The notes under the pieces are model-generated. The model did no database searches and was not told where the DNA came from. It saw nothing but the letters and a program-made list of their open reading frames with translations. 64,000 nucleotides of DNA from Cerasicoccus maritimus (GTDB lineage Bacteria; Verrucomicrobiota; Verrucomicrobiia; Opitutales; Cerasicoccaceae): assembly GCA_031296935.1 (NCBI GenBank), contig JAVDPD010000002.1:243239-307238 (forward strand), given 5' to 3'. Each line of letters starts with the position of its first letter. Positions within the stretch are counted from its first letter, which is position 1. Shown one piece after another: positions 1 to 64,000 of the stretch. A program made the position numbers and the translations under genes.

Positions 1-681
1 GTCCCACCACTTGATTTGGTAGCGGGATTCAGTGGCGGCGGCGCGCTCGATACCTCTGACGGGTGCCTCCGCGGGGTTCAGAATAAAACCGCCGAGATGC
101 AGCAGCATGCCGATTAAAATGTAGGCCATCAGCAGGCCCGCGCTGAGCGCAAGGATGATGAGCGCGAGGTGCCCGTGGTCGCGCCAGCCGAGGTAGGCGC
201 GCGTCTCCGGCGGGTCGTAGGCCAGGGCGAGCGCGAGCATTAACAGCACCGGCACGCACCAAAAAAACGCCAGGCCCGCGAGCCCCCAGAACGCCGCGCC
301 GAGGCCAGCAAACAGCCCGACGCGCAGCAGCACATCGGTCTGCGATTGTGCGCGCATCGCGGTAAGTCCGATCAGCCCAAAGCCGACCGACATGGCCGCA
401 CGCTTGGCGGCGGGGTTGTCGTTCATGATGTTGGCGCCGACGAGAACAACAATGATCGGGAGGACAAATTTCCAACGGCCCTCGATGTATTCCCAGTTTA
501 TGTCACTGGCTTTGACGAGGTATTCATTGAGTGCGACCGCGATGCAGATGCCAAAGAGAATCAGTACTGTCGTGCCAAACGCGCCGTCGGGAGTCGGGCC
601 AAAGCCGCCGCTCCACAGCGGCAGCAGGCTCAATGCGGCGAGCAGCGCAGCGTGAAAAAAGTGCGGTGTCAGCGCTCTCAC
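1..681 (-). CDS. Multi-TM membrane protein, N-terminal part (possible transglutaminase-like/TgpA family)
   Basis: The reading frame starts at a GTG that overlaps the stop of the DUF58 gene by 4 bases (GTGA) and stays open for 227 codons to the window edge, so the protein is cut off here. It shows several hydrophobic segments (for example LLAALSLLPLW near residue 15, VLILFGICIAVAL near 42, FVLPIIVVLVGANI near 70, then more to residue 200). Order MoxR, DUF58, multi-TM protein is the usual context of DUF3488/transglutaminase (TgpA-like) proteins, which carry such an N-terminal membrane domain before a periplasmic transglutaminase-like domain. The catalytic part would lie outside the window, so the family call is inference from context. 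Confidence 0.6.
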   Translation of the reverse strand, partial: MRALTPHFFHAALLAALSLLPLWSGGFGPTPDGAFGTTVLILFGICIAVALNEYLVKASDINWEYIEGRWKFVLPIIVVLVGANIMNDNPAAKRAAMSVGFGLIGLTAMRAQSQTDVLLRVGLFAGLGAAFWGLAGLAFFWCVPVLLMLALALAYDPPETRAYLGWRDHGHLALIILALSAGLLMAYILIGMLLHLGGFILNPAEAPVRGIERAAATESRYQIKWWD

Positions 682-1949
682 AGCGGGCCCTCCAGCATGG
701 ATTTTTCAAGGCCGCGCTCAAGGTCCACCCACCAGAGGCATTCCACGCGGTCGCCGATTTCGCCAGCTAACTGATAGCGGTTGGGGCGGGCGGCGCGCTC
801 CTGCGGCGTCGTCTCGTAGGCGACCATGTTTTCGTCGTCGAGGATCACGAGGAAGATCTGGCAGGGCTTCCAGCTAAAGAGCTCCAGCAGTTCATCGAGC
901 GCGGCAATGGAGAAATTGACGCGGCTGAGGATCAGCCAAAATGTAGAGCCATCGCGGATCACATCGGGCCGCTCAAGTAGCAAATTGACGAGCGTCGTTT
1001 CGCTTTTTTCGCGCACGGGAATGAGTGCGTCGAGGATGTCGACCAGGTGCTGGTGGCCCATGCCCATGTCGATAAACACCTCGGGCTCGCCGTTGATGAG
1101 CACGCCGACGGGTTGCCCGCCCTGGATGGTTTTTGCGGCCAGACTACCAGCGAGCTGCACGCCGAATTCCTCGGTCGACACCTTGCCCGTGCCGGCGCGT
1201 CCGGCCAGTGGGAGGTCGAGCAAAATGAAGGTGTTCGCGGGCGTGATCTGCTCGTATTCCCGGACCATCAGCTCTTCGCCGCGCGCGGTTTGCGGCCAGT
1301 GAATGTGGCGGTAGGGATCGCCGGGCACGTATTCGCGGACGCCGAGCTGGAGGTCGCTGTCGCCGGCGCGGGCGCGGGGCAGGCCCTCGGGAATCGCGTC
1401 CGGGATACCGATGCCGGGCGGCATTTGGGGCATCGGGAACACCTGCGGGTAAACGGAAAACTCCTGCCGCACATCGAGGGTCCGCGTGAAGATAAACATC
1501 CCCAGCGGATCGGCGATGGTTACGTGGATCGGGCCGAGCGTGTAGCGTCCGCGATCCATGTAGCACTGCGCGTGGTATTCGAAATCCGTCGCTGAATGGG
1601 CGGGCAGCACGCCGGGCAGCGTCAGGAAGATGTCAGCCTCCATTTCGGGCTCGAAATTCTCATGCACGATGAGGCGGAAAATCGGGAACCAGTGCCGGTT
1701 CTGCATGGTGATTTTCACGTCGACGTATTCGCCTTCGCAGGCGCCGTCCACGCACTGGCGCTTCACGCGAATGAGCTTGCGCTGCTGCATGACAATCAGC
1801 GCGCAGCAGAGGCCAAATGTCGGGATGAACAGGCCGGTCAGCAGATACGCGGCGTTTTGCAGATTCCACCCGAAGAAAATGAGCATGCCCGAGCCAAGCA
1901 GCGTGATGGCGCGGCTGATGCGTTGGCGCTTCTGCTCGCTGGCGGTCAT
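678..1949 (-). CDS. DUF58 domain-containing protein
   Basis: A 423-residue protein with two hydrophobic segments near residues 13-55, a beta-rich middle part, and the DUF58 signature around residues 205-233 (REYVPGDPYRHIHWP followed by ARGEELMVREYE). A von Willebrand A-like fold follows in this family. It lies 3 bases after the MoxR gene and overlaps the next gene by 4 bases, so the three are translationally linked. DUF58 proteins partner MoxR AAA ATPases in a chaperone-like or envelope-stress role; the precise function is unknown. Family assignment is firm, function is not. Confidence 0.9.
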   Translation of the reverse strand: MTASEQKRQRISRAITLLGSGMLIFFGWNLQNAAYLLTGLFIPTFGLCCALIVMQQRKLIRVKRQCVDGACEGEYVDVKITMQNRHWFPIFRLIVHENFEPEMEADIFLTLPGVLPAHSATDFEYHAQCYMDRGRYTLGPIHVTIADPLGMFIFTRTLDVRQEFSVYPQVFPMPQMPPGIGIPDAIPEGLPRARAGDSDLQLGVREYVPGDPYRHIHWPQTARGEELMVREYEQITPANTFILLDLPLAGRAGTGKVSTEEFGVQLAGSLAAKTIQGGQPVGVLINGEPEVFIDMGMGHQHLVDILDALIPVREKSETTLVNLLLERPDVIRDGSTFWLILSRVNFSIAALDELLELFSWKPCQIFLVILDDENMVAYETTPQERAARPNRYQLAGEIGDRVECLWWVDLERGLEKSMLEGPL

Positions 1950-1952
1950 GCG

Positions 1953-2897
1953 TTATTGGGTGATCGGCGCTTCGACGTGTTGGAGGATGCTGTTGATGAC
2001 CGAGGCGGCGGAGTCGACATTGACCACGGAGCGCGTCTTCAGAATGATGCGGTGCGCGAGGACGAAGCTCGCGACTTCCTTCACGGTGTCGGGCTTTACG
2101 AAGGTGTCGCCCTTGAACAGGCTTTGCGCCTGGCTGGCGCGCATGAGGGCCAAGGAGCCACGCGGGCTCGCGCCGACGGCGATGCGGTCATCGTCGCGGG
2201 TGGCGGCCATGATGCGCGCGATGTAGTCGAGGATGTTGGGCTCGATGTGGATCTCGCGCACGGCGGCCTGCGCCTCGAGCACTTCGTTGACAGAGATCAC
2301 AGGTTGCACGTCGAGCACGGGGTGGTGCTTGACCTGCATCTGCATGACGCGGGCCTCCTCCTCGACGCTCGGGTAGCCGAGGGAGAGTTTGCCGAAAAAG
2401 CGGTCGAGCTGCGCCTCGGGCAGGGAGAAGGTTCCCTTGAGCTCGATCGGGTTTTGCGTGGCGATGACAAAGAACAGCCGCGGCAAGTCATGCGTCACGC
2501 CGTCGACGGTGACAGTCTTTTCGCCCATTGCCTCAAGGAGGCTGGACTGCGTGCGCGGTGTGGCGCGGTTGATTTCGTCGGCTAAAAGGACGTTGGCAAA
2601 CACCGGGCCCTGGCGGAACTCAAACTCGTTGCTTTGCCGGTTGAAGATGGCGACGCCGGTCACGTCGGACGGCAGCAGGTCGGGCGTGAACTGGATGCGC
2701 TTGAAGTCGCCGGAAATGGACTTGGCCAGCGTGCGCGCGAGGATCGTTTTGCCGACGCCCGGCATGTCCTCGATCAGCAGGTGCCCGTCGCAGACCAGGG
2801 CGATCAGCACGCCCTGCATAGCGCCGGGCTTGCCGACGATGACAGACTCCAGGCTCTGGCGCAGCCGGGAAAGTTTGGTGACGATGTTTTGATCCAT
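1953..2897 (-). CDS. MoxR family AAA+ ATPase
   Basis: A 314-residue AAA_3 ATPase. Walker A is MPGVGKT at residues 45-51, Walker B with sensor-type downstream sequence is VLLADEINRATP near residue 105, and ATQNP (sensor 1) and LPEAQLDRF follow in the order typical of MoxR proteins. An ATG at 2897 gives MDQNIV; a TTG five codons upstream (2912) is an alternative start. It heads a minus-strand operon with DUF58 and a membrane protein. MoxR ATPases are thought to remodel or activate partner proteins, often those with VWA domains. Confidence 0.93.
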   Translation of the reverse strand: MDQNIVTKLSRLRQSLESVIVGKPGAMQGVLIALVCDGHLLIEDMPGVGKTILARTLAKSISGDFKRIQFTPDLLPSDVTGVAIFNRQSNEFEFRQGPVFANVLLADEINRATPRTQSSLLEAMGEKTVTVDGVTHDLPRLFFVIATQNPIELKGTFSLPEAQLDRFFGKLSLGYPSVEEEARVMQMQVKHHPVLDVQPVISVNEVLEAQAAVREIHIEPNILDYIARIMAATRDDDRIAVGASPRGSLALMRASQAQSLFKGDTFVKPDTVKEVASFVLAHRIILKTRSVVNVDSAASVINSILQHVEAPITQ

Positions 2898-3048
2898 AGC
2901 GGTGGCGGGCAATATTTGCTACGGATTGATAACGCTGCGCCCGGCAATGTCAAAGGGGGAGTCGCGCAGGCGCCGTGTATTCACGATTGACGCCGGGCGG
3001 CTTTGGCCCTTGCGTTGCGGGTTTCCTAAACAACCCGTATTTTACATT

Positions 3049-4149
3049 ATGCTTCAAGCAGGCATCGTCGGACTGCCCAACGTGGGCAAGAGCACCCTAT
3101 TTAACGCCCTCACGCGGACCCGCAAGGCGGAGGCCGCCAATTACCCATTTTGCACGATCGAGCCCAACGTGGGCGTGGTCGAAGTGCCGGACGAGCGCCT
3201 TGAGCCGCTGCGCGAAATCTCGAAGACCAGCGTCGTCATCCCGGCGGCGATTGAGTTCGTGGACATCGCGGGCCTTGTGGCTGGCGCTAGCAAGGGCGAA
3301 GGCCTGGGCAACAAGTTCCTGGCGAACATTCGCGAGGTGGACGCCATTGTGCACGTGGTGCGCTGCTTTGAGGACGAGGACATCATCCACAAGGAGGGCT
3401 CCGTCGACCCGATTCGCGACATCGACATCATCAACACCGAGCTCGTGCTCGCCGACTTGGAGTCCGCCGAAAGCCAGCTCGATAAAAACCGCCGCCGCGC
3501 CAAGGGTAATGACAAAGAAGCCGTGGCCAACGCCGCGTTGCTCGAAAAGGTCGTCGAGCACCTCAATGCCGGCAAGCCTGCCGTGACGATGGACCTGACC
3601 GACGACGAGCGCGAACTGCTGAAGCACTTCTGCCTGCTCTCTTCCAAGCGTGCGCTCTACGCCTGCAACGTGGCCGAAGACGACCTTGCCAACGGCGGCA
3701 ACGACTTTACCAAGAAAGTGGCCGACTGGGCCGCCGAGCACCACGGCGCCGGCTCTTGCGTCATTTGCGCCCGCATCGAGGAAGAACTTTCCGAACTGGA
3801 GCCCGAAGAAGCCAAGGAGTTTTTGGCGGACCTCGGTGTCGATGGCTCGGGTGTGTCCGGTCTGATTCAGGCTGCTTACTCGCTGCTCGGCCTGGCCAGC
3901 TACTTCACCGCCGGCGAAAAGGAAGTCCGCGCCTGGACGTTCCACGTGGGCATGAAGGCGCCGCAATGCGCAGGCGTGATCCACACCGATTTCGAAAAGA
4001 AGTTCATCAAGGCGGAAGTCGTGAGCTACCCGGACCTTGTGGCCGCGGGTTCAGTCGCCGCCGCACGCGACGCGGGCAAATACCGTCTGGAGGGCAAGGA
4101 ATACTTGTTTAAAGACGGCGACGTGGCGCTGTTCAAAGTGGGCGGTTAA
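3049..4149 (+). CDS. ychF: Redox-regulated ATPase YchF (OLA1 family)
   Basis: A 366-residue Obg-family P-loop protein, the usual length for YchF. The G1 motif GLPNVGKST is at residues 8-16, the G3 region is [22 protein letters not shown], and the G4 position reads NVAEDD in place of NKxD, as expected for the ATP-preferring YchF subgroup. A C-terminal TGS domain is present ([18 protein letters not shown] and following). The start at MLQAGIVG aligns with family starts; the upstream open frame is not family-like. The gene abuts the convergent gene at 4150 with no spacer at all. Confidence 0.97.
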
Positions 4150-5250
4150 TCAGCTGCCACATCCACCGCCGCAACCGCCGCCACAGGAGCTACCGCAACT
4201 ACTGCCTCCGTCTCCGCCGTCACCACTGAAGAAGCCGTCTTCACCGAAAAGGCTTTCGAACCAGCCGCCTTCGTTGCGGCGGGAGTCGGTTGTGTTATCG
4301 AAGTAAGCGACTGATCCCGCATCGCTGCCGGCGTCACCGGCGTAGGCGCTCGAGGTCGATTCCCGCTTGCGGCTTTGGTCGCCGGCGATGACGCCTTCTG
4401 CGCCGATGATGCGCAGATCCTGACCGGTTTCATCGACGACGCCTAAGTCGGAGCAAAATATCTGCCGCTCGTGGCAGAGGTCGGACCAAACCCAGGCGTG
4501 GGCAAACGCATCCTGCACACCGTAGTAGTTGTGGAATGCTGGCTCGGAGTTGAGCGGCGCCATGCGGTTGGCGGAGTAAGCGCGGGCACCTTCACCCCGG
4601 CGAATCATTTTGCGGAAGGTCTTTTGCTTAGTCGCCTCGATGTGCATGTGCTGATGCAGCGCCATGATCACCGCCCCGGTAAATTGGTCGAACAGGCCGC
4701 GCTGTTGGGAGAGATAGGCATCGTAGATTTCCTGTTTGGCGAAGATGGGCGCCAGTGATTCGCGCAACTCGGCGTCGCTTTTATCCTTGGCGGAAAACTC
4801 GTTGGAGAAGCCGTTGATGTGGATTTCAATCGGGTGCGCGCCGACTTCGTGACTGCGCAAAATATTAAACTGCAGAAGAAAGGTCATGCCCGGCACATGG
4901 TGTTCGAGCACGAGTGAAAGCTCGTCGAAGAGTTCGTTTTCCTGCGGGTCGATTTCGCGCTCGAAGGCATCCATGCAGAGGCGGAGATCCTGCGGAATGC
5001 CTTGGTAGTCGTAGTAAAAATCGGTCGCGTCTTTGGATAGGCGGACGATGTTATCGACGCCGATTGCCTGCAGCGCAAGGTTGAGTGATTGTAGAATGGA
5101 AACCGCGGTGAAGGTCTGGCGGACTTCCTTGGGCGAGGAGATGCCAAGCGTTAAAAAATGGGCGAGCTTGCCGAAGGCCTTAGTCGGCTTGCGACGTTCG
5201 ACGTGGGAGAGCTCGGCCGGGCCGACGGTGATGAGTGCTTTGTAGTACAT
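4150..5250 (-). CDS. Unrecognised protein with a Gly/Cys-rich C-terminal tail
   Basis: A 366-residue protein I do not recognise. The first 270 residues look like a soluble helical protein with a His cluster (MALHQHMHIEATKQ near residue 200). Residues 275-340 look disordered (Ser, Asp, Glu rich). The end is an extreme Gly/Ser/Cys tail (GSSCGSSCGGGCGGGCGS) with five cysteines in the last 16 residues. There is no signal peptide. It follows 15 bases after the gene at 5266-5730, whose product also ends in a short Cys motif, so the two are likely co-transcribed. Gly/Cys tails of this kind occur in proteins of the TIGR04222 and glycine-rich-domain neighbourhoods, which fits the upstream partner. The gene stop touches the ychF stop. 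Confidence 0.75.
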   Translation of the reverse strand: MYYKALITVGPAELSHVERRKPTKAFGKLAHFLTLGISSPKEVRQTFTAVSILQSLNLALQAIGVDNIVRLSKDATDFYYDYQGIPQDLRLCMDAFEREIDPQENELFDELSLVLEHHVPGMTFLLQFNILRSHEVGAHPIEIHINGFSNEFSAKDKSDAELRESLAPIFAKQEIYDAYLSQQRGLFDQFTGAVIMALHQHMHIEATKQKTFRKMIRRGEGARAYSANRMAPLNSEPAFHNYYGVQDAFAHAWVWSDLCHERQIFCSDLGVVDETGQDLRIIGAEGVIAGDQSRKRESTSSAYAGDAGSDAGSVAYFDNTTDSRRNEGGWFESLFGEDGFFSGDGGDGGSSCGSSCGGGCGGGCGS

Positions 5251-5265
5251 AGTGGAGTTGGGTGG

Positions 5266-5730
5266 TTAAGAGGCTTCGCAGGCACCGCAGTTGGAGGCGG
5301 CGGGCCCGAGGTTGGGGTTGTCCCAGAAGCGAATGCTTGGCGGGCCAAAGGCGGCTTGGTAGGCCGCAAGCGTGGCGTGGTATTGGCGGTGATTTTGGTC
5401 GGTGCCTCCACCGGGCGTATGGTGGATGTATTTGCCAAAATGTTGCTGGCAAAACGCATGGTAGTCGCGCGTGAAGAGAATAAACTCGTGCCACGCCAGG
5501 TCGACTTTATGCGAGGGCGTGAGCGGGGTTACACTTTGAGCGACGAGCGCCAAGAAGCGGATGGCCTCGGTGAGTGCTTCGGTTGCGGTCGGCGCATCGC
5601 AGGCCAATGCGCTGGCAATTTTTTCACCAAGCAATGGCTGAGCCTGTAGCAGCGTGGCTGAGGCAGCTTGGGAGTCGATTGTGTTTGAGCAGCTTGAGTC
5701 CATAGGAGTTCCGTTTCCTGAAGCTACCAT
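5266..5730 (-). CDS. Glycine-rich domain-containing protein-like (GRDP-like) small protein
   Basis: A protein of up to 154 residues. The central stretch HKVDLAWHEFILFTRDYHAFC followed by HFGKYIHHTP resembles the conserved core of the GRDP-like family (rRNA-processing/glycine-rich domain proteins): VDxxWH, FT, Y and a C-terminal-side HH. The protein ends SNCGACEAS, a CxxC-type motif. Two starts are possible, ATG at 5730 or at 5703 (MDSSCSN); the latter has AGGA 11 bases upstream. It is the first gene of a two-gene unit with the Gly/Cys-tailed protein. Family recognition is moderate; no biochemical role can be given. Confidence 0.7.
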   Translation of the reverse strand: MVASGNGTPMDSSCSNTIDSQAASATLLQAQPLLGEKIASALACDAPTATEALTEAIRFLALVAQSVTPLTPSHKVDLAWHEFILFTRDYHAFCQQHFGKYIHHTPGGGTDQNHRQYHATLAAYQAAFGPPSIRFWDNPNLGPAASNCGACEAS

Positions 5731-5788
5731 GCCACCTATGTGCTCGTGAATTACAATTTGAGAAAATGATTGTAAGGCAGTGCGCTTA

Positions 5789-5803
5789 CTTTGCCGCGCA
5801 AAG
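5789..5803. repeat. CTTTG-N5-CAAAG palindrome
   Basis: Exact copy with CCGCG as the central five bases, in the intergenic stretch after the ABC ATPase gene. Confidence 0.85.
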
Positions 5804-5927
5804 CTTAGCAGGCGACGCGGCCGATGAGCGCGTCGATCTTGTCGGCGAATGAGCGAACTGAGGCGAAGGGCTTATTGAAAAACAAGTCCATGCGGTGGCT
5901 TCACGGCGCAACTTGGCCGCTTGACTG

Positions 5928-6719
5928 TCAGTCGATTTTCAACTGCCAGCGATTATCGGGGCGGCTGAGCGTGATTGCGGCGCCGAATGCGTCACTGAGA
6001 ATTTCGCTGCTTAACACGTTTTCCGTGGGCCCTTGGGCGAGGGCTTCGCCGGCCTTGATCACGAGCGTGTGACTGAAGCCCGGGATGATCTCCTCCACGT
6101 GATGCGTGACGAGGACGATGGTCGGCGCGCTCGGCTGCTGCATGAGGTTGCCCACGGCCTGGAGGAAGTGTTCGCGCATCACGGGGTCGAGCCCGGCGCA
6201 GGGTTCGTCTAGAATCAGCAACACGGGGCGCGTCATCAGGGCGCGGGCAATGAACACACGCTGCCGCTCGCCTTGGCTGAGGTAGCGCCACTCGCGCTCG
6301 GCCAAATAAGCGGCACCCATGCGATCGAGGCAGTCGCGGGCAAAGCCAACATCCGGCGTGCCGGCGTTACGCGTCCAATAGCCGAGCTGGGCGGACGGGC
6401 CACTGAGTACCGTCTTGAGCGCGGGTTCGTCGAGTGGCACCTTCTGCGCGATGCCCGAGCTGACGAGCCCGATGCGTTGCCGCAGCGCTGGCCAGTTGGA
6501 CTGACCATACACCTGGCCATCGACTTCGATGCGGCCGCGGCTCGGGGTCAGGTAGGCCGTCAGCGATTGCAAAAGCGAGGTTTTGCCCGAACCATTGGCG
6601 CCGAGGATTACCCAATGCTGCCCGCGCTCCACGCGCCAGGAAACATCGCGCAGGATGGTGGTTTCCCCGCGGATGACGCTCAGGTCCCGGATGTCGATGA
6701 TCGCACTGCTGTCTGGCAT
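5928..6719 (-). CDS. ABC transporter ATP-binding protein, stand-alone
   Basis: A 263-residue ABC ATPase. Walker A is GANGSGKTS near residue 37, the signature is LSQGERQR near residue 148, Walker B is LLILDEPCAGLDP, and the H-loop is VTHHVEEI. The sequence HWVILGANGSGKTSLL is typical of the ModF/PhrA-like group of ATPases that have no dedicated permease nearby. No permease or binding protein is adjacent; the gene is divergent from an exported protein at 6818. Substrate or non-transport role is unknown. Confidence 0.88.
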   Translation of the reverse strand: MPDSSAIIDIRDLSVIRGETTILRDVSWRVERGQHWVILGANGSGKTSLLQSLTAYLTPSRGRIEVDGQVYGQSNWPALRQRIGLVSSGIAQKVPLDEPALKTVLSGPSAQLGYWTRNAGTPDVGFARDCLDRMGAAYLAEREWRYLSQGERQRVFIARALMTRPVLLILDEPCAGLDPVMREHFLQAVGNLMQQPSAPTIVLVTHHVEEIIPGFSHTLVIKAGEALAQGPTENVLSSEILSDAFGAAITLSRPDNRWQLKID

Positions 6720-6817
6720 ACGATCAAGGTGTGCCGCTTCCGGGGGAAAGACAAGTGCTCTAGTGTGGTGTCGTCTATGGATGATGTAAAATGCTGGACA
6801 ATCTGATTTCCCAATAA

Positions 6818-7615
6818 ATGATTGAAATTATGAAGTCTCTGATCTGGCTCATTGCCTTGTTTACTGTCACTGCCGCTAAGGCTGAAGTGGAGCGACCCTA
6901 TGGGCCGATCGCAGTCGCGGCGACCTTGGCGAAGGAATTACAAGACGTCAAAGGTGTGCGAATCGTGATTGAGATTGTGCATCAGAAGCCTGGTGATGAC
7001 CGGCCAATCATCATGACGGTGCACTCGCCGGAGGGAGATTTTCGAATGCCGGTCAACAACACTGGCGGCTTCACCTTACCAGATATCATCCAAGAGTTTT
7101 GGGCGGACTCCACCATTCAATCAAATTTGGAAAAAGGGGCAGTCGAGCTGAACTTCGGTCTCTATTTCGATGGCGATACAGATGGCAATAGCGCAGAGCC
7201 TATCGATTTGAAAAAGGGCAGTGAGAATATTGCCAGGCAAATCCAAGCGGTGGACCCCGAGGTCTGGCGTTGTACCCGCTACTGGAGCCGAAATTTTCCC
7301 GGTGGTCAGATTTTCTTTCACGGTGTAAATATCAACAAGGCTCAGGCGGAGCAGGGGCGGTGTGATATTTTGTTGGGTGAAAAATTGGTGGAATCAATCG
7401 ATATGGCTGGCGACGAAGTTGTTTTCTTGAGCTTCGAGCAATACCCATTGGACAAGGTTAGTTTTAAATTCGCTGGCACGAATGAAGATGATGATGGGAC
7501 CGTCAACTTTGCGCTTGGTTTCAGTCAACTGAATGAACCGCCTCCTCCGGGCGGGGTGATTCTCTGTGCGCTCTCGCCGGAGGGTCAGATCAGCTTCCCG
7601 ATGCTGGAGGAGTAG
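6818..7615 (+). CDS. Exported protein of unknown function
   Basis: A 265-residue protein with a clear Sec signal peptide (MKSLIWLIALFTVTAAKA, cleavage before EVERPYG). The start could be the ATG at 6818 or the one at 6830, which gives a better signal peptide. The mature part has no motif I recognise; it has three Cys, no lipobox and no membrane segment, so it is probably periplasmic. It ends 7 bases before the convergent heparinase-like gene. Confidence 0.7.
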   Translation: MIEIMKSLIWLIALFTVTAAKAEVERPYGPIAVAATLAKELQDVKGVRIVIEIVHQKPGDDRPIIMTVHSPEGDFRMPVNNTGGFTLPDIIQEFWADSTIQSNLEKGAVELNFGLYFDGDTDGNSAEPIDLKKGSENIARQIQAVDPEVWRCTRYWSRNFPGGQIFFHGVNINKAQAEQGRCDILLGEKLVESIDMAGDEVVFLSFEQYPLDKVSFKFAGTNEDDDGTVNFALGFSQLNEPPPPGGVILCALSPEGQISFPMLEE

Positions 7616-7622
7616 GCGCGCC

Positions 7623-9494
7623 TTACCAGTCGGCGTAGGCGTCTTCGGAAATGTATTTACTGGAGCCGCTACCGGGGCGCAGCTCGACAAGGAGGATCTC
7701 TTCGCTGTTGGCAGGGAGCTTGACCGTGAAGCCGATCATTTTGGCGCCGGGGTTGGGGGCGTCGTAGTCGTTGGGCGGTGGGTCCATTGGGTAAATTTCC
7801 AACTGCGCGTTGGCGGGGGATTTGACCACAAGTTCAAGCTGTTTTCCGTCCTGCCGAAGCGTGGCATGGGTGGGGCTGTCGATGGTCACATCAGCGCGGG
7901 TGGCCATGCCCCAGCGGATTTCCGTTTCGCGGTCGAGCGTTTCGACGACATCGCGGACGACGACTGTGCCGTGCTCGTGGCGACCGATGCCGCGGCGGGC
8001 GGATTTGAGTTGTCCGGTGTAGGCCTCGGTGGTGTCTACAATGGTGTGCGGGAAGGGGCCATCGGCGACGTCTTTCGTTATGGGAATTTCTCCGTTGAGG
8101 TCCATGTTTTGGCTGTCGACCATGAGCACGTTGTGGCTCTTGATGCCGAGGCGGAAAACATTCCAGCGCTGCTCGCCCCACAGCGATATGCCGATGCTTT
8201 CGAGGCTGTGGTAGTCTTGCATGCCGAGGTCGATTGCCCAGCGCACGCCGTCTGACTCCATGACGAAGGTTCCAGAATCCATATGGCCGTGGCCAGCGGA
8301 TGGTGAGCCTCCCTTGATGGCGTAGAATGTGGCGTTGGGGTCTTCCCAACTGGTGCGATGGAAGGCTACGGGCACTTCACCGTTGCCTTGCCAGTGCAGC
8401 TCGGTTGGCGGAGTGATGTCTTGTAGGGGCGGTGACCAGATCAGGGTGAACGGGAATAGGCGAGTGTCATGGCCGTCGGGGTTATGCTCTTTAGAGAGAA
8501 ACTCTTCCAGCAATGGGCGTTCGCGCCAGAGCAGGGATGGGTTTTGGGTTCGCTCGGCAAACCAAACCATCAAGTCGCTAAACCCGTTGCGCGGGCGGCA
8601 ATCTGAGTGATTGAAAAAGTCGCCGCTGGGTCCGGAGACATGAAGGTAATACTCGCTCGATTCGAGAAAGCCAGGTGCTTGCGAGAGGCCGAAGTCGGAA
8701 CCCAGCACCGAGGCTAGCGCACCGATCAGCAGCACGTTAAAGCTGGTGCCGTAGCTCCAATACATCGGGCCTTCGGGGTAGGCGCCATCGGGCGCATAGA
8801 CATCCATGCCGTAGTGGATGTTGTCGAGCGCGCGCTGGATTATCTGTTCGGCAAGCTCAGGCTCTTGCTCATAGACGACCAGGGCACCCATGACCATGCT
8901 GGCATGGCAGACTTGATTCCAGTTATTGCTGTGGTCGATCCACCACCAGTCTCTGTTCAGTGAGGGTTGGAGCCCCTTTTCGACAATAGCCTGGCGTATC
9001 GTCACACGGGCTTCTGGGCTGAGCGCCTGATAGCACCAATCGTAGCCGATCGCGAGGGCGGCGGTCATCTCGGCAGTGTCGAGAAAGTGTGTTGGATTCC
9101 AGTTACTGAAGGCGGCTACGTTGAGCATTTCAGCCTCAGCGCGCTGTGCGTATTGGGGGTTGCCAGTGAGGCGGTAGGCCATGCCGAGGTAGGCCATACG
9201 ACGCAGGCAGGCGCGCGATACGTCCAGCAGGCGACGGCCTTCCAGCTCGTATTGCAACAGCGGCAGCTCAAGCATTTGGTCCGCCAACTCGATTGTGTGT
9301 TGGGAAGCTTTGCGAAGCAAAGTATCCTGCTCGATCTTGGCCTTGCAGTCGTTTTCCTCGCTGGTGGGAAGGAACAGTCGTGGGTGAGACTTTGGGGCGC
9401 TGGCGAGTAACTCGGGCATATCTTGTGCCTTGGCTAAAGGAATGGCGAGTGACAGTGACGTTAGGACTATCAGAGCTATTCGGGTGAAGAGCAT
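7623..9494 (-). CDS. Heparinase II/III-family polysaccharide lyase, exported
   Basis: A 623-residue protein with a Sec signal peptide (MLFTRIALIVLTSLSLAIPLAKA). The N-terminal half is an alpha/alpha toroid with family hallmarks: HSNNWNQVCHAS near residue 188 and YAPDGAYPEGPMYWSYG near residue 237. The C-terminal half is a beta domain with SAGHGHMDSGTFV and a following Asp-rich stretch, as in heparinase II/III and related lyases (PL12/15/17/21). It should cleave uronate-containing polysaccharides in the periplasm by beta-elimination; the substrate cannot be read from sequence. An AraC regulator lies just upstream on the same strand. One CTTTG-N5-CAAAG palindrome lies inside it. Confidence 0.88.
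   Translation of the reverse strand: MLFTRIALIVLTSLSLAIPLAKAQDMPELLASAPKSHPRLFLPTSEENDCKAKIEQDTLLRKASQHTIELADQMLELPLLQYELEGRRLLDVSRACLRRMAYLGMAYRLTGNPQYAQRAEAEMLNVAAFSNWNPTHFLDTAEMTAALAIGYDWCYQALSPEARVTIRQAIVEKGLQPSLNRDWWWIDHSNNWNQVCHASMVMGALVVYEQEPELAEQIIQRALDNIHYGMDVYAPDGAYPEGPMYWSYGTSFNVLLIGALASVLGSDFGLSQAPGFLESSEYYLHVSGPSGDFFNHSDCRPRNGFSDLMVWFAERTQNPSLLWRERPLLEEFLSKEHNPDGHDTRLFPFTLIWSPPLQDITPPTELHWQGNGEVPVAFHRTSWEDPNATFYAIKGGSPSAGHGHMDSGTFVMESDGVRWAIDLGMQDYHSLESIGISLWGEQRWNVFRLGIKSHNVLMVDSQNMDLNGEIPITKDVADGPFPHTIVDTTEAYTGQLKSARRGIGRHEHGTVVVRDVVETLDRETEIRWGMATRADVTIDSPTHATLRQDGKQLELVVKSPANAQLEIYPMDPPPNDYDAPNPGAKMIGFTVKLPANSEEILLVELRPGSGSSKYISEDAYADW
9308..9322. repeat. CTTTG-N5-CAAAG palindrome
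   Basis: Exact copy with CGAAG in the centre, inside the heparinase-like gene, where it encodes LLRKA. Confidence 0.85.
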
Positions 9495-9573
9495 AGGCGC
9501 AATTTACCCACGAGCCCGAAGGCGGGGTCAATGGCAATAGAACGCGCCGGTACAGGCCGGATGGGGCACCGTT

Positions 9574-10530
9574 CTACTTTTTGCGATAGTCACTGGGACT
9601 GCGGCCGATTACTTCCTTAAATTGCCGCGAGAAAAAGTATTCGTTACAGTAACCAAGTTGCAGCGCAATCTGCTTGATGAGCAGGTCGGAGTCGCGCAAG
9701 AGCAGGCAAGCCTTGTTGATGCGCGCATAAACTTGGTAGCGCTGCGGGCTACAGTGCATGATCTTTTTAAAGACGCGCGTAAAGTAATCGGCGCTGTAGC
9801 CGCATTCGGTGGCCAACTCGGCCGTGGTGATCTTGGCACCGGGCTCCTGTTGGATGCGCATGGCGATCTGCGAGATCAGGCGCCGTTGGTAGCGGTCGTG
9901 GCTGGCGGTGTTATCTTTGAGGCTGCGTTGCGACTGCGTGAGCACTTCCATCAGGAAGCCGCGGAAAAGGGTGTCGGCCGTGAGGATGGACGCCTGGACC
10001 GACTTCACGGTTGGCCGAAAAATGCTGATCGGGTTGGGCGCAAAGATCAGGTATTGGTAGTGGTCGTTGGCAAACAGGAAATACGGGTTGGAGCGTAGGT
10101 CTTCGCCGTTGGGCGCGTCTTTGTAATCCACATAGCATTGCCAGTAGAGCTCTACAATGTGACGGGTGACGGTCTCGGCGAGGTCGGCTTCGACAACGTC
10201 GATGTGTGGCGAGCAGTCGGGGGGCGGTTCGGCGACGTACTCTCCCTCGCGCTGTATATCGAACGAGATAAAGTTGGTGCCCAACGGCCGCTCCGGGCTT
10301 TGCGTAACGCTGTATTCCACGCCCGGCCTGAACCAGTAGAGCTGCCCCTGGCGGACTTCGTAGCGTTCGCCTTCGGCCTCGATCCAGCCGTTGCCACGCC
10401 AGAAAAACCACAGCTCATGGTGCTTCAGCACGCGGGTGGTATGCCACGGGCTGTAGGTCTCAATTCCGCTGGGCCAGTCAGCCCGGCCCACGTGCACTAC
10501 ATCAATCTCGATGTCTTGGAGGAATGACAT
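9574..10530 (-). CDS. AraC family transcriptional regulator
   Basis: A 318-residue regulator. Residues 25-100 form a cupin-like AraC ligand-binding domain (HHELWFFWRGNGWIEAEGERYEV, then GQLYWFRPGVEY). Residues 210-318 are a double helix-turn-helix of the AraC type, with AELATECGYSADYFTRVFKK and IALQLGYCNEYFFSRQFKEVIGRSPSDYR. It sits 80 bases upstream of the heparinase-like gene on the same strand and may control it; it is followed upstream by pyrG, which is unrelated. Cupin AraC regulators usually sense sugars or uronates, in line with the neighbour. Confidence 0.92.
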   Translation of the reverse strand: MSFLQDIEIDVVHVGRADWPSGIETYSPWHTTRVLKHHELWFFWRGNGWIEAEGERYEVRQGQLYWFRPGVEYSVTQSPERPLGTNFISFDIQREGEYVAEPPPDCSPHIDVVEADLAETVTRHIVELYWQCYVDYKDAPNGEDLRSNPYFLFANDHYQYLIFAPNPISIFRPTVKSVQASILTADTLFRGFLMEVLTQSQRSLKDNTASHDRYQRRLISQIAMRIQQEPGAKITTAELATECGYSADYFTRVFKKIMHCSPQRYQVYARINKACLLLRDSDLLIKQIALQLGYCNEYFFSRQFKEVIGRSPSDYRKK

Positions 10531-10550
10531 GGAAGATCGATGCGGCGAAG

Positions 10551-12212
10551 TTAATCCTTTTGAGTGTGTTCAATCGCGGCTCCAATGAAGGACGCGAAAA
10601 GCGGGTGCGCGTGGTTGGGCTTGGACTTGAATTCCGGGTGGAACTGCACGCCCACCATCCACGGGTGGTCGAAGACTTCGGCGATTTCCACGAGGTCGCG
10701 CTCGGGGTTGACCCCGGCAATGCGCAGGCCGCTGCGCTCCAGGATTTCGCGGAAGTCGTTGTTGAACTCAAAGCGGTGGCGGTGACGTTCATGGATGATG
10801 AAGTCGCCGCCCTTGGGCGCATCGAATACGTTGCCGTAAGCTTTGTAGGAATGCGTGTCGGGCGTGAGCTTGCACGGGTAGGCGCCCAGGCGCATCGTCG
10901 CGCCCTTGTCCGTCACGTCGACTTGGTCGGCCATCAGGTTGATGACAGAGCATTCGCCGCTCGGGTCAAATTCCAGGCTGTTGGCCTTCGGGTAGCCGGC
11001 CACGTGGCGTGCGTATTCGATGACCAAAATCTGCATGCCCAGGCACAGGCCGAAGTAGGGGATCATCTTTTCGCGGGCGTAGGCGGCGGCGGCGATTTTG
11101 CCTTCGATGCCGCGGTCGCCAAAACCACCGGGCACGAGGATGCCGCCGAGGCCCTTTAGGTGCGCTTCCGGGCCGTCTTCTTCGATGGCTTCGGAGTCGA
11201 TGCGGACGATGTTCACGCCGCAGTCATTGGCGACGCCGGCGTGGGTCAGGCTTTCGTAAACGCTCTTATAAGCGTCCTGCAACTCGATGTATTTGCCGAC
11301 CACGCCGATGTCCACGCGGTTGGCGGGATACTTCAGGCGGCGGACCACGGACTGCCATTCCTTCATGTCGCAGTCCGGTGCATCGAGGCGGAGGTGGTCG
11401 ACCACGAGGTCGTCCAGATTTTCCTGGGCCAGGCGCAGCGGCAGTTCGTAAATGGAGGTTTCGACGTCCATCTCTTCGATGACCGCCTTGACCGGGATGT
11501 TGCAGAACAGGCTCAGCTTCTGGCGAATGTCGTGGCTGATCGGCTGCTCGGTGCGGCAAACCAGGATGTCCGGCTGGATGCCGATTTCGCGCAGCTTGGC
11601 GACGGATTGCTGGCTGGGCTTGGTCTTGAGCTCGCCGGCGGCCTTGAGGAATGGAATCAGCGTGACGTGGATGAACAGCACGTTGTCAAAGCCGACTTCG
11701 AGCGCAAACTGACGCATGGCTTCCAGAAAGGGCAGGCCTTCGATGTCGCCCACGGTGCCGCCGATTTCGGTGATCAGCACATCTACATCGCCACCGTTGG
11801 CGCCGCCGTAAATGTGCTTCTTGATCTCATCGGTCACGTGGGGGATCACCTGCACGGTCTTGCCGAGGAAGTCGCCGCGGCGCTCCTTCTGGATGATCTC
11901 TTCGTAGATCTGGCCGGAGGTCAGGTTGTTGTTCTTGGAAAGGGTGCCGTTGGTGAAGCGCTCGTAGTGGCCGAGGTCCAGGTCGGTTTCCGCGCCGTCG
12001 TCGAGCACGTAAACTTCGCCGTGCTGGAAGGGGCTCATCGTGCCGGGATCGACGTTCAGGTAGGGGTCAAACTTCTGCAAGCGGCAGGTCAGCCGGCGCT
12101 GCTCCAGCAAGGCGCCGAGCGCCCCCGCGGTGAGTCCTTTGCCGAGAGAGGACACCACACCGCCGGTGATGAAGATGAACTTTGTTTTGAGGGATTCCGC
12201 TTGGTCAGGCAT
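10551..12212 (-). CDS. pyrG: CTP synthase
   Basis: A 553-residue enzyme that aminates UTP to CTP with glutamine. The synthetase domain begins with [20 protein letters not shown] at residues 14-33 and contains the Mg and nucleotide-binding [19 protein letters not shown] region. The C-terminal glutamine amidotransferase carries the nucleophile in GLCLGMQ and the catalytic His/Glu pair in VQFHPEF. Length matches the family. A strong intrinsic terminator lies on the same strand 20-60 bases upstream of its start codon, which suggests leader attenuation. Confidence 0.98.
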
Positions 12213-12230
12213 GGAGCAAAATTGGGATTC

Positions 12231-12270
12231 TTAAAAAAGAAAAACGGGCGGCGGAGGCTACCGCTGCCCG
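12231..12270 (-). terminator. Intrinsic terminator in the pyrG leader (candidate attenuator)
   Basis: On the minus strand a GC-rich hairpin (12270 to 12245; arms CGGGC/GCCCG and GCGG/CCGC around a 6-base loop) is followed by TTTTTCTTTTTTAA. It stands 20 bases before the pyrG start codon. No minus-strand gene ends just upstream: the nearest one, the PEP-CTERM gene, has its own terminator at 12971-13005. Its position therefore suggests control of pyrG rather than the end of another unit. Confidence 0.75.
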
Positions 12271-12418
12271 GGTCTAAATAAAAAGGAGCACGTCCCCCTC
12301 AGCGCAACCCGTTTTTCGCCCCATAAGGCAAATTTCTGCCCTGTATTGCGCAAGCCGTTGATCCTGAGCAGGAAAATCCATCATTGATTCGCCATACGTC
12401 CTGCCTACACTTTTCACC

Positions 12419-12880
12419 ATGCCCAACATCGAGGAACTTGCGACGCAGCTCGCTGGCGATGATAAATCGCAATACATGCCTTGGCTCGACGCCCTGTCCG
12501 AAGGCGCGTTCCTGCAAGGCGAGGCGCATCTGGGCGAGCGTGCCTTCCGCCTCACCGCCGAGGCCTGCGCCACCCCGAAGCAATTCTCGCTGTTGGTCGA
12601 AGCCTTCGACGCCCACGCCAAGGAGCACCCCTACGCGCCCAATGGCTTCGATCTGCTGGTCGACCACGTGGACGACTCCCCAGATTCTCTGGCCGATTGG
12701 GTGGCCGCCGTCGAATATTTCTACGACTGGCTGGCGCAGAAAAACCGCACCTCCTTGGGCCTTGCCCAACTGCTCGAATACCTGAGCTGCTGCGTGGAAG
12801 CGCAGAAATCTCTCCCCCACAAGGAAGCCCTGGTGGATGTCCTGACGGATATGCTCGACCAATACGGCTTCGAAGGGTGA
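12419..12880 (+). CDS. Small acidic hypothetical protein
   Basis: A 153-residue acidic, helical protein I do not recognise. It has no signal peptide and no membrane segment; two adjacent Cys are at YLSCCVE near residue 122. Codon use is like that of its neighbours, with GC-rich third positions and a stable reading frame, so I take it as real rather than the antisense frame. It stands alone between pyrG (divergent) and the PEP-CTERM gene (convergent). Confidence 0.7.
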   Translation: MPNIEELATQLAGDDKSQYMPWLDALSEGAFLQGEAHLGERAFRLTAEACATPKQFSLLVEAFDAHAKEHPYAPNGFDLLVDHVDDSPDSLADWVAAVEYFYDWLAQKNRTSLGLAQLLEYLSCCVEAQKSLPHKEALVDVLTDMLDQYGFEG

Positions 12881-12970
12881 CCCGCCGCGTTGCCTCTTGG
12901 CGTAGCACAGGTGTCCCGCCTGTGCCCGACACAATCACTCTGAGGTCGTGCCCGTTCGCCGTCTCACCAC

Positions 12971-13005
12971 AAAAAAAATGGCCGGACGCATCATGCATCC
13001 GGCCA
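12971..13005 (-). terminator. Intrinsic terminator of the PEP-CTERM gene
   Basis: Minus-strand hairpin with arms TGGCCGGA/TCCGGCCA followed by eight T. It lies about 190 bases after the PEP-CTERM stop codon because the MITE-like element (13037-13197) has inserted between stop and terminator. Confidence 0.8.
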
Positions 13006-13036
13006 AGGCTGAGACTTGTGCAGGAAAGTTGCCTTA

Positions 13037-13197
13037 GAGGTCGTCTAAAAACTCAAGTGGTCTTCCCCGGAGAGCATCTTCGGGGTCAAAATATCATTTC
13101 TTCATCTCGACGAAACTGGTTTCGCCTCGATTCAGAAGCCGAAATTTTGCCTCCCGAATACATCTCGCCGACTCGATCAGACTTTTTAGACGCCCTC
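13037..13197. mobile_element. MITE-like element, copy 1
   Basis: A 161-bp sequence closely matching 29810-29970. Ends are inverted repeats (GAGGTCGTCTAAAAA on the left, TTTTTAGACGCCCTC on the right, one mismatch). It is flanked on both sides by TTA, a 3-bp target duplication. It has no coding capacity. GAG-type ends and TNA duplications are, as I recall, the pattern of the IS1031 subgroup of IS5-family insertion sequences, so it may be moved by such a transposase in trans. Confidence 0.85.
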
Positions 13198-13995
13198 TTA
13201 GCGGCGGCGTTTGCGGATGATCGCGATGGCCAGCGTGCTGGCACCGAGGATCAGCGCCCAGGTGGAGGGCTCGGGAACGCTCGTCAGGCTGAAGTTGTCG
13301 TAAATCACGCCGGGTGCGCTGGAGGTGGAGGTCGTGAAGCCCACGCCGGTGATCGAGGAAAGCAGGCCGATTGATTCCGCTTCCGAGTAGGTGAAGGTGC
13401 TGCCATATTGGACGTCGTCCACGAACAGCGACAGTGTGTATTCGGAGGCAGTGGTGTCCAGCACGAGCGAGTAGTTGCGGGTGACGGTGACGTCGAAGCT
13501 GGAGTCGATCGCGGAGTAGCCGCTGATGTCCGTTCCCAGTGGGCGAAGCGACATGTCTCCCTGATTCGCGGCGTTATTTTGGGTGCGGAGGAACATCCAG
13601 GGCGTCTCGGGCCCAAGCGAAGGGAAGGCGGTGAAGGTCGGGCTGGTCTCGTTGAAGAAGCCAATGCCAGCGTATTTGGAGGACGTCGAGGAAGGCGACT
13701 GCGCACGGAAGTCGGCGGACAGCGTGTAGATGTTACCAGCTTCCAAAGTGAAGGCGAGGGAGTTGGTCGAAGCGCCTTGGATGGCGTTGCTCGAACCGCT
13801 GCCACTTTTCTCAACATAGGTAGGCGTGGACCAGGTTCCGGTGCCGATCGTCGGGGCTTGGCCGCCCAGCTGGCCAGCGGCGCCGGAGAAGTCTTCAAAG
13901 AAAATCGTCGTGCTGGCGCTTGCGGGCAGGGCGATCATCAGGCCTGCGGCAACGCGCAAGACTTGAGCGGTGAATTGAGGTTGGTTAAGGGGCAT
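13198..13995 (-). CDS. PEP-CTERM sorting domain-containing protein
   Basis: A 265-residue exported protein. A signal peptide is at the N-terminus (hydrophobic VLRVAAGLMIALPASA near residues 13-28). The body looks like a beta-sandwich, possibly laminin-G-like. The C-terminus is a textbook PEP-CTERM tag: VPEPSTWALIL, a hydrophobic helix, then RKRRR. PEP-CTERM proteins are recognised by an exosortase (EpsH/XrtA type) and anchored at or released to the surface, usually with exopolysaccharide. No exosortase is in the window. The TAA stop codon is itself one of the two target-site copies flanking the MITE at 13037-13197. A TGTTACTGT motif lies about 100 bases upstream. Confidence 0.9.
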   Translation of the reverse strand: MPLNQPQFTAQVLRVAAGLMIALPASASTTIFFEDFSGAAGQLGGQAPTIGTGTWSTPTYVEKSGSGSSNAIQGASTNSLAFTLEAGNIYTLSADFRAQSPSSTSSKYAGIGFFNETSPTFTAFPSLGPETPWMFLRTQNNAANQGDMSLRPLGTDISGYSAIDSSFDVTVTRNYSLVLDTTASEYTLSLFVDDVQYGSTFTYSEAESIGLLSSITGVGFTTSTSSAPGVIYDNFSLTSVPEPSTWALILGASTLAIAIIRKRRR

Positions 13996-14096
13996 GATCT
14001 TTCATTATTTAGAGTTTGGGAGCATATCATCGCCACTTGGCGGCGAGATGATTTATACCCTAATGATGCCGCTCAGTTTTTCGAATGGTTTGAAAA

Positions 14097-14108
14097 TGTT
14101 ACTGTCCC
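14097..14108 (+). promoter_or_regulatory. TGTTACTGT operator-like site upstream of the PEP-CTERM gene
   Basis: TGTTACTGTCCC, matching the 9-base core shared with sites at 14908, 20215 and 26934; about 100 bases upstream of the PEP-CTERM start. Confidence 0.45.
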
Positions 14109-14907
14109 TAAGTGCGTTTTAGGGAGGTGCTTTAAACTTTTCTGTGGCCTCGGTCGGGAGGCGTCAGCGGGGACATTTGGGTGCCAGTGAGCACGAGTGA
14201 GTAATAGCCAGTGGCTCTGACTATTAGTGAGTAGCTCTCAGTGGCGCCGAAAACTAGACATAATGTCAAAAAAGCGCCCCGCCGAGCCAACTGAACCAAC
14301 TGAGCCTGTGTAGCCAGCCGAGTCATTGCCAGGGTAGGGGAAGTTTGGTAAAATCGTGGGCATGAACCCATCCGATCAACCTCCGACCGAAAGCCGCCAC
14401 CCGCCTTAGCGCGTGGTCAGTCCAGTCAATGTCGACGTGGCGCATTCGTTCGCGCGTCGTTTTGGAATCGCTGAACAGGCTCATTTGACCGCCGCGCTGG
14501 TGACAGCAGCCGGTCGGGCAACGCCTGTAGATTTTAATGCCGCCATGTTCGCCATGTCGCCCAAAACGCCGCCCGACTATGCCAGCTTGCGCCAACGGGC
14601 ATTGACGTTGAAGCGCGCGATACAACGGCGCGCTCACCCCCACTTGCGGCGCTCTTCGGCCCGCAGGCGGGCGGAGCCATGTTCTTTCCCAGTCTATTAA
14701 GTCGTTTTTACCCCCCCCCCAGCGTGCCGCTGGACCCATAGATTTGCCCATTAGGCAAATGGCCAGTCCAACTGCAAAAGGTAGGGCGCAGTCTCCAGAC
14801 AAGCCGCCACGCTGCCTCAAAGTCTAAGCCATCTCCCTAAGAGGGCGTTATCCTTAACGGGCAGTTTCACCCAACTGGCATCCGCGTCCGTTGTCTCGCA
14901 GCTGACT

Positions 14908-14919
14908 GTGACAGTAACA
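14908..14919 (-). promoter_or_regulatory. TGTTACTGT operator-like site upstream of the SSS symporter
   Basis: Reads TGTTACTGTCAC on the minus strand. Fourteen bases (14906-14919) are identical to the site next to the LacI gene start (20213-20226). It lies about 140 bases upstream of the symporter start. Confidence 0.5.
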
Positions 14920-15058
14920 AGCCGACTGCGATTGAGAGGGCTTTCGTTTGATCGTCTAATTGCGCTCTTGAAACTCATGCCGTAGGCTCCTGGTGATTCT
15001 AGAAGGCAAAACCCTCGACCAGCCTCTTCACCATCAACGCCTAACGCGCTTCTCGTCT

Positions 15059-16786
15059 ATGCATACCGTCGATTATTTCGTGCTGACCGTTTACCTGCTG
15101 GGGATCTTCCTCGTGGGCCTGTTTTTGTCGACCAAGAACAAGAGCTCTGAGGATATGTTTGCCGCCGGTGGTGAGTCCCCGTGGTGGACCTCGGGACTGA
15201 GCTCGTTCATGACGATGTTTTCCGCAGGCACCTTTGTGGTGTGGGGCGGCATTGCCTACCAGCACGGCCTGGTCGCGGTGGTGATCAACTTGTGCTATGG
15301 TGCCGCGGCGTTGCTCGTGGGCTACTTCGTGGCGGGGCATTGGAAGCGCATGGGCGTTAAGACGCCGGCCGAGTTTATTGAGCTGCGTTTCGGCGTGAGC
15401 GCGGTGCAGTTTTATACGTGGGCGATGATGGTCTTCCGCATTGTGGGCGTGGCGGTATCGCTTTACTCGCTGTCCATCGTGCTCGTGGCGATGATGCCGC
15501 TGGCCGAAGGCAATCCGCTGCGCGACCCGGAAACGGGCAACCTCTCGCTGATGTGGGCCATCGTGATCTTTGGCGGCATTGTGGTGATCTACACTATGGC
15601 CGGCGGCCTTTGGGCGGTGCTGATGACCGACGTCTTGCAGTTCATTGTGCTGAACCTTGCGGTGATTTTCATCGTGCCACTGGCCTTCGGAACGGTGGGC
15701 GGCATTGGTGGCTTCATCGACAAAGCGCCCGAGGGCTTCTTCGCGCTGACGAGTGATAAATACACCGTCTTCTTCCTCGTCGGCTGGGTGCTGATCCACT
15801 TTTTCATGATCGGCGCGGAGTGGGCTTTTGCCCAACGCTTCATCTGCGTTTCCAGCGAGCAAGACGCGAAGAAAAGCTGCTACCTGTTTGGTGGCCTTTA
15901 TCTTTTTAGCCCGATGCTGTGGCTCCTCCCGCCGATGATCTACCGGACCATCAACCCGGACGCCGACCCACAGGAAGCCTACATCCTGGCCTGCCGCGCA
16001 GTGCTGCCCGCGGGCATGGTTGGCCTGATGGTGGCCGCGATGTTTTCGGCGACCGCCAGCATGGTCAGCTCGCAGCTCAATGTCTTTGCGGGCGTGCTGA
16101 CGGAGGAAATTTATGGTCGCTTGTTTAAGCCGAACGCCACGGAAAAACACTTGGTCAACGTCGGGCGCGGCTTCACGATTTTACTCGGCGCGATCCTGAT
16201 CGGCGTGTCGCTGCTGATCCCGTATTTGGGTGGCGCGGAAAAGGTGGTCGTTGCGATCACGAGCCTGATGGTTGGCCCGCTACTGGCGCCGACGATCTGG
16301 GGTCTCTTCAGCAAGCGAGTCAGCATCAGTGCGATTTGGACCACTGTCGCGATCAGCTTTGTCATCGGCCTCATCTTCAAACTGGGCTTGGGCAAAGACG
16401 GTTTCCTCGTGATGGACTCGACGGCTGGTCTGGCCGACTGGGCGCAAGCCAACGGCACGACGGTGGACTTGATCATCGGTGTGGTGATCCCGGTGGCGAT
16501 CCTCACTGTGATGCACCTTATGCGCGGCACGACGGCCGCCGGATGGATGCGCGTCGAAGCGCAAGTGAGCGACGTGATGGCCGCCGGTAAAAAGACCGAA
16601 GCCAGCACGATGCCAGCGATCATCGTGGGCGGCTGCCTGTTGGTTTGCGCGCTCCTGATGTTTGGCCTGATCCCTTTTAACGATTCCGGGCACGGCATCC
16701 TCGCGGTCTTTGGGGCGGTGCTGGTGCTGATCTCCGGCACGATTTTTCTCTTTATTAAGACTCACAAGAAACAGCGAATTTCATGA
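15059..16786 (+). CDS. Sodium:solute symporter (SSS family)
   Basis: A 575-residue inner-membrane transporter with about 13-14 TM helices. The start MHTVDYFVLTVYLLGIFLVG fits the first SSS helix; a GTG 22 codons upstream is in frame but adds a non-hydrophobic leader. Family features include MFAAGGESPWWTSGLSSFMTMFSAGTFV (the sodium/substrate site of helix 1) and AAMFSATASMVSSQLNVFAGVL. The gene overlaps the next one by 4 bases (ATGA), so transporter and oxidoreductase are made together. SSS members of this sort carry sugars, uronates or similar small organics in Verrucomicrobiota; the exact substrate is unknown. Confidence 0.93.
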   Translation: MHTVDYFVLTVYLLGIFLVGLFLSTKNKSSEDMFAAGGESPWWTSGLSSFMTMFSAGTFVVWGGIAYQHGLVAVVINLCYGAAALLVGYFVAGHWKRMGVKTPAEFIELRFGVSAVQFYTWAMMVFRIVGVAVSLYSLSIVLVAMMPLAEGNPLRDPETGNLSLMWAIVIFGGIVVIYTMAGGLWAVLMTDVLQFIVLNLAVIFIVPLAFGTVGGIGGFIDKAPEGFFALTSDKYTVFFLVGWVLIHFFMIGAEWAFAQRFICVSSEQDAKKSCYLFGGLYLFSPMLWLLPPMIYRTINPDADPQEAYILACRAVLPAGMVGLMVAAMFSATASMVSSQLNVFAGVLTEEIYGRLFKPNATEKHLVNVGRGFTILLGAILIGVSLLIPYLGGAEKVVVAITSLMVGPLLAPTIWGLFSKRVSISAIWTTVAISFVIGLIFKLGLGKDGFLVMDSTAGLADWAQANGTTVDLIIGVVIPVAILTVMHLMRGTTAAGWMRVEAQVSDVMAAGKKTEASTMPAIIVGGCLLVCALLMFGLIPFNDSGHGILAVFGAVLVLISGTIFLFIKTHKKQRIS

Positions 16787-19095
16787 CGATTTCCGAACCA
16801 GCGCTTTCGCGTGCCTTGAAGAAAATAGACCTCGAAGTCGACCTCGCCATCGTGGGCGGCGGCTTGGCGGGTGTGTGCGCCGCGATCACCGCTGCGCGCG
16901 AAGGCGTGAAGGTGGCGCTGGTGCAGGATCGTCCGGTGTTGGGCGGCAATGCTTCGTCGGAAGTGCGCTTGTGGGCGCTGGGCGCCACGTCTCACCAAGG
17001 CAACAACAACCGCTGGTCGCGCGAGGGTGGGGTGATCGATGAGATCTGCGTGGAGAACCTTTGGCGCAACCGCGAGGGCAACCCGATTTACTTCGATGCG
17101 CTGCTCCTCGAAAAAGTGCGCTTGGAGCCGAACATCACCTTGCTGCTGAACACCGTGATGGTGGGCCTGGAGAAAAATGGCGCGTCGCGCATCAAGCTGT
17201 TGCACGCATTTTGCAGCCAGAACAGCACGATGTATGATATCAGTGCGCCGCTGTTTTGCGACGCTTCCGGTGATGGCATAATGGGCTACCTGGCGGGCGC
17301 GGCTTACCGCGTGGGCGCCGAAGCCGCCGAGGAATTCAACGAACCCTTTGCTCCCGATGAAGCCTACGGCGAGCTGCTCGGCCACACGATTTACTTCTAC
17401 GCCAAGGAGACCGGCGAGCCGGTTAAATACGTGGCGCCGGACTTTGCCCTGAAGGACATCAACGCGATTCCGCGGCATGATCAGATCGAGGTGAAGCAGT
17501 ACGGCTGCTCTCTTTGGTGGCTGGAATACGGCGGCCGCATGGACACGATTCACGACACCGAAGAGATCAAGTGGGAGCTCTGGAAAGTGGCCTACGGCGT
17601 GTGGGATTACATTAAAAACTCCGGCAAATTTCCCGAAGCGGAAAACCAAACGTTGGAATGGATCGGCACGATCCCCGGCAAGCGCGAAAGCCGCCGTTTT
17701 GAGGGCGACACCATGATGAGCCAGTCGGACATCATCGAGCAAAAGCGCTTCGACGACGCGGTGTCCTTCGGCGGTTGGGCAGTGGATTTGCACCCCGCGG
17801 ACGGTGTTTATAGTGAGCGCTCGGGCTGCACGCAGTTCCACAGCAAGGGCGTTTACCAGATCTCGTATCGTGCGATGTATAGCCGCAACATCGACAACCT
17901 GTTTACGGCCGGTCGCCTGATCTCTGCCTCGCACATTGCCTTTGGTTCGACCCGCGTGATGATGACCTGCGCGCACAACGCGCAAGCCGTCGGCATGGCT
18001 GCCGCACTCTGCCGTGAAAACAACCTGGAGCCCCGCGACTTGGTTGAGCCCAGCCGCATGTGTGCGCTGCAGCGTCGCCTGCGCCGCAAGGGGCAGTTTA
18101 TTCCGCATCTAACGCTGCCGGAAGACGCGGAAGACCTCGTTCGCATGGCACGCTTGTCGGCCTCAAGTGAATCCAGAATCGCGGGCTTCCCGGACGATGG
18201 CGGCTATGCGTCGCTGGATTGTTCGCGTGCGTTATTGTTGCCTGTCCAAGCCGGGTCCATGCCGGAGCTGACGTTTACTTTTAACGCGCCTAAAGATACC
18301 GAGCTGACCTTCGAACTGCGCCGCTCGGTGCGCGCTGGCAACTTCACGCCCGACGAAACATTGGAGTCGGTCACGCTTCCGCTCGCCAAAGGCGAGGGCG
18401 TTCCGGTGACGGTTAAATTTCAGGCAACGCTGCCGCAGAATGAATACATTTTTGTCTGCATCAACCAATGCCCGGGCGTAACGATTGCGCAGTCGAAAGC
18501 GCATCACACCGGCGTCATGGCGCTCGTGCACAGCGCCAATAAAAAGGTGGCCAAGAGCGCGGTGCAGATGCCCGACGAGGGCAGTGGCTTTGACAGCTTT
18601 GAGTTCTGGTTGCCGGAAAGACGTCCGCTGGGCAAGCTGCCCGCCGTGGTAATGAATCCGCCCTTGCCGGGCTTTGGCGTGGACCAGTTGGCCAGCGATT
18701 ACGAGCGCCCTTTCGTGCAGAGCAATGCCTGGGTGGCGGATGTCAACGACGCCCAGCCGACGCTGCAAGTGCAGTGGGAAGAGCCGCAGCAAATTGCCGA
18801 GCTCGTCTTGTATTTCGACGTCGATTACGACCACGCGATGGAGTCCGTGCAGTGGCATCATCCGGAGAATGCGATGCCGTTTTGTGTGAAGCATTTTCGC
18901 CTGCTCGATGATGCAGGTAACTGCCTCGCCGAGAGCACAGGGAACTACAACGGCCGCGTAAAAATTTCCCTGGAGTCACCGGTCAATACCCGTGCTTTGA
19001 AGCTCGAGTTACTGGACACACATGGCGCGCCAGCGGCGCTGTTTTCTATCCAAGCCTTCGGCGCAGCCAAGATCAGGAATGCGTCGATCGCGTAA
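16783..19095 (+). CDS. FAD-dependent oxidoreductase with C-terminal discoidin-like domain
   Basis: A 770-residue protein of the FAD_oxidored (PF12831-type) family. The dinucleotide motif IVGGGLAGVCAA is near residue 25 and the following VLGGNASSEVR motif is typical of this group. FTAGRLISASHIAFGSTRVMMTCAHNAQAVG near residue 372 is the second FAD contact. The last 130 residues form a beta domain resembling F5/8 type C (WVADVNDAQPTLQVQWEEPQQI, then TRALKLELLDTHG). There is no signal peptide, so it is cytoplasmic. Such enzymes are often placed in polysaccharide or sugar-acid catabolic loci and oxidise sugar-like substrates. It overlaps the symporter gene by 4 bases. Confidence 0.9.
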   Translation: MTISEPALSRALKKIDLEVDLAIVGGGLAGVCAAITAAREGVKVALVQDRPVLGGNASSEVRLWALGATSHQGNNNRWSREGGVIDEICVENLWRNREGNPIYFDALLLEKVRLEPNITLLLNTVMVGLEKNGASRIKLLHAFCSQNSTMYDISAPLFCDASGDGIMGYLAGAAYRVGAEAAEEFNEPFAPDEAYGELLGHTIYFYAKETGEPVKYVAPDFALKDINAIPRHDQIEVKQYGCSLWWLEYGGRMDTIHDTEEIKWELWKVAYGVWDYIKNSGKFPEAENQTLEWIGTIPGKRESRRFEGDTMMSQSDIIEQKRFDDAVSFGGWAVDLHPADGVYSERSGCTQFHSKGVYQISYRAMYSRNIDNLFTAGRLISASHIAFGSTRVMMTCAHNAQAVGMAAALCRENNLEPRDLVEPSRMCALQRRLRRKGQFIPHLTLPEDAEDLVRMARLSASSESRIAGFPDDGGYASLDCSRALLLPVQAGSMPELTFTFNAPKDTELTFELRRSVRAGNFTPDETLESVTLPLAKGEGVPVTVKFQATLPQNEYIFVCINQCPGVTIAQSKAHHTGVMALVHSANKKVAKSAVQMPDEGSGFDSFEFWLPERRPLGKLPAVVMNPPLPGFGVDQLASDYERPFVQSNAWVADVNDAQPTLQVQWEEPQQIAELVLYFDVDYDHAMESVQWHHPENAMPFCVKHFRLLDDAGNCLAESTGNYNGRVKISLESPVNTRALKLELLDTHGAPAALFSIQAFGAAKIRNASIA

Positions 19096-19108
19096 GGTAC
19101 GACTTTAA

Positions 19109-19172
19109 TTTAGGTCGCTGGAGTTTATATATATTGGGGGGCTAGTGTTGACTAGCACTCCGGCGACCTAAA
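19109..19172. repeat. Long inverted repeat at the convergent ends of the FAD oxidoreductase and LacI genes
   Basis: A 16-bp arm at 19109-19124 pairs with 19157-19172 with one mismatch (T/C, G-U in RNA). A second perfect hairpin (GCTAGT/ACTAGC, 19141-19156) is nested in the loop. The right part overlaps the last codons and the TAG stop of the LacI gene. It probably works as a two-way transcription barrier; there is no strong T-run. Confidence 0.65.
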
Positions 19173-20203
19173 TCATTTTTGCCAACATGCAGAGAGTTGC
19201 CTTCTATCCACGTGCCAGCCGTGAGCATGAGTACCGGTTCCTCCGGTTCACCTAACTCATGCGTAAAGCGCGCGCGGACCAAGAGGTCGATTGCGCACTT
19301 GGCGATGCGGGATGAGTTTTGGTAGATGCCGGAGATGTGGCCGCGTTGATTGCGCACCGCGAGTGACATAAAGCCGCATTCCTGGTGCTCGCGTGGAATA
19401 AACTGATGCCAGGGATCACAGTCGGCAATGATTACATCCGGATTCTGTTTTTTCAGCCAATCGTCAAGTCCGTCGCCACTCGGTTTGGCGGCGTGCCAGA
19501 TCCGTTTCGCTGCGTGTCCCCAAGCCAAAAATGCGGCGGTGTAGGCGCGCAGCATACGCAACTCTACATCACTGCGGACGAGGAGGCATGGCTTTTTATA
19601 ACCACGCTCATGCAAGATCTCAAGGGCCATCACCATGGCGGCATAGTGGCTGGCTTGTGCGCGGTGAAACTGTGGTTCACGCAATGAGCTACCGATGATC
19701 ACACTGCTGAGTTTTTCCCACTCTAATTCGGGCGCGCCGATCTTGACTGAAACGGGAGGCGTTAGGACGACGCCTTGAATGTTGCGCGCCTGCAGAATGC
19801 GCATGATCACGCGCGGCGTCATCTCTTCGGACAGAACGAAGTGATCCATCTTCCGCCCATGCAGTTTGGCACCTTCATTGAGGCCCTGGTAAATGTCGGA
19901 CTCAAAGCCTTGCCCGGAGTCGACGAACTTCCAGCGCTCTGGCCACCAAATCGCGGCAAATGTTTCCTGGTAGTTGATGGGGCGTCGGCTGGCAAAACTG
20001 GTCATCAATTCGCTGACCATCGTATCGGGCACGTAGCCGAGTTCGCGCGCTTTTTCCAGGATGCGCTCACGCACTTCGGGCTTAATCGAAGACTCCGGCT
20101 TGAAGGCGCGGGAAACGGTCATCCGCGAGACTCCGACTGCTTCCGCGATCTGACGGAGCGAGACTGCTTTTTTCGGGGCGGACTCTTGGGAAGTGCTCGA
20201 CAT
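19142..20203 (-). CDS. LacI family transcriptional regulator
   Basis: About 353 residues from the ATG at 20203 (an upstream ATG at 20227 is in frame). The N-terminal LacI helix-turn-helix is VSLRQIAEAVGVSRMTVSRAFK followed by the hinge ARELGYVPD. The rest is a periplasmic-binding-protein-like sensor domain (NIQGVVLTPPV, SVIIGSSL, GYKKPCLLVRSD). It is divergent from the discoidin/GH9-like gene and sits between two carbohydrate units. A TGTTACTGTCAC motif lies directly upstream of its start, the position expected for autoregulation. It is the best candidate for the factor that reads this motif at the other sites. Confidence 0.93.
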   Translation of the reverse strand: MSSTSQESAPKKAVSLRQIAEAVGVSRMTVSRAFKPESSIKPEVRERILEKARELGYVPDTMVSELMTSFASRRPINYQETFAAIWWPERWKFVDSGQGFESDIYQGLNEGAKLHGRKMDHFVLSEEMTPRVIMRILQARNIQGVVLTPPVSVKIGAPELEWEKLSSVIIGSSLREPQFHRAQASHYAAMVMALEILHERGYKKPCLLVRSDVELRMLRAYTAAFLAWGHAAKRIWHAAKPSGDGLDDWLKKQNPDVIIADCDPWHQFIPREHQECGFMSLAVRNQRGHISGIYQNSSRIAKCAIDLLVRARFTHELGEPEEPVLMLTAGTWIEGNSLHVGKNDLGRRSASQH

Positions 20204-20214
20204 GATACAAGCCT

Positions 20215-20226
20215 GTGACAGTAACA
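20215..20226 (-). promoter_or_regulatory. TGTTACTGT operator-like site at the LacI gene start
   Basis: TGTTACTGTCAC on the minus strand, 12-23 bases upstream of the LacI ATG and 109 bases before the divergent GH9-like gene, so one bound protein could control both. Confidence 0.5.
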
Positions 20227-20334
20227 CCTCGGCGGCAATTCTATTTTGAAGTCGAAGTCAGTTTCATGTTTTATGAACGCTTCTGAGCTAAGCGTTTGCC
20301 ACTATTTAGTCGCTGTTAAAGGCAGGCTAAGATT

Positions 20335-22728
20335 GTGATCTCGCTGCGAGTAAGCGCCCTAATGTTTATATTTTCTAAGTTCTTATCTATCCGCCCGAAA
20401 AATCCTCACACCCGCAACAGAATGATGCTGCTTGGGTTAGCGTATGGTTGGTTTCTGGGCGCCGGTTTGGTCAGCGCGGCGAGACCAGAGAATTTGGCGT
20501 TAAGCGCTACGGTGCGCGCGAGCTCAGTTCATCAGGATAATGTTGCCGCGCATGCAATCGACGGTAAGACAGCGGACGATTCACGCTGGGTCAGTGCATT
20601 GGATACCGGGTCTGCGGAATGGCTGGAACTGACCTTTGAACAGCCGGTACACTTGGGCGGCATTCACTTGTATAGCGGGTATCAAAACCGCGATGCGATC
20701 CCGGCCTTCGCAGTGCAATATTGGGAAGGCAGCGAGTGGGTGAGCATTCCATCGGCCGCAGTCTCGGGCAATACGTCGACTGCGCTGCGTGTGCCATTTG
20801 ATGCCGCGGTCGAGGTGACCACCGATAAGCTGCGGCTCTACATCGAGGAGGTGTCAAACCATGCGGCGCGGGTGAAGGAAATCAAAGTTTGGGCTTACAG
20901 TGCCACTGGCATTCCGCAGCTCGAAAACGCACCTCCATCGTGCGATGCGGACATCCCGAAAATCTATTTGAATCAAAGCGGTTTTAATCGCGGACAACCC
21001 AAGCGCTTCACGGCGCCGCTGGCTGAGAAGGGCACTTTATTTTGGATTACTGAAAGCGGCCAGGATGCCGTACTTTATGAAGGCACCTTGCAGGACCGCT
21101 GGGGTGACTTCAGTGACTTCGAACCAGCGGGCAATGCCGAATACGTCGTGCATGTTGGCTCCGAAGTATCCGTGCCGTTTCGCATTGGCAACTGGTGGCT
21201 GGAGCGCGTGAGTTATCAGGGTATGATCGACTTCATGGTCGATAGTCGGCACTACGTGGGCAACCACCGCGGGGTGTGCATCGGATCTTTCGGTTGGCGC
21301 GATGACCATCATTTTGGCTACGAGTTAAACTCGCTGGTGCCGATGTTGTTGTCCAACCCAGACGCTTACTTGCGCATGCCGAAGCAGGTGACTTACGAGG
21401 CCCCGAAAGACAACCGTTGGGGCGCGCTTTTGCCTTATGATCCCGAAGCACCGGACTTGGTGAAGCTCATTCATTGGGGCGCCGATGTGATCGTGACTCA
21501 GCAGCTCAAGCACATGATGTTGAAAGAGCAGCTCGCCTATTTTTTGTATGCGTGGCCGGTGCTTGAGCAGTGGCTGCCACAGCAGAATTACGACGTCGTG
21601 AAAGCCTATGCATTGAGCACGTGGACCGATGAAGATATCACGCGCACCTATCGCTACGACGAGACTCAGGAGAACCACAATTTGCTCGAAGTGAAAGAGC
21701 AGATCGGGACGACCAAAGGCGCCAATCCGCCCGGCCACAGCATCCTGCCCAACCTGCTTATGTATGCCGTTGCTTTGCGTGATGGTGACGCCGATGCCGA
21801 GCGCTTTTTTGATGTCGCCTATGCGCAAACGCAGTGGGTGATCGATGCGGTGGATTGGCATGATCCGCTGACGACCAAAGGCCAACGCATGAGCGAGCAC
21901 GTGACGATGCTTGGCCTGGCCGCAATGGCGCAATTTTATCCGGAGCGCGCACCGCGTGGCTTGCGCGCCAAGCTCAACCAGTGGGCGCGCATCATGATCG
22001 AGCGCTCCAACAATATGTGGGACTTCCGTCGCTTGTCCGACACCCAGTGGACGCCCACCGGTGAGCTGCATACGCATTGGAATGAGCCGGGCAACGTAAT
22101 GGGCTTCCCCGCTTGTGTTCTCGCGGTAATGCCCTTTGTGGATTCGCCCACGGAGCGGGCGCGCTTGAACGAAATTGCCTGGGCGCATTTCGACAACGCT
22201 TTTGGCCGCAACCCGGCAGGCCGGCATTTTTCCTATGATGCTCCGCGTGAGATCGAGGGTGTGGAGCACGGTTGGTATTCCTACCACGAGGGCGGTATCG
22301 GGCAGTTGGCCGAAGCGCGATTCGTGTTCGATGGCTCGCCGAAAAACCAGCACTACCCGTATCACCCCGAGGTCGGTGACGTGGGTTGGTCGGAAGGCTG
22401 GGTGACGTTTAACACCGCCTACAATTTAAGCCTGAGTTACTTGGCCTTATCGGAGTCGTCAATTGAGGCCAGCTACGATGGCCAAGTGTTGACGGTTCGT
22501 TTGCAAGCACCGATCAACTTTGACTACGACCTCATCGAACGCGCGCAAGTGCGTGTGCTGATGAGGGATGGTTCCGAGCAAATCATGACGGTGATTGAAG
22601 AGTCCGTGGACAGTCCGTTTCTGTCGGGGAAACTCGCACTTAAAGGTGAACCGCATTCGGTTGCCTACGGCTATGGCTACTTCGAAACGCGCTTTATACT
22701 GCCGCAGTCGGCCGCTGTTATAGATTAA
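20335..22728 (+). CDS. Exported discoidin-domain protein with GH9-like architecture
   Basis: Up to 797 residues from a GTG at 20335; ATGs at 20362 and 20422 are alternatives, the last giving a signal peptide (MMLLGLAYGWFLGAGLVSAA). Residues 50-195 are an F5/8 type C (discoidin) carbohydrate-binding domain (NLALSATVRASS, NVAAHAIDGKTADDSRWVS). Next comes an Ig-like CelD_N-type domain (PKIYLNQSGFNRGQPKRF), then an alpha/alpha barrel-like region ending in NPAGRHFSYDAPREIEGVEHG, an arrangement seen in GH9 glycosidases. Catalytic residues could not be placed with confidence. It is probably a periplasmic or surface glycan-active enzyme under LacI control. Confidence 0.75.
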   Translation: MISLRVSALMFIFSKFLSIRPKNPHTRNRMMLLGLAYGWFLGAGLVSAARPENLALSATVRASSVHQDNVAAHAIDGKTADDSRWVSALDTGSAEWLELTFEQPVHLGGIHLYSGYQNRDAIPAFAVQYWEGSEWVSIPSAAVSGNTSTALRVPFDAAVEVTTDKLRLYIEEVSNHAARVKEIKVWAYSATGIPQLENAPPSCDADIPKIYLNQSGFNRGQPKRFTAPLAEKGTLFWITESGQDAVLYEGTLQDRWGDFSDFEPAGNAEYVVHVGSEVSVPFRIGNWWLERVSYQGMIDFMVDSRHYVGNHRGVCIGSFGWRDDHHFGYELNSLVPMLLSNPDAYLRMPKQVTYEAPKDNRWGALLPYDPEAPDLVKLIHWGADVIVTQQLKHMMLKEQLAYFLYAWPVLEQWLPQQNYDVVKAYALSTWTDEDITRTYRYDETQENHNLLEVKEQIGTTKGANPPGHSILPNLLMYAVALRDGDADAERFFDVAYAQTQWVIDAVDWHDPLTTKGQRMSEHVTMLGLAAMAQFYPERAPRGLRAKLNQWARIMIERSNNMWDFRRLSDTQWTPTGELHTHWNEPGNVMGFPACVLAVMPFVDSPTERARLNEIAWAHFDNAFGRNPAGRHFSYDAPREIEGVEHGWYSYHEGGIGQLAEARFVFDGSPKNQHYPYHPEVGDVGWSEGWVTFNTAYNLSLSYLALSESSIEASYDGQVLTVRLQAPINFDYDLIERAQVRVLMRDGSEQIMTVIEESVDSPFLSGKLALKGEPHSVAYGYGYFETRFILPQSAAVID

Positions 22729-22743
22729 AAAAATCTCCCTTGG

Positions 22744-23469
22744 CTACTGTTGTGCGACGGGGGGCGCGGGCAGGAATTCTTTATACATCCGGATTTCAAT
22801 CGGGTCGATTTCATCGCCGGTGTTAAAGATGAAGATGTTCACGCGGTTGTTCGCTTTGTGAGCCCAGAGCGAGCTGTAAGCAAGGCTCCATGCATCGTTT
22901 TCATTGCGCGCAAATTTCACATCAATCGTGGTGGTTTTTTGCAGCGGAAGTTTAATGATCTGGCTGCGTTGCGTGTCGATCTGAAACAGCTGTTCGTCAA
23001 TCTTTCCAGAGATGTGGTAGTCGCTCAAATTGAAGATTTGATAACTGCCGCGTGGGAAATTATTGCGATCTCTTTTAATGGGAAAAATTTGGTAACGTTC
23101 GTTAGCGCCTTGGCCACTTTGTTTAAAGATGAGGAGCAGCTCTTTGGTGCTTTCCGGGATGTTGACTTGAGCAATGGTTTTGCGGAGGGTTGCTCCCGTA
23201 GCCGGGTCGATAACTTCGCGGAAGAAGCGCATGTTCCGTGGCCCATGGTACATTTGTGGAATTGAAAAGCCGCGCTTGTATATGCTGACGGACTCCACTT
23301 CGCCATCGGACTCGAACTTCAAATCCTTAATCACGGTGGCGTCCCAACTTAGCGTGGTGAACTGGATGGAAACATTGGGCTCTTCTTGATTGATTGGCGC
23401 TGCGCCCAGAGGATTTAATACTGTCGCCAGGGTGCAAAGCGCCAGAGTAATACGTAAAAAACGATGCAT
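22744..23469 (-). CDS. Exported hypothetical protein downstream of the PilX-like gene
   Basis: About 241 residues from the ATG at 23469 (MHRFLRITLALC, a signal peptide cleaved near LGAA). The mature protein is beta-rich with no family I recognise. It follows 18 bases after the giant PilX-like gene and is probably cotranscribed and functionally linked, for example as an assembly or surface partner. It converges with the GH9-like gene with a 15-base gap. Confidence 0.7.
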   Translation of the reverse strand: MHRFLRITLALCTLATVLNPLGAAPINQEEPNVSIQFTTLSWDATVIKDLKFESDGEVESVSIYKRGFSIPQMYHGPRNMRFFREVIDPATGATLRKTIAQVNIPESTKELLLIFKQSGQGANERYQIFPIKRDRNNFPRGSYQIFNLSDYHISGKIDEQLFQIDTQRSQIIKLPLQKTTTIDVKFARNENDAWSLAYSSLWAHKANNRVNIFIFNTGDEIDPIEIRMYKEFLPAPPVAQQ

Positions 23470-23487
23470 CTTAATGTGTAGTTTCAA

Positions 23488-26400
23488 TTAGACTTCTTCC
23501 GGGGTTAGCCACTTGAACTTTACGATCTTGAACTTGCGGCCCATCTCGCCCTCGGGGTTGTTGATATTGGCAATGGATGCCGGGTCGCCCGAGGCTGGTT
23601 CGGGAATGCGCTGCACAATGGCCTCGCAGTAGGCGGTGGCCGTGATCTCGTCCGTAAAGGGGTTGCGCACATCGCCATAAGCGCGGACGATGAAGGTGTC
23701 CGAGCGCGTGGTGAGGATCGGGCCCAATGCTTGTAATATATCGCCCTGGAGCAGGTGGCCGGGGGCACCGGCGCCCTGGTGGCCAGTAATGTCAGAGACG
23801 AATGGGTTAGCGCCTTGGGTGTCATTCACTTCCTCGGAGAGGTAGTCGTTGATCGAGCTGTTAATGTTTGTATCGGTCTTGTCGATTGCCTGTTGGAGGA
23901 GGCCGCTGAGGCGATCATCTTCCGCCGTTTCAGGCAGGTTGACCAAGCTACGATTCACGAATTCGGCCAGTGAGCCGAAGGGGCGACCACGGGCATAAAT
24001 GAGGTCTACGATTTCTTCAGCGAGGTTGGAAATCTGTGCTGGGGTTAGCTCTTGGAACCCGCGCCAGAAGTTGTCGTAGCTGGCTTCTTCGCCAGACTGG
24101 TAGGCGTCGCCGAAGGGCAGGCTCAAGCGACTGAAAAACAAGTTGCCTTCGGTCGGTGTGGAAAGCAGGGAAGCTGGATCATAAACCGGTATCTGGAGAC
24201 TGTTCATTGAGCTCAGCACGGCGGTCCATGCCTTGACTGAGGTCGAGTTGATATTGAACGGGCCGTTGATCGCGATGTACGAGGCGAGTGCGTGATAGTG
24301 ATCGATGTCATTGCGGGCTGCTGCGAAGACGCCGTCGTTGATCATCTCACCCGCGTTTTTCAGGAAGACATAGCGCTTGTTACGGTAGGTCTTGAGCTCG
24401 ATTTCCTCTTGAATCTCGGCGTCCGTTTGCGATGGATCAATCGAGGAGAAAAAGTAGCTGTCCCAAAGCTTGTCGTTGACCAGATAGGGCAAGTCATAAA
24501 CGTCGTAATCGCTGTAAACGAAGCCTTCGTTCACGGTCTGATCCAGCGGGATGCGTGGATTGGCGTAGGAGTTGCCGACGATGAGGCTTGGGTCACTGCT
24601 GTAGCGGCCTAAATTTGCGTGCTGCAAGGCGCCAATTGAAAGCAGCGGCTCCTGCGGGATGTCAAAAAGCACCACGTGGCCCTGGCCGGCGCTTTCGATG
24701 CTGTTGCCCCAGCGGCCGCTGTAGCGGTCGTCGTCGTAGGTCTGCGGGGGCAGGGGGGTGTTGAGTAGGCCCTTGTCTCCCTGGGCGGAAAAACCGCTGA
24801 GCGTGGTGTTGCCATTGCCGTTGACAAAGCCGTCCCAATTGGGGTTGGCGAGCACCGTGCGCAGGTTGTTGTCGATGCCGTTACGCAAGCCGTGCTCGCT
24901 GCGTGTGGTCTGCATGTTGAAGGCCCACGTGGCAATCTCCTCGCCCTCGTAGAGGCTGGAGAGCGCCATCGGCGGTAGCGGGTTGAACATGTTAATCGGC
25001 GTTGGGTGCAAGCTGGACGGGCTGGACTGCCAGAGCTTGGTGAACTTCTGTAAGTTATTCGTTGCGGTGTCACGCGTGTCTCCGACGAGGAGGTTCATAA
25101 AGGCGTTGTTGCCGATGTCGATGCTGGTGATTTCCACCGTGGCGGTGTGGTTGCCGTGTTCGTCCTCTTCCGGATCGATGAGGATTAGTTCTTTGGAGTC
25201 GTTGCTCACATCGTAAAGCGTGGTGTAAAGCTTGCCATTGGCAGAGTAGGTGTTGCGGAGCACATTTGGGATTTTATCGCCTGGCTTGTAGCCGCTGCCG
25301 GGGAGCCAGGCAGTCCGGCTAAGGGGCGCAAACAGGCGGGTCTCGCCGGGTAGAAAATCAATGCCATCGTCGCTGTCAGAGGTGTTCACAATGAAGCGCA
25401 TGTAGCCGCTCCCATTACTGAGTAAGCCGAGGTCCTTGAAGTTGATCTCATAATTATTGCCGCCAGCGGTCAGCGTGATGGTGGGATTGAAATGGAAGAG
25501 GAAGATGTAAACGGCGTCATTGAGTTTGACGTTGTAGGGGTTGTAGAGCCCGATCACCGGGCGCACTTCGATGCGGATCTTGTATTTGCCGGTATCGTCA
25601 TGCAGCTCGGCCTGGATGCCGAACTCCAGTTGTAGCCGGGAGAGCACGGGATGCACCGCGTTGTTGCGCTGATAAGGGTCGATGTAGGTGTAGTGCCAGA
25701 AATCATTGATCGCGCCATGCTTGTAGGGAAGGAAATCGGTACGCAGCGCAGAGTTGGCGTCCGGGAGTGCGGGCGTGACCGGCATGGAGCCCAAATTCAC
25801 ATTATTGTAGAGCGAATAGTAGCTGCGCAAGATGTCCCAGTTGGGGCCGGTGAGGCCGGTTTCCGGGTCTTCCAGATCATCGATGAAGAAGCGGTCTGCG
25901 CTGCCTTCCGCGCCAAACTCCATGGTGTAAACGCCGTTGTTTTCAAAGGCAAAGGTCAGGTCTTTTTTAAGGCCGCCGTTGCGCGTGTCGGTAAGAAGGC
26001 CGAGGCTGGAAGCCGTGAGGTCATGGAAATACTCCTTGGGCATGCTTGCGTCGTTTGTCAGCAAGGTAAGATCGGCAATGGAGAATGACTCGCCGGTGCG
26101 CTCATCTTCTTCCAGATCACTTGCCGCGAAGGTTGTGCTGAGTTGGTTGATGCCAAACTGATACGAAAGAGTGGTTGGCGAAGCGGTTTGGCTGGCGGCA
26201 GGGGTATTGTCTTCTGCATCGATGTTAAACTTTGCCTTTATGCTCTCATCGCCCACCCAGTATGCGTAGTGCCCTGTGTCGGCATGGTTGGCATTGGTGA
26301 CTAGAACCGTGGGTGCCTGGATGCGGTCATTGTCAGTAGCGACGCTGTGATTAACCAGCCATACGTAGTCGTTGGAGCTGGAGGGAATGGGCAGGTTTTC

Positions 26401-26796
26401 ATCCGGTGTTATGTAGTCGGGGTCGTCAGGCGTTAGTCCTTGATTGCCACTGATGATCCACGCGGGGGGCTGAGTGGTGTCAGTTGCGTCCCAAACACCG
26501 GTCCAATACGGGTTGGAAATGTCGGCGTCGGTAATGTCCGCCCTGGCGGTTACGCGTTGGTCATGGCCGGCATATTTTTGCAATTCACCCATGGCTACGA
26601 GGAGCGCAAGTTGGGCGTGTTGGCGGGCTTCATTTTGAATGCGATTGTTTTCCGTCGCATTGATTTCGACAGTCGTGAGGCTGACCATGCTCACGAGCAG
26701 CAATACGATGAATGACATCAGCGTCAGGGCAATGACAAGGGCAAAGCCGCCTGCTTGAGGCTGGCGTCGTAAAGATTTACTCGGGTTCTTAGACAT
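23488..26796 (-). CDS. Very large PilX-like exported protein (Verru_Chthon cassette protein A-like)
   Basis: About 1102 residues from ATG 26796. The N-terminus is a type IV pilin-like or PilX-like leader: QAGGFALVIALTLMSFIVLLL, a hydrophobic helix, then a region with conserved Glu (TTVEINATENNRIQNEARQHAQLAL). The rest is a long extracellular-type chain rich in Asn/Asp and loops. This layout matches the Verru_Chthon cassette protein A family (TIGR02600-like) known from Verrucomicrobiota. No other pilin-like genes of that cassette, secretion ATPase or prepilin peptidase are adjacent. A TGTTACTGTAAC site lies about 140 bases upstream. Confidence 0.75.
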   Translation of the reverse strand: MSKNPSKSLRRQPQAGGFALVIALTLMSFIVLLLVSMVSLTTVEINATENNRIQNEARQHAQLALLVAMGELQKYAGHDQRVTARADITDADISNPYWTGVWDATDTTQPPAWIISGNQGLTPDDPDYITPDENLPIPSSSNDYVWLVNHSVATDNDRIQAPTVLVTNANHADTGHYAYWVGDESIKAKFNIDAEDNTPAASQTASPTTLSYQFGINQLSTTFAASDLEEDERTGESFSIADLTLLTNDASMPKEYFHDLTASSLGLLTDTRNGGLKKDLTFAFENNGVYTMEFGAEGSADRFFIDDLEDPETGLTGPNWDILRSYYSLYNNVNLGSMPVTPALPDANSALRTDFLPYKHGAINDFWHYTYIDPYQRNNAVHPVLSRLQLEFGIQAELHDDTGKYKIRIEVRPVIGLYNPYNVKLNDAVYIFLFHFNPTITLTAGGNNYEINFKDLGLLSNGSGYMRFIVNTSDSDDGIDFLPGETRLFAPLSRTAWLPGSGYKPGDKIPNVLRNTYSANGKLYTTLYDVSNDSKELILIDPEEDEHGNHTATVEITSIDIGNNAFMNLLVGDTRDTATNNLQKFTKLWQSSPSSLHPTPINMFNPLPPMALSSLYEGEEIATWAFNMQTTRSEHGLRNGIDNNLRTVLANPNWDGFVNGNGNTTLSGFSAQGDKGLLNTPLPPQTYDDDRYSGRWGNSIESAGQGHVVLFDIPQEPLLSIGALQHANLGRYSSDPSLIVGNSYANPRIPLDQTVNEGFVYSDYDVYDLPYLVNDKLWDSYFFSSIDPSQTDAEIQEEIELKTYRNKRYVFLKNAGEMINDGVFAAARNDIDHYHALASYIAINGPFNINSTSVKAWTAVLSSMNSLQIPVYDPASLLSTPTEGNLFFSRLSLPFGDAYQSGEEASYDNFWRGFQELTPAQISNLAEEIVDLIYARGRPFGSLAEFVNRSLVNLPETAEDDRLSGLLQQAIDKTDTNINSSINDYLSEEVNDTQGANPFVSDITGHQGAGAPGHLLQGDILQALGPILTTRSDTFIVRAYGDVRNPFTDEITATAYCEAIVQRIPEPASGDPASIANINNPEGEMGRKFKIVKFKWLTPEEV

Positions 26797-27236
26797 GGGT
26801 GGATTCGATACTGGGGGATTATAGAGGAGGGGGCTGTGAGTCCGCTTGAGTCGTTTGCCGTGACTCACTTTCGAGGGGATGTGTAAGGTTTGAATGTAGA
26901 TCTAGCAGGAGCACATGGAAAGTATGCCTGCATTGTTACTGTAACTTGATTTGCGCTGATCACCTGGGAATATTTTCCTTATCCACGCTCATAAACTTCG
27001 GTTAAGTGAATGTGTGCTAAGCTACTTGGATTCAACCGACGCTGGGCCGATTCATTGACAATTGCCTGCACCGTTTCAGTGGTTTCCCAAAAAAATACAG
27101 TCGCTACATGTACGAAAGCATTTCGACCTTTCTTATAGTGCTTGCCGCAGCTTATCAGGCCCACTGGGTGTATCGCCATGCAGGTGGTGGCTTGGGAGGC
27201 CCCTGCAATAATCCGCCAAGTTAGATGAAATGTGCT
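26797..27236. other. Intergenic region upstream of the PilX-like gene
   Basis: About 440 bases. It contains the TGTTACTGTAAC palindrome at 26934-26945. The minus-strand open frame 26979-27179 has no family likeness and I do not call it. Confidence 0.5.
26934..26945 (+). promoter_or_regulatory. TGTTACTGTAAC operator-like palindrome
   Basis: The most symmetrical of the four sites (GTTAC-T-GTAAC). It lies upstream of the PilX-like gene on the minus strand. Confidence 0.5.
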
Positions 27237-28802
27237 CTAGTTTTTTTGCACGGGCTCCGTCGTAGGACTTCGAGGATTGGGGGTGTCACTTTGCGATATG
27301 CCTGTAAGATTACTTTGGGGTAGCGTGATGCGGAATGTAGTTTCGACTTCCGGTGTGCTACGGGCGCTGAGCACGCCTCCGTGTGCTTCCACGATGGCTT
27401 TGGAAATGGCCAACCCCAGTCCGACATTGTTATGGCGGCTGGTATGTGAAACGCTTTCCTGGAAGAAACGGTCAAAGAGTTTGTCGATGTTTTCGGGTTT
27501 AATGCCCTTGCCATCATCACTGACTTCAATGACTGCGTTTCCTTGATCGAACCACCCGCGAAGGGTGATGTTTAGCGGGCGAATATTGTGCTGGATTGCG
27601 TTGTTTACCAGATTGGTGATTACTTGCTCCAGGCGAAATGGATCACAGCGAATAATGCCGGTAGCTAGGTTGGTTTTCAACTCGCTGCCGCGGTCGCTCA
27701 CATAGGCTTGGAGTTCTTCGGTGAGGCCGATCAGCATGCCGTCGAGCGGTAGTTCCTCGAACTCTAAATCCACGCGACCAGAGTCAAATTTGGAGAGCTC
27801 GATGAGCTGTTCGGTAATACGTTGGATGCGCTGCGCAGAACGCTGTGATACCTTGAACAGCTGTATGTATTCTTCTACGGTGCGTTCGCGTTTTAAGCCC
27901 AGAGCAATTTGCGCCATCAGCGCAGTCAGCGGAGTGCGTAGTTCGTGTGAAGCGTCAGCGGTGAAGCGGACCTGACGGTTCACGAGGTCTTCCATCTTTT
28001 CGAAGGTATGGTTCAGATGATCCGTGAGATCAACTAGCTCTTTTGTGCGTCCAATTTTGCTTTCAGGAATGCGCTCATACAGCTCGCCCAAAGCAATTTT
28101 TTGAGTGGTAATCTCAATGTCGCGCAATGGCCTCAGTGAGCGATTTACGAAGACATAGCCGACGGATAAGCCGATGATGAAAATAAACAAGGTGGTGCCG
28201 ATGATTTGCAGCTTCAAGATGTTGAGCTCGCTCTGCATCGGATGGAGATCTACGCCGACGATTACGTAGAACGCCGGGCTAACATGAAGGATCTCGCGAT
28301 AGAGACCGTCGCGCGTGCGGAAGTAGTACCCCTCGCTCAAATTGTAAGGTATATCGATGTTTGGAAAGTTGGACGTCTTAATGGCAAACTCACGATTACG
28401 TTTACGGATCAACGCAGCGTAGTATCCGTCAGCGACAGCATCGTGCTCAAAGGCACCTGTGGCGTTCTGGCCAGCTAGTTCGCTGGGTGAGGGCATGCTG
28501 TAGCTTGAGCGCGTCCAAGTTTCGGCACCATTCGCATCGGCCTGGTCTTCCGTGGCTTGATTGATCGGCTCGCCGGGCCTTTGCCCGGGCTCGCGCATGC
28601 CCATGCCGCTCGGGCCTTGGCGCGGCGCAAGGCGGGAGAATTGCCCAATGAGCGGTGGTAGCTTTTGGTCGAGCCGCTGGTCTATATTTGCTTGCCTGCG
28701 GGACTTCTCATAAAAGTAAAATCCAGTGCCGAGCACAGCGAGCACTCCGCCCAAAATCAAGGCGTGCCAGAGCTGTATCTTCCATTTGAGTGAAAGAGGC
28801 AT
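27237..28802 (-). CDS. Sensor histidine kinase
   Basis: A 521-residue membrane kinase. TM1 is near residues 12-30 and TM2 near 195-218, with a periplasmic sensor of about 165 residues between them. HAMP-like sequence follows TM2 (NRSLRPLRDIEITTQKIALGELYERIP). The H-box is ASHELRTPLTALMAQ. The catalytic domain has N-box NLVNNAIQHN, G1 DDGKGI and G2 VGLGLAISKAIVEAHGG. It is the second gene of a pair, 6 bases after the response regulator. The signal sensed is not evident. Confidence 0.95.
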   Translation of the reverse strand: MPLSLKWKIQLWHALILGGVLAVLGTGFYFYEKSRRQANIDQRLDQKLPPLIGQFSRLAPRQGPSGMGMREPGQRPGEPINQATEDQADANGAETWTRSSYSMPSPSELAGQNATGAFEHDAVADGYYAALIRKRNREFAIKTSNFPNIDIPYNLSEGYYFRTRDGLYREILHVSPAFYVIVGVDLHPMQSELNILKLQIIGTTLFIFIIGLSVGYVFVNRSLRPLRDIEITTQKIALGELYERIPESKIGRTKELVDLTDHLNHTFEKMEDLVNRQVRFTADASHELRTPLTALMAQIALGLKRERTVEEYIQLFKVSQRSAQRIQRITEQLIELSKFDSGRVDLEFEELPLDGMLIGLTEELQAYVSDRGSELKTNLATGIIRCDPFRLEQVITNLVNNAIQHNIRPLNITLRGWFDQGNAVIEVSDDGKGIKPENIDKLFDRFFQESVSHTSRHNNVGLGLAISKAIVEAHGGVLSARSTPEVETTFRITLPQSNLTGISQSDTPNPRSPTTEPVQKN

Positions 28803-28808
28803 CGAGCG

Positions 28809-29486
28809 TTACAAGGGCTTGGGAACAATATAACCGAGGCCTCGTCGGTTCTGTAGAAAGTCTTTACCTAGCTTACGCCGAATGTGGTGCACCTGCACGT
28901 CGATCACGTTGGACATTGTGTCGTCGTTGTCGCCACTGATCGCCTCAGACAATTCTGTTCGGGTAACTACTGCACCCGCGTGCCGCGCCATGTAGGCGAC
29001 CAGCTTGTATTGGGCGGCGGTCAGTTTAACGGGTTCGCCGTCGAGGAATACCGTCTGCTCGGCAATGTCGATAAACACACGGCCGAGGTCGATTTGGTTT
29101 TCCGCCAAGCCCATTGAGCGGCGGGAAAGCGCGCGGATGCGGGCCAGCAGCTCGCGCTCATTGTAGGGTTTGACGAGATAGTCGTCGGCTCCGCTGTTGA
29201 GGCCCTTTACGCGGTCGTCGATATCGGCCAGCGCGGTGAGCATCAGCACGGGGGTGGCCTTTTGTCGGCGGAGCTTTTCAAGAATGGTCCAGCCGCTCAT
29301 TTCGGGCAGCATCACGTCGAGCACGATCACATCGTAATCCCATTCCTGGGCGCGGTAGAGCCCCTCGGGGCCGTTGTCCACTGCGTCGACAATGAAGTCT
29401 TCTTCGGTCAGTGTTTGCACTAGACCGTTCCTCACATCGATGTCGTCTTCTATTACTAAAATCTTCAATGTGGCAAGCTTCAGCAT
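28809..29486 (-). CDS. OmpR/PhoB-family response regulator
   Basis: A 225-residue regulator. The receiver domain has the acidic pair EDD near residue 13, the phosphoacceptor Asp in VIVLDVMLPEMSGW near residue 56, Thr in MLTALAD and Lys in DYLVKPY. The C-terminal winged helix carries LTAAQYKLVAYMARHAGAVVTR and NVIDVQVHHIRRKLG. It is transcribed first, followed by its histidine kinase. Confidence 0.96.
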   Translation of the reverse strand: MLKLATLKILVIEDDIDVRNGLVQTLTEEDFIVDAVDNGPEGLYRAQEWDYDVIVLDVMLPEMSGWTILEKLRRQKATPVLMLTALADIDDRVKGLNSGADDYLVKPYNERELLARIRALSRRSMGLAENQIDLGRVFIDIAEQTVFLDGEPVKLTAAQYKLVAYMARHAGAVVTRTELSEAISGDNDDTMSNVIDVQVHHIRRKLGKDFLQNRRGLGYIVPKPL

Positions 29487-29809
29487 GCCACCATACTAGC
29501 ATTCGCATAATTAACAATGCCTTAATCTTGCGGAGATATTGCTTAAATTCTGGATAATTAACCCTAAATTTAGAGGGGCTCTGGTAAGCAGCTGAATAGG
29601 AGAAACGGTGTCTCTGATTGGGGCTAATTATGCATTAATAGAGCACCCAGTATCATGGCTCATATTTCCAATCATGATGAAGTTGCCCATTCATTGTTTT
29701 TCGCTGCTGCACTACCTCGTGATGGGCATCACAACGATCCCGCAACCGCCGAAGCCGGCATCGCCACATCGTCATTTTCACACTGCGAAAATTAATCAGT
29801 CCAGTCTGA
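29487..29809. other. Intergenic region, no gene seen
   Basis: Noncoding stretch between the response regulator start and MITE copy 2. It must hold the promoter of the two-component pair; I see no clear motif. Confidence 0.5.
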
Positions 29810-29970
29810 GAGGGCGTCTAAAAACTCAATTGACCTTCGTTGGAGAGCGTCTTCGTGGTCAAAATTCCATTTCTTCACCTCGACGAAACTGGTTTCGCCT
29901 CGCTTCAGAAGCCGAAATTTCGCCTCTCGAATACATCTCCCCGACTCGATCAGACTTTTTAGACGCCCTC
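29810..29970. mobile_element. MITE-like element, copy 2
   Basis: A 161-bp near-copy of 13037-13197 with perfect 15-bp terminal inverted repeats (GAGGGCGTCTAAAAA / TTTTTAGACGCCCTC), flanked by TGA on both sides (29807-29809 and 29971-29973). The internal hairpin CGAAAC-TG-GTTTCG is present in both copies. The two copies have the same orientation and length, and each has its own TNA duplication. Confidence 0.88.
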
Positions 29971-29983
29971 TGAGGCTGGCTGA

Positions 29984-30796
29984 CTAGATGTACTGCTCGG
30001 CGAGCATGGCGGCAGTGCTTTCGTCGAGCTGTTCGCGGCGGCGAATTTCTTCGAAGCAATCGAGCAGGTCTTCGGTGCGCAGGCGCTTCTTTTCGGGGCC
30101 GGAAAAATCGTAGGCGATCTTGCCCTTGTTCATCATGATGATGCGGTCGCCGAGGTTCACGGCCTGCTGCATGGAGTGGGTGACCATGAGCGTGGTCAGC
30201 TTGTCGCGTTTCACCACTTCATCGGTCAGCGTAATGACCTGATGCGCGCTCTTGGGGTCGAGCGCGGCCGTGTGCTCGTCGAGCAAAAGGAGCGACGGCT
30301 TGAGCCACGTGGCCATGAGCAGCGTCAGCGCCTGACGTTGTCCGCCAGAAAGCGAGCCGATGGCGTTTTCGATCCGATCTTCCAAGCCCATCTTGAGCGT
30401 GACCACGCGTTCGCGCAAAGCGTCGGTCACCTTGGGCGAGAGCGCCCAACCGAGCCCGCGGTTTTTGCCACGCATCGCGGCCATGGCAAAGTTTTCGGCG
30501 ATGGACATATCGGGCGCCGTGCCGCTGAAGGGATTCTGAAACACGCGGCCAATCAGCTGCGCGCGCTTGTGCTCGGGCCATTTGGTGACGTTCTTGCCCG
30601 CGATGCTGATCTTGCCCTGATCCACGTAGAACGAACCCGCCACGGCGTTGAGCAGCGTGGATTTGCCGGAGCCGTTCATGCCGAGCACCACGACGAACGA
30701 GCCTTCCTCAATGGTGAGGTCGACGCCCTGCAGCGCGCGCACTTCGTTGACCGTGCCGGCGTTGAATGTTTTGCGGATGCCTTTGATTTCGAGCAT
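29984..30796 (-). CDS. ABC transporter ATP-binding protein (importer operon)
   Basis: A 270-residue ATPase from ATG 30796 (MLEIKGIRKTFNAG); a TTG at 30811 is in frame but less likely. Walker A is LGMNGSGKSTLL, the signature is LSGGQRQALTLLMA, Walker B is LLLLDEHTAALDP, and the H-loop is MVTHSMQQAV. Last gene of the operon binding protein, STAS protein, permease, ATPase. This set is typical of the TrpXYZ-like/BMP-like importers with ABC_sub_bind proteins; the ligand is unknown. The 23-base gap before it holds a CTTTG-N5-CAAAG palindrome. Confidence 0.93.
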   Translation of the reverse strand: MLEIKGIRKTFNAGTVNEVRALQGVDLTIEEGSFVVVLGMNGSGKSTLLNAVAGSFYVDQGKISIAGKNVTKWPEHKRAQLIGRVFQNPFSGTAPDMSIAENFAMAAMRGKNRGLGWALSPKVTDALRERVVTLKMGLEDRIENAIGSLSGGQRQALTLLMATWLKPSLLLLDEHTAALDPKSAHQVITLTDEVVKRDKLTTLMVTHSMQQAVNLGDRIIMMNKGKIAYDFSGPEKKRLRTEDLLDCFEEIRRREQLDESTAAMLAEQYI

Positions 30797-30798
30797 AG

Positions 30799-30813
30799 CT
30801 TTGTGATGCAAAG
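30799..30813. repeat. CTTTG-N5-CAAAG palindrome
   Basis: Exact copy with TGATG in the centre, in the gap between permease stop and ATPase start. Confidence 0.85.
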
Positions 30814-30819
30814 TTAACG

Positions 30820-31749
30820 TTAGGACGCGGCGGGTTTGTTGGGCTTCAGCTTCTTGATAAAGCCCGGCAACACGAGTGCGGCGAAGACGAACACAGCGGT
30901 GATTAGCTTGAGGTCGTTCGGGTTGAGACCCCAGCGCAGCGCAATGGCCACGAGCAGGCGGAAGAGCACCGAGCCCATGACCGCCCCGATGATCGTGAGC
31001 CCGAGACTACGCTCACCAACGAGCGCCTCGCCAATGATCACACTGGCCAAGCCCCACACGATCATGCCGATGCCCATCTGCGCGTCGGCAAAGCCCTGAT
31101 ACTGCGCAAGAATCGCGCCGGCCAGCGCGACGAGTCCATTGGACACCGCCAGGCCAAAGACGACGTAGCGCTCCACGTTGGCGCCGAGGGCGCGGATCAT
31201 CTGCGGGTTGTTGCCGGTAGCGCGCATGGCAGTGCCGACATTGGTGCGGAAAAACCAGTAAAGCAGCGCGCCGACGAAGGCTACGAAGAACGCCGCGAGC
31301 ACCATCACAAAGAAGTCCGCCGTGTCGGTTTCCCAACCAAAGATGTCCATGTCCTCACTGCCCACAATCGCATGGCCAATGTCGGCACCGTAGTCGGTGA
31401 CGTTTTCGGTTTGGAGCAGCGGTACATTGCTGCGGCCCATGACATGGAGATTCACCGAGTAGAGCGCAGTCATCACAAGGATGCCAGCGAGCAGGGCGTT
31501 GATCTTAAACTTCGTATGCAGAATGCCGGTCACGGTGCCAGCCACGGCGCCTGCGGCGGCGCCAGCCAAGGTGGCGAGCACGGGATGCGTGCCGTTGACA
31601 ATGAGGATGGCCGCCGTAGCCGCGCCGAGCGTGATGCTGCCGTCCGTCGTGATGTCGGGAATATCGAAGATGCGGAACGACACGTAAACGCCCATCGCCA
31701 GGAGGGCGAGGATGAGGCCGATCGTCAGTGAGCCGAGGAGGAGAGTCAT
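30820..31749 (-). CDS. ABC transporter permease (BPD_transp_2 type)
   Basis: A 309-residue integral membrane protein with about eight TM helices. The signature FRIFDIPDITTDGSITLGAATAA near residues 26-48 and KFKINALLAGILVMTALYSVNLHVMGRSN are characteristic of permeases that pair with ABC_sub_bind binding proteins (TrpY-like). It ends 23 bases before the ATPase start and begins 15 bases after the STAS gene. A single permease gene implies a homodimeric channel. Confidence 0.93.
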   Translation of the reverse strand: MTLLLGSLTIGLILALLAMGVYVSFRIFDIPDITTDGSITLGAATAAILIVNGTHPVLATLAGAAAGAVAGTVTGILHTKFKINALLAGILVMTALYSVNLHVMGRSNVPLLQTENVTDYGADIGHAIVGSEDMDIFGWETDTADFFVMVLAAFFVAFVGALLYWFFRTNVGTAMRATGNNPQMIRALGANVERYVVFGLAVSNGLVALAGAILAQYQGFADAQMGIGMIVWGLASVIIGEALVGERSLGLTIIGAVMGSVLFRLLVAIALRWGLNPNDLKLITAVFVFAALVLPGFIKKLKPNKPAAS

Positions 31750-31764
31750 GGTCGTAGTGCGAAA

Positions 31765-32964
31765 TTAAAATTGGGCGGGTGCGAACCAGCAGGCGCCGCG
31801 GTAGAACTGGCTTTCGCCTGCGCCGAGGACTGGCCGTGTATCGGCGAGCAGGTGGAGCACGGCTTGGATGCTGCGGTTTTCAAAAGCCTCACCGACTATC
31901 TCCGTCAGCTCGACTTGGCCCTTCTTCAGCGGATGGTAGGGGAAGGCGGCGGCGTGGAAGTGGCCGAGCAGTTTGCCTTCCGCATCTAAGGGACGAAGTT
32001 GCGCCTCAATGGGCGAGCCCGGGCGCGCAGCGATGCCCACGAGAAGCGTGGTCGAGTCGCGGTGAATGCGGTCCGCGCTGAAGGATAGCCAGTCGCGCAC
32101 GGCGGGGAATTTGAAACGCTCTTCTTCGCCAGCAGCCACAGGCGAACGTTGAAGCGCCGTGCCGATTAATCCGGCGGTTTCGGTCATTGCGACGATGACG
32201 GCGGCGTCAGACTTTGCGATGCAAAGTATTTGCTCGGCGAGTTCGGATAAGCCAATGACGCCGTGTTCGCCCTTGGCTTCGAAGCGTGTCAAGCCGGAGG
32301 GGAGGGCATCGGCGGAAATCGCGGAGATGACTTGGCCATCGGCTTTCAAGTCGCCATGCGTCACCATGAAGTCCGGTTGCTTGGCACCGTCGGTCGGTTG
32401 GTAGGTGACGTTGCCGGCGACGGCGAGCAGCTCGCCCATGCGGTCGTGGTTGTCCGTCGAGCTGCGGCCGATGGCACCGACGCCGAGCAGGACAGCGGGC
32501 GAATCAAAGTTGTGTAGCTCACCGGCTCCGGTGGCGACTGCGCGCTCGTCACCGATAGCCGTTACTTTGACGGCGGGTGGTTGCGCGGGGCCGTGGATTT
32601 CAAACTCGGCGACTTTGGAATCGTGACGCGTGACAACGCTGGCTTGCTCAGCTGGCTTGGCGGCGGGCTCGGCCATGAGCGTTTGCAGGCCAGCAAGGCG
32701 CAGGACGTTGGTGGTGTTCTCCGACGGATTGGTGATGATGAAGCTGCCGTCGATGCCCTTGAGCTGCTTAAAGGTTTTCAGCAGCAGGCGAATGCCGGCC
32801 GAGCTCAGGTAATGCACGTCGGCGAGGTCGAGCTGCACATGGTGTTCGCCACGGCGAATGGTCTCGTCGAACACTGAGCCGAGGTGGTCGCACCAACTGG
32901 CGTCGAGGCGGCCGTTGAGCTTTAGCTGGGTGACGCTGCCGTCTTTGATGGTTTCGATTTGCAT
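31765..32964 (-). CDS. STAS-domain protein inside the ABC importer operon
   Basis: A 399-residue protein. Residues 1-100 are a STAS/anti-sigma antagonist domain (LNGRLDASWCDHL, VQLDLADVHYLSSAGIRLLL, where the SS sits at the site phosphorylated in SpoIIAA). A low-complexity linker (AEPAAKPAEQAS) follows, then about 280 residues of unknown fold with the end GESQFYRGACWFAPAQF. No membrane segment is evident. It begins 4 bases after the binding-protein gene and precedes the permease, so it is fixed within the transport operon, an unusual place for a STAS protein. It may tie uptake to a partner-switch regulatory pathway. Confidence 0.8.
   Translation of the reverse strand: MQIETIKDGSVTQLKLNGRLDASWCDHLGSVFDETIRRGEHHVQLDLADVHYLSSAGIRLLLKTFKQLKGIDGSFIITNPSENTTNVLRLAGLQTLMAEPAAKPAEQASVVTRHDSKVAEFEIHGPAQPPAVKVTAIGDERAVATGAGELHNFDSPAVLLGVGAIGRSSTDNHDRMGELLAVAGNVTYQPTDGAKQPDFMVTHGDLKADGQVISAISADALPSGLTRFEAKGEHGVIGLSELAEQILCIAKSDAAVIVAMTETAGLIGTALQRSPVAAGEEERFKFPAVRDWLSFSADRIHRDSTTLLVGIAARPGSPIEAQLRPLDAEGKLLGHFHAAAFPYHPLKKGQVELTEIVGEAFENRSIQAVLHLLADTRPVLGAGESQFYRGACWFAPAQF
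32212..32226. repeat. CTTTG-N5-CAAAG palindrome
   Basis: Exact copy with CGATG in the centre (extended: ACTTTGC/GCAAAGT), inside the STAS gene, encoding LCIAK. Confidence 0.85.
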
Positions 32965-32968
32965 GGCG

Positions 32969-35896
32969 CTAGTCTTGAATGGTTCCGACGGTTTCGAGCA
33001 GGGCGGGGGGCAAGGTCATGCCGAGTTTCTCCGCGTTCTTCTTGCTGGCGGACGAGACGATGCGCGGCGAATTGCGGAAGGGAATCTTGGCGATGTCTTT
33101 GCCGCCGATGACCTCTAGCATCGTCAGGCCGGTTTCAAAGCCCGCCTCGTAATAATCGCGGCCCATGGCGTAGGCGGCACCGAGCTCGACAGTCACGCTG
33201 TTCATGCTCAAGAGCGGCGTTTGTGTTTTATCCGCAGCGGCGGAAATCGCAGTGAAGCCGGCGGACGACAGGTTGTCGGGAATCTGGACTACGGCGTCGA
33301 GGTCTTTGCTCATCAGCGCAAGAGCTGCGTCGCTGAGCTCGGCGGAGCTGTTGACCGCGACCGTCACGAGCTCGATGCCGCGTTCTTGGCAGGCAGCGGT
33401 GAAGAGCTTTTCCGAGTTTTCGCTGTTGGCTTCGTTGGGGCAGAAGAGGGTGCCGATACGCTGGTATTGCGGGAAATATTTTTGCAGCACGTCGAGCATT
33501 TCATCGGTCGGTAGGGAGACGGCCACGCCGGTCACGTTGGCTTGGTGATCGGTGAATGACTTGCCGGCCCCGGCGATGACGGGATCGGAGACGATGCCGA
33601 ACACGATGGGCGTCTCGTCGGTTTTGCGCATGGCGGTTTGCAGGCCTGGGGTGGAGAGCGCGACGATGAGGTCCGCCCGCTCGGTCAACGCGTTGTCGAT
33701 GATGCCATTGAGCGCGGCGATGTCGCCCTGCGCGGATTTAAACGTGAGCTCGTAGTCCTTTCCTTCTTTTAAATCGCTTTGCTCCAGCGCGGCCTTGATG
33801 CCTTCGTAGCCTTCCTCGAAGGGCGGCGACTCGACGTAGGCAACGATGGTGATCTTCCAAGTTTTGCCGCTGGGGTTCGGGTTTACGTATTCTTTTTCGT
33901 TGGCGGCAGTCATCTCCGCCTGTGCTTCCTTGAGGGCGGCACGGAACTCTTTGGAAACGGGAATGCCGAGCTTCTTGGCAACGTCTTCATCGAAGCGCGC
34001 GTTGTTGACGGATACGTTTTCCATCGGGATATCCGCGGGGTCTTCGCCGAGGAGCACGCGGGCCAGGAGCGGCGCGGCGCCCGCGCCGCTGAAGTAGTAG
34101 CCGGGGCCCACGGAAAGGATCGGACCAGTCACGCTGGGGTCGCCGTTGATGAGCGGCAGTTCCGCTTCGGCCACGATCTGCGCCACCGGCTCGAAGGCTT
34201 GGTAAACGGTGTTGTCGCTGGGCAGATAGACTGCATCGAGGTTGCGCGCGACGAGCGCTTGAATCGCCTGAATGACTTCGTTGCTGTTGGCGGCGGTTAC
34301 GGAGACGAGTTCGATGTTTTTCTTTTTTAATTCCTCCTCCAATACCGTGACTTCTTTGACGGAGTTCGCTTCGCCGCTGTTGTAGAGCGCGCCGATGCGC
34401 TTGACGCGCGGCAGGAGCAGCGTGGTGAGGTTGACGGTGTCTTTAAGCGGCGGCATCGAGCCCACGCCGGTTAAGTTCGGATTGTGGTCGGTGAAGCTCT
34501 TGCCCGCCCCGGCGGCGATGGGGTCGGTGACGTAGGTGAAGACGACGGGATGTTTCTCAACCGCCGTTGTGGCCGACTGCAATACGGGCGTCGTGAAAGT
34601 GACAATGACATCGACATCCGAGCTGTCGAAGTTGAGTAACATGGGGCGGATGTTGATCATCTCGGCCTGCGCATGGGCGCGCGCGACTTCGAGGTTTTTT
34701 CCTTCCTCAAACCCGAGGTCTTTTAAGCCATCGAAGAGGCCTTGCACGCAGCGCTCCCAGCTTTCTTCGGGGGCGTAGTAAGCGATGGCGATCTTGTAAT
34801 TCTTACCGGGCTCGGCCTGATATTGAGAGGCGTCGGCGGGGAGCCTTTCGGTGCGCTTGCCGTCTTTGTCGATGTAGACTTGGGCGTTGTTCTTAAGCTC
34901 GGCTGGAATGCTCCACTTGCCCTTCGCATCTTCCAGGGCCTGGGCATTGATCATGAGCAGCTCGGGCATGTAATTGACAATCTCGACGGAAGCGGGGTCG
35001 CGGCCATTGAGGATGTCTCCCGCCAACAGGCCGGTGTGTTCGCCGACCATGTAATAATTGGCGCCGATGTCGAACAACACGCCGCGGTCGACGTTGGGCG
35101 GGATGACGGTGAAGACGGGAATGTTGCCCGCTGCGCCGATCAGGACATCGATGGCGACGATTACTGTGACGTCGCCCGGCACCCAAATGGCTTCGACGCC
35201 GCGCGCAACGAGGGCCGCCGCTGCTTCGCCGACGGCAGTCGCGTTCTCGGCCATGGCTTCTTCGAGCTTGATGTCCATGTCGGCGCAGATCGCGCGCGCC
35301 ATTTCGATTTGCTTGATGGAGTTGGCTTCGGCGGCGTTGTAAACCGTGCCGATCTTTTTGATCTGCGGGTTCATTTCGCGCACAATTTGAAAGGCGCGCT
35401 CGACGGGCTGCATGGTGCCGTAGCCCGCCATGTAAGACGGGTGGTCAAGCGGGTCGGTTGCGCTGATGCCAACGCCGGTCGCGGAGGGATCGGTGACGAG
35501 GCCAAAAACGTGCGGCGTTTTGCCGTCGGTATTGGCGTTGGCGACGGCCTGGAGCGATGGCGTGCTGATGGAGAGCAGGAGGTCGTAATTACCACTCGCC
35601 ATAGCGGAGGCCATCGTATGCGCAGTGGGCATGTCGCCCTGCGCATTGAAGACTTTGACTTCCAGGTTTTCGCCTTCGATCCACCCGCGTTTGCGGAGGC
35701 CGGCGAGCATGCCTTCGCGCCCGTCGTCGAGTACTTCCTGTGACGCGTGCTGCAGGATAGCGATGCGCTTGGTGGTGCGAATGCCGTCGTCGGATTCGTC
35801 CGATTCCCGCGAATCCAAATCGGAATAAAGGAGCAGCGCGGATGCGGCCAGAATGAGGGCGCAACCGAGCCAAAGATTTTTAAGAATCTTCAACAT
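32969..35896 (-). CDS. Triple ABC substrate-binding protein (three ABC_sub_bind domains in one chain)
   Basis: A 975-residue exported or membrane-anchored protein. An N-terminal hydrophobic segment (LWLGCALILAASALLLY) is followed by three tandem type-I periplasmic-binding domains of the TrpX/ABC_sub_bind family. They begin near residues 45 (RIAILQHASQE), 366 (KIAIAYYAPEESW) and 679 (KITIVAYVESPPFEEGY). Each repeats the same marks: an EG(K/E)(N/D) turn, a QA(Q)G/E-D segment, TxPxLQ, VF..V(T/S)DP.A.G.GKSFTDH, and RIG.(L/V)(Y/F)N.xEANS. Family members normally have one domain of about 320 residues. It heads the operon with STAS, permease and ATPase genes. Confidence 0.9.
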   Translation of the reverse strand: MLKILKNLWLGCALILAASALLLYSDLDSRESDESDDGIRTTKRIAILQHASQEVLDDGREGMLAGLRKRGWIEGENLEVKVFNAQGDMPTAHTMASAMASGNYDLLLSISTPSLQAVANANTDGKTPHVFGLVTDPSATGVGISATDPLDHPSYMAGYGTMQPVERAFQIVREMNPQIKKIGTVYNAAEANSIKQIEMARAICADMDIKLEEAMAENATAVGEAAAALVARGVEAIWVPGDVTVIVAIDVLIGAAGNIPVFTVIPPNVDRGVLFDIGANYYMVGEHTGLLAGDILNGRDPASVEIVNYMPELLMINAQALEDAKGKWSIPAELKNNAQVYIDKDGKRTERLPADASQYQAEPGKNYKIAIAYYAPEESWERCVQGLFDGLKDLGFEEGKNLEVARAHAQAEMINIRPMLLNFDSSDVDVIVTFTTPVLQSATTAVEKHPVVFTYVTDPIAAGAGKSFTDHNPNLTGVGSMPPLKDTVNLTTLLLPRVKRIGALYNSGEANSVKEVTVLEEELKKKNIELVSVTAANSNEVIQAIQALVARNLDAVYLPSDNTVYQAFEPVAQIVAEAELPLINGDPSVTGPILSVGPGYYFSGAGAAPLLARVLLGEDPADIPMENVSVNNARFDEDVAKKLGIPVSKEFRAALKEAQAEMTAANEKEYVNPNPSGKTWKITIVAYVESPPFEEGYEGIKAALEQSDLKEGKDYELTFKSAQGDIAALNGIIDNALTERADLIVALSTPGLQTAMRKTDETPIVFGIVSDPVIAGAGKSFTDHQANVTGVAVSLPTDEMLDVLQKYFPQYQRIGTLFCPNEANSENSEKLFTAACQERGIELVTVAVNSSAELSDAALALMSKDLDAVVQIPDNLSSAGFTAISAAADKTQTPLLSMNSVTVELGAAYAMGRDYYEAGFETGLTMLEVIGGKDIAKIPFRNSPRIVSSASKKNAEKLGMTLPPALLETVGTIQD

Positions 35897-37256
35897 GTAG
35901 AGCGTAGGCTGGTCGAGGCGCGTCGTAGAGTGTGTGTCGTTTAAAACGCCTCTCGTGCGTATTGCGATTAGACTGATGGCAGGGAACAGGCAAGCTCCTG
36001 TTTTTATAGGGGAGAGGTGATTACTTTAAAAAATAACGCGCCCCTTGCGAGGGGGCGCGTTTGTCACGCTATAAAACGGACATGTGTTTCCTACTACTGC
36101 TAGCTATTCAAATTAGGACGAGTTCAGTCAAATGCGTCGCTTGCACCTTTCTTAGCTCAGCCTGCGTTGAACAGACGAGTGCACTTTAGCAGGTCTAAGA
36201 TTAACGGAGGGTTAATCCCGGCAGAAAATTTTATCTATTTGATTTTTTTCTAATGGAGTGTCTGGAAATAAAAGGTTAGGCGGGCCGCATCGATAATCGG
36301 CTCTCAATCATTCTGATTCTCCTGTCGGAGGGGGGGGCGAGTCGGTCGGTAAAATCTGTGAAAGAACATGAAGCATTCTGCCCGGTCGCCGGTCTGGCGC
36401 AGGCAAGTGACTCGTGCTTGAAAATGGCGCTATGGCTGCGGAAAGCACACGCGCAGGTTTCATGCGTGGGTAAGAGTCGTGGATTCGCGCTTGTGACCCG
36501 AATGTTCTGCGTGGCATCAACCGGGGCGGCATTGGCGTAAGCTCTGCATCGAAAAGTTAGCTCAACGTTGCATGGCAAAGTTTGTTTAAGGCCCGCAGGC
36601 CCCAACGCCGCGCTCGCAGTTGCACAGACTGGGTGGCAGCACAAAATTGGTCCGGCAATGTGCGTCGAAACGCAGCCGGTCTGGGCGCTGGCTAAGGCTC
36701 GCCCGAAGGCGGCAGTGCGCGGTGGAAATTACTGGGATAACACATGGCAGTGATGGTGGATGGTTAGTTGGAAAATTGGATTGTTAGGATGTTTAGTGGA
36801 AGGGACGGGTGCCCTCAACCATCCGGTTTCATCCGGTTGGCTATTCATGTGTGGCGGACGGTTGAAGGCAACCGCCCCTACCTTCAAGTAGGATGACGCT
36901 GCCCGTTCGGGACGCGCCAGCCCCACTTTTTGAGTATCGTTTCTAAGCATAGACTAAAACCCGCCTTCCGCAATCTTTTTATATGAACATAAGAATATTA
37001 ATAGTGAGAGCTAGTGAGCACGAGTGACTATTAACTCGCCTTGATTATCAACGACTTGTGGGGGCGTTTTTGGGGGGTAGTGTCGATTGAATCACCGGTA
37101 AGGGCTTCGCGGTCCGCTCATGGGTGGTAGTCGAAGTGCCCATTGGAGTGGGTGGCATGCGGTAGCTTGAATGCTAAATAAGAGTCGGCATTTTTACCAA
37201 GCGATAAAAAACATTTGTCGCCCGCAGATTTAGCGCGATAGTTTAAGGCACCACTT
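35897..37256. other. 1.36-kb intergenic region
   Basis: No convincing coding frame; open frames at 36276-36644 (minus), 36568-36753 (plus) and 36729-36950 (minus) have no family likeness and poor codon pattern. It holds the strong minus-strand hairpin terminator at 36026-36060, a small hairpin with a T-run at 35985-36002, and a nested hairpin at 36853-36876 (GGCGG.GGTTG/CAACC.GCC). Confidence 0.55.
36026..36060 (-). terminator. Strong hairpin terminator upstream of the triple binding-protein gene
   Basis: Nine-bp GC stem (ACGCGCCCC/GGGGCGCGT) with a 7-base loop. Read on the minus strand it is followed by TTATTTTTT. It lies 130 bases before the binding-protein start codon with no gene upstream on that strand, so it may be a leader attenuator or the end of a small RNA. 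Confidence 0.7.
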
Positions 37257-38426
37257 ATGGCTGAACCAATGAAAGACCTAATCGACGCCTTGCCAGACTT
37301 GCGTGAGCGGCTCGCTGCGCGTCGTGAACTGCTATTGGCCAATGCCGTGATGTTTAGCGAAATTCCTTCGCACACATTTGAAGAGGCTGATCGAGCCCGC
37401 TTCATGATGGACCGCCTTATCGAGGCCGGTTGTCACAATGTGTCGACAGATGAGCTGGGCAACGCGGCGGGCATTCACCAGGGCAAGTCGGGCAAGCGGA
37501 ACATCCTCGTTTCTGCGCACCTGGACACGCCTTTCTCGCGGTCTGTAGACCATGCAGTGTCGGTGAGTCCGAATAGCATTATGGGCCCGAGCATCATGGA
37601 TAACTCACTGGGCTTAGCGGCGGTGGCCACGCTGCCCACGCTCTTGGAGCAGCTTGGCATCGAGCTGAATGACAACCTGGTGTTATTGGGGTCAACCCGC
37701 AGCATGGGCAAGGGCGACATCGAAGGCATGCGCTTCTTCCTTGATAACAATCAGCTGGCGCTGCGCGCCGGAGTCCTTTGTGAAGGCGGTACGCTGGGGC
37801 GCCTCAGCTACAGTTCGCTGGGTGTGATCCGCGGCACGATCGACATCACCACGAAGCGCGGCGCCACTGGCCTGGCTTCCGGCGGCGCAATTCATATTTT
37901 AAATCGCGTGGTCACTAAAATGCTCGAGATACCGCTGCCGCAGGACCCTGTGACGCAGCTGATTCTGGGCTCGATTTACGCGGGCACCACATATAACACT
38001 GCATCCCGCGATGCACATTTGCGCTTCGAAATTCGCAGTGAGGGTGTGGGGATGGCCAGTGAAATTTATGAAGCCATCGAAGGCGTGGTTGCCGAGGCCA
38101 ACGCCATGTCGGGCACGAAGGCAGTCCTCAATAAGGTTGGATACCGTAATAACGTTTCGATTAATTTTGCGCATCCGTTGGTTCGCAGCGCCCGCCGCAT
38201 CCTGAAGGAGCTCGACGTGGAAGAGCACGCCGCGCCGTCCACCGGCGAGCTGAGCGCCTTGCTCGGCCGCGACGTCCCCTCGCTGGTCATTGGCCTGACC
38301 AAAGGCGAGCACCGCCACGACTACAATGAAACTGTTGAGATCGAGCCCATCTTTACTGGTCTGGCTCAGCTCATCACCCTGCTGCAAGCAATAGATGGAG
38401 GACTTTGCGATGTCGACGAAGCTTGA
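37257..38426 (+). CDS. M20/M42-like metallopeptidase homologue, catalytic Glu pair replaced
   Basis: A 389-residue protein with M20-type layout. The first metal motif SAHLDTP (His and Asp) is near residue 86, the bridging Asp is in GPSIMDNSLGL near residue 114, and the C-terminal ligand His is in GLTKGEHRHDYNE near residue 360. In active family members a Glu-Glu pair follows about 35 residues after the bridging Asp, just before a GxGDxxG stretch. Here the matching place reads LGSTRSMGKGDIEG, so Ser-Met stands for Glu-Glu. The protein may be inactive, or a binding or altered enzyme. The gpgS gene overlaps its 3' end by 17 bases. Confidence 0.8.
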   Translation: MAEPMKDLIDALPDLRERLAARRELLLANAVMFSEIPSHTFEEADRARFMMDRLIEAGCHNVSTDELGNAAGIHQGKSGKRNILVSAHLDTPFSRSVDHAVSVSPNSIMGPSIMDNSLGLAAVATLPTLLEQLGIELNDNLVLLGSTRSMGKGDIEGMRFFLDNNQLALRAGVLCEGGTLGRLSYSSLGVIRGTIDITTKRGATGLASGGAIHILNRVVTKMLEIPLPQDPVTQLILGSIYAGTTYNTASRDAHLRFEIRSEGVGMASEIYEAIEGVVAEANAMSGTKAVLNKVGYRNNVSINFAHPLVRSARRILKELDVEEHAAPSTGELSALLGRDVPSLVIGLTKGEHRHDYNETVEIEPIFTGLAQLITLLQAIDGGLCDVDEA

Positions 38427-39387
38427 TAAATGGATTAAATCTAACACGTTTCACCATAGCCAGTTCTTTGACCAACTGGAGCTCTTGAAACAAAAGGAAA
38501 AGACTGGGCTGACGATCTCCCTGTGCATCCCGACGCTCAACGAGGAGTCCACGATCGGCAAAGAAATCGTCATCTTCCGTTCGGAGCTGATGGAGCGCTA
38601 CCCGCTCGTTGACGAGATTGCGGTGATCGACTCCGGCTCGACGGACAAGACGCTGGAAGTCGCCTCGTCGTTTGGCGCGGACGTGTATTTCGCGGGCGAT
38701 ATTTTGCCCGAGCAAGGCCACAAGCGCGGCAAAGGGGAGAACCTCTGGAAGGCGATCCACCAACTCAAGGGCGACATCATTTGCTATGTCGACGCCGACA
38801 TTAAAAACATCCACCCGCGCTTCTGCTACGGCCTTGTTGCGCCGCTGCTTTACCGCCCGGAGATGAGCTACGTGAAGGCGTTCTACGATCGCCCGTTGGC
38901 ATTTTCGCAAGGCATTCGCCCGTCGGGCGGTGGCCGCGTGACGGAGATTCTGGTGCGCCCGCTGTTCTCGCTGTTCTACCCGGAACTGACCGGCCTCGTG
39001 CAACCGCTCTCCGGCGAATACGCCGTTCGCCGCCACGTGCTGGAACGCCTGCCGTTCCCGATTGGCTACGGCGTTGAGACATCGCACATCATGGACGTTT
39101 ACAAGGAGTGGGGGCTCGAAGCGTTCGGCCAGACCGACCTCGATAAACGCGTGCACCGCAACCAGGAAACCCTCTCGCTGGGCAAGATGAGCTTCGGTAT
39201 TTTGCAGAGTTTCCTTGGGCGCATGAAAGGCATGGGCATGGAGGGTAATTTGCCGGAGATGCACAATATCTTGCGGCAGTTCCAGGCTGTTGATCAGCAA
39301 TACGAGCAGATCTGCCACGACATCGTGGAAGAGGAACGCCCTCCGATGATCGACATCCCGCAATACCGCGAAAAGATGGGCTATTAG
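38410..39387 (+). CDS. gpgS: Glucosyl-3-phosphoglycerate synthase (GT81)
   Basis: A 325-residue glycosyltransferase from ATG 38410, which has GGAGG 8 bases upstream; an ATG at 38395 is less well placed. Motifs of the GpgS family: ISLCIPTLNEESTIGKEI near residue 37, VIDSGSTDKT, EQGHKRGKGENLWKA, the metal-binding YVDADIKNI, and PLSGEYAVRR followed by PFPIGYGVETSHIMD. It joins glucose from a nucleotide sugar to 3-phosphoglycerate, the first step to glucosylglycerate-type compatible solutes. It is translationally coupled to the M20-like gene and followed by a GT4-like gene. Confidence 0.95.
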   Translation: MSTKLDKWIKSNTFHHSQFFDQLELLKQKEKTGLTISLCIPTLNEESTIGKEIVIFRSELMERYPLVDEIAVIDSGSTDKTLEVASSFGADVYFAGDILPEQGHKRGKGENLWKAIHQLKGDIICYVDADIKNIHPRFCYGLVAPLLYRPEMSYVKAFYDRPLAFSQGIRPSGGGRVTEILVRPLFSLFYPELTGLVQPLSGEYAVRRHVLERLPFPIGYGVETSHIMDVYKEWGLEAFGQTDLDKRVHRNQETLSLGKMSFGILQSFLGRMKGMGMEGNLPEMHNILRQFQAVDQQYEQICHDIVEEERPPMIDIPQYREKMGY

Positions 39388-39397
39388 CGTTTCCTGA

Positions 39398-39512
39398 TGC
39401 CTGGTTCTTAGTGCTTGATTGGTTCAAGTGTTGAATGTCACCGCTGCGTAAAAAAATGCGTAATTTGCATTAACGTTTGCGAACCAAGCACTAAGCACTA
39501 GGAACTGAGGCA
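39398..39512. repeat. Imperfect long inverted repeat between gpgS and the GT4-like gene
   Basis: Arms 39398-39425 and 39481-39512 can pair through TGCCT, GTTC, TAGTGCTT and TTGGTTC blocks with small bulges; the right arm contains a tandem AGCACTA word. It may fold in mRNA between the two genes or be a relic of a palindromic repeat. Confidence 0.55.
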
Positions 39513-39533
39513 CGTGCTTATACGCGTTACCCG

Positions 39534-40967
39534 ATGAAAGTTGCGATCGTTCATTACCACCTGAAGCCAGGCGGGGTCACCCGTGTGGTTGAGAATGCGT
39601 ATGCTTCCCTTGTGGGGAAGGGCGTGGAAATAGTTGCTTTGGCGGGTGAGCCCTACATGGGGGATTCGCCGATGCTGACTGCTGTGGTGCCTGGTTTGGG
39701 TTACACGCAGGCCAATGAAAAACCGGATCCCGGTGCGCTGTGGTTTTCGTTGAAGCAGGCCGCGCGTGAGGCGTTGGGCAGCGAGCCGGATGTGTGGCAC
39801 ATTCACAACCACTGCCTGGGCAAAAACATGGCGATGCCGCAGGTGGTTGACCGGCTGGCTCAGGAAACGCCGGTGCTGCTTCAGATCCATGACTTTGCGG
39901 AAGACGGGCGCCCGGGCAACTACGCGGCTATAGCTTCGCAAACGACCAACATGGATCTGCTTTACCCGCAGGCCTCGCAGGTGCACTACGGTTTGCTCAA
40001 TTCCCGAGACTTGAGCTTTCTATCGCAAAGTGGCTTTGCATCACAAAGCTTGCACCTGGTCCCGAACCCGATTTCCGTACCCGAGCTGTCGGCTGAGCGC
40101 GCGACATTAGCGGGCTTTGAGGAACGCAAACTGATCTTGTATCCAACGCGGGCGATTCGCCGAAAAAACCTGGGCGAGCTGCTTCTGTGGGCCGCACTTT
40201 CGGAAGGAGGCGAAACGTTTGCGACGACGCTCACGCCAGCTAATCCCACGGCATTGCCAGTCTACAATCGCTGGATGGAGTTTGCGGGTGAGCTGAGTTT
40301 GCCCGTTCGTTTTGCACTGGGCGAATCCGTGACGCTGTCGTTTCCGGAGCTGATGTCCAGTGCCGATGCCATCATTACCACGAGCGTCGCCGAAGGCTTC
40401 GGCTTGGCGTTTTTGGAACCCTATCTTTTTGGCAAGCCGCTGGTGGGCCGCAACCTGAGCGACATCACTTGCGACTTCACGAACACCGACGTCGACCTTG
40501 GCTCGCTATACGATCGCCTGATGGTTCCTATTGATTGGGTGGGCGTCGGTGAGGTGCGCGATGTGCTGGCGCATGCGCTGTGCGACTACTACGACGCCTA
40601 TAATCGCGATTTGCCGCTGGAAGCAATCGACAATGCCTTTGACGCGATGACCGACGGTGATCGCATTGAGTTTGGCCGCCTTTCGGAAGCTTTGCAGGAG
40701 AAAGTCATCGCGCGCGTGCAGGCCGACCCGTCGCTGCGCAGCGTGGTAGCGCCGCAACAGCTGGGCATCGCTTCGGCCGCAGATTGCGTGGCGGCAAACC
40801 GCGAGGTGATCGCGCAGAATTTCAACCTTGAGCGCTACGGTCAAAACCTAGCTGCGATTTACGCTAAGGTCGCGAACTCCCCGGTCGAGCCATTGGAGCG
40901 CATGTCGCACACGGCGGTGCTGGATCAATTCCTCGACCCACGACGCTTCAACCTTCTACGCACCTAA
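39534..40967 (+). CDS. GT4-like glycosyltransferase, probably for glycosylated glycerate
   Basis: A 477-residue GT-B protein. The N-terminal Rossmann half starts KVAIVHYHLKPGGVTRVVENAY, and DVWHIHNHCLGKN and LLQIHDFAEDG follow. The C-terminal half has YPTRAIRRKNLGELLLWA (nucleotide-sugar contacts) and TTSVAEGFGLAFLEPYLFGKPLVGRN, the E-x7-E-like GT4 motif. Behind gpgS it could add a second sugar, as MggA does in mannosylglucosylglycerate synthesis, but this is inference. No dedicated phosphatase gene is adjacent. It contains overlapping CTTTG/CAAAG palindromes at 40025-40048. Confidence 0.82.
   Translation: MKVAIVHYHLKPGGVTRVVENAYASLVGKGVEIVALAGEPYMGDSPMLTAVVPGLGYTQANEKPDPGALWFSLKQAAREALGSEPDVWHIHNHCLGKNMAMPQVVDRLAQETPVLLQIHDFAEDGRPGNYAAIASQTTNMDLLYPQASQVHYGLLNSRDLSFLSQSGFASQSLHLVPNPISVPELSAERATLAGFEERKLILYPTRAIRRKNLGELLLWAALSEGGETFATTLTPANPTALPVYNRWMEFAGELSLPVRFALGESVTLSFPELMSSADAIITTSVAEGFGLAFLEPYLFGKPLVGRNLSDITCDFTNTDVDLGSLYDRLMVPIDWVGVGEVRDVLAHALCDYYDAYNRDLPLEAIDNAFDAMTDGDRIEFGRLSEALQEKVIARVQADPSLRSVVAPQQLGIASAADCVAANREVIAQNFNLERYGQNLAAIYAKVANSPVEPLERMSHTAVLDQFLDPRRFNLLRT
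40034..40048. repeat. CTTTG-N5-CAAAG palindrome
   Basis: Exact copy with CATCA in the centre, inside the GT4-like gene. An inverse-order GCAAAG-TGG-CTTTGC hairpin at 40025-40039 shares its left arm. Confidence 0.85.
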
Positions 40968-41067
40968 CCAGCGTCCCGCCGGACCGGAGGATTTGTACTT
41001 TGTGCAAATGTGGACTCCGCTGGAGGGCGAAGCTCTGTCATCGACGTGCGTATGCTTGGCCAGTGCT

Positions 41068-41442
41068 TTAAATTTCCGCCCATTCGCGGGCACTGGCTTC
41101 GTCTTCGAAAATGGCGAATCGCCAGCTGGATTTCAGGCTGCGGGAGACGCGAATATACTCTTCCACTGCCTTCGTCATGGGGGCGTAGGTGCAAACAAAG
41201 GCGAGTTTGATGCGGGGATTGGAGCGGCTGGCACCCAGATCGTAAGCAGCGGTGCGCGCCATGTCCTGCACACTGATGTCGACGCTGGTTATTTGGCTTA
41301 AGTCAACTAGTTGGAAGCGAGCGCTGTCACTGCGTGGGTCGCGGAAAAAGCATTCGTTGGCTTCATCGATTTCCTCGCCGGTAATGTCACCGGTGAACCG
41401 CATGATGAAACCTGTTGGCTCCCAAGTAGTTTGATAGGCCAT
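41068..41442 (-). CDS. SpoIIAA-like/STAS-related small protein
   Basis: A 124-residue cytoplasmic protein. The pattern MRFTGDITGEEIDEANECFF, FQLVDLSQITSVDIS, then ARTAAYDLGASRSNPRIKLAFVCT and a C-terminal EDEASAREW matches the SpoIIAA-like fold (alternating beta strands and helices, STAS superfamily) found in many environmental bacteria. These proteins are of uncertain function, possibly lipid or signal binding. It stands alone between the GT4-like gene (convergent) and the tpiA terminator. Confidence 0.75.
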   Translation of the reverse strand: MAYQTTWEPTGFIMRFTGDITGEEIDEANECFFRDPRSDSARFQLVDLSQITSVDISVQDMARTAAYDLGASRSNPRIKLAFVCTYAPMTKAVEEYIRVSRSLKSSWRFAIFEDEASAREWAEI

Positions 41443-41538
41443 AAGCGAAAGCTAATAAGTCGATATCATTAATCAATAACGCAGTAATGGAAATGCATCA
41501 TTTTTCGGACGGAAAATGTAGTAGGAAGAATTGAGATA

Positions 41539-41576
41539 ATAAAAAACGCCGCAGCCCGGTTGGGAGCTGCGGCGTT
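41539..41576 (-). terminator. Terminator of the pgk-tpiA unit
   Basis: Eleven-bp perfect stem (AACGCCGCAGC/GCTGCGGCGTT) with a 10-base loop, followed on the minus strand by TTTTTTATTAT. Confidence 0.92.
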
Positions 41577-41602
41577 GCTAAAATATGTAGCGAATTCCGT
41601 GC

Positions 41603-42382
41603 CTAGGCACCAGCCTTGGCGGCAGATTCTACCAATTTGATGAAGGATTTTGCGTCGAGGGATGCGCCACCGATCAGGCCGCCGTCGATGTCTTCCTTGG
41701 CGAGGAGGCCGTCGGCGTTTTCGGGCTTCATGGAGCCGCCGTAAAGGATGCGGATTTTGTCGCCGGTTGCCTTGCCAAAGCGGTCACGCAGCAGCACGCG
41801 GATCGCGGCGTGGACTTCCTGCGCCATTTCGGGCGTAGCCGTCTTGCCGGTGCCGATGGCCCAAACAGGCTCGTAGGCGACGACGACTTGCTCAGCCTTG
41901 TCAGCCGGCACGTCGACGAGACCGCCGAGGAGTTGGGTTTCCACGACCTTCAGGGTGTCGCCAGCTTCGCGCTCTTCGAGGGTTTCGCCCACGCAGAGGA
42001 TCGGCTTGAGGTTGCTTTCGAGGGCAGCGAGGAGCTTCTCGTTGATCTCGGCGTCGGTTTCCTTGAAGTATTCGCGGCGTTCGCTGTGGCCGAGGATGAC
42101 GAAGCTTACGTAAAGCTGACGCAGCATCGCAGCGGAGATTTCGCCGGTGTAGGCGCCACTGGGCTTTGCGTGCATGTTCTGCGCGCCGAGCTGGACATTG
42201 CTGCATTCGCTGAGGACCTTCGCGCCGGTTTCGAGCGAGGTGTAGGGCGGGCAGACGACAACGCCTACGCCGTTCTTGTCGCCGAGTTCCAGGAGGATGG
42301 CCTTGATCAGCTCTTCGGCGTCAGCCGACGTCTTGTTCATCTTCCAGTTGCCTGCGATCAGGTATTTTCTGCTGTTTGACAT
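41603..42382 (-). CDS. tpiA: Triosephosphate isomerase
   Basis: A 259-residue TIM-barrel enzyme interconverting dihydroxyacetone phosphate and glyceraldehyde 3-phosphate. Catalytic residues are visible: Asn/Lys in AGNWKMNK near residue 10, His in ILGHSERR near residue 100, and Glu in VAYEPVWAIGTG near residue 170. Loop 6 and the phosphate-binding GGS follow (ILYGGSMKPENA). The start MSNSRKYLIAGNW is the family start; longer upstream frames are not conserved. It follows pgk by 13 bases and ends at a strong terminator. Confidence 0.98.
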   Translation of the reverse strand: MSNSRKYLIAGNWKMNKTSADAEELIKAILLELGDKNGVGVVVCPPYTSLETGAKVLSECSNVQLGAQNMHAKPSGAYTGEISAAMLRQLYVSFVILGHSERREYFKETDAEINEKLLAALESNLKPILCVGETLEEREAGDTLKVVETQLLGGLVDVPADKAEQVVVAYEPVWAIGTGKTATPEMAQEVHAAIRVLLRDRFGKATGDKIRILYGGSMKPENADGLLAKEDIDGGLIGGASLDAKSFIKLVESAAKAGA

Positions 42383-42395
42383 GGTAAAGTGTAGT

Positions 42396-43595
42396 TTACT
42401 TGGTTTCGAGTGCAGCCACGCCCGGGAGGGTCTTGCCTTCGAGGAATTCGAGGGAAGCGCCGCCACCGGTGCTGATGAAGCTCACGTTGTCGCCCTGGCC
42501 GCTCTTCTTGATGGCCTTGACGGAATCGCCGCCACCGATGATGGAGCAGCAGTCAGCCTTGGCCACGGCTTCGGCCACCGCGAAGGTGCCTTGAGCGCAG
42601 GCCTTGATTTCGAAGACGCCCATTGGGCCATTCCAGAGAACGGTCTTGGCGCTCTTCACGGCGTCTTCGTAAAGCTTGATGGTGTCGGGACCGATGTCCA
42701 CGCCTTCCCAGCCGTCTTCGATGTCGCCGGAGACAACCTTGACGTCGCCCACTTCACCAGCGCCGAAGTCGAGCTTGTTGGTGATGAGGTTGTCGACGGG
42801 AAGGAGGAGCTTCACGCCCTTGGCTTCAGCCTTGGCGATGGCTTCCTTGGCGGTTTCAACCTTGTCCGGCTCGGACAGGGAGTCGCCAACCTTCTTGCCG
42901 TTGGCAAGGGCGAAGGTGTAGGCCATGGCGCCGCCGATCAGCATGGTGTCGCACTTTTCCAGGAGGGAGTCGATCACGGTGATCTTGTCGGAAACCTTGG
43001 CACCGCCGAGGATCACAACGAACGGACGCTCGGGCGTGGTGGTCTTTTCGCCGAGGTATTCCAGCTCGCGCTCGATGAGGAAGCCGGCGACCTTGGTGTC
43101 AACGAGGTGGGCAACGCCTTCAGTGGAGGCGTGGGCGCGGTGGGCGGTGCCGAAAGCGTCGTTGACGTAGGCGTCAGCCACGGAAGCGAGCTGCTTGGCG
43201 AACTCGGGATCGTTCTTCTCTTCGCCGGCGTAGTAGCGCACGTTTTCGAGCAGGACGACGTCGCCGTCGCTCATGGCGTCCACCGCTGCCTTCACTGGCT
43301 CGCCGATGCAGTCTTCGACAAAAGTTACGGGTGAGCCGAGCTGGTTGGCGAGCTCGACGGCGACGGGCGCCAGCGTAAACTTCGGGTTCTTTTCACCCTT
43401 CGGGCGGCCCAGGTGCGAGCACAAGATAACCTTCGCGCCTTGGGTGACGAGGTGCTTGATGGTCGGGAGGGCGCCGACAATGCGGGTGTCGTCAGAGATC
43501 TTGCCTTCCGCGTCGAACGGAACGTTGAAGTCGCAGCGTACGAGTACGCGCTTACCGGCTAGATTGACGTCGGATACAGTCTTTACAGTGGCCAT
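42396..43595 (-). CDS. pgk: Phosphoglycerate kinase
   Basis: A 399-residue glycolytic kinase. Family marks: [11 protein letters not shown] near residue 20, SHLGRPKG near residue 60, the hinge region, and the C-terminal nucleotide site with WNGPMGVFE and GGGDSVKAI, ending near [13 protein letters not shown]. The start [17 protein letters not shown] fits the family. It is followed closely by tpiA, giving a two-gene lower-glycolysis unit. Confidence 0.98.
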
Positions 43596-43690
43596 AGGGC
43601 GGACAATTCTCGGCGCCCCCGCCAAGCCTGCAAGACGAAACTTACCCAAGGGGCGTGAACTTTGCGCAACTCCTTGGCTGTTAAGCAAAT

Positions 43691-44143
43691 CTAATGGTCG
43701 CTCTTGTTAGAATTAGTGTTGTTTGGTGGACTGGGCGCGTCGTTTGGGCGTTCTTTTGCCTCTGCAAAGCGGGCAACGGCGTCATTGTATTGCGCGAGTT
43801 TTTCGTCCCAGAGCCCTCCTATGCCCAAGCCTACGCAGGATGAGACGAAAACAGTAGCATTGATGGGTAGTATAAGCTCCTGCCCGGTGTCGACGAGTTG
43901 GAGCGTATCCACGATGCGAATCGCTTTGCGGCCATCTGTGTTTGGGGTGACAATCTTGACTTGATCGCCGCCGCTGCCAGGGAGGAAACCGCCTGCTTGG
44001 TGGACGAGTTCGATCAGGCCTTCGCCTTCGGCCAGTGAGTATTTGCCGGGTTTTTGCACCCCGCCGTAAATGCCGACGGTGGTTTCGGCGCGTAGGATCA
44101 GCGTGCTCAACAGGATGAGTCCCAATGAGCAAATGTGCTGCAT
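43691..44143 (-). CDS. Exported SLBB-domain protein
   Basis: About 150 residues from ATG 44143, with a signal peptide ([20 protein letters not shown]). An SLBB (soluble-ligand-binding beta-grasp) domain follows: [31 protein letters not shown], as seen in polysaccharide export proteins of the Wza/GfcC type, but here without the rest of Wza. A Pro/Asn-rich tail ends the protein. It follows tatA by 10 bases. The role is uncertain; it may help envelope glycan export. Confidence 0.82.
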
Positions 44144-44153
44144 GCGGCTGGCT

Positions 44154-44426
44154 TTAAGCCTTGGCGGCTTCTTCGGGCTTGGGTTCGGCTGCGTTCTTCG
44201 GCTTTTCGGCAGCTTCGTCCTCTTCATTCATGGCTTGCTTGAAGGTGTCTTCCGCGCTTTTGGAAGCCTTCTTAAACTCACGGATGGCCTGACCCGCGCC
44301 GCGGGCAAACTCCGGAAGCTTTTTGCCGCCAAAAATGATGAGGCCAAAGATCACCAACAGGGGGATTTCCCAACCCTGGAGGTTGCCAAATATGGCCAAA
44401 GGCAGGCTGTTTAGAAACATGTTCAT
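44154..44426 (-). CDS. tatA: Sec-independent translocase subunit TatA/E
   Basis: A 90-residue protein with the TatA layout: a short N-terminus, one TM helix (WEIPLLVIFGLIIFGGKKLPEFARG), an amphipathic helix with GQAIREFKKASK, and a charged Lys/Glu/Ala tail. The FGxKKLPE motif is diagnostic. TatA oligomers form the pore of the twin-arginine system; tatB/tatC are not nearby. It lies between the TonB-like gene and the SLBB gene on the same strand. Confidence 0.95.
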   Translation of the reverse strand: MNMFLNSLPLAIFGNLQGWEIPLLVIFGLIIFGGKKLPEFARGAGQAIREFKKASKSAEDTFKQAMNEEDEAAEKPKNAAEPKPEEAAKA

Positions 44427-44495
44427 CGTATTAATGTAACTTAAGTTCGCTTGAAGTAAACCCTCAAAATGCGGCTCTGGGAGTGCGCAACTGCA

Positions 44496-45293
44496 TTAAC
44501 GGAGGCGGAAAGTAATGGTCATCAGGCCATCCCAGCCTTGGGGGCGGGCACCGATGGAGACTTGAGTGGCCACGGCGGTGCGGACAGATGACACGAACGC
44601 GGACGGGCCATTGGAGCGCACAATCTTGATTTCGCCAATGCTGCCATTGGAGAACACGCGAAAGCGGATTTCGGTGTATTCGTTGCCGCTACCGGAGACT
44701 GGGCGGTCCCAATTAAGCTCGATGGCGTCGCGGAGGCGCTTTTGGTAGCTGGCAACGACAGAAGAATTCGCAGCGGCCGTCGATGGCGCAATCTGCGATG
44801 GCTGGATCGAAATTTTATTTGTCTTGATCTGAGGTGCGACTGTGGAACTGCGCGGCTTCGGCGGCGTGGGCGTGCTCGGGCGCATGTCGTGGTTCTTCTG
44901 GAAATCCTTAAAGCTGGTCATCTTCGGCTTCGGCGGCTCGGGCTTTGGCTCCGCTTTGGGCTTGGGCTTTTCGATCGGCTTGGGAGTTACGACTGGCTCG
45001 GGCGGTTTTGGCGCGGGAGGCGGCGCTTCGGGTTGAGGCTCGGGAATATTGATGTCCGGCAGCTTTCGGTGCTGAGATTCGCTGACTTTAAATTCTTCGA
45101 CCGTGGGCGTTGTGGGGGTTGGTGGGGTGGGGGCGTCCGGCGCGGGCGTTTCATCGGGCAGTGAAACCAGCTCCAGGACGATCGGTTTCTCCTCGGCGCG
45201 TAGTGGGTCGATGAAGATGAACAGCGCCAACACGCCAATCGCAATGCTGTGCAGCACTACGGACGCGATGAAAGCCTGGCGGTTATTGGTCAT
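44496..45293 (-). CDS. TonB-like energy transducer
   Basis: A 265-residue protein. One N-terminal TM helix contains a His (FIASVVLHSIAIGVLALFIF), as TonB proteins have. A long Pro-rich and Lys/Glu-rich periplasmic linker covers residues 45-135 (PKPIEKPKPKAEPKPEPPKP). A C-terminal TonB/TolA-like domain follows (YQKRLRDAIELNWDRP, IRFRVFSNGSIGEIKIVRSNG, ITFRLR). It probably couples the proton motive force to outer-membrane receptors or acts TolA-like. ExbB/ExbD are not adjacent on the minus-strand side shown. Confidence 0.88.
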   Translation of the reverse strand: MTNNRQAFIASVVLHSIAIGVLALFIFIDPLRAEEKPIVLELVSLPDETPAPDAPTPPTPTTPTVEEFKVSESQHRKLPDINIPEPQPEAPPPAPKPPEPVVTPKPIEKPKPKAEPKPEPPKPKMTSFKDFQKNHDMRPSTPTPPKPRSSTVAPQIKTNKISIQPSQIAPSTAAANSSVVASYQKRLRDAIELNWDRPVSGSGNEYTEIRFRVFSNGSIGEIKIVRSNGPSAFVSSVRTAVATQVSIGARPQGWDGLMTITFRLR

Positions 45294-45335
45294 TTAATCT
45301 CCCCTGATATTGGACCAATCTTTGAGAAAAGAAAA

Positions 45336-45361
45336 GCGGCTAATTGTTTCCAACTAGCCGC
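45336..45361 (-). terminator. Terminator of the FliA-type sigma gene
   Basis: Stem GCGGCTA/TAGCCGC extended by TTG/CAA around a GAAA loop. On the minus strand it is followed by TTTTCTTTTCT. Confidence 0.88.
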
Positions 45362-45389
45362 CCGATCGCGAAAAGATTTTTTTTGATTC

Positions 45390-46220
45390 TTAGACCTTAG
45401 CGGCCTCTACTTCTTCTAAGCTGGCTCCGGCGCCGATCTTTTGGAAGCATCGGCGGAGCTTGGCGACCGCCTGGCTGTGGATCTGGCAGATGCGGGCCTC
45501 GGTCACGCCGTAAACTTCGGCGATGTCGGAGAGACGCTTGCCCTCGTAGTAATACTGGATGATGATGTTGCGCTGACGCTCGGGCAGGGACTCGATGAGC
45601 TGCGAAACTTCGTCGATCATCTCGGTGTGCTCGAGGCGCTGCAACACTGGTACGGTGCGCTCGTCGGCGATGGTCTCATGGAGGTCGGGCTGCTCATCGT
45701 TGGACGAGTTGTGGCCTTGGTCCAGCGAGACAAACATCACGGGCTCGGCGCTGGTGCGGAACTTCTCGTATTGCTTCGTGGTGAGCTTCAGCTCGTCGGC
45801 CAGTTCGGAGTCGGTCGGGGCGCGGCCCAGCTTCTGCTCCAGCTTCTCCACAGTGGCGCGCATTTTGCGGACCTTGGCGCGGCGGGTGCGAGGCAGGGCG
45901 TCCATGCGACGAAGTTCGTCGAGAATGGCGCCGCGAATACGGGTGCCGGCGTAAGACTTAAAGGTCTTCGCGTGGCGCGGCTCGTAGCGGTCAATGGCTG
46001 CGATCAGGCCGGTAACGCCCACACTGTGCAATTCGTCTGCATCGGCGCAGAGAGGCAAGTGGGCGAGCATGCTGTTCACAATTGTGCGAACGAGCGGATA
46101 GTATTCTTCGATCAGTTCGTTGCGTGTCCTCACCGCAACTTGTTGTTCGTTTGAGTCGGAGATTGGATGGTCGGCATACATGATAACTAATTTGGTTGCC
46201 ATTAATTTAGCAACACGCAT
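45390..46220 (-). CDS. FliA/WhiG-family sigma factor
   Basis: Up to 276 residues; ATGs at 46220, 46199 and 46181 are possible starts. Sigma-70 region 2 is seen as LIEEYYPLVRTIVNSML, DADELHSVGVTGLIAAIDRYE, FKSYAGTRIRGAILDELRRMD. Region 3 is REAKVRK-like with LGRAPTDSELADEL. Region 4 is LPERQRNIIIQYYYEGKRLSDIAEVYGVTEARICQIHSQAV. The GTRIRGAILDELR segment is diagnostic for the FliA/WhiG group. No flagellar genes and no anti-sigma FlgM are visible here, so its regulon may be non-motility. A perfect 17-bp palindrome lies about 100 bases upstream. Confidence 0.94.
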   Translation of the reverse strand: MRVAKLMATKLVIMYADHPISDSNEQQVAVRTRNELIEEYYPLVRTIVNSMLAHLPLCADADELHSVGVTGLIAAIDRYEPRHAKTFKSYAGTRIRGAILDELRRMDALPRTRRAKVRKMRATVEKLEQKLGRAPTDSELADELKLTTKQYEKFRTSAEPVMFVSLDQGHNSSNDEQPDLHETIADERTVPVLQRLEHTEMIDEVSQLIESLPERQRNIIIQYYYEGKRLSDIAEVYGVTEARICQIHSQAVAKLRRCFQKIGAGASLEEVEAAKV

Positions 46221-46548
46221 GCCATCTGTTTTTGTTAGAATGCAAGCCTCTCATTTACAACGATATAAAATTTTATAGATGTTTTACCACTTGAATATTG
46301 GTGTTTCGGAAAATGCACCAGTGGTGCATATGCATTGCAAAATAGATGCAAAAATAGTGCGAGTTGGTTTTGTGGTAGTTTATCAAGTGGCTATAGCCCT
46401 CAAAAATGCGGGGTGGCTTCAGTTCTGCCGAAAATTGCGGTGGCAGCGGGCGCTGGAAGTCGGTTTAGACTGATACAGCTCTAACTGTGCTGCTTGCACA
46501 GTGCCAAATTAGGCGAATTCTGTCGCCTGGTCGAGCATTTTGCCTGAC
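46221..46548. other. Intergenic region upstream of the sigma-factor gene
   Basis: AT-rich, no gene. It holds a 14-bp AT palindrome (TATAAAATTTTATA, 46264-46277) and the ATGCACCA-G-TGGTGCAT dyad (46313-46329). Confidence 0.6.
46313..46329. promoter_or_regulatory. Perfect 17-bp palindrome, candidate operator
   Basis: ATGCACCA-G-TGGTGCAT, perfect dyad about 93-109 bases upstream of the farthest sigma-factor start codon; binding protein unknown. Confidence 0.5.
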
Positions 46549-47088
46549 TCAGTCCACCGAGTCGCTCACGGTGGCTTCGCGGGCGAGGAGCCAGAGGGCG
46601 TCGGCGAGACGGTTGAGGTATTGTAATAACACCGGGCGGACAATGCCTCCTTTGCCTTGTAAAGTCACTACCATGCGCTCGGCGCGGCGGCAGGTGCTGC
46701 GGGCTTGGTCGAAAAATGCTTGGGCGGGATTTTCTCCGGGGAGCATCCAGCCGTCGAAACCGCCGGACTCAGATTCCAGCGTTGTGACGATTGCATCGAG
46801 GCGCGCAAGGTTGTCTTCGGTAATCGGGTGCTTGGCTTTTTCCTGATAGCGATCCTGGTCGGTGTTGTCCACGGCCAGCTCGGCCATGAGGCTGATCAGC
46901 TCTTGCTGGGTAGAAAAAATGAACTCGCGCGCTCGGCTGCCGGCTGCGTGAGCGCGGCATAGGCCGAGAGCGGAGTTCAATTCGTCCACCGTCCCGTAGG
47001 CGACTACTCGGGGATGATCTTTCGCCACGCGGCGACCGAAGACCAAAGAGGTCGTACCTTGATCTCCGCGTTTGGTTGCGATGGACAT
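46549..47088 (-). CDS. Cob(I)alamin adenosyltransferase (PduO/ATR type)
   Basis: A 179-residue enzyme forming adenosylcobalamin from cob(I)alamin and ATP. Family marks: the ATP-binding TKRGDQGTTSLVFGRRV-type N-terminus, VVAYGTVDELNSALGLCRA, the FDGWMLPGENPAQAFFDQARSTCRRAER segment, and the end YLNRLADALWLLAR. It stands 90 bases after the carboxyltransferase gene on the same strand. Adenosylcobalamin is the cofactor of methylmalonyl-CoA mutase, which fits with a carboxyltransferase of the oxaloacetate/methylmalonyl group. A TAC-repeat tract fills its leader. Confidence 0.93.
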   Translation of the reverse strand: MSIATKRGDQGTTSLVFGRRVAKDHPRVVAYGTVDELNSALGLCRAHAAGSRAREFIFSTQQELISLMAELAVDNTDQDRYQEKAKHPITEDNLARLDAIVTTLESESGGFDGWMLPGENPAQAFFDQARSTCRRAERMVVTLQGKGGIVRPVLLQYLNRLADALWLLAREATVSDSVD

Positions 47089-47093
47089 TTTTC

Positions 47094-47144
47094 TTACTAC
47101 TACTGCTACTACTACTTATTTATACTACTCTTACTACTACTCTT
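47094..47144. repeat. ACT/AGT trinucleotide repeat tract
   Basis: Twelve ACT-type units in three blocks with small interruptions, in the leader of the cobalamin adenosyltransferase gene (AGTAGTAGT blocks on the coding strand, right before its ATG). Confidence 0.85.
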
Positions 47145-47178
47145 GACTAGAGATTATTGGCTTGAAGGCGGCGAATAA

Positions 47179-48690
47179 TCAAAGTTCTTCCACGGACACT
47201 TCCATACGCTTGCCGTCGATCGTCAGCGCATAGAGGTGCGCGTTTTCGGAGACGGGCTCAGCGGATGCAGCCGGTGCGGCGGCAGGGGCAGTGGCTTGCT
47301 GCGGGGCCGGAGCGGGCGCGGCTTCCTTGGGCTTGTTTTTGTTCGCGTAATGGGTGGCCAGCTGTGCGGGGAACATGGCATGGATGACGCAGTGCTCGTC
47401 GTCGCTCGGCAATCCGGCTGCTTCGAGCTCTTTCCGGAGGTCTTCCATGTGCTTGTGCTTCGCGCCAGGGGCGTCGACTGGGCGGCAGGTGATCGGCTCC
47501 TTGCCGGCCTGCTTGGCGGCGAGCTTTTGGATCTCGGGATCGACCGGGGCCGGGCAGGTGCCGTAATAACCCAGTGCGATGTCCGCAGCTTGCGGGGAAA
47601 TTTGCTTCCAGCGGCCGAACTTTACGTTAAGGAAGGCCTGCATACCGACGATTTGCGAGGTCGGCGTGACGAGCGGAATCCAGCCCAGTGCTTCGCGGAC
47701 CACCGGGATTTCGGCAAAGACTTCGTCGAACTTGTCTTCCATCTTCTGCTGCGCGAGCTGCGTGCGGAAGTTGGAGAGCATGCCGCCGGGGACTTGATAG
47801 AGCAAGGTGTCGCTGTCGACGATTTCATTGGAGTGCGAGGTGAACTCGGACAGCTCCTTATAAGCTCCCTTGAGGTGCGCGCTGATGCGGTTGAGGCGCT
47901 CGTAGTCTTCCGGGGAAAAGTCCGGGCAGCGCTCGTGCTCCTTGAGCAGGGCGAGCATGCGGATGGTGTCCGGCTGGCCGGTGCCGTTGGCAAACGGGGT
48001 GACCGAGCAGTCGATTGCGTCGACGCCTGCATCGATGGCGGCCAGGTAAGTGCTGGCGCCGAGCCCGGCGGTGTCGTGGGTGTGAATCCAGACGGGGATC
48101 TTAATCTTGCTCTTGAGGCCCTTGATGATCGCCTGGGCGTGCATCGGGGGGATCAGGCCAGCCATGTCTTTGATGACGATGGCGTCGCAGCCCATTTCTT
48201 CCAGCTGAATGCCGAGCTCGATGAACTTCTCGGTCGTGTGCACGGGGCTGGTGGTGTAGCAAATGGTGCCATGAGCCTGAGCGCCGGCGGCCTTGGTGGC
48301 CTCGATCGCGGTCTTCATGTTGCGCGGGTCATTGAGCGCGTCGAAGATGCGGAAAATGTTCATGCCGTGCTTGGCGGACATCTTGACGAACGCCGTGACG
48401 ACGTCGTCGGGGAAGTGCGCGTATTGCACGATGTTTTGACCGCGCAGCAGCATCATGTGCGGGGTCTTGGGGCAGGCCTTCTTGAGGGCGTCGAGGCGGT
48501 CGAAGGGGAATTCGTCCAAAAAGCGGAGGCCGGAGTCGATCGTCGCACCGCCCCAAGTTTCCAGCGCGCCAAAGCCGAGGGCATCGAGATCCTCACAGAC
48601 CGGCAGCATCTGCTCGGTCCGCATGCGCGTAGCGGCGAGGCTCTGGTGGCCGTCGCGCAAGACATTGTTATTAAAGATAACTTTATTCAT
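47179..48690 (-). CDS. Oxaloacetate decarboxylase alpha / transcarboxylase 5S-type carboxyltransferase without biotin domain
   Basis: A 503-residue protein. The HMGL-like TIM barrel starts LRDGHQSLAATRMRTEQML with family marks ETWGGATIDSGLRFL, MLLRGQN, FRIFDALND, IKDMAGL and HTHDTAGLG. The PYC/OADA C-terminal helical domain follows (VPGGMLSNFRTQL). A Pro/Ala linker then leads to YALTIDGKRMEVSVEEL and stop. In oxaloacetate decarboxylase alpha a biotinyl domain with MKM follows this beta strand; here it is missing and no frame for it lies downstream. It should work with a separate biotin carrier, as the 5S subunit does. Confidence 0.9.
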   Translation of the reverse strand: MNKVIFNNNVLRDGHQSLAATRMRTEQMLPVCEDLDALGFGALETWGGATIDSGLRFLDEFPFDRLDALKKACPKTPHMMLLRGQNIVQYAHFPDDVVTAFVKMSAKHGMNIFRIFDALNDPRNMKTAIEATKAAGAQAHGTICYTTSPVHTTEKFIELGIQLEEMGCDAIVIKDMAGLIPPMHAQAIIKGLKSKIKIPVWIHTHDTAGLGASTYLAAIDAGVDAIDCSVTPFANGTGQPDTIRMLALLKEHERCPDFSPEDYERLNRISAHLKGAYKELSEFTSHSNEIVDSDTLLYQVPGGMLSNFRTQLAQQKMEDKFDEVFAEIPVVREALGWIPLVTPTSQIVGMQAFLNVKFGRWKQISPQAADIALGYYGTCPAPVDPEIQKLAAKQAGKEPITCRPVDAPGAKHKHMEDLRKELEAAGLPSDDEHCVIHAMFPAQLATHYANKNKPKEAAPAPAPQQATAPAAAPAASAEPVSENAHLYALTIDGKRMEVSVEEL

Positions 48691-48829
48691 GGCAAGAGGT
48701 GTATAAGGAAAATGAATAGCAGAATGGCTACTGACACAAGCAGATTATAAAGAAATTTTCGCGTATTAAGCACGCTAATTTGGGTGTTAATGGATTCGTT
48801 TGCTGAGTGAGAGGGATGCAATCCGTAGA

Positions 48830-48846
48830 AGCGGCATCTTGCCGCT
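48830..48846. repeat. Short hairpin AGCGGCA-TCT-TGCCGCT
   Basis: Perfect 7-bp stem in the 200-base gap between the carboxyltransferase and the copper ATPase; no T-run. Confidence 0.6.
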
Positions 48847-48891
48847 TTGCCGAATCCAACTGGAAAAAAAGTGGCTGGAAGGCGATTCTAC

Positions 48892-51270
48892 TTACCGGCT
48901 CAGCCAGAACCACGGCGTAATCAGCGTAACGATGGAGCTGAGCGGCATGAGGATGGCCGCGAGCAGTGGGTGCATCGCGCCAGCCAGGCAGATTGAAACC
49001 GCCACGACGTTGTAAATGATCGCCAGCGCGAAGATTGCGTTGACGGCTTGGCGTCGCTGATTAGCCAAGCGAAATAAATCCGGCAGGCAGCCAATGCTGC
49101 GGCCAAAGAAAAAGAAATCTGCCGAGGCTTCGAGCAAACTACGGTCAACGATGGGAGCGCCGCGGCAAATGGCGCGGTCGAAGGCCAGACGGTCGTTGGC
49201 ACCGTCGCCAATCATCAGCGCGGAGTCGGGAGCGAACTCACCGATCCAGTCCGCCTTGGCGTCGGGGGAGCATTGGGCGCGGGCTTGGGGCTCATCGATG
49301 CCGAGGAGTTTGGCAATGCGGCCGACGTTCGCCTGGGCGTCGCCACTGAGGATCGCGATGTCGTAGTGTTTGCGCTTCAGCCAGTCCATGGCCTCGCGGG
49401 CGTCATCGCGGATGTCTTCTTCGAAGCGGAAAGTGGTGATGAGTTGGCCGTTGCAGCGGAGCTCGCTGGCACCGCTAACTTTGCCATGCAAAGTATCTTG
49501 GCATTCGTGCAGGGGAGACCATTCGGGTTTCCCGAGGCTCCAGCAGTCGCCGTCGTTGGTGATGAAGTAAACGCCTTGGCCCACGGTCTCCTGATTGACC
49601 GCTGGCACTGCCTGGAGCTGCAGCGATGGGTAGCGCAGGAGCAGGCTTTCGCGGATGGAGCGCGCGACGGGATGCAGGTTGTTTTCCACCAGGCGATGAA
49701 GCGCGAGGGTGGAGAGGCTGCTGAGGCGGTCGAGGATGCCGGCGTTCGTCAGGCGCGGCGTTTCGAGGGTGAGCGTGCCGGTCTTGTCAAAGACGACGGT
49801 GCGGACTTGGCGCAAGCGTTCCCAGATGCTGTGGTCGCGAACGAAGAGCCCGAGGCGTCGTAACTTTGTCTGGCAAAGTTCGTCGGTCATCGGCAGCGAA
49901 ACGCCGATGGCGCACGGGCAGGAAACGATCAGCACCGAGATGAACACTTGTAGAGCGTTGATTAACCCACCGCCCGCAATCAACCAGCCTGCGCCGCCGA
50001 GAATCGATGTGGCGATGACCACGCTGATGTAAATCGTGAGCACGCGCTGAAGCCGCTTGGCGTGAAAATTATCCTTGGGTGGTTCGAGTAAGCGAGCGAG
50101 CAGGCTGTCGGCCCAGGATTCTTCGGCGGTCAGTGCGACGGCGTTGAGGCCCACATTGACGGCGCCTGCGGGCGCGACCTGCTGGGCTTCCCAGGCGACG
50201 GGATCCGGCTCGCCGTTAATCCATTCCAGGCTCAAGGAGGCGTTGGCGTGGAGGCGCGCGGCCACGGGGTTGATTTCGCCCGGAGCGACGATAAACGAGT
50301 CGCCGCGCTTGACGGATTCAATCGGCTTGCGCGCGCCGTCATCGGGCCCTCCAAAGGCGGTGACGTATTGGTTCTCGGCGTGGCGCTTGTTCAGATGCTG
50401 GCGATTTTTCTCCAGCGCAAACTCCTGCAGCCAGCGCCCCACGAGCATGAGGAAAACAAAGGTCGCAACGAAATCGAAATAGATCAGGTTGGCCGCGCCG
50501 CTGAGCCAACCCAGCATGGAGCCGATGTAGGCAACGCCCAAGCCGAGCGCGATCGGGAAGTCGATCGACAATACTTTGTGTTGCAAAGCTTTCGCAGCGC
50601 GGCGGAAGAAATAACTGCCACCCACGGCTAAGCTGAGCGTGGCAAAAAGCGCGCCAAGCAGTTGGAAAAGTGGCGCGAGAAAATAATCCTCCTCCATGCC
50701 GAGGTAGGCTGGCAGGGTGAAGAGCATGGTGTTGAGCAGGAAGAAGCCGCTGATGCCGATGCGGTAGGCGATGTCGCGCGAGGAGCTTGTTTTCGCGGAC
50801 TTGTCTGGCTCGGGTACGACTTCGTAGCCTAGCTTTTGCAACTCGCGCGCAAAGAGTACGGCGTCGAATTGGCCGACTTCCCAACGTGGGCGGATCGCGC
50901 CGGTGCGCGCATCGATGTTGATCGAAATTGAGCCGGGTTGGGCGTCGTAAACCGCTTCGATTAGCCACACGCAGCCGACACAGGATATGCCGCGGATGCC
51001 GAAGGCGAGCTCGGCGACTGGGCCGGTGGCCTCGGCCTCGGCTTTGTCGACAGCCTCTTTGAGCCAGACGGCGTCGATGGTGCGAAACGCGCGCGAGCCG
51101 ACAGGCGGCGTGGCCTGGCTGCCTTTTAAATCATAGAATCGCGTGAAGCCCACGTCGTGCAAGAGCTGATAGACATACGCGCAACCGTGGCAGCAGAACC
51201 GTTCCTCAGCCTTGGGCTGGAAGGGCGTGCCGCAATGTTCGCAGTGGGTCTTCTTGCTGGTGGTGGCCAT
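48892..51270 (-). CDS. ccoI: Cu+ P-type ATPase of the cbb3 oxidase cluster (CcoI/FixI)
   Basis: A 792-residue heavy-metal P1B ATPase that delivers copper for cbb3 oxidase assembly. The N-terminus has a Cys cluster (HCEHCGTPF and RFCCHGC) and a metal-binding GISCVGC. The transport motif is SCPCAIG in TM6, the phosphorylation site DKTGTLT, the HP motif NNLHPVARSI, and the hinge MIGDGANDRLA. Eight TM helices are expected. It is the last gene of the minus-strand oxidase operon, 6 bases after a small single-TM gene. Three exact CTTTG-N5-CAAAG palindromes lie in it. Confidence 0.95.
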   Translation of the reverse strand: MATTSKKTHCEHCGTPFQPKAEERFCCHGCAYVYQLLHDVGFTRFYDLKGSQATPPVGSRAFRTIDAVWLKEAVDKAEAEATGPVAELAFGIRGISCVGCVWLIEAVYDAQPGSISINIDARTGAIRPRWEVGQFDAVLFARELQKLGYEVVPEPDKSAKTSSSRDIAYRIGISGFFLLNTMLFTLPAYLGMEEDYFLAPLFQLLGALFATLSLAVGGSYFFRRAAKALQHKVLSIDFPIALGLGVAYIGSMLGWLSGAANLIYFDFVATFVFLMLVGRWLQEFALEKNRQHLNKRHAENQYVTAFGGPDDGARKPIESVKRGDSFIVAPGEINPVAARLHANASLSLEWINGEPDPVAWEAQQVAPAGAVNVGLNAVALTAEESWADSLLARLLEPPKDNFHAKRLQRVLTIYISVVIATSILGGAGWLIAGGGLINALQVFISVLIVSCPCAIGVSLPMTDELCQTKLRRLGLFVRDHSIWERLRQVRTVVFDKTGTLTLETPRLTNAGILDRLSSLSTLALHRLVENNLHPVARSIRESLLLRYPSLQLQAVPAVNQETVGQGVYFITNDGDCWSLGKPEWSPLHECQDTLHGKVSGASELRCNGQLITTFRFEEDIRDDAREAMDWLKRKHYDIAILSGDAQANVGRIAKLLGIDEPQARAQCSPDAKADWIGEFAPDSALMIGDGANDRLAFDRAICRGAPIVDRSLLEASADFFFFGRSIGCLPDLFRLANQRRQAVNAIFALAIIYNVVAVSICLAGAMHPLLAAILMPLSSIVTLITPWFWLSR
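49479..49493. repeat. CTTTG-N5-CAAAG palindrome
   Basis: Exact copy with CCATG in the centre (extended ACTTTGC/GCAAAGT), inside ccoI, encoding TLHGKV. Confidence 0.85.
49864..49878. repeat. CTTTG-N5-CAAAG palindrome
   Basis: Exact copy with TCTGG in the centre (AACTTTG/CAAAGTT), inside ccoI, encoding LCQTKL. Confidence 0.85.
50574..50588. repeat. CTTTG-N5-CAAAG palindrome
   Basis: Exact copy with TGTTG in the centre, inside ccoI, encoding ALQHKV. Confidence 0.85.
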
Positions 51271-51276
51271 GGCAGG

Positions 51277-51465
51277 CTACTCTGCTTGGTCGGTGGTGGT
51301 TTGTTGGGCGACGGGCTCTTCGAGCGGAACGATCTCGGTGGGGTGCTTTTTCGCGATGACGATGAGCGTGGTCCACGCGGCGATGAGCAAGATGAAGGCA
51401 AGCGTCACCGGAATCCACAGCGAGAGCTTGATGCCCTTTTTATTCTTTTCCGGTTGCTGACTCAT
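51277..51465 (-). CDS. Small single-TM protein between ccoG and ccoI (FixH-position)
   Basis: A 62-residue protein from ATG 51465 (MSQQPEKNKK), one TM helix (LSLWIPVTLAFILLIAAWTTLIVIA), a short Glu/Gln-rich tail. It overlaps the 3' end of ccoG by 26 bases and ends 6 bases before ccoI, the place where fixH/ccoH stands in cbb3 operons. It is much shorter than usual FixH (about 150 residues) and I cannot confirm homology. Confidence 0.7.
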   Translation of the reverse strand: MSQQPEKNKKGIKLSLWIPVTLAFILLIAAWTTLIVIAKKHPTEIVPLEEPVAQQTTTDQAE

Positions 51466-52870
51466 GTTCTTGGAAGAGGCGTGGATCGGGGCCGAGGAAT
51501 TCGGTCTCACGGGTTATGATGGTTTCGCCATCGGCTGAGAGCAGTGCAATGGTCACGGGAAATTTGCCAGCGTAGTTGTCTTTGGAAATGGTCACGATGA
51601 TCGGTTGAACGAGCTCGCCCAAGGACTCGACGCTGATTGCCTCCTCGTTGCCGGCGACGGTGACTGGGTGGCCTTCGGCAGTGGCGAGGATGGTGTAAGT
51701 TTGCTCGCTGTCGGTCTTGTTGATGATGCGGACCATGTATTGATTGCGCAGGCCGGTGTCCGTGATGAAGTAGGGCGAGCCGGTCATGCGGACAACATTC
51801 ATGTTCGCGCTCTTGAGCTTGGTTGCTGAGAAGCTCATTGCGGCGAGGCCGAGTAGCATGAGGAAGCCGTAGAGGAACAAACGCGGGCGAATGATACGCG
51901 TCTTTTGGCCGCTGAGTCCGTTCATCGAGTCGTAGCGGACGAGGCCTTTTTCGCGGCCGAGTTTGGCCATGATCGCATCGCACGCATCGATGCAGTTCGA
52001 GCAGCCGATGCACTCGATTTGCAGGCCTTGGCGGATGTCGATGCCGGTGGGGCAAACCTGCACGCAGCGGCGGCAGTCAATGCAGTCGCCGATGTCGGTC
52101 TTCTTGGCCGGGCCGCGGGGTTCGCCGCGTTTTTCATCGTAGCCGATGACGATGGAGTCATCGTCGATCAGCGCGGATTGGAGGCGACCATACGGGCAGA
52201 TGACGAGGCAGAGCTGCTCGCGGAACCACGAGAAGTTGAAATAGATAATCCCTGTGGCGATGAAGACGAACAGGAATGCAGTCCAGTGCTCCAGCGGGCT
52301 ATGCGTCATCCACACATACAGCTGCTTGATCGACACAAAGTAGGAGAGGAAAATGTGCGCAATGAGCAGCGAGACAATGATGAACAGCGAGTGCTTGATG
52401 ACGCGCAAGGTGACTTTGTGGGCGTCCCAGTCTTTGCGGTCCAGTTTTTTGCGGGCGGTGTGATCGCCTTCGATAATGCGCTCGATGCGGCGGTAAACGT
52501 GCTCTAGAAACACCGTTTGCGGGCAGGCCCAGCCGCACCAGATGCGGCCAAAGAGCGAGGTGATGACATACAGCGAAAACCCAAGGCCGGTGATGAAGAA
52601 GAACATCATCCAGAGGTCTTGCGCGGCAAAGGTCAGCCCGAACAAGTGGAAGCGCCGCAACGCGACATCGAGGAACACCGCCGGGTATCCGTTGATTGGA
52701 ATCCACGGCAGGGCGATGTAAACCAGGATGAGCAGGACGGCGGTTACTCTGCGAAGCAAAGTAAACTTACCGCTCACATCCGCCGGGTGCAGAAAGAAGC
52801 GCGAGCCGTCTTGGTTGATCGTCGTGACGGACTCGCGAATCGGTTTCTTGTTGGCGGCGGGGGCGGACAT
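51440..52870 (-). CDS. ccoG: Cytochrome c oxidase accessory protein CcoG (FixG/RdxA)
   Basis: A 476-residue membrane ferredoxin-like protein. Five TM segments lie in the N-terminal 250 and middle part, with the polytopic iron-sulfur motif WCGWACPQTVFLEHVYRRIER and ICPYGRLQSALID. Two 4Fe-4S motifs follow: CIDCRRCVQVCPTG and CIGCSNCIDACD. The C-terminal third is an IgG-like FixG_C domain (NQYMVRIINKTDSEQTY). It acts in copper reduction and delivery for cbb3 assembly. It lies 12 bases after ccoP. Confidence 0.96.
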   Translation of the reverse strand: MSAPAANKKPIRESVTTINQDGSRFFLHPADVSGKFTLLRRVTAVLLILVYIALPWIPINGYPAVFLDVALRRFHLFGLTFAAQDLWMMFFFITGLGFSLYVITSLFGRIWCGWACPQTVFLEHVYRRIERIIEGDHTARKKLDRKDWDAHKVTLRVIKHSLFIIVSLLIAHIFLSYFVSIKQLYVWMTHSPLEHWTAFLFVFIATGIIYFNFSWFREQLCLVICPYGRLQSALIDDDSIVIGYDEKRGEPRGPAKKTDIGDCIDCRRCVQVCPTGIDIRQGLQIECIGCSNCIDACDAIMAKLGREKGLVRYDSMNGLSGQKTRIIRPRLFLYGFLMLLGLAAMSFSATKLKSANMNVVRMTGSPYFITDTGLRNQYMVRIINKTDSEQTYTILATAEGHPVTVAGNEEAISVESLGELVQPIIVTISKDNYAGKFPVTIALLSADGETIITRETEFLGPDPRLFQEHESATGKE

Positions 52871-52882
52871 GCGGTGTTGTTT

Positions 52883-53455
52883 TTATTCGCCAGCAGCGCG
52901 CAGGGTAGCCTCGTCGTTTTTGCTCATGACATAGGCGACGACTTCGGTGATCTGCTTTTGGCCAAGGACGGGGCCCCAGGCCTGCATCCCCTTGTCGGGC
53001 ACGCCGTCGAACACTGTCGTGTAGATGTCGGATGGCTTGGCTCCGTGGACCCACTCGCCGTCGACGAGGTTGAAGCCGATGCCGCCCTTCAGGTCGGCGC
53101 CGTGGCAGGGGACACAGTTGGACTGATACGTCTTTTCGCCTGCCGTGAGGAACGATGAGTTCTTGCTCATATCCCAGAACATATCGTTGTTGGTGACGTC
53201 GATGGAGTTGGCGAGGCGAATGGCGTTGATTTGCTTCATCTGATCTTCGACGCGCTCCTGGTTACTTTGCGATCCAGAGTAATACTGATAGACCAGGAAA
53301 TACGCGGCCGCAAACAGCATGGCGCCATATAGCGTGATGAGCCACCAGCGCGGCAAGCGTTGGTCATACTCCTGAATGCCGTCGTAGGTATGCTCCTTGA
53401 GGACGACGCCTTTCGGCAGGTCCTCTTGTTTAACTGAAGGTGGTTCGTGGCTCAT
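52883..53455 (-). CDS. ccoP: cbb3-type oxidase subunit CcoP, single-heme form
   Basis: A 190-residue subunit. The N-terminal part has the CcoP signature YDGIQEYDQRLPRWWLITLYGAMLFA with one TM helix. A single c-type cytochrome domain follows with CVPCH (residues near 114) and axial Met in KGMQAWG. Canonical CcoP has two heme c domains and about 300 residues; only one CxxCH is present here. Its ATG overlaps the ccoQ stop (ATGA). Confidence 0.93.
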   Translation of the reverse strand: MSHEPPSVKQEDLPKGVVLKEHTYDGIQEYDQRLPRWWLITLYGAMLFAAAYFLVYQYYSGSQSNQERVEDQMKQINAIRLANSIDVTNNDMFWDMSKNSSFLTAGEKTYQSNCVPCHGADLKGGIGFNLVDGEWVHGAKPSDIYTTVFDGVPDKGMQAWGPVLGQKQITEVVAYVMSKNDEATLRAAGE

Positions 53456-53634
53456 GCTTTTGTTTCAGTTTCCGGGGTGTCGTCTTCGAGCGGAAGGTTG
53501 CCCATGTGGTCAACGAAGTCCTTCTTGAAGCACAGGGCGCGGACGGTGATGACGATGAACACGCCAAAGGTCAGCCAGAAGGAAAGAACGGGGACGATGT
53601 TGGTCCAGTTGTCGTAAACGATGCGCTTGAACAT
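53452..53634 (-). CDS. ccoQ: cbb3-type oxidase small subunit CcoQ-like
   Basis: A 60-residue single-TM protein (NIVPVLSFWLTFGVFIVITVRALCFKK) with an acidic tail (PLEDDTPETE), placed between ccoNO and ccoP as CcoQ is. It overlaps ccoP by 4 bases. CcoQ stabilises the oxidase. Sequence conservation in this family is low, so the call rests on size, TM pattern and position. Confidence 0.88.
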   Translation of the reverse strand: MFKRIVYDNWTNIVPVLSFWLTFGVFIVITVRALCFKKDFVDHMGNLPLEDDTPETETKA

Positions 53635-53646
53635 AACTTTGCTGGG

Positions 53647-56064
53647 TTAGTTGTTAGCTGGTGTTGCGGTGGCGACGGATTCAAAGGGGAGGTGGGTTGC
53701 CTCTTCTTTTTCCTGCTTTTTCTTTTCGTTGGTCATCTCGAACGCGCCGAGTTTTTGCAGGTAAGCAATGACGGCGACGATCTGCTTTTCCTTCTCGACG
53801 AAGACGCCGCTCGCAGCGAGGTCGTCGACGATTTCCTGGGCCTGCAGATTGTATTCAGCCATGACTTCTTCTTCGGACAGACCGATGTCGTAGGGGACAC
53901 CGAGCATGCGCATGGCGTTGATCTTCGACATGAGCGTGCCGGTCTTGGCGTCCTTGAATTGCAGCCAATCGTAGTTGGGCATGTTGGAGCCATCGGAGAC
54001 TTGGCGTGGGTCCACGAGGTGGAGGTAATGCCAGTCGTTGGAGCGCTTGCCCACGCGCATGAGCTCGGCGCCCTTCTGGATGTCGCCGCCTTCGCGGGCG
54101 AGGTCCGGGCCGGTGCGCTTGGAGCCCCACTGGAACGGGTGGTCGTAAATCGATTCACCGAGGCGCGAGTAGTCGCCGTAGCGGAGGATGTCGGGTGTCA
54201 TGGTGCGGATCATTTGCGAGTGGCAGTTGTAGCAACCTTCACTCACGTAGATGTCGCGGCCGGTGAGCTCGAGCGGCGTGTAGGCAATTTGCAAACGGCC
54301 CTCAATGTTGCTTGCGCGCTGCACGGTGACGGTGGGGATGATCTGCACGGCGCCGCCGATGGCTGCCGCAATGATGGTCAGCACGGTAAAGGTGAGGCCG
54401 TGCTCTAGGAGCTGGTCATACCACTCGCTCCACTTGGCACCGCTGAACTCGAAGTGCGAGATCGCCGCCAGGGTGAAGACACCGGTAAAGAATACGCCGA
54501 CGAGGAAGACCGGGCCCTTGCCGAAGATCAACATCGCAGCCGAACCGAGGATCAGCACGCTGTAGATAACCGGTGGGTTGAGGTAGCCACGGAACTTCTT
54601 TTCGTCGCCAGTCATTTCCTGCATGGCCGACTCGACCTCGACGGTGCCGTTAACCGGCGAACCGCTCTTGACCGTCTTGTAGATGTTGAAGGCCAGCATG
54701 AAGAAGCCCGTCAGGTAAAGGCCACCGCCAATCAGACGGAAGAGCATCATCGGGCGAATGGCTTGCAGGGTGTCGAGGAAGTTCGGGTATTTCAGCAGGG
54801 TGCCTTGCTCGATTGTGTCGTTGAGCATGAGGCCCTGCGTGATGCCCGATACCCACATCGCTGCGACGTAAAGGAGGATGCCGACCATGCCCAGCCAGAA
54901 GTGGAGGTTGGCCATGCCCTGCGAGTAAAGCTTTGTATTCCAAAGTCTCGGCGCGAGCCAGTAGGTCATGCCGGCTGCCATGAAGCCATTCCAGCCGAGG
55001 GTGCCGCCGTGCACGTGTCCGATGGTCCAGTCTGAATAGTGGGAGAGCGCGTTGACGGACTTGATCGACATCAGCGGGCCTTCAAAGGTGGCCATGCCGT
55101 AGAACGTCACGCCTGCGGCGAAGAACTTAATGACCGGATCGGTGCGAAGCTTGTCCCAGGCTCCACGGAGTGTCAGCAGGCCGTTGAGCATACCGCCCCA
55201 AGACGGCGCCCAGAGCATCAGGCTGAAGAGCATGCCCAGCGTTTGGAGCCAGCCGGGGAGGGCGGTGTTGAGCAGGTGGTGCGGACCGGCCCAGATGTAA
55301 ATGAACACCAGCGACCAGAAGTGGATGACGGACAAACGGTAGGAGTAAACCGGGCGTCCCGCCGCCTTTGGCACGAAGTAATACATGATGCCGAGGATCG
55401 GCGTCGTTAAGAAGAACGCCACGGCGTTGTGCCCATACCACCATTGGACGAGGGCGTCTTGCACGCCGCCAAAGATCGGGTAGCTGTGCAGGAAGCTGGT
55501 CGGCAGCGAAAGGTGGTTGACCACGTACAGCATCGTCACGGTGACGATGGTTGCGATGTAGAACCAGATCGCGACGTAGAGGCTCTTTTCGTTGCGCTTG
55601 GCCAGCGTCCAAAAGAAGTTTGCGGCGAAGACGAGCCAGATGACGGCGACCAGGATATTGATCGGCCAGATGAGCTCGGCGTATTCCTTACCGCGGCTGT
55701 AGCCGAGGGGCAGGGTGATCGCCGCGAGCACGATGATGAGCTGCCAGCCGAAGAAGTGAATCTTCGTCAGCAAGTCATTGCCGAGTCGGCAACGGCAAAG
55801 GCGCTGCGTGGAGTAATAAATGCCGGCAAACATCATGTTGCCGACGAAGGCGAAGATCGCCGCGTTGGTATGGAGCGGACGCAGGCGCCCGAAGGTCAGC
55901 CACTCCATGTTGAAATTCATCTGGAAGAAGTTGAGCTGAGACGCGACGAGAACGCCGGCGCTCAAGCCAACCAAGGCCCAGACGATGGATGCGATCAGGA
56001 ACCAGCGGACCGACTTGTCGTCGTATTCGATGGTGGTGGTTGCGGTGCGGGTTGTAGTACTCAC
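53647..56064 (-). CDS. ccoNO: cbb3-type cytochrome c oxidase, fused subunits I and II (CcoNO)
   Basis: An 805-residue fusion. Residues 1-480 are CcoN with 12 or more TM helices and heme-copper ligands: His in PLHTNAAIFAFVGN, QWWYGHNAVAFFLTTPILGIMYY (CuB His), the AGPHHLLNTALP His pair, and the heme His in DWTIGHVHGGTLGWNG. From about residue 570 comes the CcoO part with a TM anchor and one heme c motif GCYNCHSQMIR. Fused N-O proteins are known from several phyla. It is the terminal oxidase for low oxygen. It starts 4 bases inside the ccoS stop. Confidence 0.97.
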   Translation of the reverse strand: MSTTTRTATTTIEYDDKSVRWFLIASIVWALVGLSAGVLVASQLNFFQMNFNMEWLTFGRLRPLHTNAAIFAFVGNMMFAGIYYSTQRLCRCRLGNDLLTKIHFFGWQLIIVLAAITLPLGYSRGKEYAELIWPINILVAVIWLVFAANFFWTLAKRNEKSLYVAIWFYIATIVTVTMLYVVNHLSLPTSFLHSYPIFGGVQDALVQWWYGHNAVAFFLTTPILGIMYYFVPKAAGRPVYSYRLSVIHFWSLVFIYIWAGPHHLLNTALPGWLQTLGMLFSLMLWAPSWGGMLNGLLTLRGAWDKLRTDPVIKFFAAGVTFYGMATFEGPLMSIKSVNALSHYSDWTIGHVHGGTLGWNGFMAAGMTYWLAPRLWNTKLYSQGMANLHFWLGMVGILLYVAAMWVSGITQGLMLNDTIEQGTLLKYPNFLDTLQAIRPMMLFRLIGGGLYLTGFFMLAFNIYKTVKSGSPVNGTVEVESAMQEMTGDEKKFRGYLNPPVIYSVLILGSAAMLIFGKGPVFLVGVFFTGVFTLAAISHFEFSGAKWSEWYDQLLEHGLTFTVLTIIAAAIGGAVQIIPTVTVQRASNIEGRLQIAYTPLELTGRDIYVSEGCYNCHSQMIRTMTPDILRYGDYSRLGESIYDHPFQWGSKRTGPDLAREGGDIQKGAELMRVGKRSNDWHYLHLVDPRQVSDGSNMPNYDWLQFKDAKTGTLMSKINAMRMLGVPYDIGLSEEEVMAEYNLQAQEIVDDLAASGVFVEKEKQIVAVIAYLQKLGAFEMTNEKKKQEKEEATHLPFESVATATPANN
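54931..54945. repeat. CTTTG-N5-CAAAG palindrome
   Basis: Exact copy with TATTC in the centre, inside ccoNO, encoding RLWNTKL, a segment that looks native to CcoN rather than inserted. Confidence 0.85.
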
Positions 56065-56222
56065 TTGCGAATGGCCTCTACGGGTTTTTCAGCGGCGAAT
56101 GGGCGCAGGGACTCCTGCTCCAGGCTTCGGTGCGTTTCAGACTTCCGGTCCCGCCAAAAGAGGAACAGGAAGAAGCCGGCGAGCAGCGTGCTCAGAAACA
56201 CGGTTAAGATTAAAATTTCCAT
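56061..56222 (-). CDS. ccoS: cbb3 oxidase maturation protein CcoS-like
   Basis: A 53-residue protein. It starts MEILILTVFLSTLLAGFF, a single N-terminal TM helix, then FLFWRDRKSETHRSLEQESLRP. This is the CcoS layout (short N-terminal TM helix, charged tail). The stop TGA overlaps the ccoNO ATG (ATGA), so the two are translationally coupled. It is the first gene of the oxidase unit after the RsbRD-like gene, 9 bases downstream of it. CcoS is required for oxidase maturation with CcoI. Confidence 0.85.
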   Translation of the reverse strand: MEILILTVFLSTLLAGFFLFLFWRDRKSETHRSLEQESLRPFAAEKPVEAIRK

Positions 56223-56231
56223 GGGTGAAAG

Positions 56232-56711
56232 TTAGTTGAGGTAAAAGGGGCAGTCGTCCTTGCCGATGCGGTGGGGGCAGCGGAAGATCTCCTGGCCAAA
56301 AATCCAGGCGAGGGCTTCGTTGATGAGGCGCAGGGATTGCTCGCGGTCGAAGTCGGTGAACTCGTGCTGGGTGTCCCAGTTGTCGGACAATACAGCGCCA
56401 AATGCGCGGACGCCGGCCTCGTGAAGCTCCACACAGACGTAGCCGCGCTCACGCTCGGTTTGGCAGGCGCAGGTGACGCCCAAAATATCTTGCAAGTGCA
56501 TACGGGGGGATTCGCCAGCGAGCAGGTTGACGGCCTCGCGTCCACCGATGCGGCCCAAAACATGATCAAACACTTCTTCCAGAAAGACCACGGGCACCGA
56601 GCCCTCGCTGTCGCTATTCACGACGGGCGGGGGTAGGTCGCTCTCGGTCAACCAGTTCTCGATAATGTGATCCCGGTTGTCCCGCAGGTAGCTGACGAGA
56701 CGTTTATTCAT
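56232..56711 (-). CDS. RsbRD_N-like sensor protein with Cys residues
   Basis: A 159-residue protein. The start MNKRLVSYLRDNRDHIIENWLTES resembles the N-terminal helical domain of RsbT co-antagonists (RsbRD_N, a globin-like fold). The middle has TCACQTERERGYVCVELHEAG and the end CPHRIGKDDCPFYLN, several Cys that could bind a metal or sense redox. It lies just upstream of the oxidase genes on the same strand and is divergent from a PocR-AraC regulator. An oxygen or redox sensing role is inference. Confidence 0.65.
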   Translation of the reverse strand: MNKRLVSYLRDNRDHIIENWLTESDLPPPVVNSDSEGSVPVVFLEEVFDHVLGRIGGREAVNLLAGESPRMHLQDILGVTCACQTERERGYVCVELHEAGVRAFGAVLSDNWDTQHEFTDFDREQSLRLINEALAWIFGQEIFRCPHRIGKDDCPFYLN

Positions 56712-56791
56712 GGGTTGATTTTCTCATAACCCTCTCTAGATTGTCTCCGCATATACTGACCAAGACTGCGCAATTCTTCTTATTTACCTCT

Positions 56792-57727
56792 ATGAAATTT
56801 GCTAATAATCTCGACGATGCCAAAGTTGCTCGTGAGAACTCTCCAGCGGCTGCGCGTCGGGCTGCAAGTTTGCTGGAAGAAACGCAGATTTTTCAGGATT
56901 ACCAAAAGGCCTTCCGCAAGGCGACGGGGCTGCCGCTGGCGATCCGCCCGATTCAGTCCTACGAGAACGCCCTAGCTGGGCAGCAGGACGAAAACGAGTT
57001 TTGCAAACTCATGGGCCGCACCAATGTCGGCTGCGCGAATTGCCTGAAGATGCAGGAGGATTTAGAGAAACAGGCCTGCCTCGAGCCAAAGAGTCTGCAT
57101 TGTTTTGCCGGACTTTGCGACACCGCGGTCCCGATCCGGGTGGGCGACCAACTGATCGCCTTCTTACAGACGGGGCAAATCTTGCTCCACCAGCCGAACG
57201 AGCAGGAGTTCACGCAAACCACAAAGCAGTTGCTCAAGTGGGGCAGCGAGGTGAACCTCAAGCACTTGGAGGAAGCGTATTTCAACACCAAGGTCCTCGA
57301 CCGCGAGCAATATCAGGCGATGATTTCCCTATTGTCTACCTTCGCCGAGCACTTGGCCACGATCAGCAACAGCATCGCAGTCGAAGAAAGCGACACGGAC
57401 CCCATGCTCGTCGCCAACGCCAAGAAATACATCCAGGACCGCTACCAGGATCAGCTCTCGCTCGACGACGCCGCGAAGGCGGTCAACGCGAGCACGCGTC
57501 ATTTTTGCAAGGTCTTCAAGCAGGCCACGGGCATTACGTTTACGGATTACCTTTCCCGCGTCCGCGTGGAAAAAGCCAAGACAATGCTCGCCAACCCGAA
57601 CCTCCGCGTGAGCGAAATCGCGTTTGGTGTCGGCTTCGACTCGATCTCGCAGTTCAACCGCAGCTTCAAGCGAATCACCGGACAAACCCCGACCGAATAC
57701 CGCCGCATCAAGGCGCGGGCAGGGTAG
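56792..57727 (+). CDS. PocR ligand-binding domain AraC-family regulator
   Basis: About 311 residues from ATG 56792 (MKFANNLDDAKVARENS). A PocR-type sensory domain spans residues 45-190 with the Cys pattern FCKLMGRTNVGCANCLKMQ, CFAGLCDTAVPIRVG and LQTGQIL. The C-terminal AraC double HTH is seen as AAKAVNASTRHFCKVFKQ and VSEIAFGVGFDSISQFNRSFKRITGQTPTEYR. PocR regulators sense small molecules or redox through these Cys. It is divergent from the cbb3 operon, so it may control it. Confidence 0.9.
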   Translation: MKFANNLDDAKVARENSPAAARRAASLLEETQIFQDYQKAFRKATGLPLAIRPIQSYENALAGQQDENEFCKLMGRTNVGCANCLKMQEDLEKQACLEPKSLHCFAGLCDTAVPIRVGDQLIAFLQTGQILLHQPNEQEFTQTTKQLLKWGSEVNLKHLEEAYFNTKVLDREQYQAMISLLSTFAEHLATISNSIAVEESDTDPMLVANAKKYIQDRYQDQLSLDDAAKAVNASTRHFCKVFKQATGITFTDYLSRVRVEKAKTMLANPNLRVSEIAFGVGFDSISQFNRSFKRITGQTPTEYRRIKARAG

Positions 57728-58214
57728 CGTCGGAATCTGGTTTGGTTTGTTACCATATTTCGCAGCCTGTAGGGCTGCTCCAATGTAGCGTGGGGCAACA
57801 CCCCTCGTAAGTTTATTGGTTCAGCGACAAGCCTGAAGGGCTTGTCTAAAACTATATGGTCGCCTGGTGTTTTGTACATGGCTACAGCCTTGGTTCGATG
57901 AGGTGAACTTGAATCGAGGGCGTTACTCGTTTACTCCAAGTGCTGCGTTCGCAATCGCTGACTTTGCATGCAGCTCAACTTGAGTCATGCCCCATCTGTC
58001 GCCCCAATTCGAGCTTGAGCAAAGTAATGCTTTGGCAAGCTTTTATGATAATTTGAGCCGAAGCCATGTCCTTCGCCAGGGCTATTAGAGTGAATAAATC
58101 GGTCTCACACTTGCATACTCGGCATATCATGTTGTCCGAATTTTCTCAAAATTCTTGAAAAGAGGAGATTGACAGCCACGAAAATAACGATTTTCCTCTT
58201 CGCTTCTTAATCTT
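57728..58214. other. Intergenic region with three hairpins before the tRNA
   Basis: No gene. Three perfect hairpins occur in 85 bases: GCAGCC/GGCTGC (57762-57778), GGGG/CCCC (57792-57804) and GACAAGCC/GGCTTGTC (57826-57846). CAAAG-N5-CTTTG (58020-58034) is the inverse-order form of the dispersed palindrome. A TTGACA that could be a -35 box for the tRNA is at about 58169. Confidence 0.6.
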
Positions 58215-58292
58215 GGTGGATGTAGCTCAGTTGGTTAGAGCACCGGTTTGTGGTACCGGGGGTCGCGGGTTCAAGTCCCGTCTTCCACCCCA
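58215..58292 (+). tRNA. tRNA-His (anticodon GTG)
   Basis: A 78-base cloverleaf with encoded CCA: acceptor GGTGGATG against CTTCCACC, the extra G at -1 pairing with C73 that marks tRNA-His, D arm GCTC/GAGC, anticodon stem ACCGG/CCGG around TTTGTGGT, and T arm GCGGG-TTCAAGT-CCCGT. One T-T mismatch is in the acceptor stem. The integrase gene starts 96 bases after it, so its 3' part is the likely attachment site. Confidence 0.95.
58265..58292 (+). other. Probable attB/attL core (3' half of tRNA-His)
   Basis: T arm to CCA end, the usual crossover segment for tRNA-targeting tyrosine integrases. No second copy of the T-arm sequence is seen up to position 64000, so the other end is outside the window. 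Confidence 0.5.
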
Positions 58293-58387
58293 TTATAATG
58301 AACGACTTGCGGGATTTTTAAGGGATTCCTGTCTCATTCCTGTCAAAATGACTTGCCACGCTGCACTGAGTGGTTCAGCCTCCGCAT

Positions 58388-59692
58388 ATGGCTGCAAGCA
58401 GTGACAGTAAGCTCAAGAGTTGGGAATATCCCAAAGGATCGGGCATCAAGATTCGAGAGATTATTAATCAGACGGCCGGGAATGCTTTCAGCGGGTCTTA
58501 TATGGTTATTGTTCCGGCTCGTTTGACTGGAACTGTCAGGAATCGCAAACAGTTCAAATCGAAAGAGGATGCTGAGAAGTGGGCATCTGATGAATTCCGA
58601 GGTTTTCAAAAGCAAGGTGAAGGCTATTTCAACGCAACCGCTGAAGAACGCAACGAACTGGCAATCTGCCTCCCGAAGTTGCGTGAGAGTAACATTACAC
58701 TCACTGAAGCCGTGGAGTTCGCCATCAAGCGTCTTCGGCCTAATGGAGGCGAACGAAAAGTTGGTGAAGTTATTGAGGAAGTTATCCGGAGTAAAAAACT
58801 CCGATATGAGCGCGGTGATCTGCGCGAACGGAGTTACCAGGATTTTCGACAGAGAGCGGAGAAATTCCAAGGCCCCTTCGAAAATACAGCGGTTAAAAAT
58901 CTCAGTGTTGCCGACATCAAAGATTGGCTCCTGGGGCTTGAATCCAGCCCGCGAACGACGCAGAACTATCTAGCAGTTGTTGCAGAGATACTTAAATATG
59001 CTGTTCAGAAGCGCTACATTTCGCTTTCACCTATTGATGAGCTGACCGACTACGACCGTAAGGAGCTTTGCGGCAATTCAGGATCAATCAAGGAACCTAG
59101 CATATTGACGCCAGAACAAGCCCAAAAGCTGCTTTATGCTGCTCAGGAGCACTCTGAGTTGCTATTGCTGGGAGCCGTTATCCTCGGGCTATTTTGCGGC
59201 ATTAGAACCGAAGAGTTGAAGCGTTTGCAGTGGGAAAACGTGAAAGACGCCGAACTGCCACCATTTGTGACCATAACTGGCACCGTGGCAAAGAAGCGCC
59301 GCATCCGGAATATCGACATCCCAGAAAATGCTTTGGCATGGCTGTCTCTATGCCAGAAGCGTGAAGGAGTGGTTGCCGCCAATCTCTATACCACTGATTA
59401 CCAGAAACGGTTCCAGAAGCTCCTTAAAGCCGGTGGATTTGGCTTTAAAGACAAAGAGACGGGCAAGTGGCGGACTCAATGGAACACTAACGCCATGCGC
59501 CATAGTTTCGGCACTTACCATTACGCCCTCCATGGTAACCCGCTGGAAACCTCCCGTCTCCTCGGGCACAAAGCCAGCGATCAAGTCCTGTTTGACCACT
59601 ACCGCGCGTTAGCTACCAAAGCCAAAGCCGAACAGTATTTCTCCATCATGCCGAAAAAGACCAAAGCAAAAGTCATTGAATTCGGAGGCTAA
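58388..59692 (+). CDS. Tyrosine integrase (site-specific recombinase)
   Basis: A 434-residue integrase from ATG 58388. An arm/SAM-like core-binding domain covers residues about 110-210 (TTQNYLAVVAEILKYAVQKRYIS). The catalytic domain has Arg in GLFCGIRTEELKRLQWENV, the beta-hairpin Lys in AKKRRIRNIDIPENA, the box II NAMRHSFGTYH (Asn in place of the first His, Arg-His kept), the LLGHKASDQVLFDHYRAL segment and the nucleophile Tyr in HYRAL. It stands right after tRNA-His, so it most likely put the following DNA there. Confidence 0.93.
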   Translation: MAASSDSKLKSWEYPKGSGIKIREIINQTAGNAFSGSYMVIVPARLTGTVRNRKQFKSKEDAEKWASDEFRGFQKQGEGYFNATAEERNELAICLPKLRESNITLTEAVEFAIKRLRPNGGERKVGEVIEEVIRSKKLRYERGDLRERSYQDFRQRAEKFQGPFENTAVKNLSVADIKDWLLGLESSPRTTQNYLAVVAEILKYAVQKRYISLSPIDELTDYDRKELCGNSGSIKEPSILTPEQAQKLLYAAQEHSELLLLGAVILGLFCGIRTEELKRLQWENVKDAELPPFVTITGTVAKKRRIRNIDIPENALAWLSLCQKREGVVAANLYTTDYQKRFQKLLKAGGFGFKDKETGKWRTQWNTNAMRHSFGTYHYALHGNPLETSRLLGHKASDQVLFDHYRALATKAKAEQYFSIMPKKTKAKVIEFGG

Positions 59693-59844
59693 AGGACCTC
59701 AGTATACACTAAATTTTAACCGAAATTATCTCATGGGTAGAAAAACCAATGTATCGAAAGTGGCTGCTAGCAGTCCGTCATTCCATGTTTTGAAAAATGC
59801 CTACTGGGATGCCAAGTGCATGCAGAGTTTCTATCCGTCTTTAG

Positions 59845-60414
59845 ATGAGCCTGAAGCGAACTCAGAGAAGCGTAGATCATTTATTACAACAGTTAATCGC
59901 TAAGTCCATACCCGACTTGGCCAAAGACAGATCTGATAAGGATGAAGATCGTCCCGAGGTGTGTAAAAAACTATCCCAGATTAGTAAAGATATGGCTCGC
60001 CTTGCTCTTTATGACCTCGGACTCGCCGTGCTGCGAGCAGAGCCTAGGGATCTGCTCGCACTCGTCGAATTGCTTGATAAACGAGAGAATTTCAGTCGCG
60101 ACGCTCAACTTGATCAAATGGCGCAGGGGCTTGTTAGACGTTATTGGGCCAAAACGGGAAATACTCTTCAGGAAGCAACCAAGAATAAAGTTATGGCGTA
60201 TTCGAGGGAACTGAAAGGCCAAACAGATGGTTTAAAGGATGAGCTGAAGGTGAAATTGGACGATGGCACTGAAGATATTTTGCACCTTGAGCGCATTCAG
60301 AAGGCCTTGGATCATTATAGGAAGGCGATTGGTGGAGATTATCACTACCACGAAAGCGGTGAGTATTCGTTCTTTTTGGGTTCAGAGATCGAAGGCAATC
60401 CTTGGTTTGGATAG
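59845..60414 (+). CDS. Hypothetical protein of the integrated element
   Basis: A 189-residue charged, helical protein with no family I recognise (many Lys/Asp/Glu, for example KDRSDKDEDRPEVCKKLSQ). No membrane segment. Base use is AT-richer than in the chromosomal genes to the left. It follows the integrase by 150 bases; a small overlapping frame (59733-59903) upstream is possible. Confidence 0.6.
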   Translation: MSLKRTQRSVDHLLQQLIAKSIPDLAKDRSDKDEDRPEVCKKLSQISKDMARLALYDLGLAVLRAEPRDLLALVELLDKRENFSRDAQLDQMAQGLVRRYWAKTGNTLQEATKNKVMAYSRELKGQTDGLKDELKVKLDDGTEDILHLERIQKALDHYRKAIGGDYHYHESGEYSFFLGSEIEGNPWFG

Positions 60415-60734
60415 TTTTTGATGAGATTTATTGAGTTATAAACATTTGATTGTTAGATCTTTACGAAAGGCAAATTCCTTAGTAAATAAGCCTTTCGCTC
60501 AAGATCAATATTCATTCGCATCGCTATGTGTAATTGCCGTTAGTGATGAAATGTCGAATACATCACTGAGCACAAAGCAAGCCTCCATGTTTGTCATGAT
60601 ATGCGTTTGTTTGGGCGGATGGTGTGCTCGTCAGTTTGTTATAGCTAAAAGCTCTTTCCAAATCGAATACAGCTTGTTCGCAGCTTCTACAGCGGAGCAA
60701 TGTTTGGCTCTAAATCTCGGGGAGGAGGTATCGG
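60415..60734. other. Low-content stretch in the integrated element
   Basis: AT-rich. A 64-residue frame at 60550-60744 with a hydrophobic centre (MFVMICVCLGGW) overlaps the next gene start; it may be real but has no homologue I know. Confidence 0.35.
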
Positions 60735-60992
60735 ATGAAGTCTGACCTTAGCTTGGAGAAACAGCTGTCTGATAATACTGATCAGACACAGGCATGGATC
60801 AAGGAACTTGAGATTCGCCGTAATCCTCCAGCGCAAATGACCGTGCCTGAGGCTGCGATCTACATTGGAATTTCAGAACGCAAATTGCGTGAGGACATTG
60901 GCAAGAGACAATTCAAATCAATTCGGATCGGAAACCGCGTCATCTTGCGTGCGAAAGATATCGATGCAGCACTGGAAGCTATGACCCAATAA
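60735..60992 (+). CDS. Excisionase-like helix-turn-helix protein
   Basis: An 85-residue protein with a MerR/Xis-type winged helix near residues 34-75: MTVPEAAIYIGISERKLREDIGKRQFKSIRIGNRVILRAKDID. This is the HTH_17/excisionase family pattern used for recombination directionality or regulation in integrative elements. Size and place, 1 kb after the integrase, fit a recombination directionality factor. Confidence 0.82.
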   Translation: MKSDLSLEKQLSDNTDQTQAWIKELEIRRNPPAQMTVPEAAIYIGISERKLREDIGKRQFKSIRIGNRVILRAKDIDAALEAMTQ

Positions 60993-61743
60993 AATACAGT
61001 GCCCCTACGCTAGCGGCGGCTACTGCCCCAAATTTGGCAAGCTAGCATCAGGAGACGTGCCTCGAAGCCCAGTTTGGGTGGCAGACGCTCCACTGTGCGG
61101 AATGGTATGGAGCTCAATCGCCATACCATGATACAGTAATCGCATAAGAACCTATGGACACCTTTCTAGGGGGGGTGCAACACAGCGTAGATAGATTACT
61201 GATTTCAAAGGCTATACAGCGACGGGAAAGGCCGTTCTTTATTCTTTTATCAAACTCCTCCTAGCCCGCTGGGTGTGTCCCTGGGGGTTAGGGGGAGTTG
61301 ATATTTTTTGACTACCAGCTCAAAAATAGGCCGGTTCTTGTAGAGGAACTAAAGAAAAGGAGGAAGCGCAGGAGTACGGGCGGTACTGATTGAGGGGTGG
61401 CACAATTAGATACTATAAGTACAGTACCGACACGGCCGTACAGTTTAGTAGCTCTATGCATGAAAGGGAGACATTACCCAGATGAGATGAGAGGGGCCCC
61501 TAAACAGGCAGCACGACGCTGACGTTAAACCACCGGCCGCTCTATTTCTCTTTAGCAATTATAGGGTAAAAACAGGGGTATTTGGGGCTGATCGAATGAC
61601 CCAGATTCATAATATTCACTGGGATGCTGACCATTCATGCGGCACGACAATTTTGACGGAGAAGTTCATGAAATTTGGATAGATTTGAAGTAACAGCCAG
61701 TTGTAAGAAGTTCGTAATCTGCCATAACTAACACTATTAGGTA
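60993..61743. other. Gene-poor stretch with hairpins in the integrated element
   Basis: No open frame of note. It contains a perfect 9-bp stem ATGGTATGG/CCATACCAT (61102-61129), a large terminator (61249-61309), paired GTACGG/GGTACTG type repeats at about 61374-61442, and the palindrome AGGGGCCCCT (61491-61500). It may carry a noncoding RNA or an origin or regulatory site. Confidence 0.45.
61249..61309 (+). terminator. Long-stem intrinsic terminator
   Basis: Left arm ATCAAACTCCTCCTAGCCC pairs with the right arm GGGGTTAGGGGGAGTTGAT with few mismatches, followed by ATTTTTTG on the plus strand. It would end transcripts coming from the excisionase gene or from a small RNA in 60993-61248. Confidence 0.78.
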
Positions 61744-61857
61744 ATGAGAAAGCAAAAATACACAGTCCAGCAGGTCAGCAATGCGCTCTATGAGGCACGT
61801 GGGATCAAGTCTGTCGCAGCCCGGAGCTACTTGGGTCGATTCAGTTCCTCAATGTAG
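61744..61857 (+). pseudogene. Truncated helix-turn-helix frame
   Basis: A 37-codon frame: MRKQKYTVQQVSNALYEARGIKSVAA and then a short unrelated end to TAG. The pattern K-YT-x-QQV-x-x-AL-x-EARG-x-x-x-x-AA is that of Fis-like HTH proteins, which continue with a LGxSRxTVxx recognition helix missing here. It overlaps the 3' end of the Xre gene on the other strand. Probably a decayed gene fragment. Confidence 0.4.
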
Positions 61858-62078
61858 TCCTGAAGAAATTCTGAAGGAGACTGCTCAACCGCTTGTACCA
61901 AACTGATAAACTCGATCACATCAAGGCGGCGCTCTCCCCTCTCAATTTTAGCAACAAATGACTGAGGTTTATCCAATCGCTTAGACAGTTGCGATTGGGT
62001 CATATTGTTATTCAGGCGTGCGCGTTTTAGCATCTCGCACAAAAGTGTGTTTTCGACGCTGTATATGGATTTTTGCAC
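61827..62078 (-). CDS. Xre-family (Cro/CI-like) repressor
   Basis: An 83-residue HTH_3 protein: MLKRARLNNNMTQSQLSKRLDKPQSFVAKIERGERRLDVIEFISLVQAV, the complete Cro/C1 helix-turn-helix pattern. It is divergent from the Sel1-repeat gene with 104 bases between, and that gap contains clear dyads (62107-62141), the likely operators for it. It probably keeps the divergent unit or the element repressed. Confidence 0.92.
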   Translation of the reverse strand: MQKSIYSVENTLLCEMLKRARLNNNMTQSQLSKRLDKPQSFVAKIERGERRLDVIEFISLVQAVEQSPSEFLQDYIEELNRPK

Positions 62079-62106
62079 TGCTTGATAAGTTTTTGAAGCA
62101 GCTATT

Positions 62107-62141
62107 ATAATCCCACAGTAGGATTATCCCAAATTGGGATA
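62107..62141. promoter_or_regulatory. Paired dyads, likely Xre operators
   Basis: Two overlapping palindromes: ATAATCC-N7-GGATTAT (62107-62127) and the perfect 17-mer TATCCCAA-A-TTGGGATA (62125-62141). A further half-site AGTAGGATTA is at about 62167, just before the Sel1-repeat gene start. Confidence 0.7.
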
Positions 62142-62182
62142 TATGGCTTGCCTAAGCGCCTACAAAGTAGGATTACTGTCGT

Positions 62183-63640
62183 ATGAAATTCAACATCACC
62201 TGGGGGTTAAATGCCGCCGTATTGGCAGTGTTTTTGGGAATCAACAAAGCGATTTTAGGCGATCTTGATAATGGAATCGGGATCATCCTTGTTTTCGGGT
62301 GTATCTTCTTCACGGTCGGAGGACTGTTGGGCCTCAAGGCTAGAAGCACTAAATTCCACAGAAAATCAAAGACGTACTGGTCGATACTTATCTGTCTAAC
62401 TGTGATTTTGTTGATTGGTCGTTTCGCGACTCAGCCATTTCAGCAACATCAAGAGACATCGGACTCCATAAGTGTGCTACAATACGAGGTTTTAGGCACG
62501 GACTTAGAAAACTCCGAAGCCTATCATCTCCGTAAAGGTCTTCGATTCTATGTAGGAAAAGGCGTTCAAAGAGATTATGAAAATGCTGTTTATCATCTGA
62601 AAATAGCGTCTGAACTGGGCTCTCTACCTGCACACTACATGCTTGGAATTTGTTACTACGAGGGAAATGGGGTAGAGCAAGATTACAGCAAAGCAATCGA
62701 TCACATGGAAATTGCAGCTGAATTGGGTGACTCATTAGCTCAAACCACTCTAGCTCGTTGGTATTTCAATGGTGCAGGGAAATTCGGGAATCGAATTAAG
62801 AAGGACGATAAGAAAGCAATCTACTACATGACGATTGCGGCAGAAAATGGCGATGTATCAGCACAATCAAACTTAGGGAGTTGGTACCGCTATGGACAAG
62901 CGGGCGAACTAGACATTGAGAAAGCGGCTTATTACATGGAAAAAGCCGCAGAGAACGGGGAGCAACAGGAGCAATACACCTTAGGGCAATCCTTTCATGA
63001 TGGTAGAGGCTACCTATCCAGCGATCGATTCGAACAAGACTATGAGAAGGCATTCTATTATATGACAAAGGCTGCGAAACAGGAAGGAGATTACACGAAG
63101 CATGCACAAACACAGTTGGGACTATGGCTTTACACTGGTGATGGAGTTAATGTTGATTACGGAGAAGCATTAAAATGGTTTAAGCTTGCAGCTGACAGAG
63201 GCGACCCAGTCGCGATGACATATATTGGGATCTGTCTCTATGAAGGGCATGGCGTTTTCCCAAACCATGACCTAGCAAAGAAATATTTGCAGGAAGCTGC
63301 TGACCAACAAAACGCCGAGGCACAGCGATATTTAGCTTACCTAAATGAAGATAACCAAAACTACCCTGAAGCGATAAAATGGTATCGAAAAGCTGCAATG
63401 CATGGTGACGCCGTCTCATCAATTATGTTATCAGAGCAATATCATACGGGGAACCATGTAGAAAAAGACCTTATTGAAGCATATGCATGGGCACGAATTG
63501 CCTCAGAAAACGGTAATGCATCTGCACTAGAGGCTATCCAGTCAAAGCTAACAGCTACCCAAATCGCAGAAGGGAAAAAGAGACTTAGCCGCATCAAGGT
63601 CGAAAAAACGCTAGAAGACTCTGGAATAAACATGAACTGA
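62183..63640 (+). CDS. Membrane-anchored Sel1-repeat protein
   Basis: A 485-residue protein. Two N-terminal TM helices (LNAAVLAVFLGINKAIL; GIGIILVFGCIFFTVGGLLGL) and a third near residue 75 (WSILICLTVILLIG) are followed by about nine Sel1-like (SLR) repeats from residue 115, with the pattern A-x-x-x-LG-x-x-Y-x-x-G-x-G-V-x-x-DY-x-x-A-x-x-x-x-x-x-A-A. SLR proteins act as interaction scaffolds in signalling, stress or envelope roles. The DNA is AT-rich against the chromosome to the left. It is probably under the divergent Xre repressor. Confidence 0.92.
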   Translation: MKFNITWGLNAAVLAVFLGINKAILGDLDNGIGIILVFGCIFFTVGGLLGLKARSTKFHRKSKTYWSILICLTVILLIGRFATQPFQQHQETSDSISVLQYEVLGTDLENSEAYHLRKGLRFYVGKGVQRDYENAVYHLKIASELGSLPAHYMLGICYYEGNGVEQDYSKAIDHMEIAAELGDSLAQTTLARWYFNGAGKFGNRIKKDDKKAIYYMTIAAENGDVSAQSNLGSWYRYGQAGELDIEKAAYYMEKAAENGEQQEQYTLGQSFHDGRGYLSSDRFEQDYEKAFYYMTKAAKQEGDYTKHAQTQLGLWLYTGDGVNVDYGEALKWFKLAADRGDPVAMTYIGICLYEGHGVFPNHDLAKKYLQEAADQQNAEAQRYLAYLNEDNQNYPEAIKWYRKAAMHGDAVSSIMLSEQYHTGNHVEKDLIEAYAWARIASENGNASALEAIQSKLTATQIAEGKKRLSRIKVEKTLEDSGINMN

Positions 63641-64000
63641 ATCGATGAATACTCTTGGTGAAGTCATATGGAATCAGTGACCGTCGTGGGTGCAGGCTTT
63701 TGGAGTTGAACTGTGGGCTTGTATATGAGCGCCGCTCAGCGTAGAGTAATTTTCAAAGTTATAATCAACGCCAATGAGGTGGTCCCGAACCTTGGACAGG
63801 TAGCCTTGATTATTAAGATGTAATCCAGTTGTGTTTGGGATGGAAGTCCAGACAGGAAGGATGTTTGTTGATGATGTGGTTGGTTGGCAACTGCCTTGGC
63901 GTAGTGCAGGTCGTCCCCGTAGGTGAAGTAGTTACGAGGCAATCTGACAGTTGTGTGATAGACCATGGATTATCAGTCTGGTCCTAATGCAAGAACGACG
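63641..64000. other. Right edge of window, no clear gene
   Basis: A 76-codon minus-strand frame (63736-63966) has a stop just upstream of its ATG and no recognisable family; I do not call it. The rest is noncoding as far as I can see. Confidence 0.4.

Follow-up and report, generated by a model that had tools for sequence, protein, structure and literature searches.

Which protein reads a short palindrome, CTTTG-N5-CAAAG, that is scattered inside and between the genes of a 64-kb stretch of Cerasicoccus maritimus DNA (hereafter, the window; Table 1), and what is it read for? Few bacteria are known to have chromosome-organising site systems, and the route from a gene regulator to a chromosome-wide protein is an open question. 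The explanation favoured here, which we hold with moderate confidence to be the right one, is that the motif is the operator of a dimeric winged-helix autorepressor of the HTH_34 family, multiplied along the chromosome, where the protein's job is, less certainly, architectural.

Table 1. Exact and selected one-mismatch copies of the palindrome (positions count from the first base of the window)
Feature	Position	Context
Exact site	5789..5803	Between genes; no ORF of at least 80 aa across the site
Exact site	9308..9322	Within heparinase-like gene, ORF 7623-9494 (-)
Exact site	30799..30813	Directly past the stop of permease ORF 30820-31749 (-); overlaps the listed start of the ABC-ATPase ORF
Exact site	32212..32226	Within STAS-domain ORF 31765-32964 (-)
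One-mismatch site, CTTTC variant	40016..40030	Tandem pair, exactly 18 bp ahead of the 40034 site
Exact site	40034..40048	Within glycosyltransferase ORF 39534-40967 (+)
Exact site	49479..49493	CcoI-like P-type ATPase gene; same place in two sister species despite protein indels
Exact site	49864..49878	CcoI-like gene; kept in two sister species
Exact site	50574..50588	CcoI-like gene; kept in two sister species
One-mismatch site, CTCTG type	52747..52761	FixG-like ORF 51440-52870
One-mismatch site, commonest tolerated type	53265..53279	
Exact site	54931..54945	Within the fused CcoN-CcoO ORF; unchanged in two sister species

A sequence-only reading of the window had reported nine exact copies, all of which lie where it placed them, and its chance expectation of about 0.1 agrees with 100 dinucleotide shuffles (mean 0.11, maximum 2). 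Its hand count of roughly 85 CTTTG was too low, the actual numbers being 96 CTTTG and 103 CAAAG. Three of its four one-mismatch forms (46650, 52747 and 53265) are real, the fourth starts at 40690 rather than at 40689, and further such forms were found at 5238, 5336, 36566 and 40016; CTCTG is the commonest tolerated one-mismatch type. Four exact copies do fall in oxidase-related genes: three in the gene of a 792-aa P-type ATPase (Pfam E1-E2_ATPase), which we take to be CcoI-like, with the fourth in the CcoN-CcoO fusion ORF. It is also true that the integrated element past 58.3 kb holds no copy, but nothing can be read from this, because about 0.3 sites are expected there at the genome density.

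The whole genome holds 285 copies of CTTTG-N5-CAAAG versus 4 of the reversed pattern. In a scan of spacings from 0 to 30 over a 464-kb sample, 36 pairs were found at k=5 and 0-5 at every other spacing. Likewise, an excess over codon-preserving controls was observed, with 31 sites in 366 ORFs versus a mean of 1.07 and a maximum of 5 in 200 synonymous-codon shuffles. The refuting condition named by the sequence-only reading, counts at k=5 no higher than at other spacings or in codon-preserving controls, does not hold. Chance and codon usage were rejected as origins by the dinucleotide shuffles, the other spacings, permuted half-sites, and the synonymous-codon shuffles. The consensus, wWRCTTTGC-RWY-GCAAAGYWw, is a palindrome of 17-21 bases around the CTTTG-N5-CAAAG core, and its flanks and centre are palindromic as well (consensus of both strands). 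Repeat insertion was rejected, as flank information is nearly nil beyond about 3 bases and orthologous codons show base changes. An RNA hairpin was rejected as well, since the first and fifth bases of the spacer, read on the sense strand with codon effects included, form the unpairable combination C-A in 18 of 95 cases and the wobble T-G in 9 of 95, the opposite of an RNA-stem preference. Restriction-modification sites are usually avoided, whereas this motif is strongly enriched, which speaks against avoidance. In the literature searched, no match to the exact motif string and no paper on palindromes in Cerasicoccus were found, and a broader search gave nothing relevant among the matches listed.

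A candidate reader emerged from other Verrucomicrobiota families, where the motif is rare: 15 of 20 fetched loci adjoin an operon for a small membrane protein and an HTH_34 protein. The site is at the operon's promoter in 11 of these 15 loci, ending 27-52 bp upstream of the membrane-protein start, and lies 3-24 bp downstream of the HTH stop in the other four. The remaining 5 of the 20 lack the operon, and these places are unlike one another; among 16 further loci, drawn from five genomes, an HTH_34 relative turned up at just two places, one in G285 and one in G222. In all four Cerasicoccus species, an exact-core site ends 3-4 bases upstream of the operon's first ATG, with the R/Y flank missing on one side. 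The other five reader-bearing genomes of the family all have a site with 0-1 mismatch upstream of the operon, although one-mismatch operators may be chance matches at a background of about 20 per 464 kb. The HTH_34 gene is single-copy in nine of the 10 family genomes, and the genome without it has no extended site. The RWY centre is found in 16 of 20 exact sites at these 15 loci of other families and in 24 of 51 sites of the Cerasicoccus genome G000.

The Pfam assignment to HTH_34 (PF13601) was made on two relatives of the reader (E 6.8e-19 and 4.3e-21, above cut-off), and the Cerasicoccus protein was placed by a profile of 13 relatives (E 4.6e-42). By sequence, its closest solved relative is the archaeal HTH_34-type protein PH1061 (PDB 1ub9; E 5.6e-13), for which we know of no link to repeated chromosomal sites; literature searches by the names PH1061, PF13601 and HTH_34 gave nothing relevant. 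In Bacillus subtilis, SdpI sequesters SdpR at the membrane. The HTH_34 operon resembles this pair in that the reader HTH matches the SdpR family model, though weakly and far below cut-off (E 0.0067 and 2.7e-4). It differs in its reversed gene order and in its membrane protein, which matches no family above cut-off. To our knowledge, hundreds of sites have not been described for SdpR.

The spread of the motif is graded within the family. Exact-core counts are 285, 311 and 312 in three Cerasicoccus species, 79 in C. arenae, 47 and 91 in two sister genera, and 2-6 in a third genus; for the extended form they are 250, 266, 264, 65, 60, 18 and 0-3, with controls at 0-2. Three genomes of the third genus (G007, G008 and G009) have the reader and operator-like sites without any spread, so possession of the reader is not enough to account for the expansion. 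Most of the sites compared keep their place from one species to another: sites of G000 are common to G001 in 6 of 7 cases, to G002 in 5 of 7 and to C. arenae in 3 of 5, versus baselines of 19%, 13% and 7% for ten arbitrary bases spaced in this way. Orthologous codons at the sites show base changes, with amino-acid changes. The early suggestion of a protein-read mark that arose from base changes is thus well supported by the spacing, the strict core, the conservation of place, and the co-localised candidate reader. Among relatives from the same order, the short form stands above its control in G020 (17 versus 4; the 17 listed sites do not have the motif's centre), G033 (13 versus 2) and G050 (20 versus 1). 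The 15 extended sites of G069 were treated as unrelated: they are GCTTTGC...GCAAAGC-like, some lie in repeats, and the HTH gene is absent at the four loci seen. Viral contigs carried one motif place each among the matches listed.

The motif looks like an autorepressor operator multiplied about hundredfold, because it is rare elsewhere yet adjoins the HTH_34 operon. Elsewhere in the Verrucomicrobiota the operator is rare and usually lies at the repressor's own two-gene operon, where it would serve autoregulation. In the proposed mechanism, point mutation under selection would have multiplied it in Cerasicoccus to about 80-310 copies, mostly intragenic, and to a lesser extent in the two sister genera. 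We infer that the Cerasicoccus HTH_34 protein binds the dispersed sites, its predicted target being WWRCTTTGCRWYGCAAAGYWW; the co-localisation could instead reflect another protein that acts at the HTH_34 operon. The bound protein may decorate or bridge the chromosome, which is less certain than the binding step, and the co-encoded membrane protein perhaps tethers the bound chromosome to the membrane, a partner contact guessed from gene order. The genes that carry dispersed sites would not be switched by the reader. Our best guess for these sites is an architectural or membrane-tethering mark. Copy numbers of up to about 300, mostly intragenic, suggest the conversion of a local regulator into a system that marks DNA along the whole chromosome. 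In the fuller version, a local module of autorepressor and membrane protein was turned in Cerasicoccus into a mark-and-tether system: the repressor would occupy about 300 conserved operators, arranged singly, in clusters and as 18-bp tandems, and its membrane partner would let it anchor or organise the whole nucleoid. This version is advanced tentatively, as a possibility more doubtful than probable.

If true, this fuller version would be one more case in which a protein of transcription-factor type was independently recruited to organise the chromosome, and a single family would hold living intermediate stages (2-6, 47, 79, 91 and about 300 sites). As this family runs from an autoregulatory operator at one end to hundreds of sites at the other, and has a named single-copy candidate reader, the regulator-to-chromosome question becomes directly testable. 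A likely DNA target is also proposed for the uncharacterised operon of HTH_34 and membrane protein found in many Verrucomicrobiota families.

Two alternatives share the reader step with the favoured explanation. The first, which we consider unlikely, is titration or counting: decoy operators would soak up the HTH_34 repressor, and expression of the operon would follow chromosome copy number or replication state. The dispersed sites do match the operator and are mostly away from promoters, and in G002 they occur along all three listed contigs, spread throughout (46 on C1 of 856 kb, 33 on C2 of 758 kb, and 21 over the listed first 374 kb of C3). However, titration needs a number of sites and not the fixed positions described above, and it does not require the observed clustering, in which 22 of 97 gaps are shorter than 1 kb versus 4.7 expected. 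Tandem spacing is marked at 18 bp (12 hits in nine pairs versus a mean of 0.31 per distance), and no other within-cluster distance stands out; this layout is seen among the dispersed sites and again at the candidate reader's own promoter.

The second, to which we give equally little credence, is a global regulon, in which bound HTH_34 would affect the gene that holds or precedes the site, serving there as a roadblock or terminator-like element. The resemblance of the candidate reader to repressors would suit this role, as would the enrichment of sites between convergent genes (6 versus 1.2 expected) and within 40 bp past stop codons (6 versus 1.2). Against it, 52 of 63 sites are inside ORFs, with the 5' third depleted (12 versus 18.8 expected), and the site-bearing genes are without evident common function. 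Some intergenic sites do lie within 80 bp ahead of a start (4 versus 2.2 expected), which counts against the favoured explanation. A functional regulon was rejected on Pfam annotation of 60 ORFs (mostly site-bearing, with exceptions among the 20 window ORFs), which gave no theme: the site-bearing genes are as varied as MutL, POR, cellulase, threonine dehydratase, UvrA-like, SNF2, and P-type ATPases. Genes of the last kind recur among the site-bearers, alongside many other functions.

Less likely still is that an unrelated chromosome-organising protein reads the sites, the HTH_34 operon being merely one of its targets across the phylum. Reader presence does not predict spread in G007, G008 and G009, and the assignment of HTH_34 to the sites is drawn from co-localisation in sequence, both of which leave room for such a protein. 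On the other hand, site and operon are linked at 15 fetched loci spread over many families, the remaining fetched places being unlike one another, and the simplest reading is that the winged-helix protein regulates its own operon. Known organisers were searched for directly. MatP (PF06303) was rejected as reader, with no match in the 10 family genomes and a positive E. coli control. ParB_N gave one strong match in each of the 10 genomes, site-less ones included; additional, weaker ones (E 5.9e-9 or worse) appeared in G000, G001, G002, G004, G005 and G008, and a second ParB (Noc paralogue) common to site-bearers was rejected, as site-bearing G003 and G006 have no extra match. A pattern search around parB found no standard parS.

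Least probable of all is a DNA-uptake-type signal kept by transformation drive that resembles the repressor operator through chance or ancestry. In its favour are a short and strict core, an origin by point mutation within genes that altered amino acids, a convergent-intergenic preference, restriction to one species group, and about 300 copies (in line with the "hundreds to thousands" that part of PMC2346458 gives for uptake motifs). Against it, the dyad symmetry is perfect and the span of 21 bp suits a dimeric DNA-binding protein, and the match with a phylum-wide repressor operator would be coincidental. Uptake sequences of Neisseriaceae and Pasteurellaceae are likewise over-represented short motifs with hundreds of copies, in genes too; they have an orientation, as the same portion of PMC2346458 states, whereas the Cerasicoccus motif is palindromic and unorientated.

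The proposed autorepressor operator multiplied along the chromosome has partial parallels in known site systems. Like matS of the E. coli Ter macrodomain, given as GTGAC-RNY-GTCAC in an excerpt of PMC3116907, it is a dispersed short palindrome read by a putative sequence-specific protein, with an odd 5-3-5 layout and an R-N-Y centre (TTTGC-RWY-GCAAA). The matS manner that had been suggested finds no support in detail, however: besides the lack of MatP, the sequence and candidate reader fold are different, and matS has 23 copies confined to the terminus, whereas about 300 sites in each of three Cerasicoccus species are spread over the contigs seen. According to the portion of PMC4726725 available, SlmA and Noc, from transcription-factor and partition families, also occupy dozens of chromosomal palindromes (24-52 SBS and about 70 NBS), and Noc associates with the membrane. 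The Cerasicoccus sites are several-fold more numerous, and their candidate reader belongs to HTH_34 and is neither a TetR nor a ParB protein. SBS and NBS are sparse near the terminus, whereas in G002 the density at the likely terminus appears ordinary: on C2, GC skew turns from plus to minus (terminus type; 8-kb samples, one species) near 340 kb, and six sites lie around this switch at 294,852-374,475. In G004, the stretch from 2.0 to 3.5 Mb is site-poor, and a terminus-type switch lies near 3.9 Mb.

The nine exact copies of the palindrome CTTTG-N5-CAAAG that the sequence-only reading had located in the window all lie at the coordinates it gave. In the whole genome carrying the window (G000; 4.81 Mb, 66 contigs), the exact motif occurs 285 times, versus four occurrences of the reversed pattern, which served as the control. 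The window occupies C2:243,239-307,238 of this genome. A search with one of its proteins gives C. arenae as the closest named species; the C. arenae genome is G003, the two records agreeing in motif count and in the site coordinates listed, which places the host in Cerasicoccus (Verrucomicrobiota, Puniceicoccales). The fixed five-base spacing, also claimed by that reading, was borne out in a 464-kb sample (the window plus 400 kb from contigs C2 and C3), where 36 copies were counted at a spacing of five and 0-5 at each of the remaining spacings from 0 to 30; the opposite order, CAAAG-Nk-CTTTG, gave 0-4 copies. Within the 366 ORFs of this sample (at least 100 aa, simple longest-ORF rule), 31 sites were observed, versus 1.07 on average and at most 5 in 200 within-gene synonymous-codon shuffles. 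In the same sample, one-mismatch forms numbered 43 (other spacings between 0 and 11 gave 15-35, and permuted half-sites averaged 14.7, with a maximum of 39), and two-mismatch forms stayed at the background level; the motif core is therefore strict. Among 42 one-mismatch forms having the correct extended bases, the second T of the run was changed to C in 23 and the G to C in 11. The consensus spans about 21 bp, wWRCTTTGC-RWY-GCAAAGYWw.

The sites also hold their positions in relatives. In alignable stretches, six of seven G000 sites are common to the Cerasicoccus sister genome G001, five of seven to the sister G002 and three of five to C. arenae, compared with baselines of 19%, 13% and 7%, respectively, for arbitrary sets of ten bases at the same spacing; some sites enter several of these comparisons, and the stretches are a non-random choice, picked around the ccoI region or for clusters in G001 and G002 and for clusters in C. 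arenae. Both sisters retain the three sites of the CcoI-like gene at a DNA identity of 77-82%, one site despite indels in the surrounding protein. The C. arenae gene has none of the three, and at the homologous codons compared with this species, L-to-V and I-to-K substitutions go with site presence. The sites are almost certainly under selection, and their symmetry, strictness and conservation suggest that a protein dimer would read a palindrome of 17-21 bp.

Among 54 genomes of the order, the remaining three Cerasicoccus genomes contain the exact motif 311, 312 and 79 times. Two further genera of the same family have 47 and 91 copies, and the third genus has 2-6. Other families of the order have 0-20 copies, mostly close to the control (0-12); three relatives exceed it for the short form (G020, 17 versus 4; G033, 13 versus 2; G050, 20 versus 1). 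The extended form, with flanking consensus bases, occurs 250, 266, 264 and 65 times in Cerasicoccus, 60 and 18 times in the two other genera and 0-3 times in the third (controls 0-2). In a phylum scan, 123 of 387 genomes contain the extended site, and about 15 of the 387, two being Cerasicoccus, have more than two by a reading of the table by eye. Two repeat series were also observed: G069 has 15 extended sites of the form GCTTTGC...GCAAAGC, some recurring every 35 bp, which are likely repeats of a different kind, and G004 has four sites with identical 15 bases exactly 35,720 bp apart, reflecting either tandem repetition of a 35.7-kb segment or an artefact of the assembly.

The rare sites of other families are sometimes paired, about 1 kb apart. 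Twenty places were fetched among the matches listed, picked for pairs or mostly A...T-flanked sites with their content then unseen, and the same two-gene operon was present at 15 of them. One gene encodes a membrane protein about 200 aa long; the copies scanned matched no Pfam or NCBIfam family above cut-off. The other encodes a winged-helix protein (HTH_34, PF13601) about 125 aa long, in which a T-D-G-N-L-x-R-H-L stretch is identical in all 13 aligned proteins. At 11 of the 15 loci, the site ends 27-52 bp upstream of the membrane-protein start, five of them having an additional CTTTG half-site 17 bp further on. At the other four (L265, L270, L271 and L272), the site lies 3-24 bp past the HTH stop codon, ahead of a gene that is an HMG-CoA synthase in the one scanned and homologous in the others, suggesting a second conserved target. 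The exact sites of the operon loci and the G000 sites have the RWY centre in common (16 of 20 and 24 of 51, respectively). The operon was not found at L261, L264, L269, L273 and L274. Among small ORFs at two of these places, repeats around ACTTTGCGTAGCAAAGT occur; the three L261 copies share an identical 21-bp context and L273 has the same core, and they are perhaps cassette- or element-associated and unrelated to the operator. A further linkage check on five genomes, covering 30 sites in 16 loci, gave a mixed picture: a more distantly related HTH_34 protein adjoins the site at one G285 place (three overlapping loci) and one G222 place. The remaining 3-kb loci contained no HTH_34, including those of G009, a G222 pair and G069; the G009 operon falls outside its 3-kb site locus, and the G069 sites are differently built.

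Nine of the ten genomes in the window's family carry a single copy of the HTH_34 gene; G005, the genome that lacks it, also lacks the extended site. In all four Cerasicoccus genomes, an exact-core site ends 3-4 bases ahead of the membrane-protein ATG, with a degenerate second site 18 bp upstream; the outer flank of the operon site mismatches the extended form on one side. G004 and G006 have one-mismatch operators at the same gene and an exact site farther upstream. In the third genus, G009 has two exact sites upstream of the operon, 34 bp apart, and G008 and G007 have two and one one-mismatch sites, respectively; single one-mismatch operators are weak evidence, because the chance background is about 20 per 464 kb. 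Operon linkage and the autoregulatory position make HTH_34 very probably the reading protein. In the three third-genus genomes, the candidate reader and operator are present and the sites are not multiplied; the expansion was therefore driven by something beyond the protein.

Location was analyzed in 742 kb not site-selected at single-stretch scale, with simple ORF calls in which single assignments may err. Within ORFs lie 52 of 63 sites (about 57 expected), and 12 fall in the first third of genes (18.8 expected). Six sites lie between convergent genes and six intergenic sites at most 40 bp past a stop (1.2 expected in each case), and four intergenic sites at most 80 bp ahead of a start (2.2 expected). 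No shared functional theme was found in the 60 ORFs scanned. The dispersed sites cluster: among the sites listed, G002 has 22 gaps below 1 kb among 97 (4.7 expected), G000 has 12 among 47 (3.7 expected) and C. arenae has 9 among 38 (1.4 expected). Around 129 sites, 12 near-sites with up to two mismatches (nine pairs) lie at exactly 18 bp, versus a mean of 0.31 per distance over 12-119 bp, a geometry from which adjacent dimers may cooperate on tandems. One such pair follows a long gene, by eye resembling ribonucleotide reductase, in two Cerasicoccus species, only near-sites being left in G000. In 8-kb samples of one species, G002, the GC skew of contig C2 switches from plus to minus near 340 kb, a terminus-type change with six sites around it, and the sites are neither restricted to the terminus nor missing there.

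As a guess, which we hold to be somewhat less probable than its opposite, the dispersed sites could have an architectural role in the chromosome, perhaps including its attachment to the membrane via the partner protein. The sites are spread inside genes without a gene theme, and passages on SlmA, Noc, MatP and SdpR/SdpI (in PMC4726725 and PMC3116907, reviews, and PMC6818787) offer analogies.

Coordinates of sites, genes and repeats
Feature	Sequence	Position	Strand
18-bp tandem pair	window	40016/40034	
Tandem pair or near-sites at the long gene	L027	about 17990	
Tandem pair or near-sites at the long gene	L045	1970	
Tandem pair or near-sites at the long gene	L071	16822	
Operon site of G000 (outside window)	C3	150,370	
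HTH_34 gene of G000 (outside window)	C3	149,378-149,728	
Six sites around the skew switch	G002 C2	294,852-374,475	
Four-site series	G004 C1	4479343, 4515063, 4550783, 4586503	
ACTTTGCGTAGCAAAGT repeats	L261	2277, 3786, 10944	
ACTTTGCGTAGCAAAGT repeat	L273	3059	
ORF with CcoN and CcoO domains	window	53647-56064	-
Phage-integrase gene	window	58370-59692	+
Probable integrated element	window	58370-64000	

Two further features of the window were observed. CcoN and CcoO domains (COX1, FixO) stand in a single 805-aa ORF, apparently a fused cbb3 oxidase subunit. The phage-integrase gene opens a lower-GC stretch (52% then 45% in 4-kb windows) that reaches the window end and is probably an integrated element.
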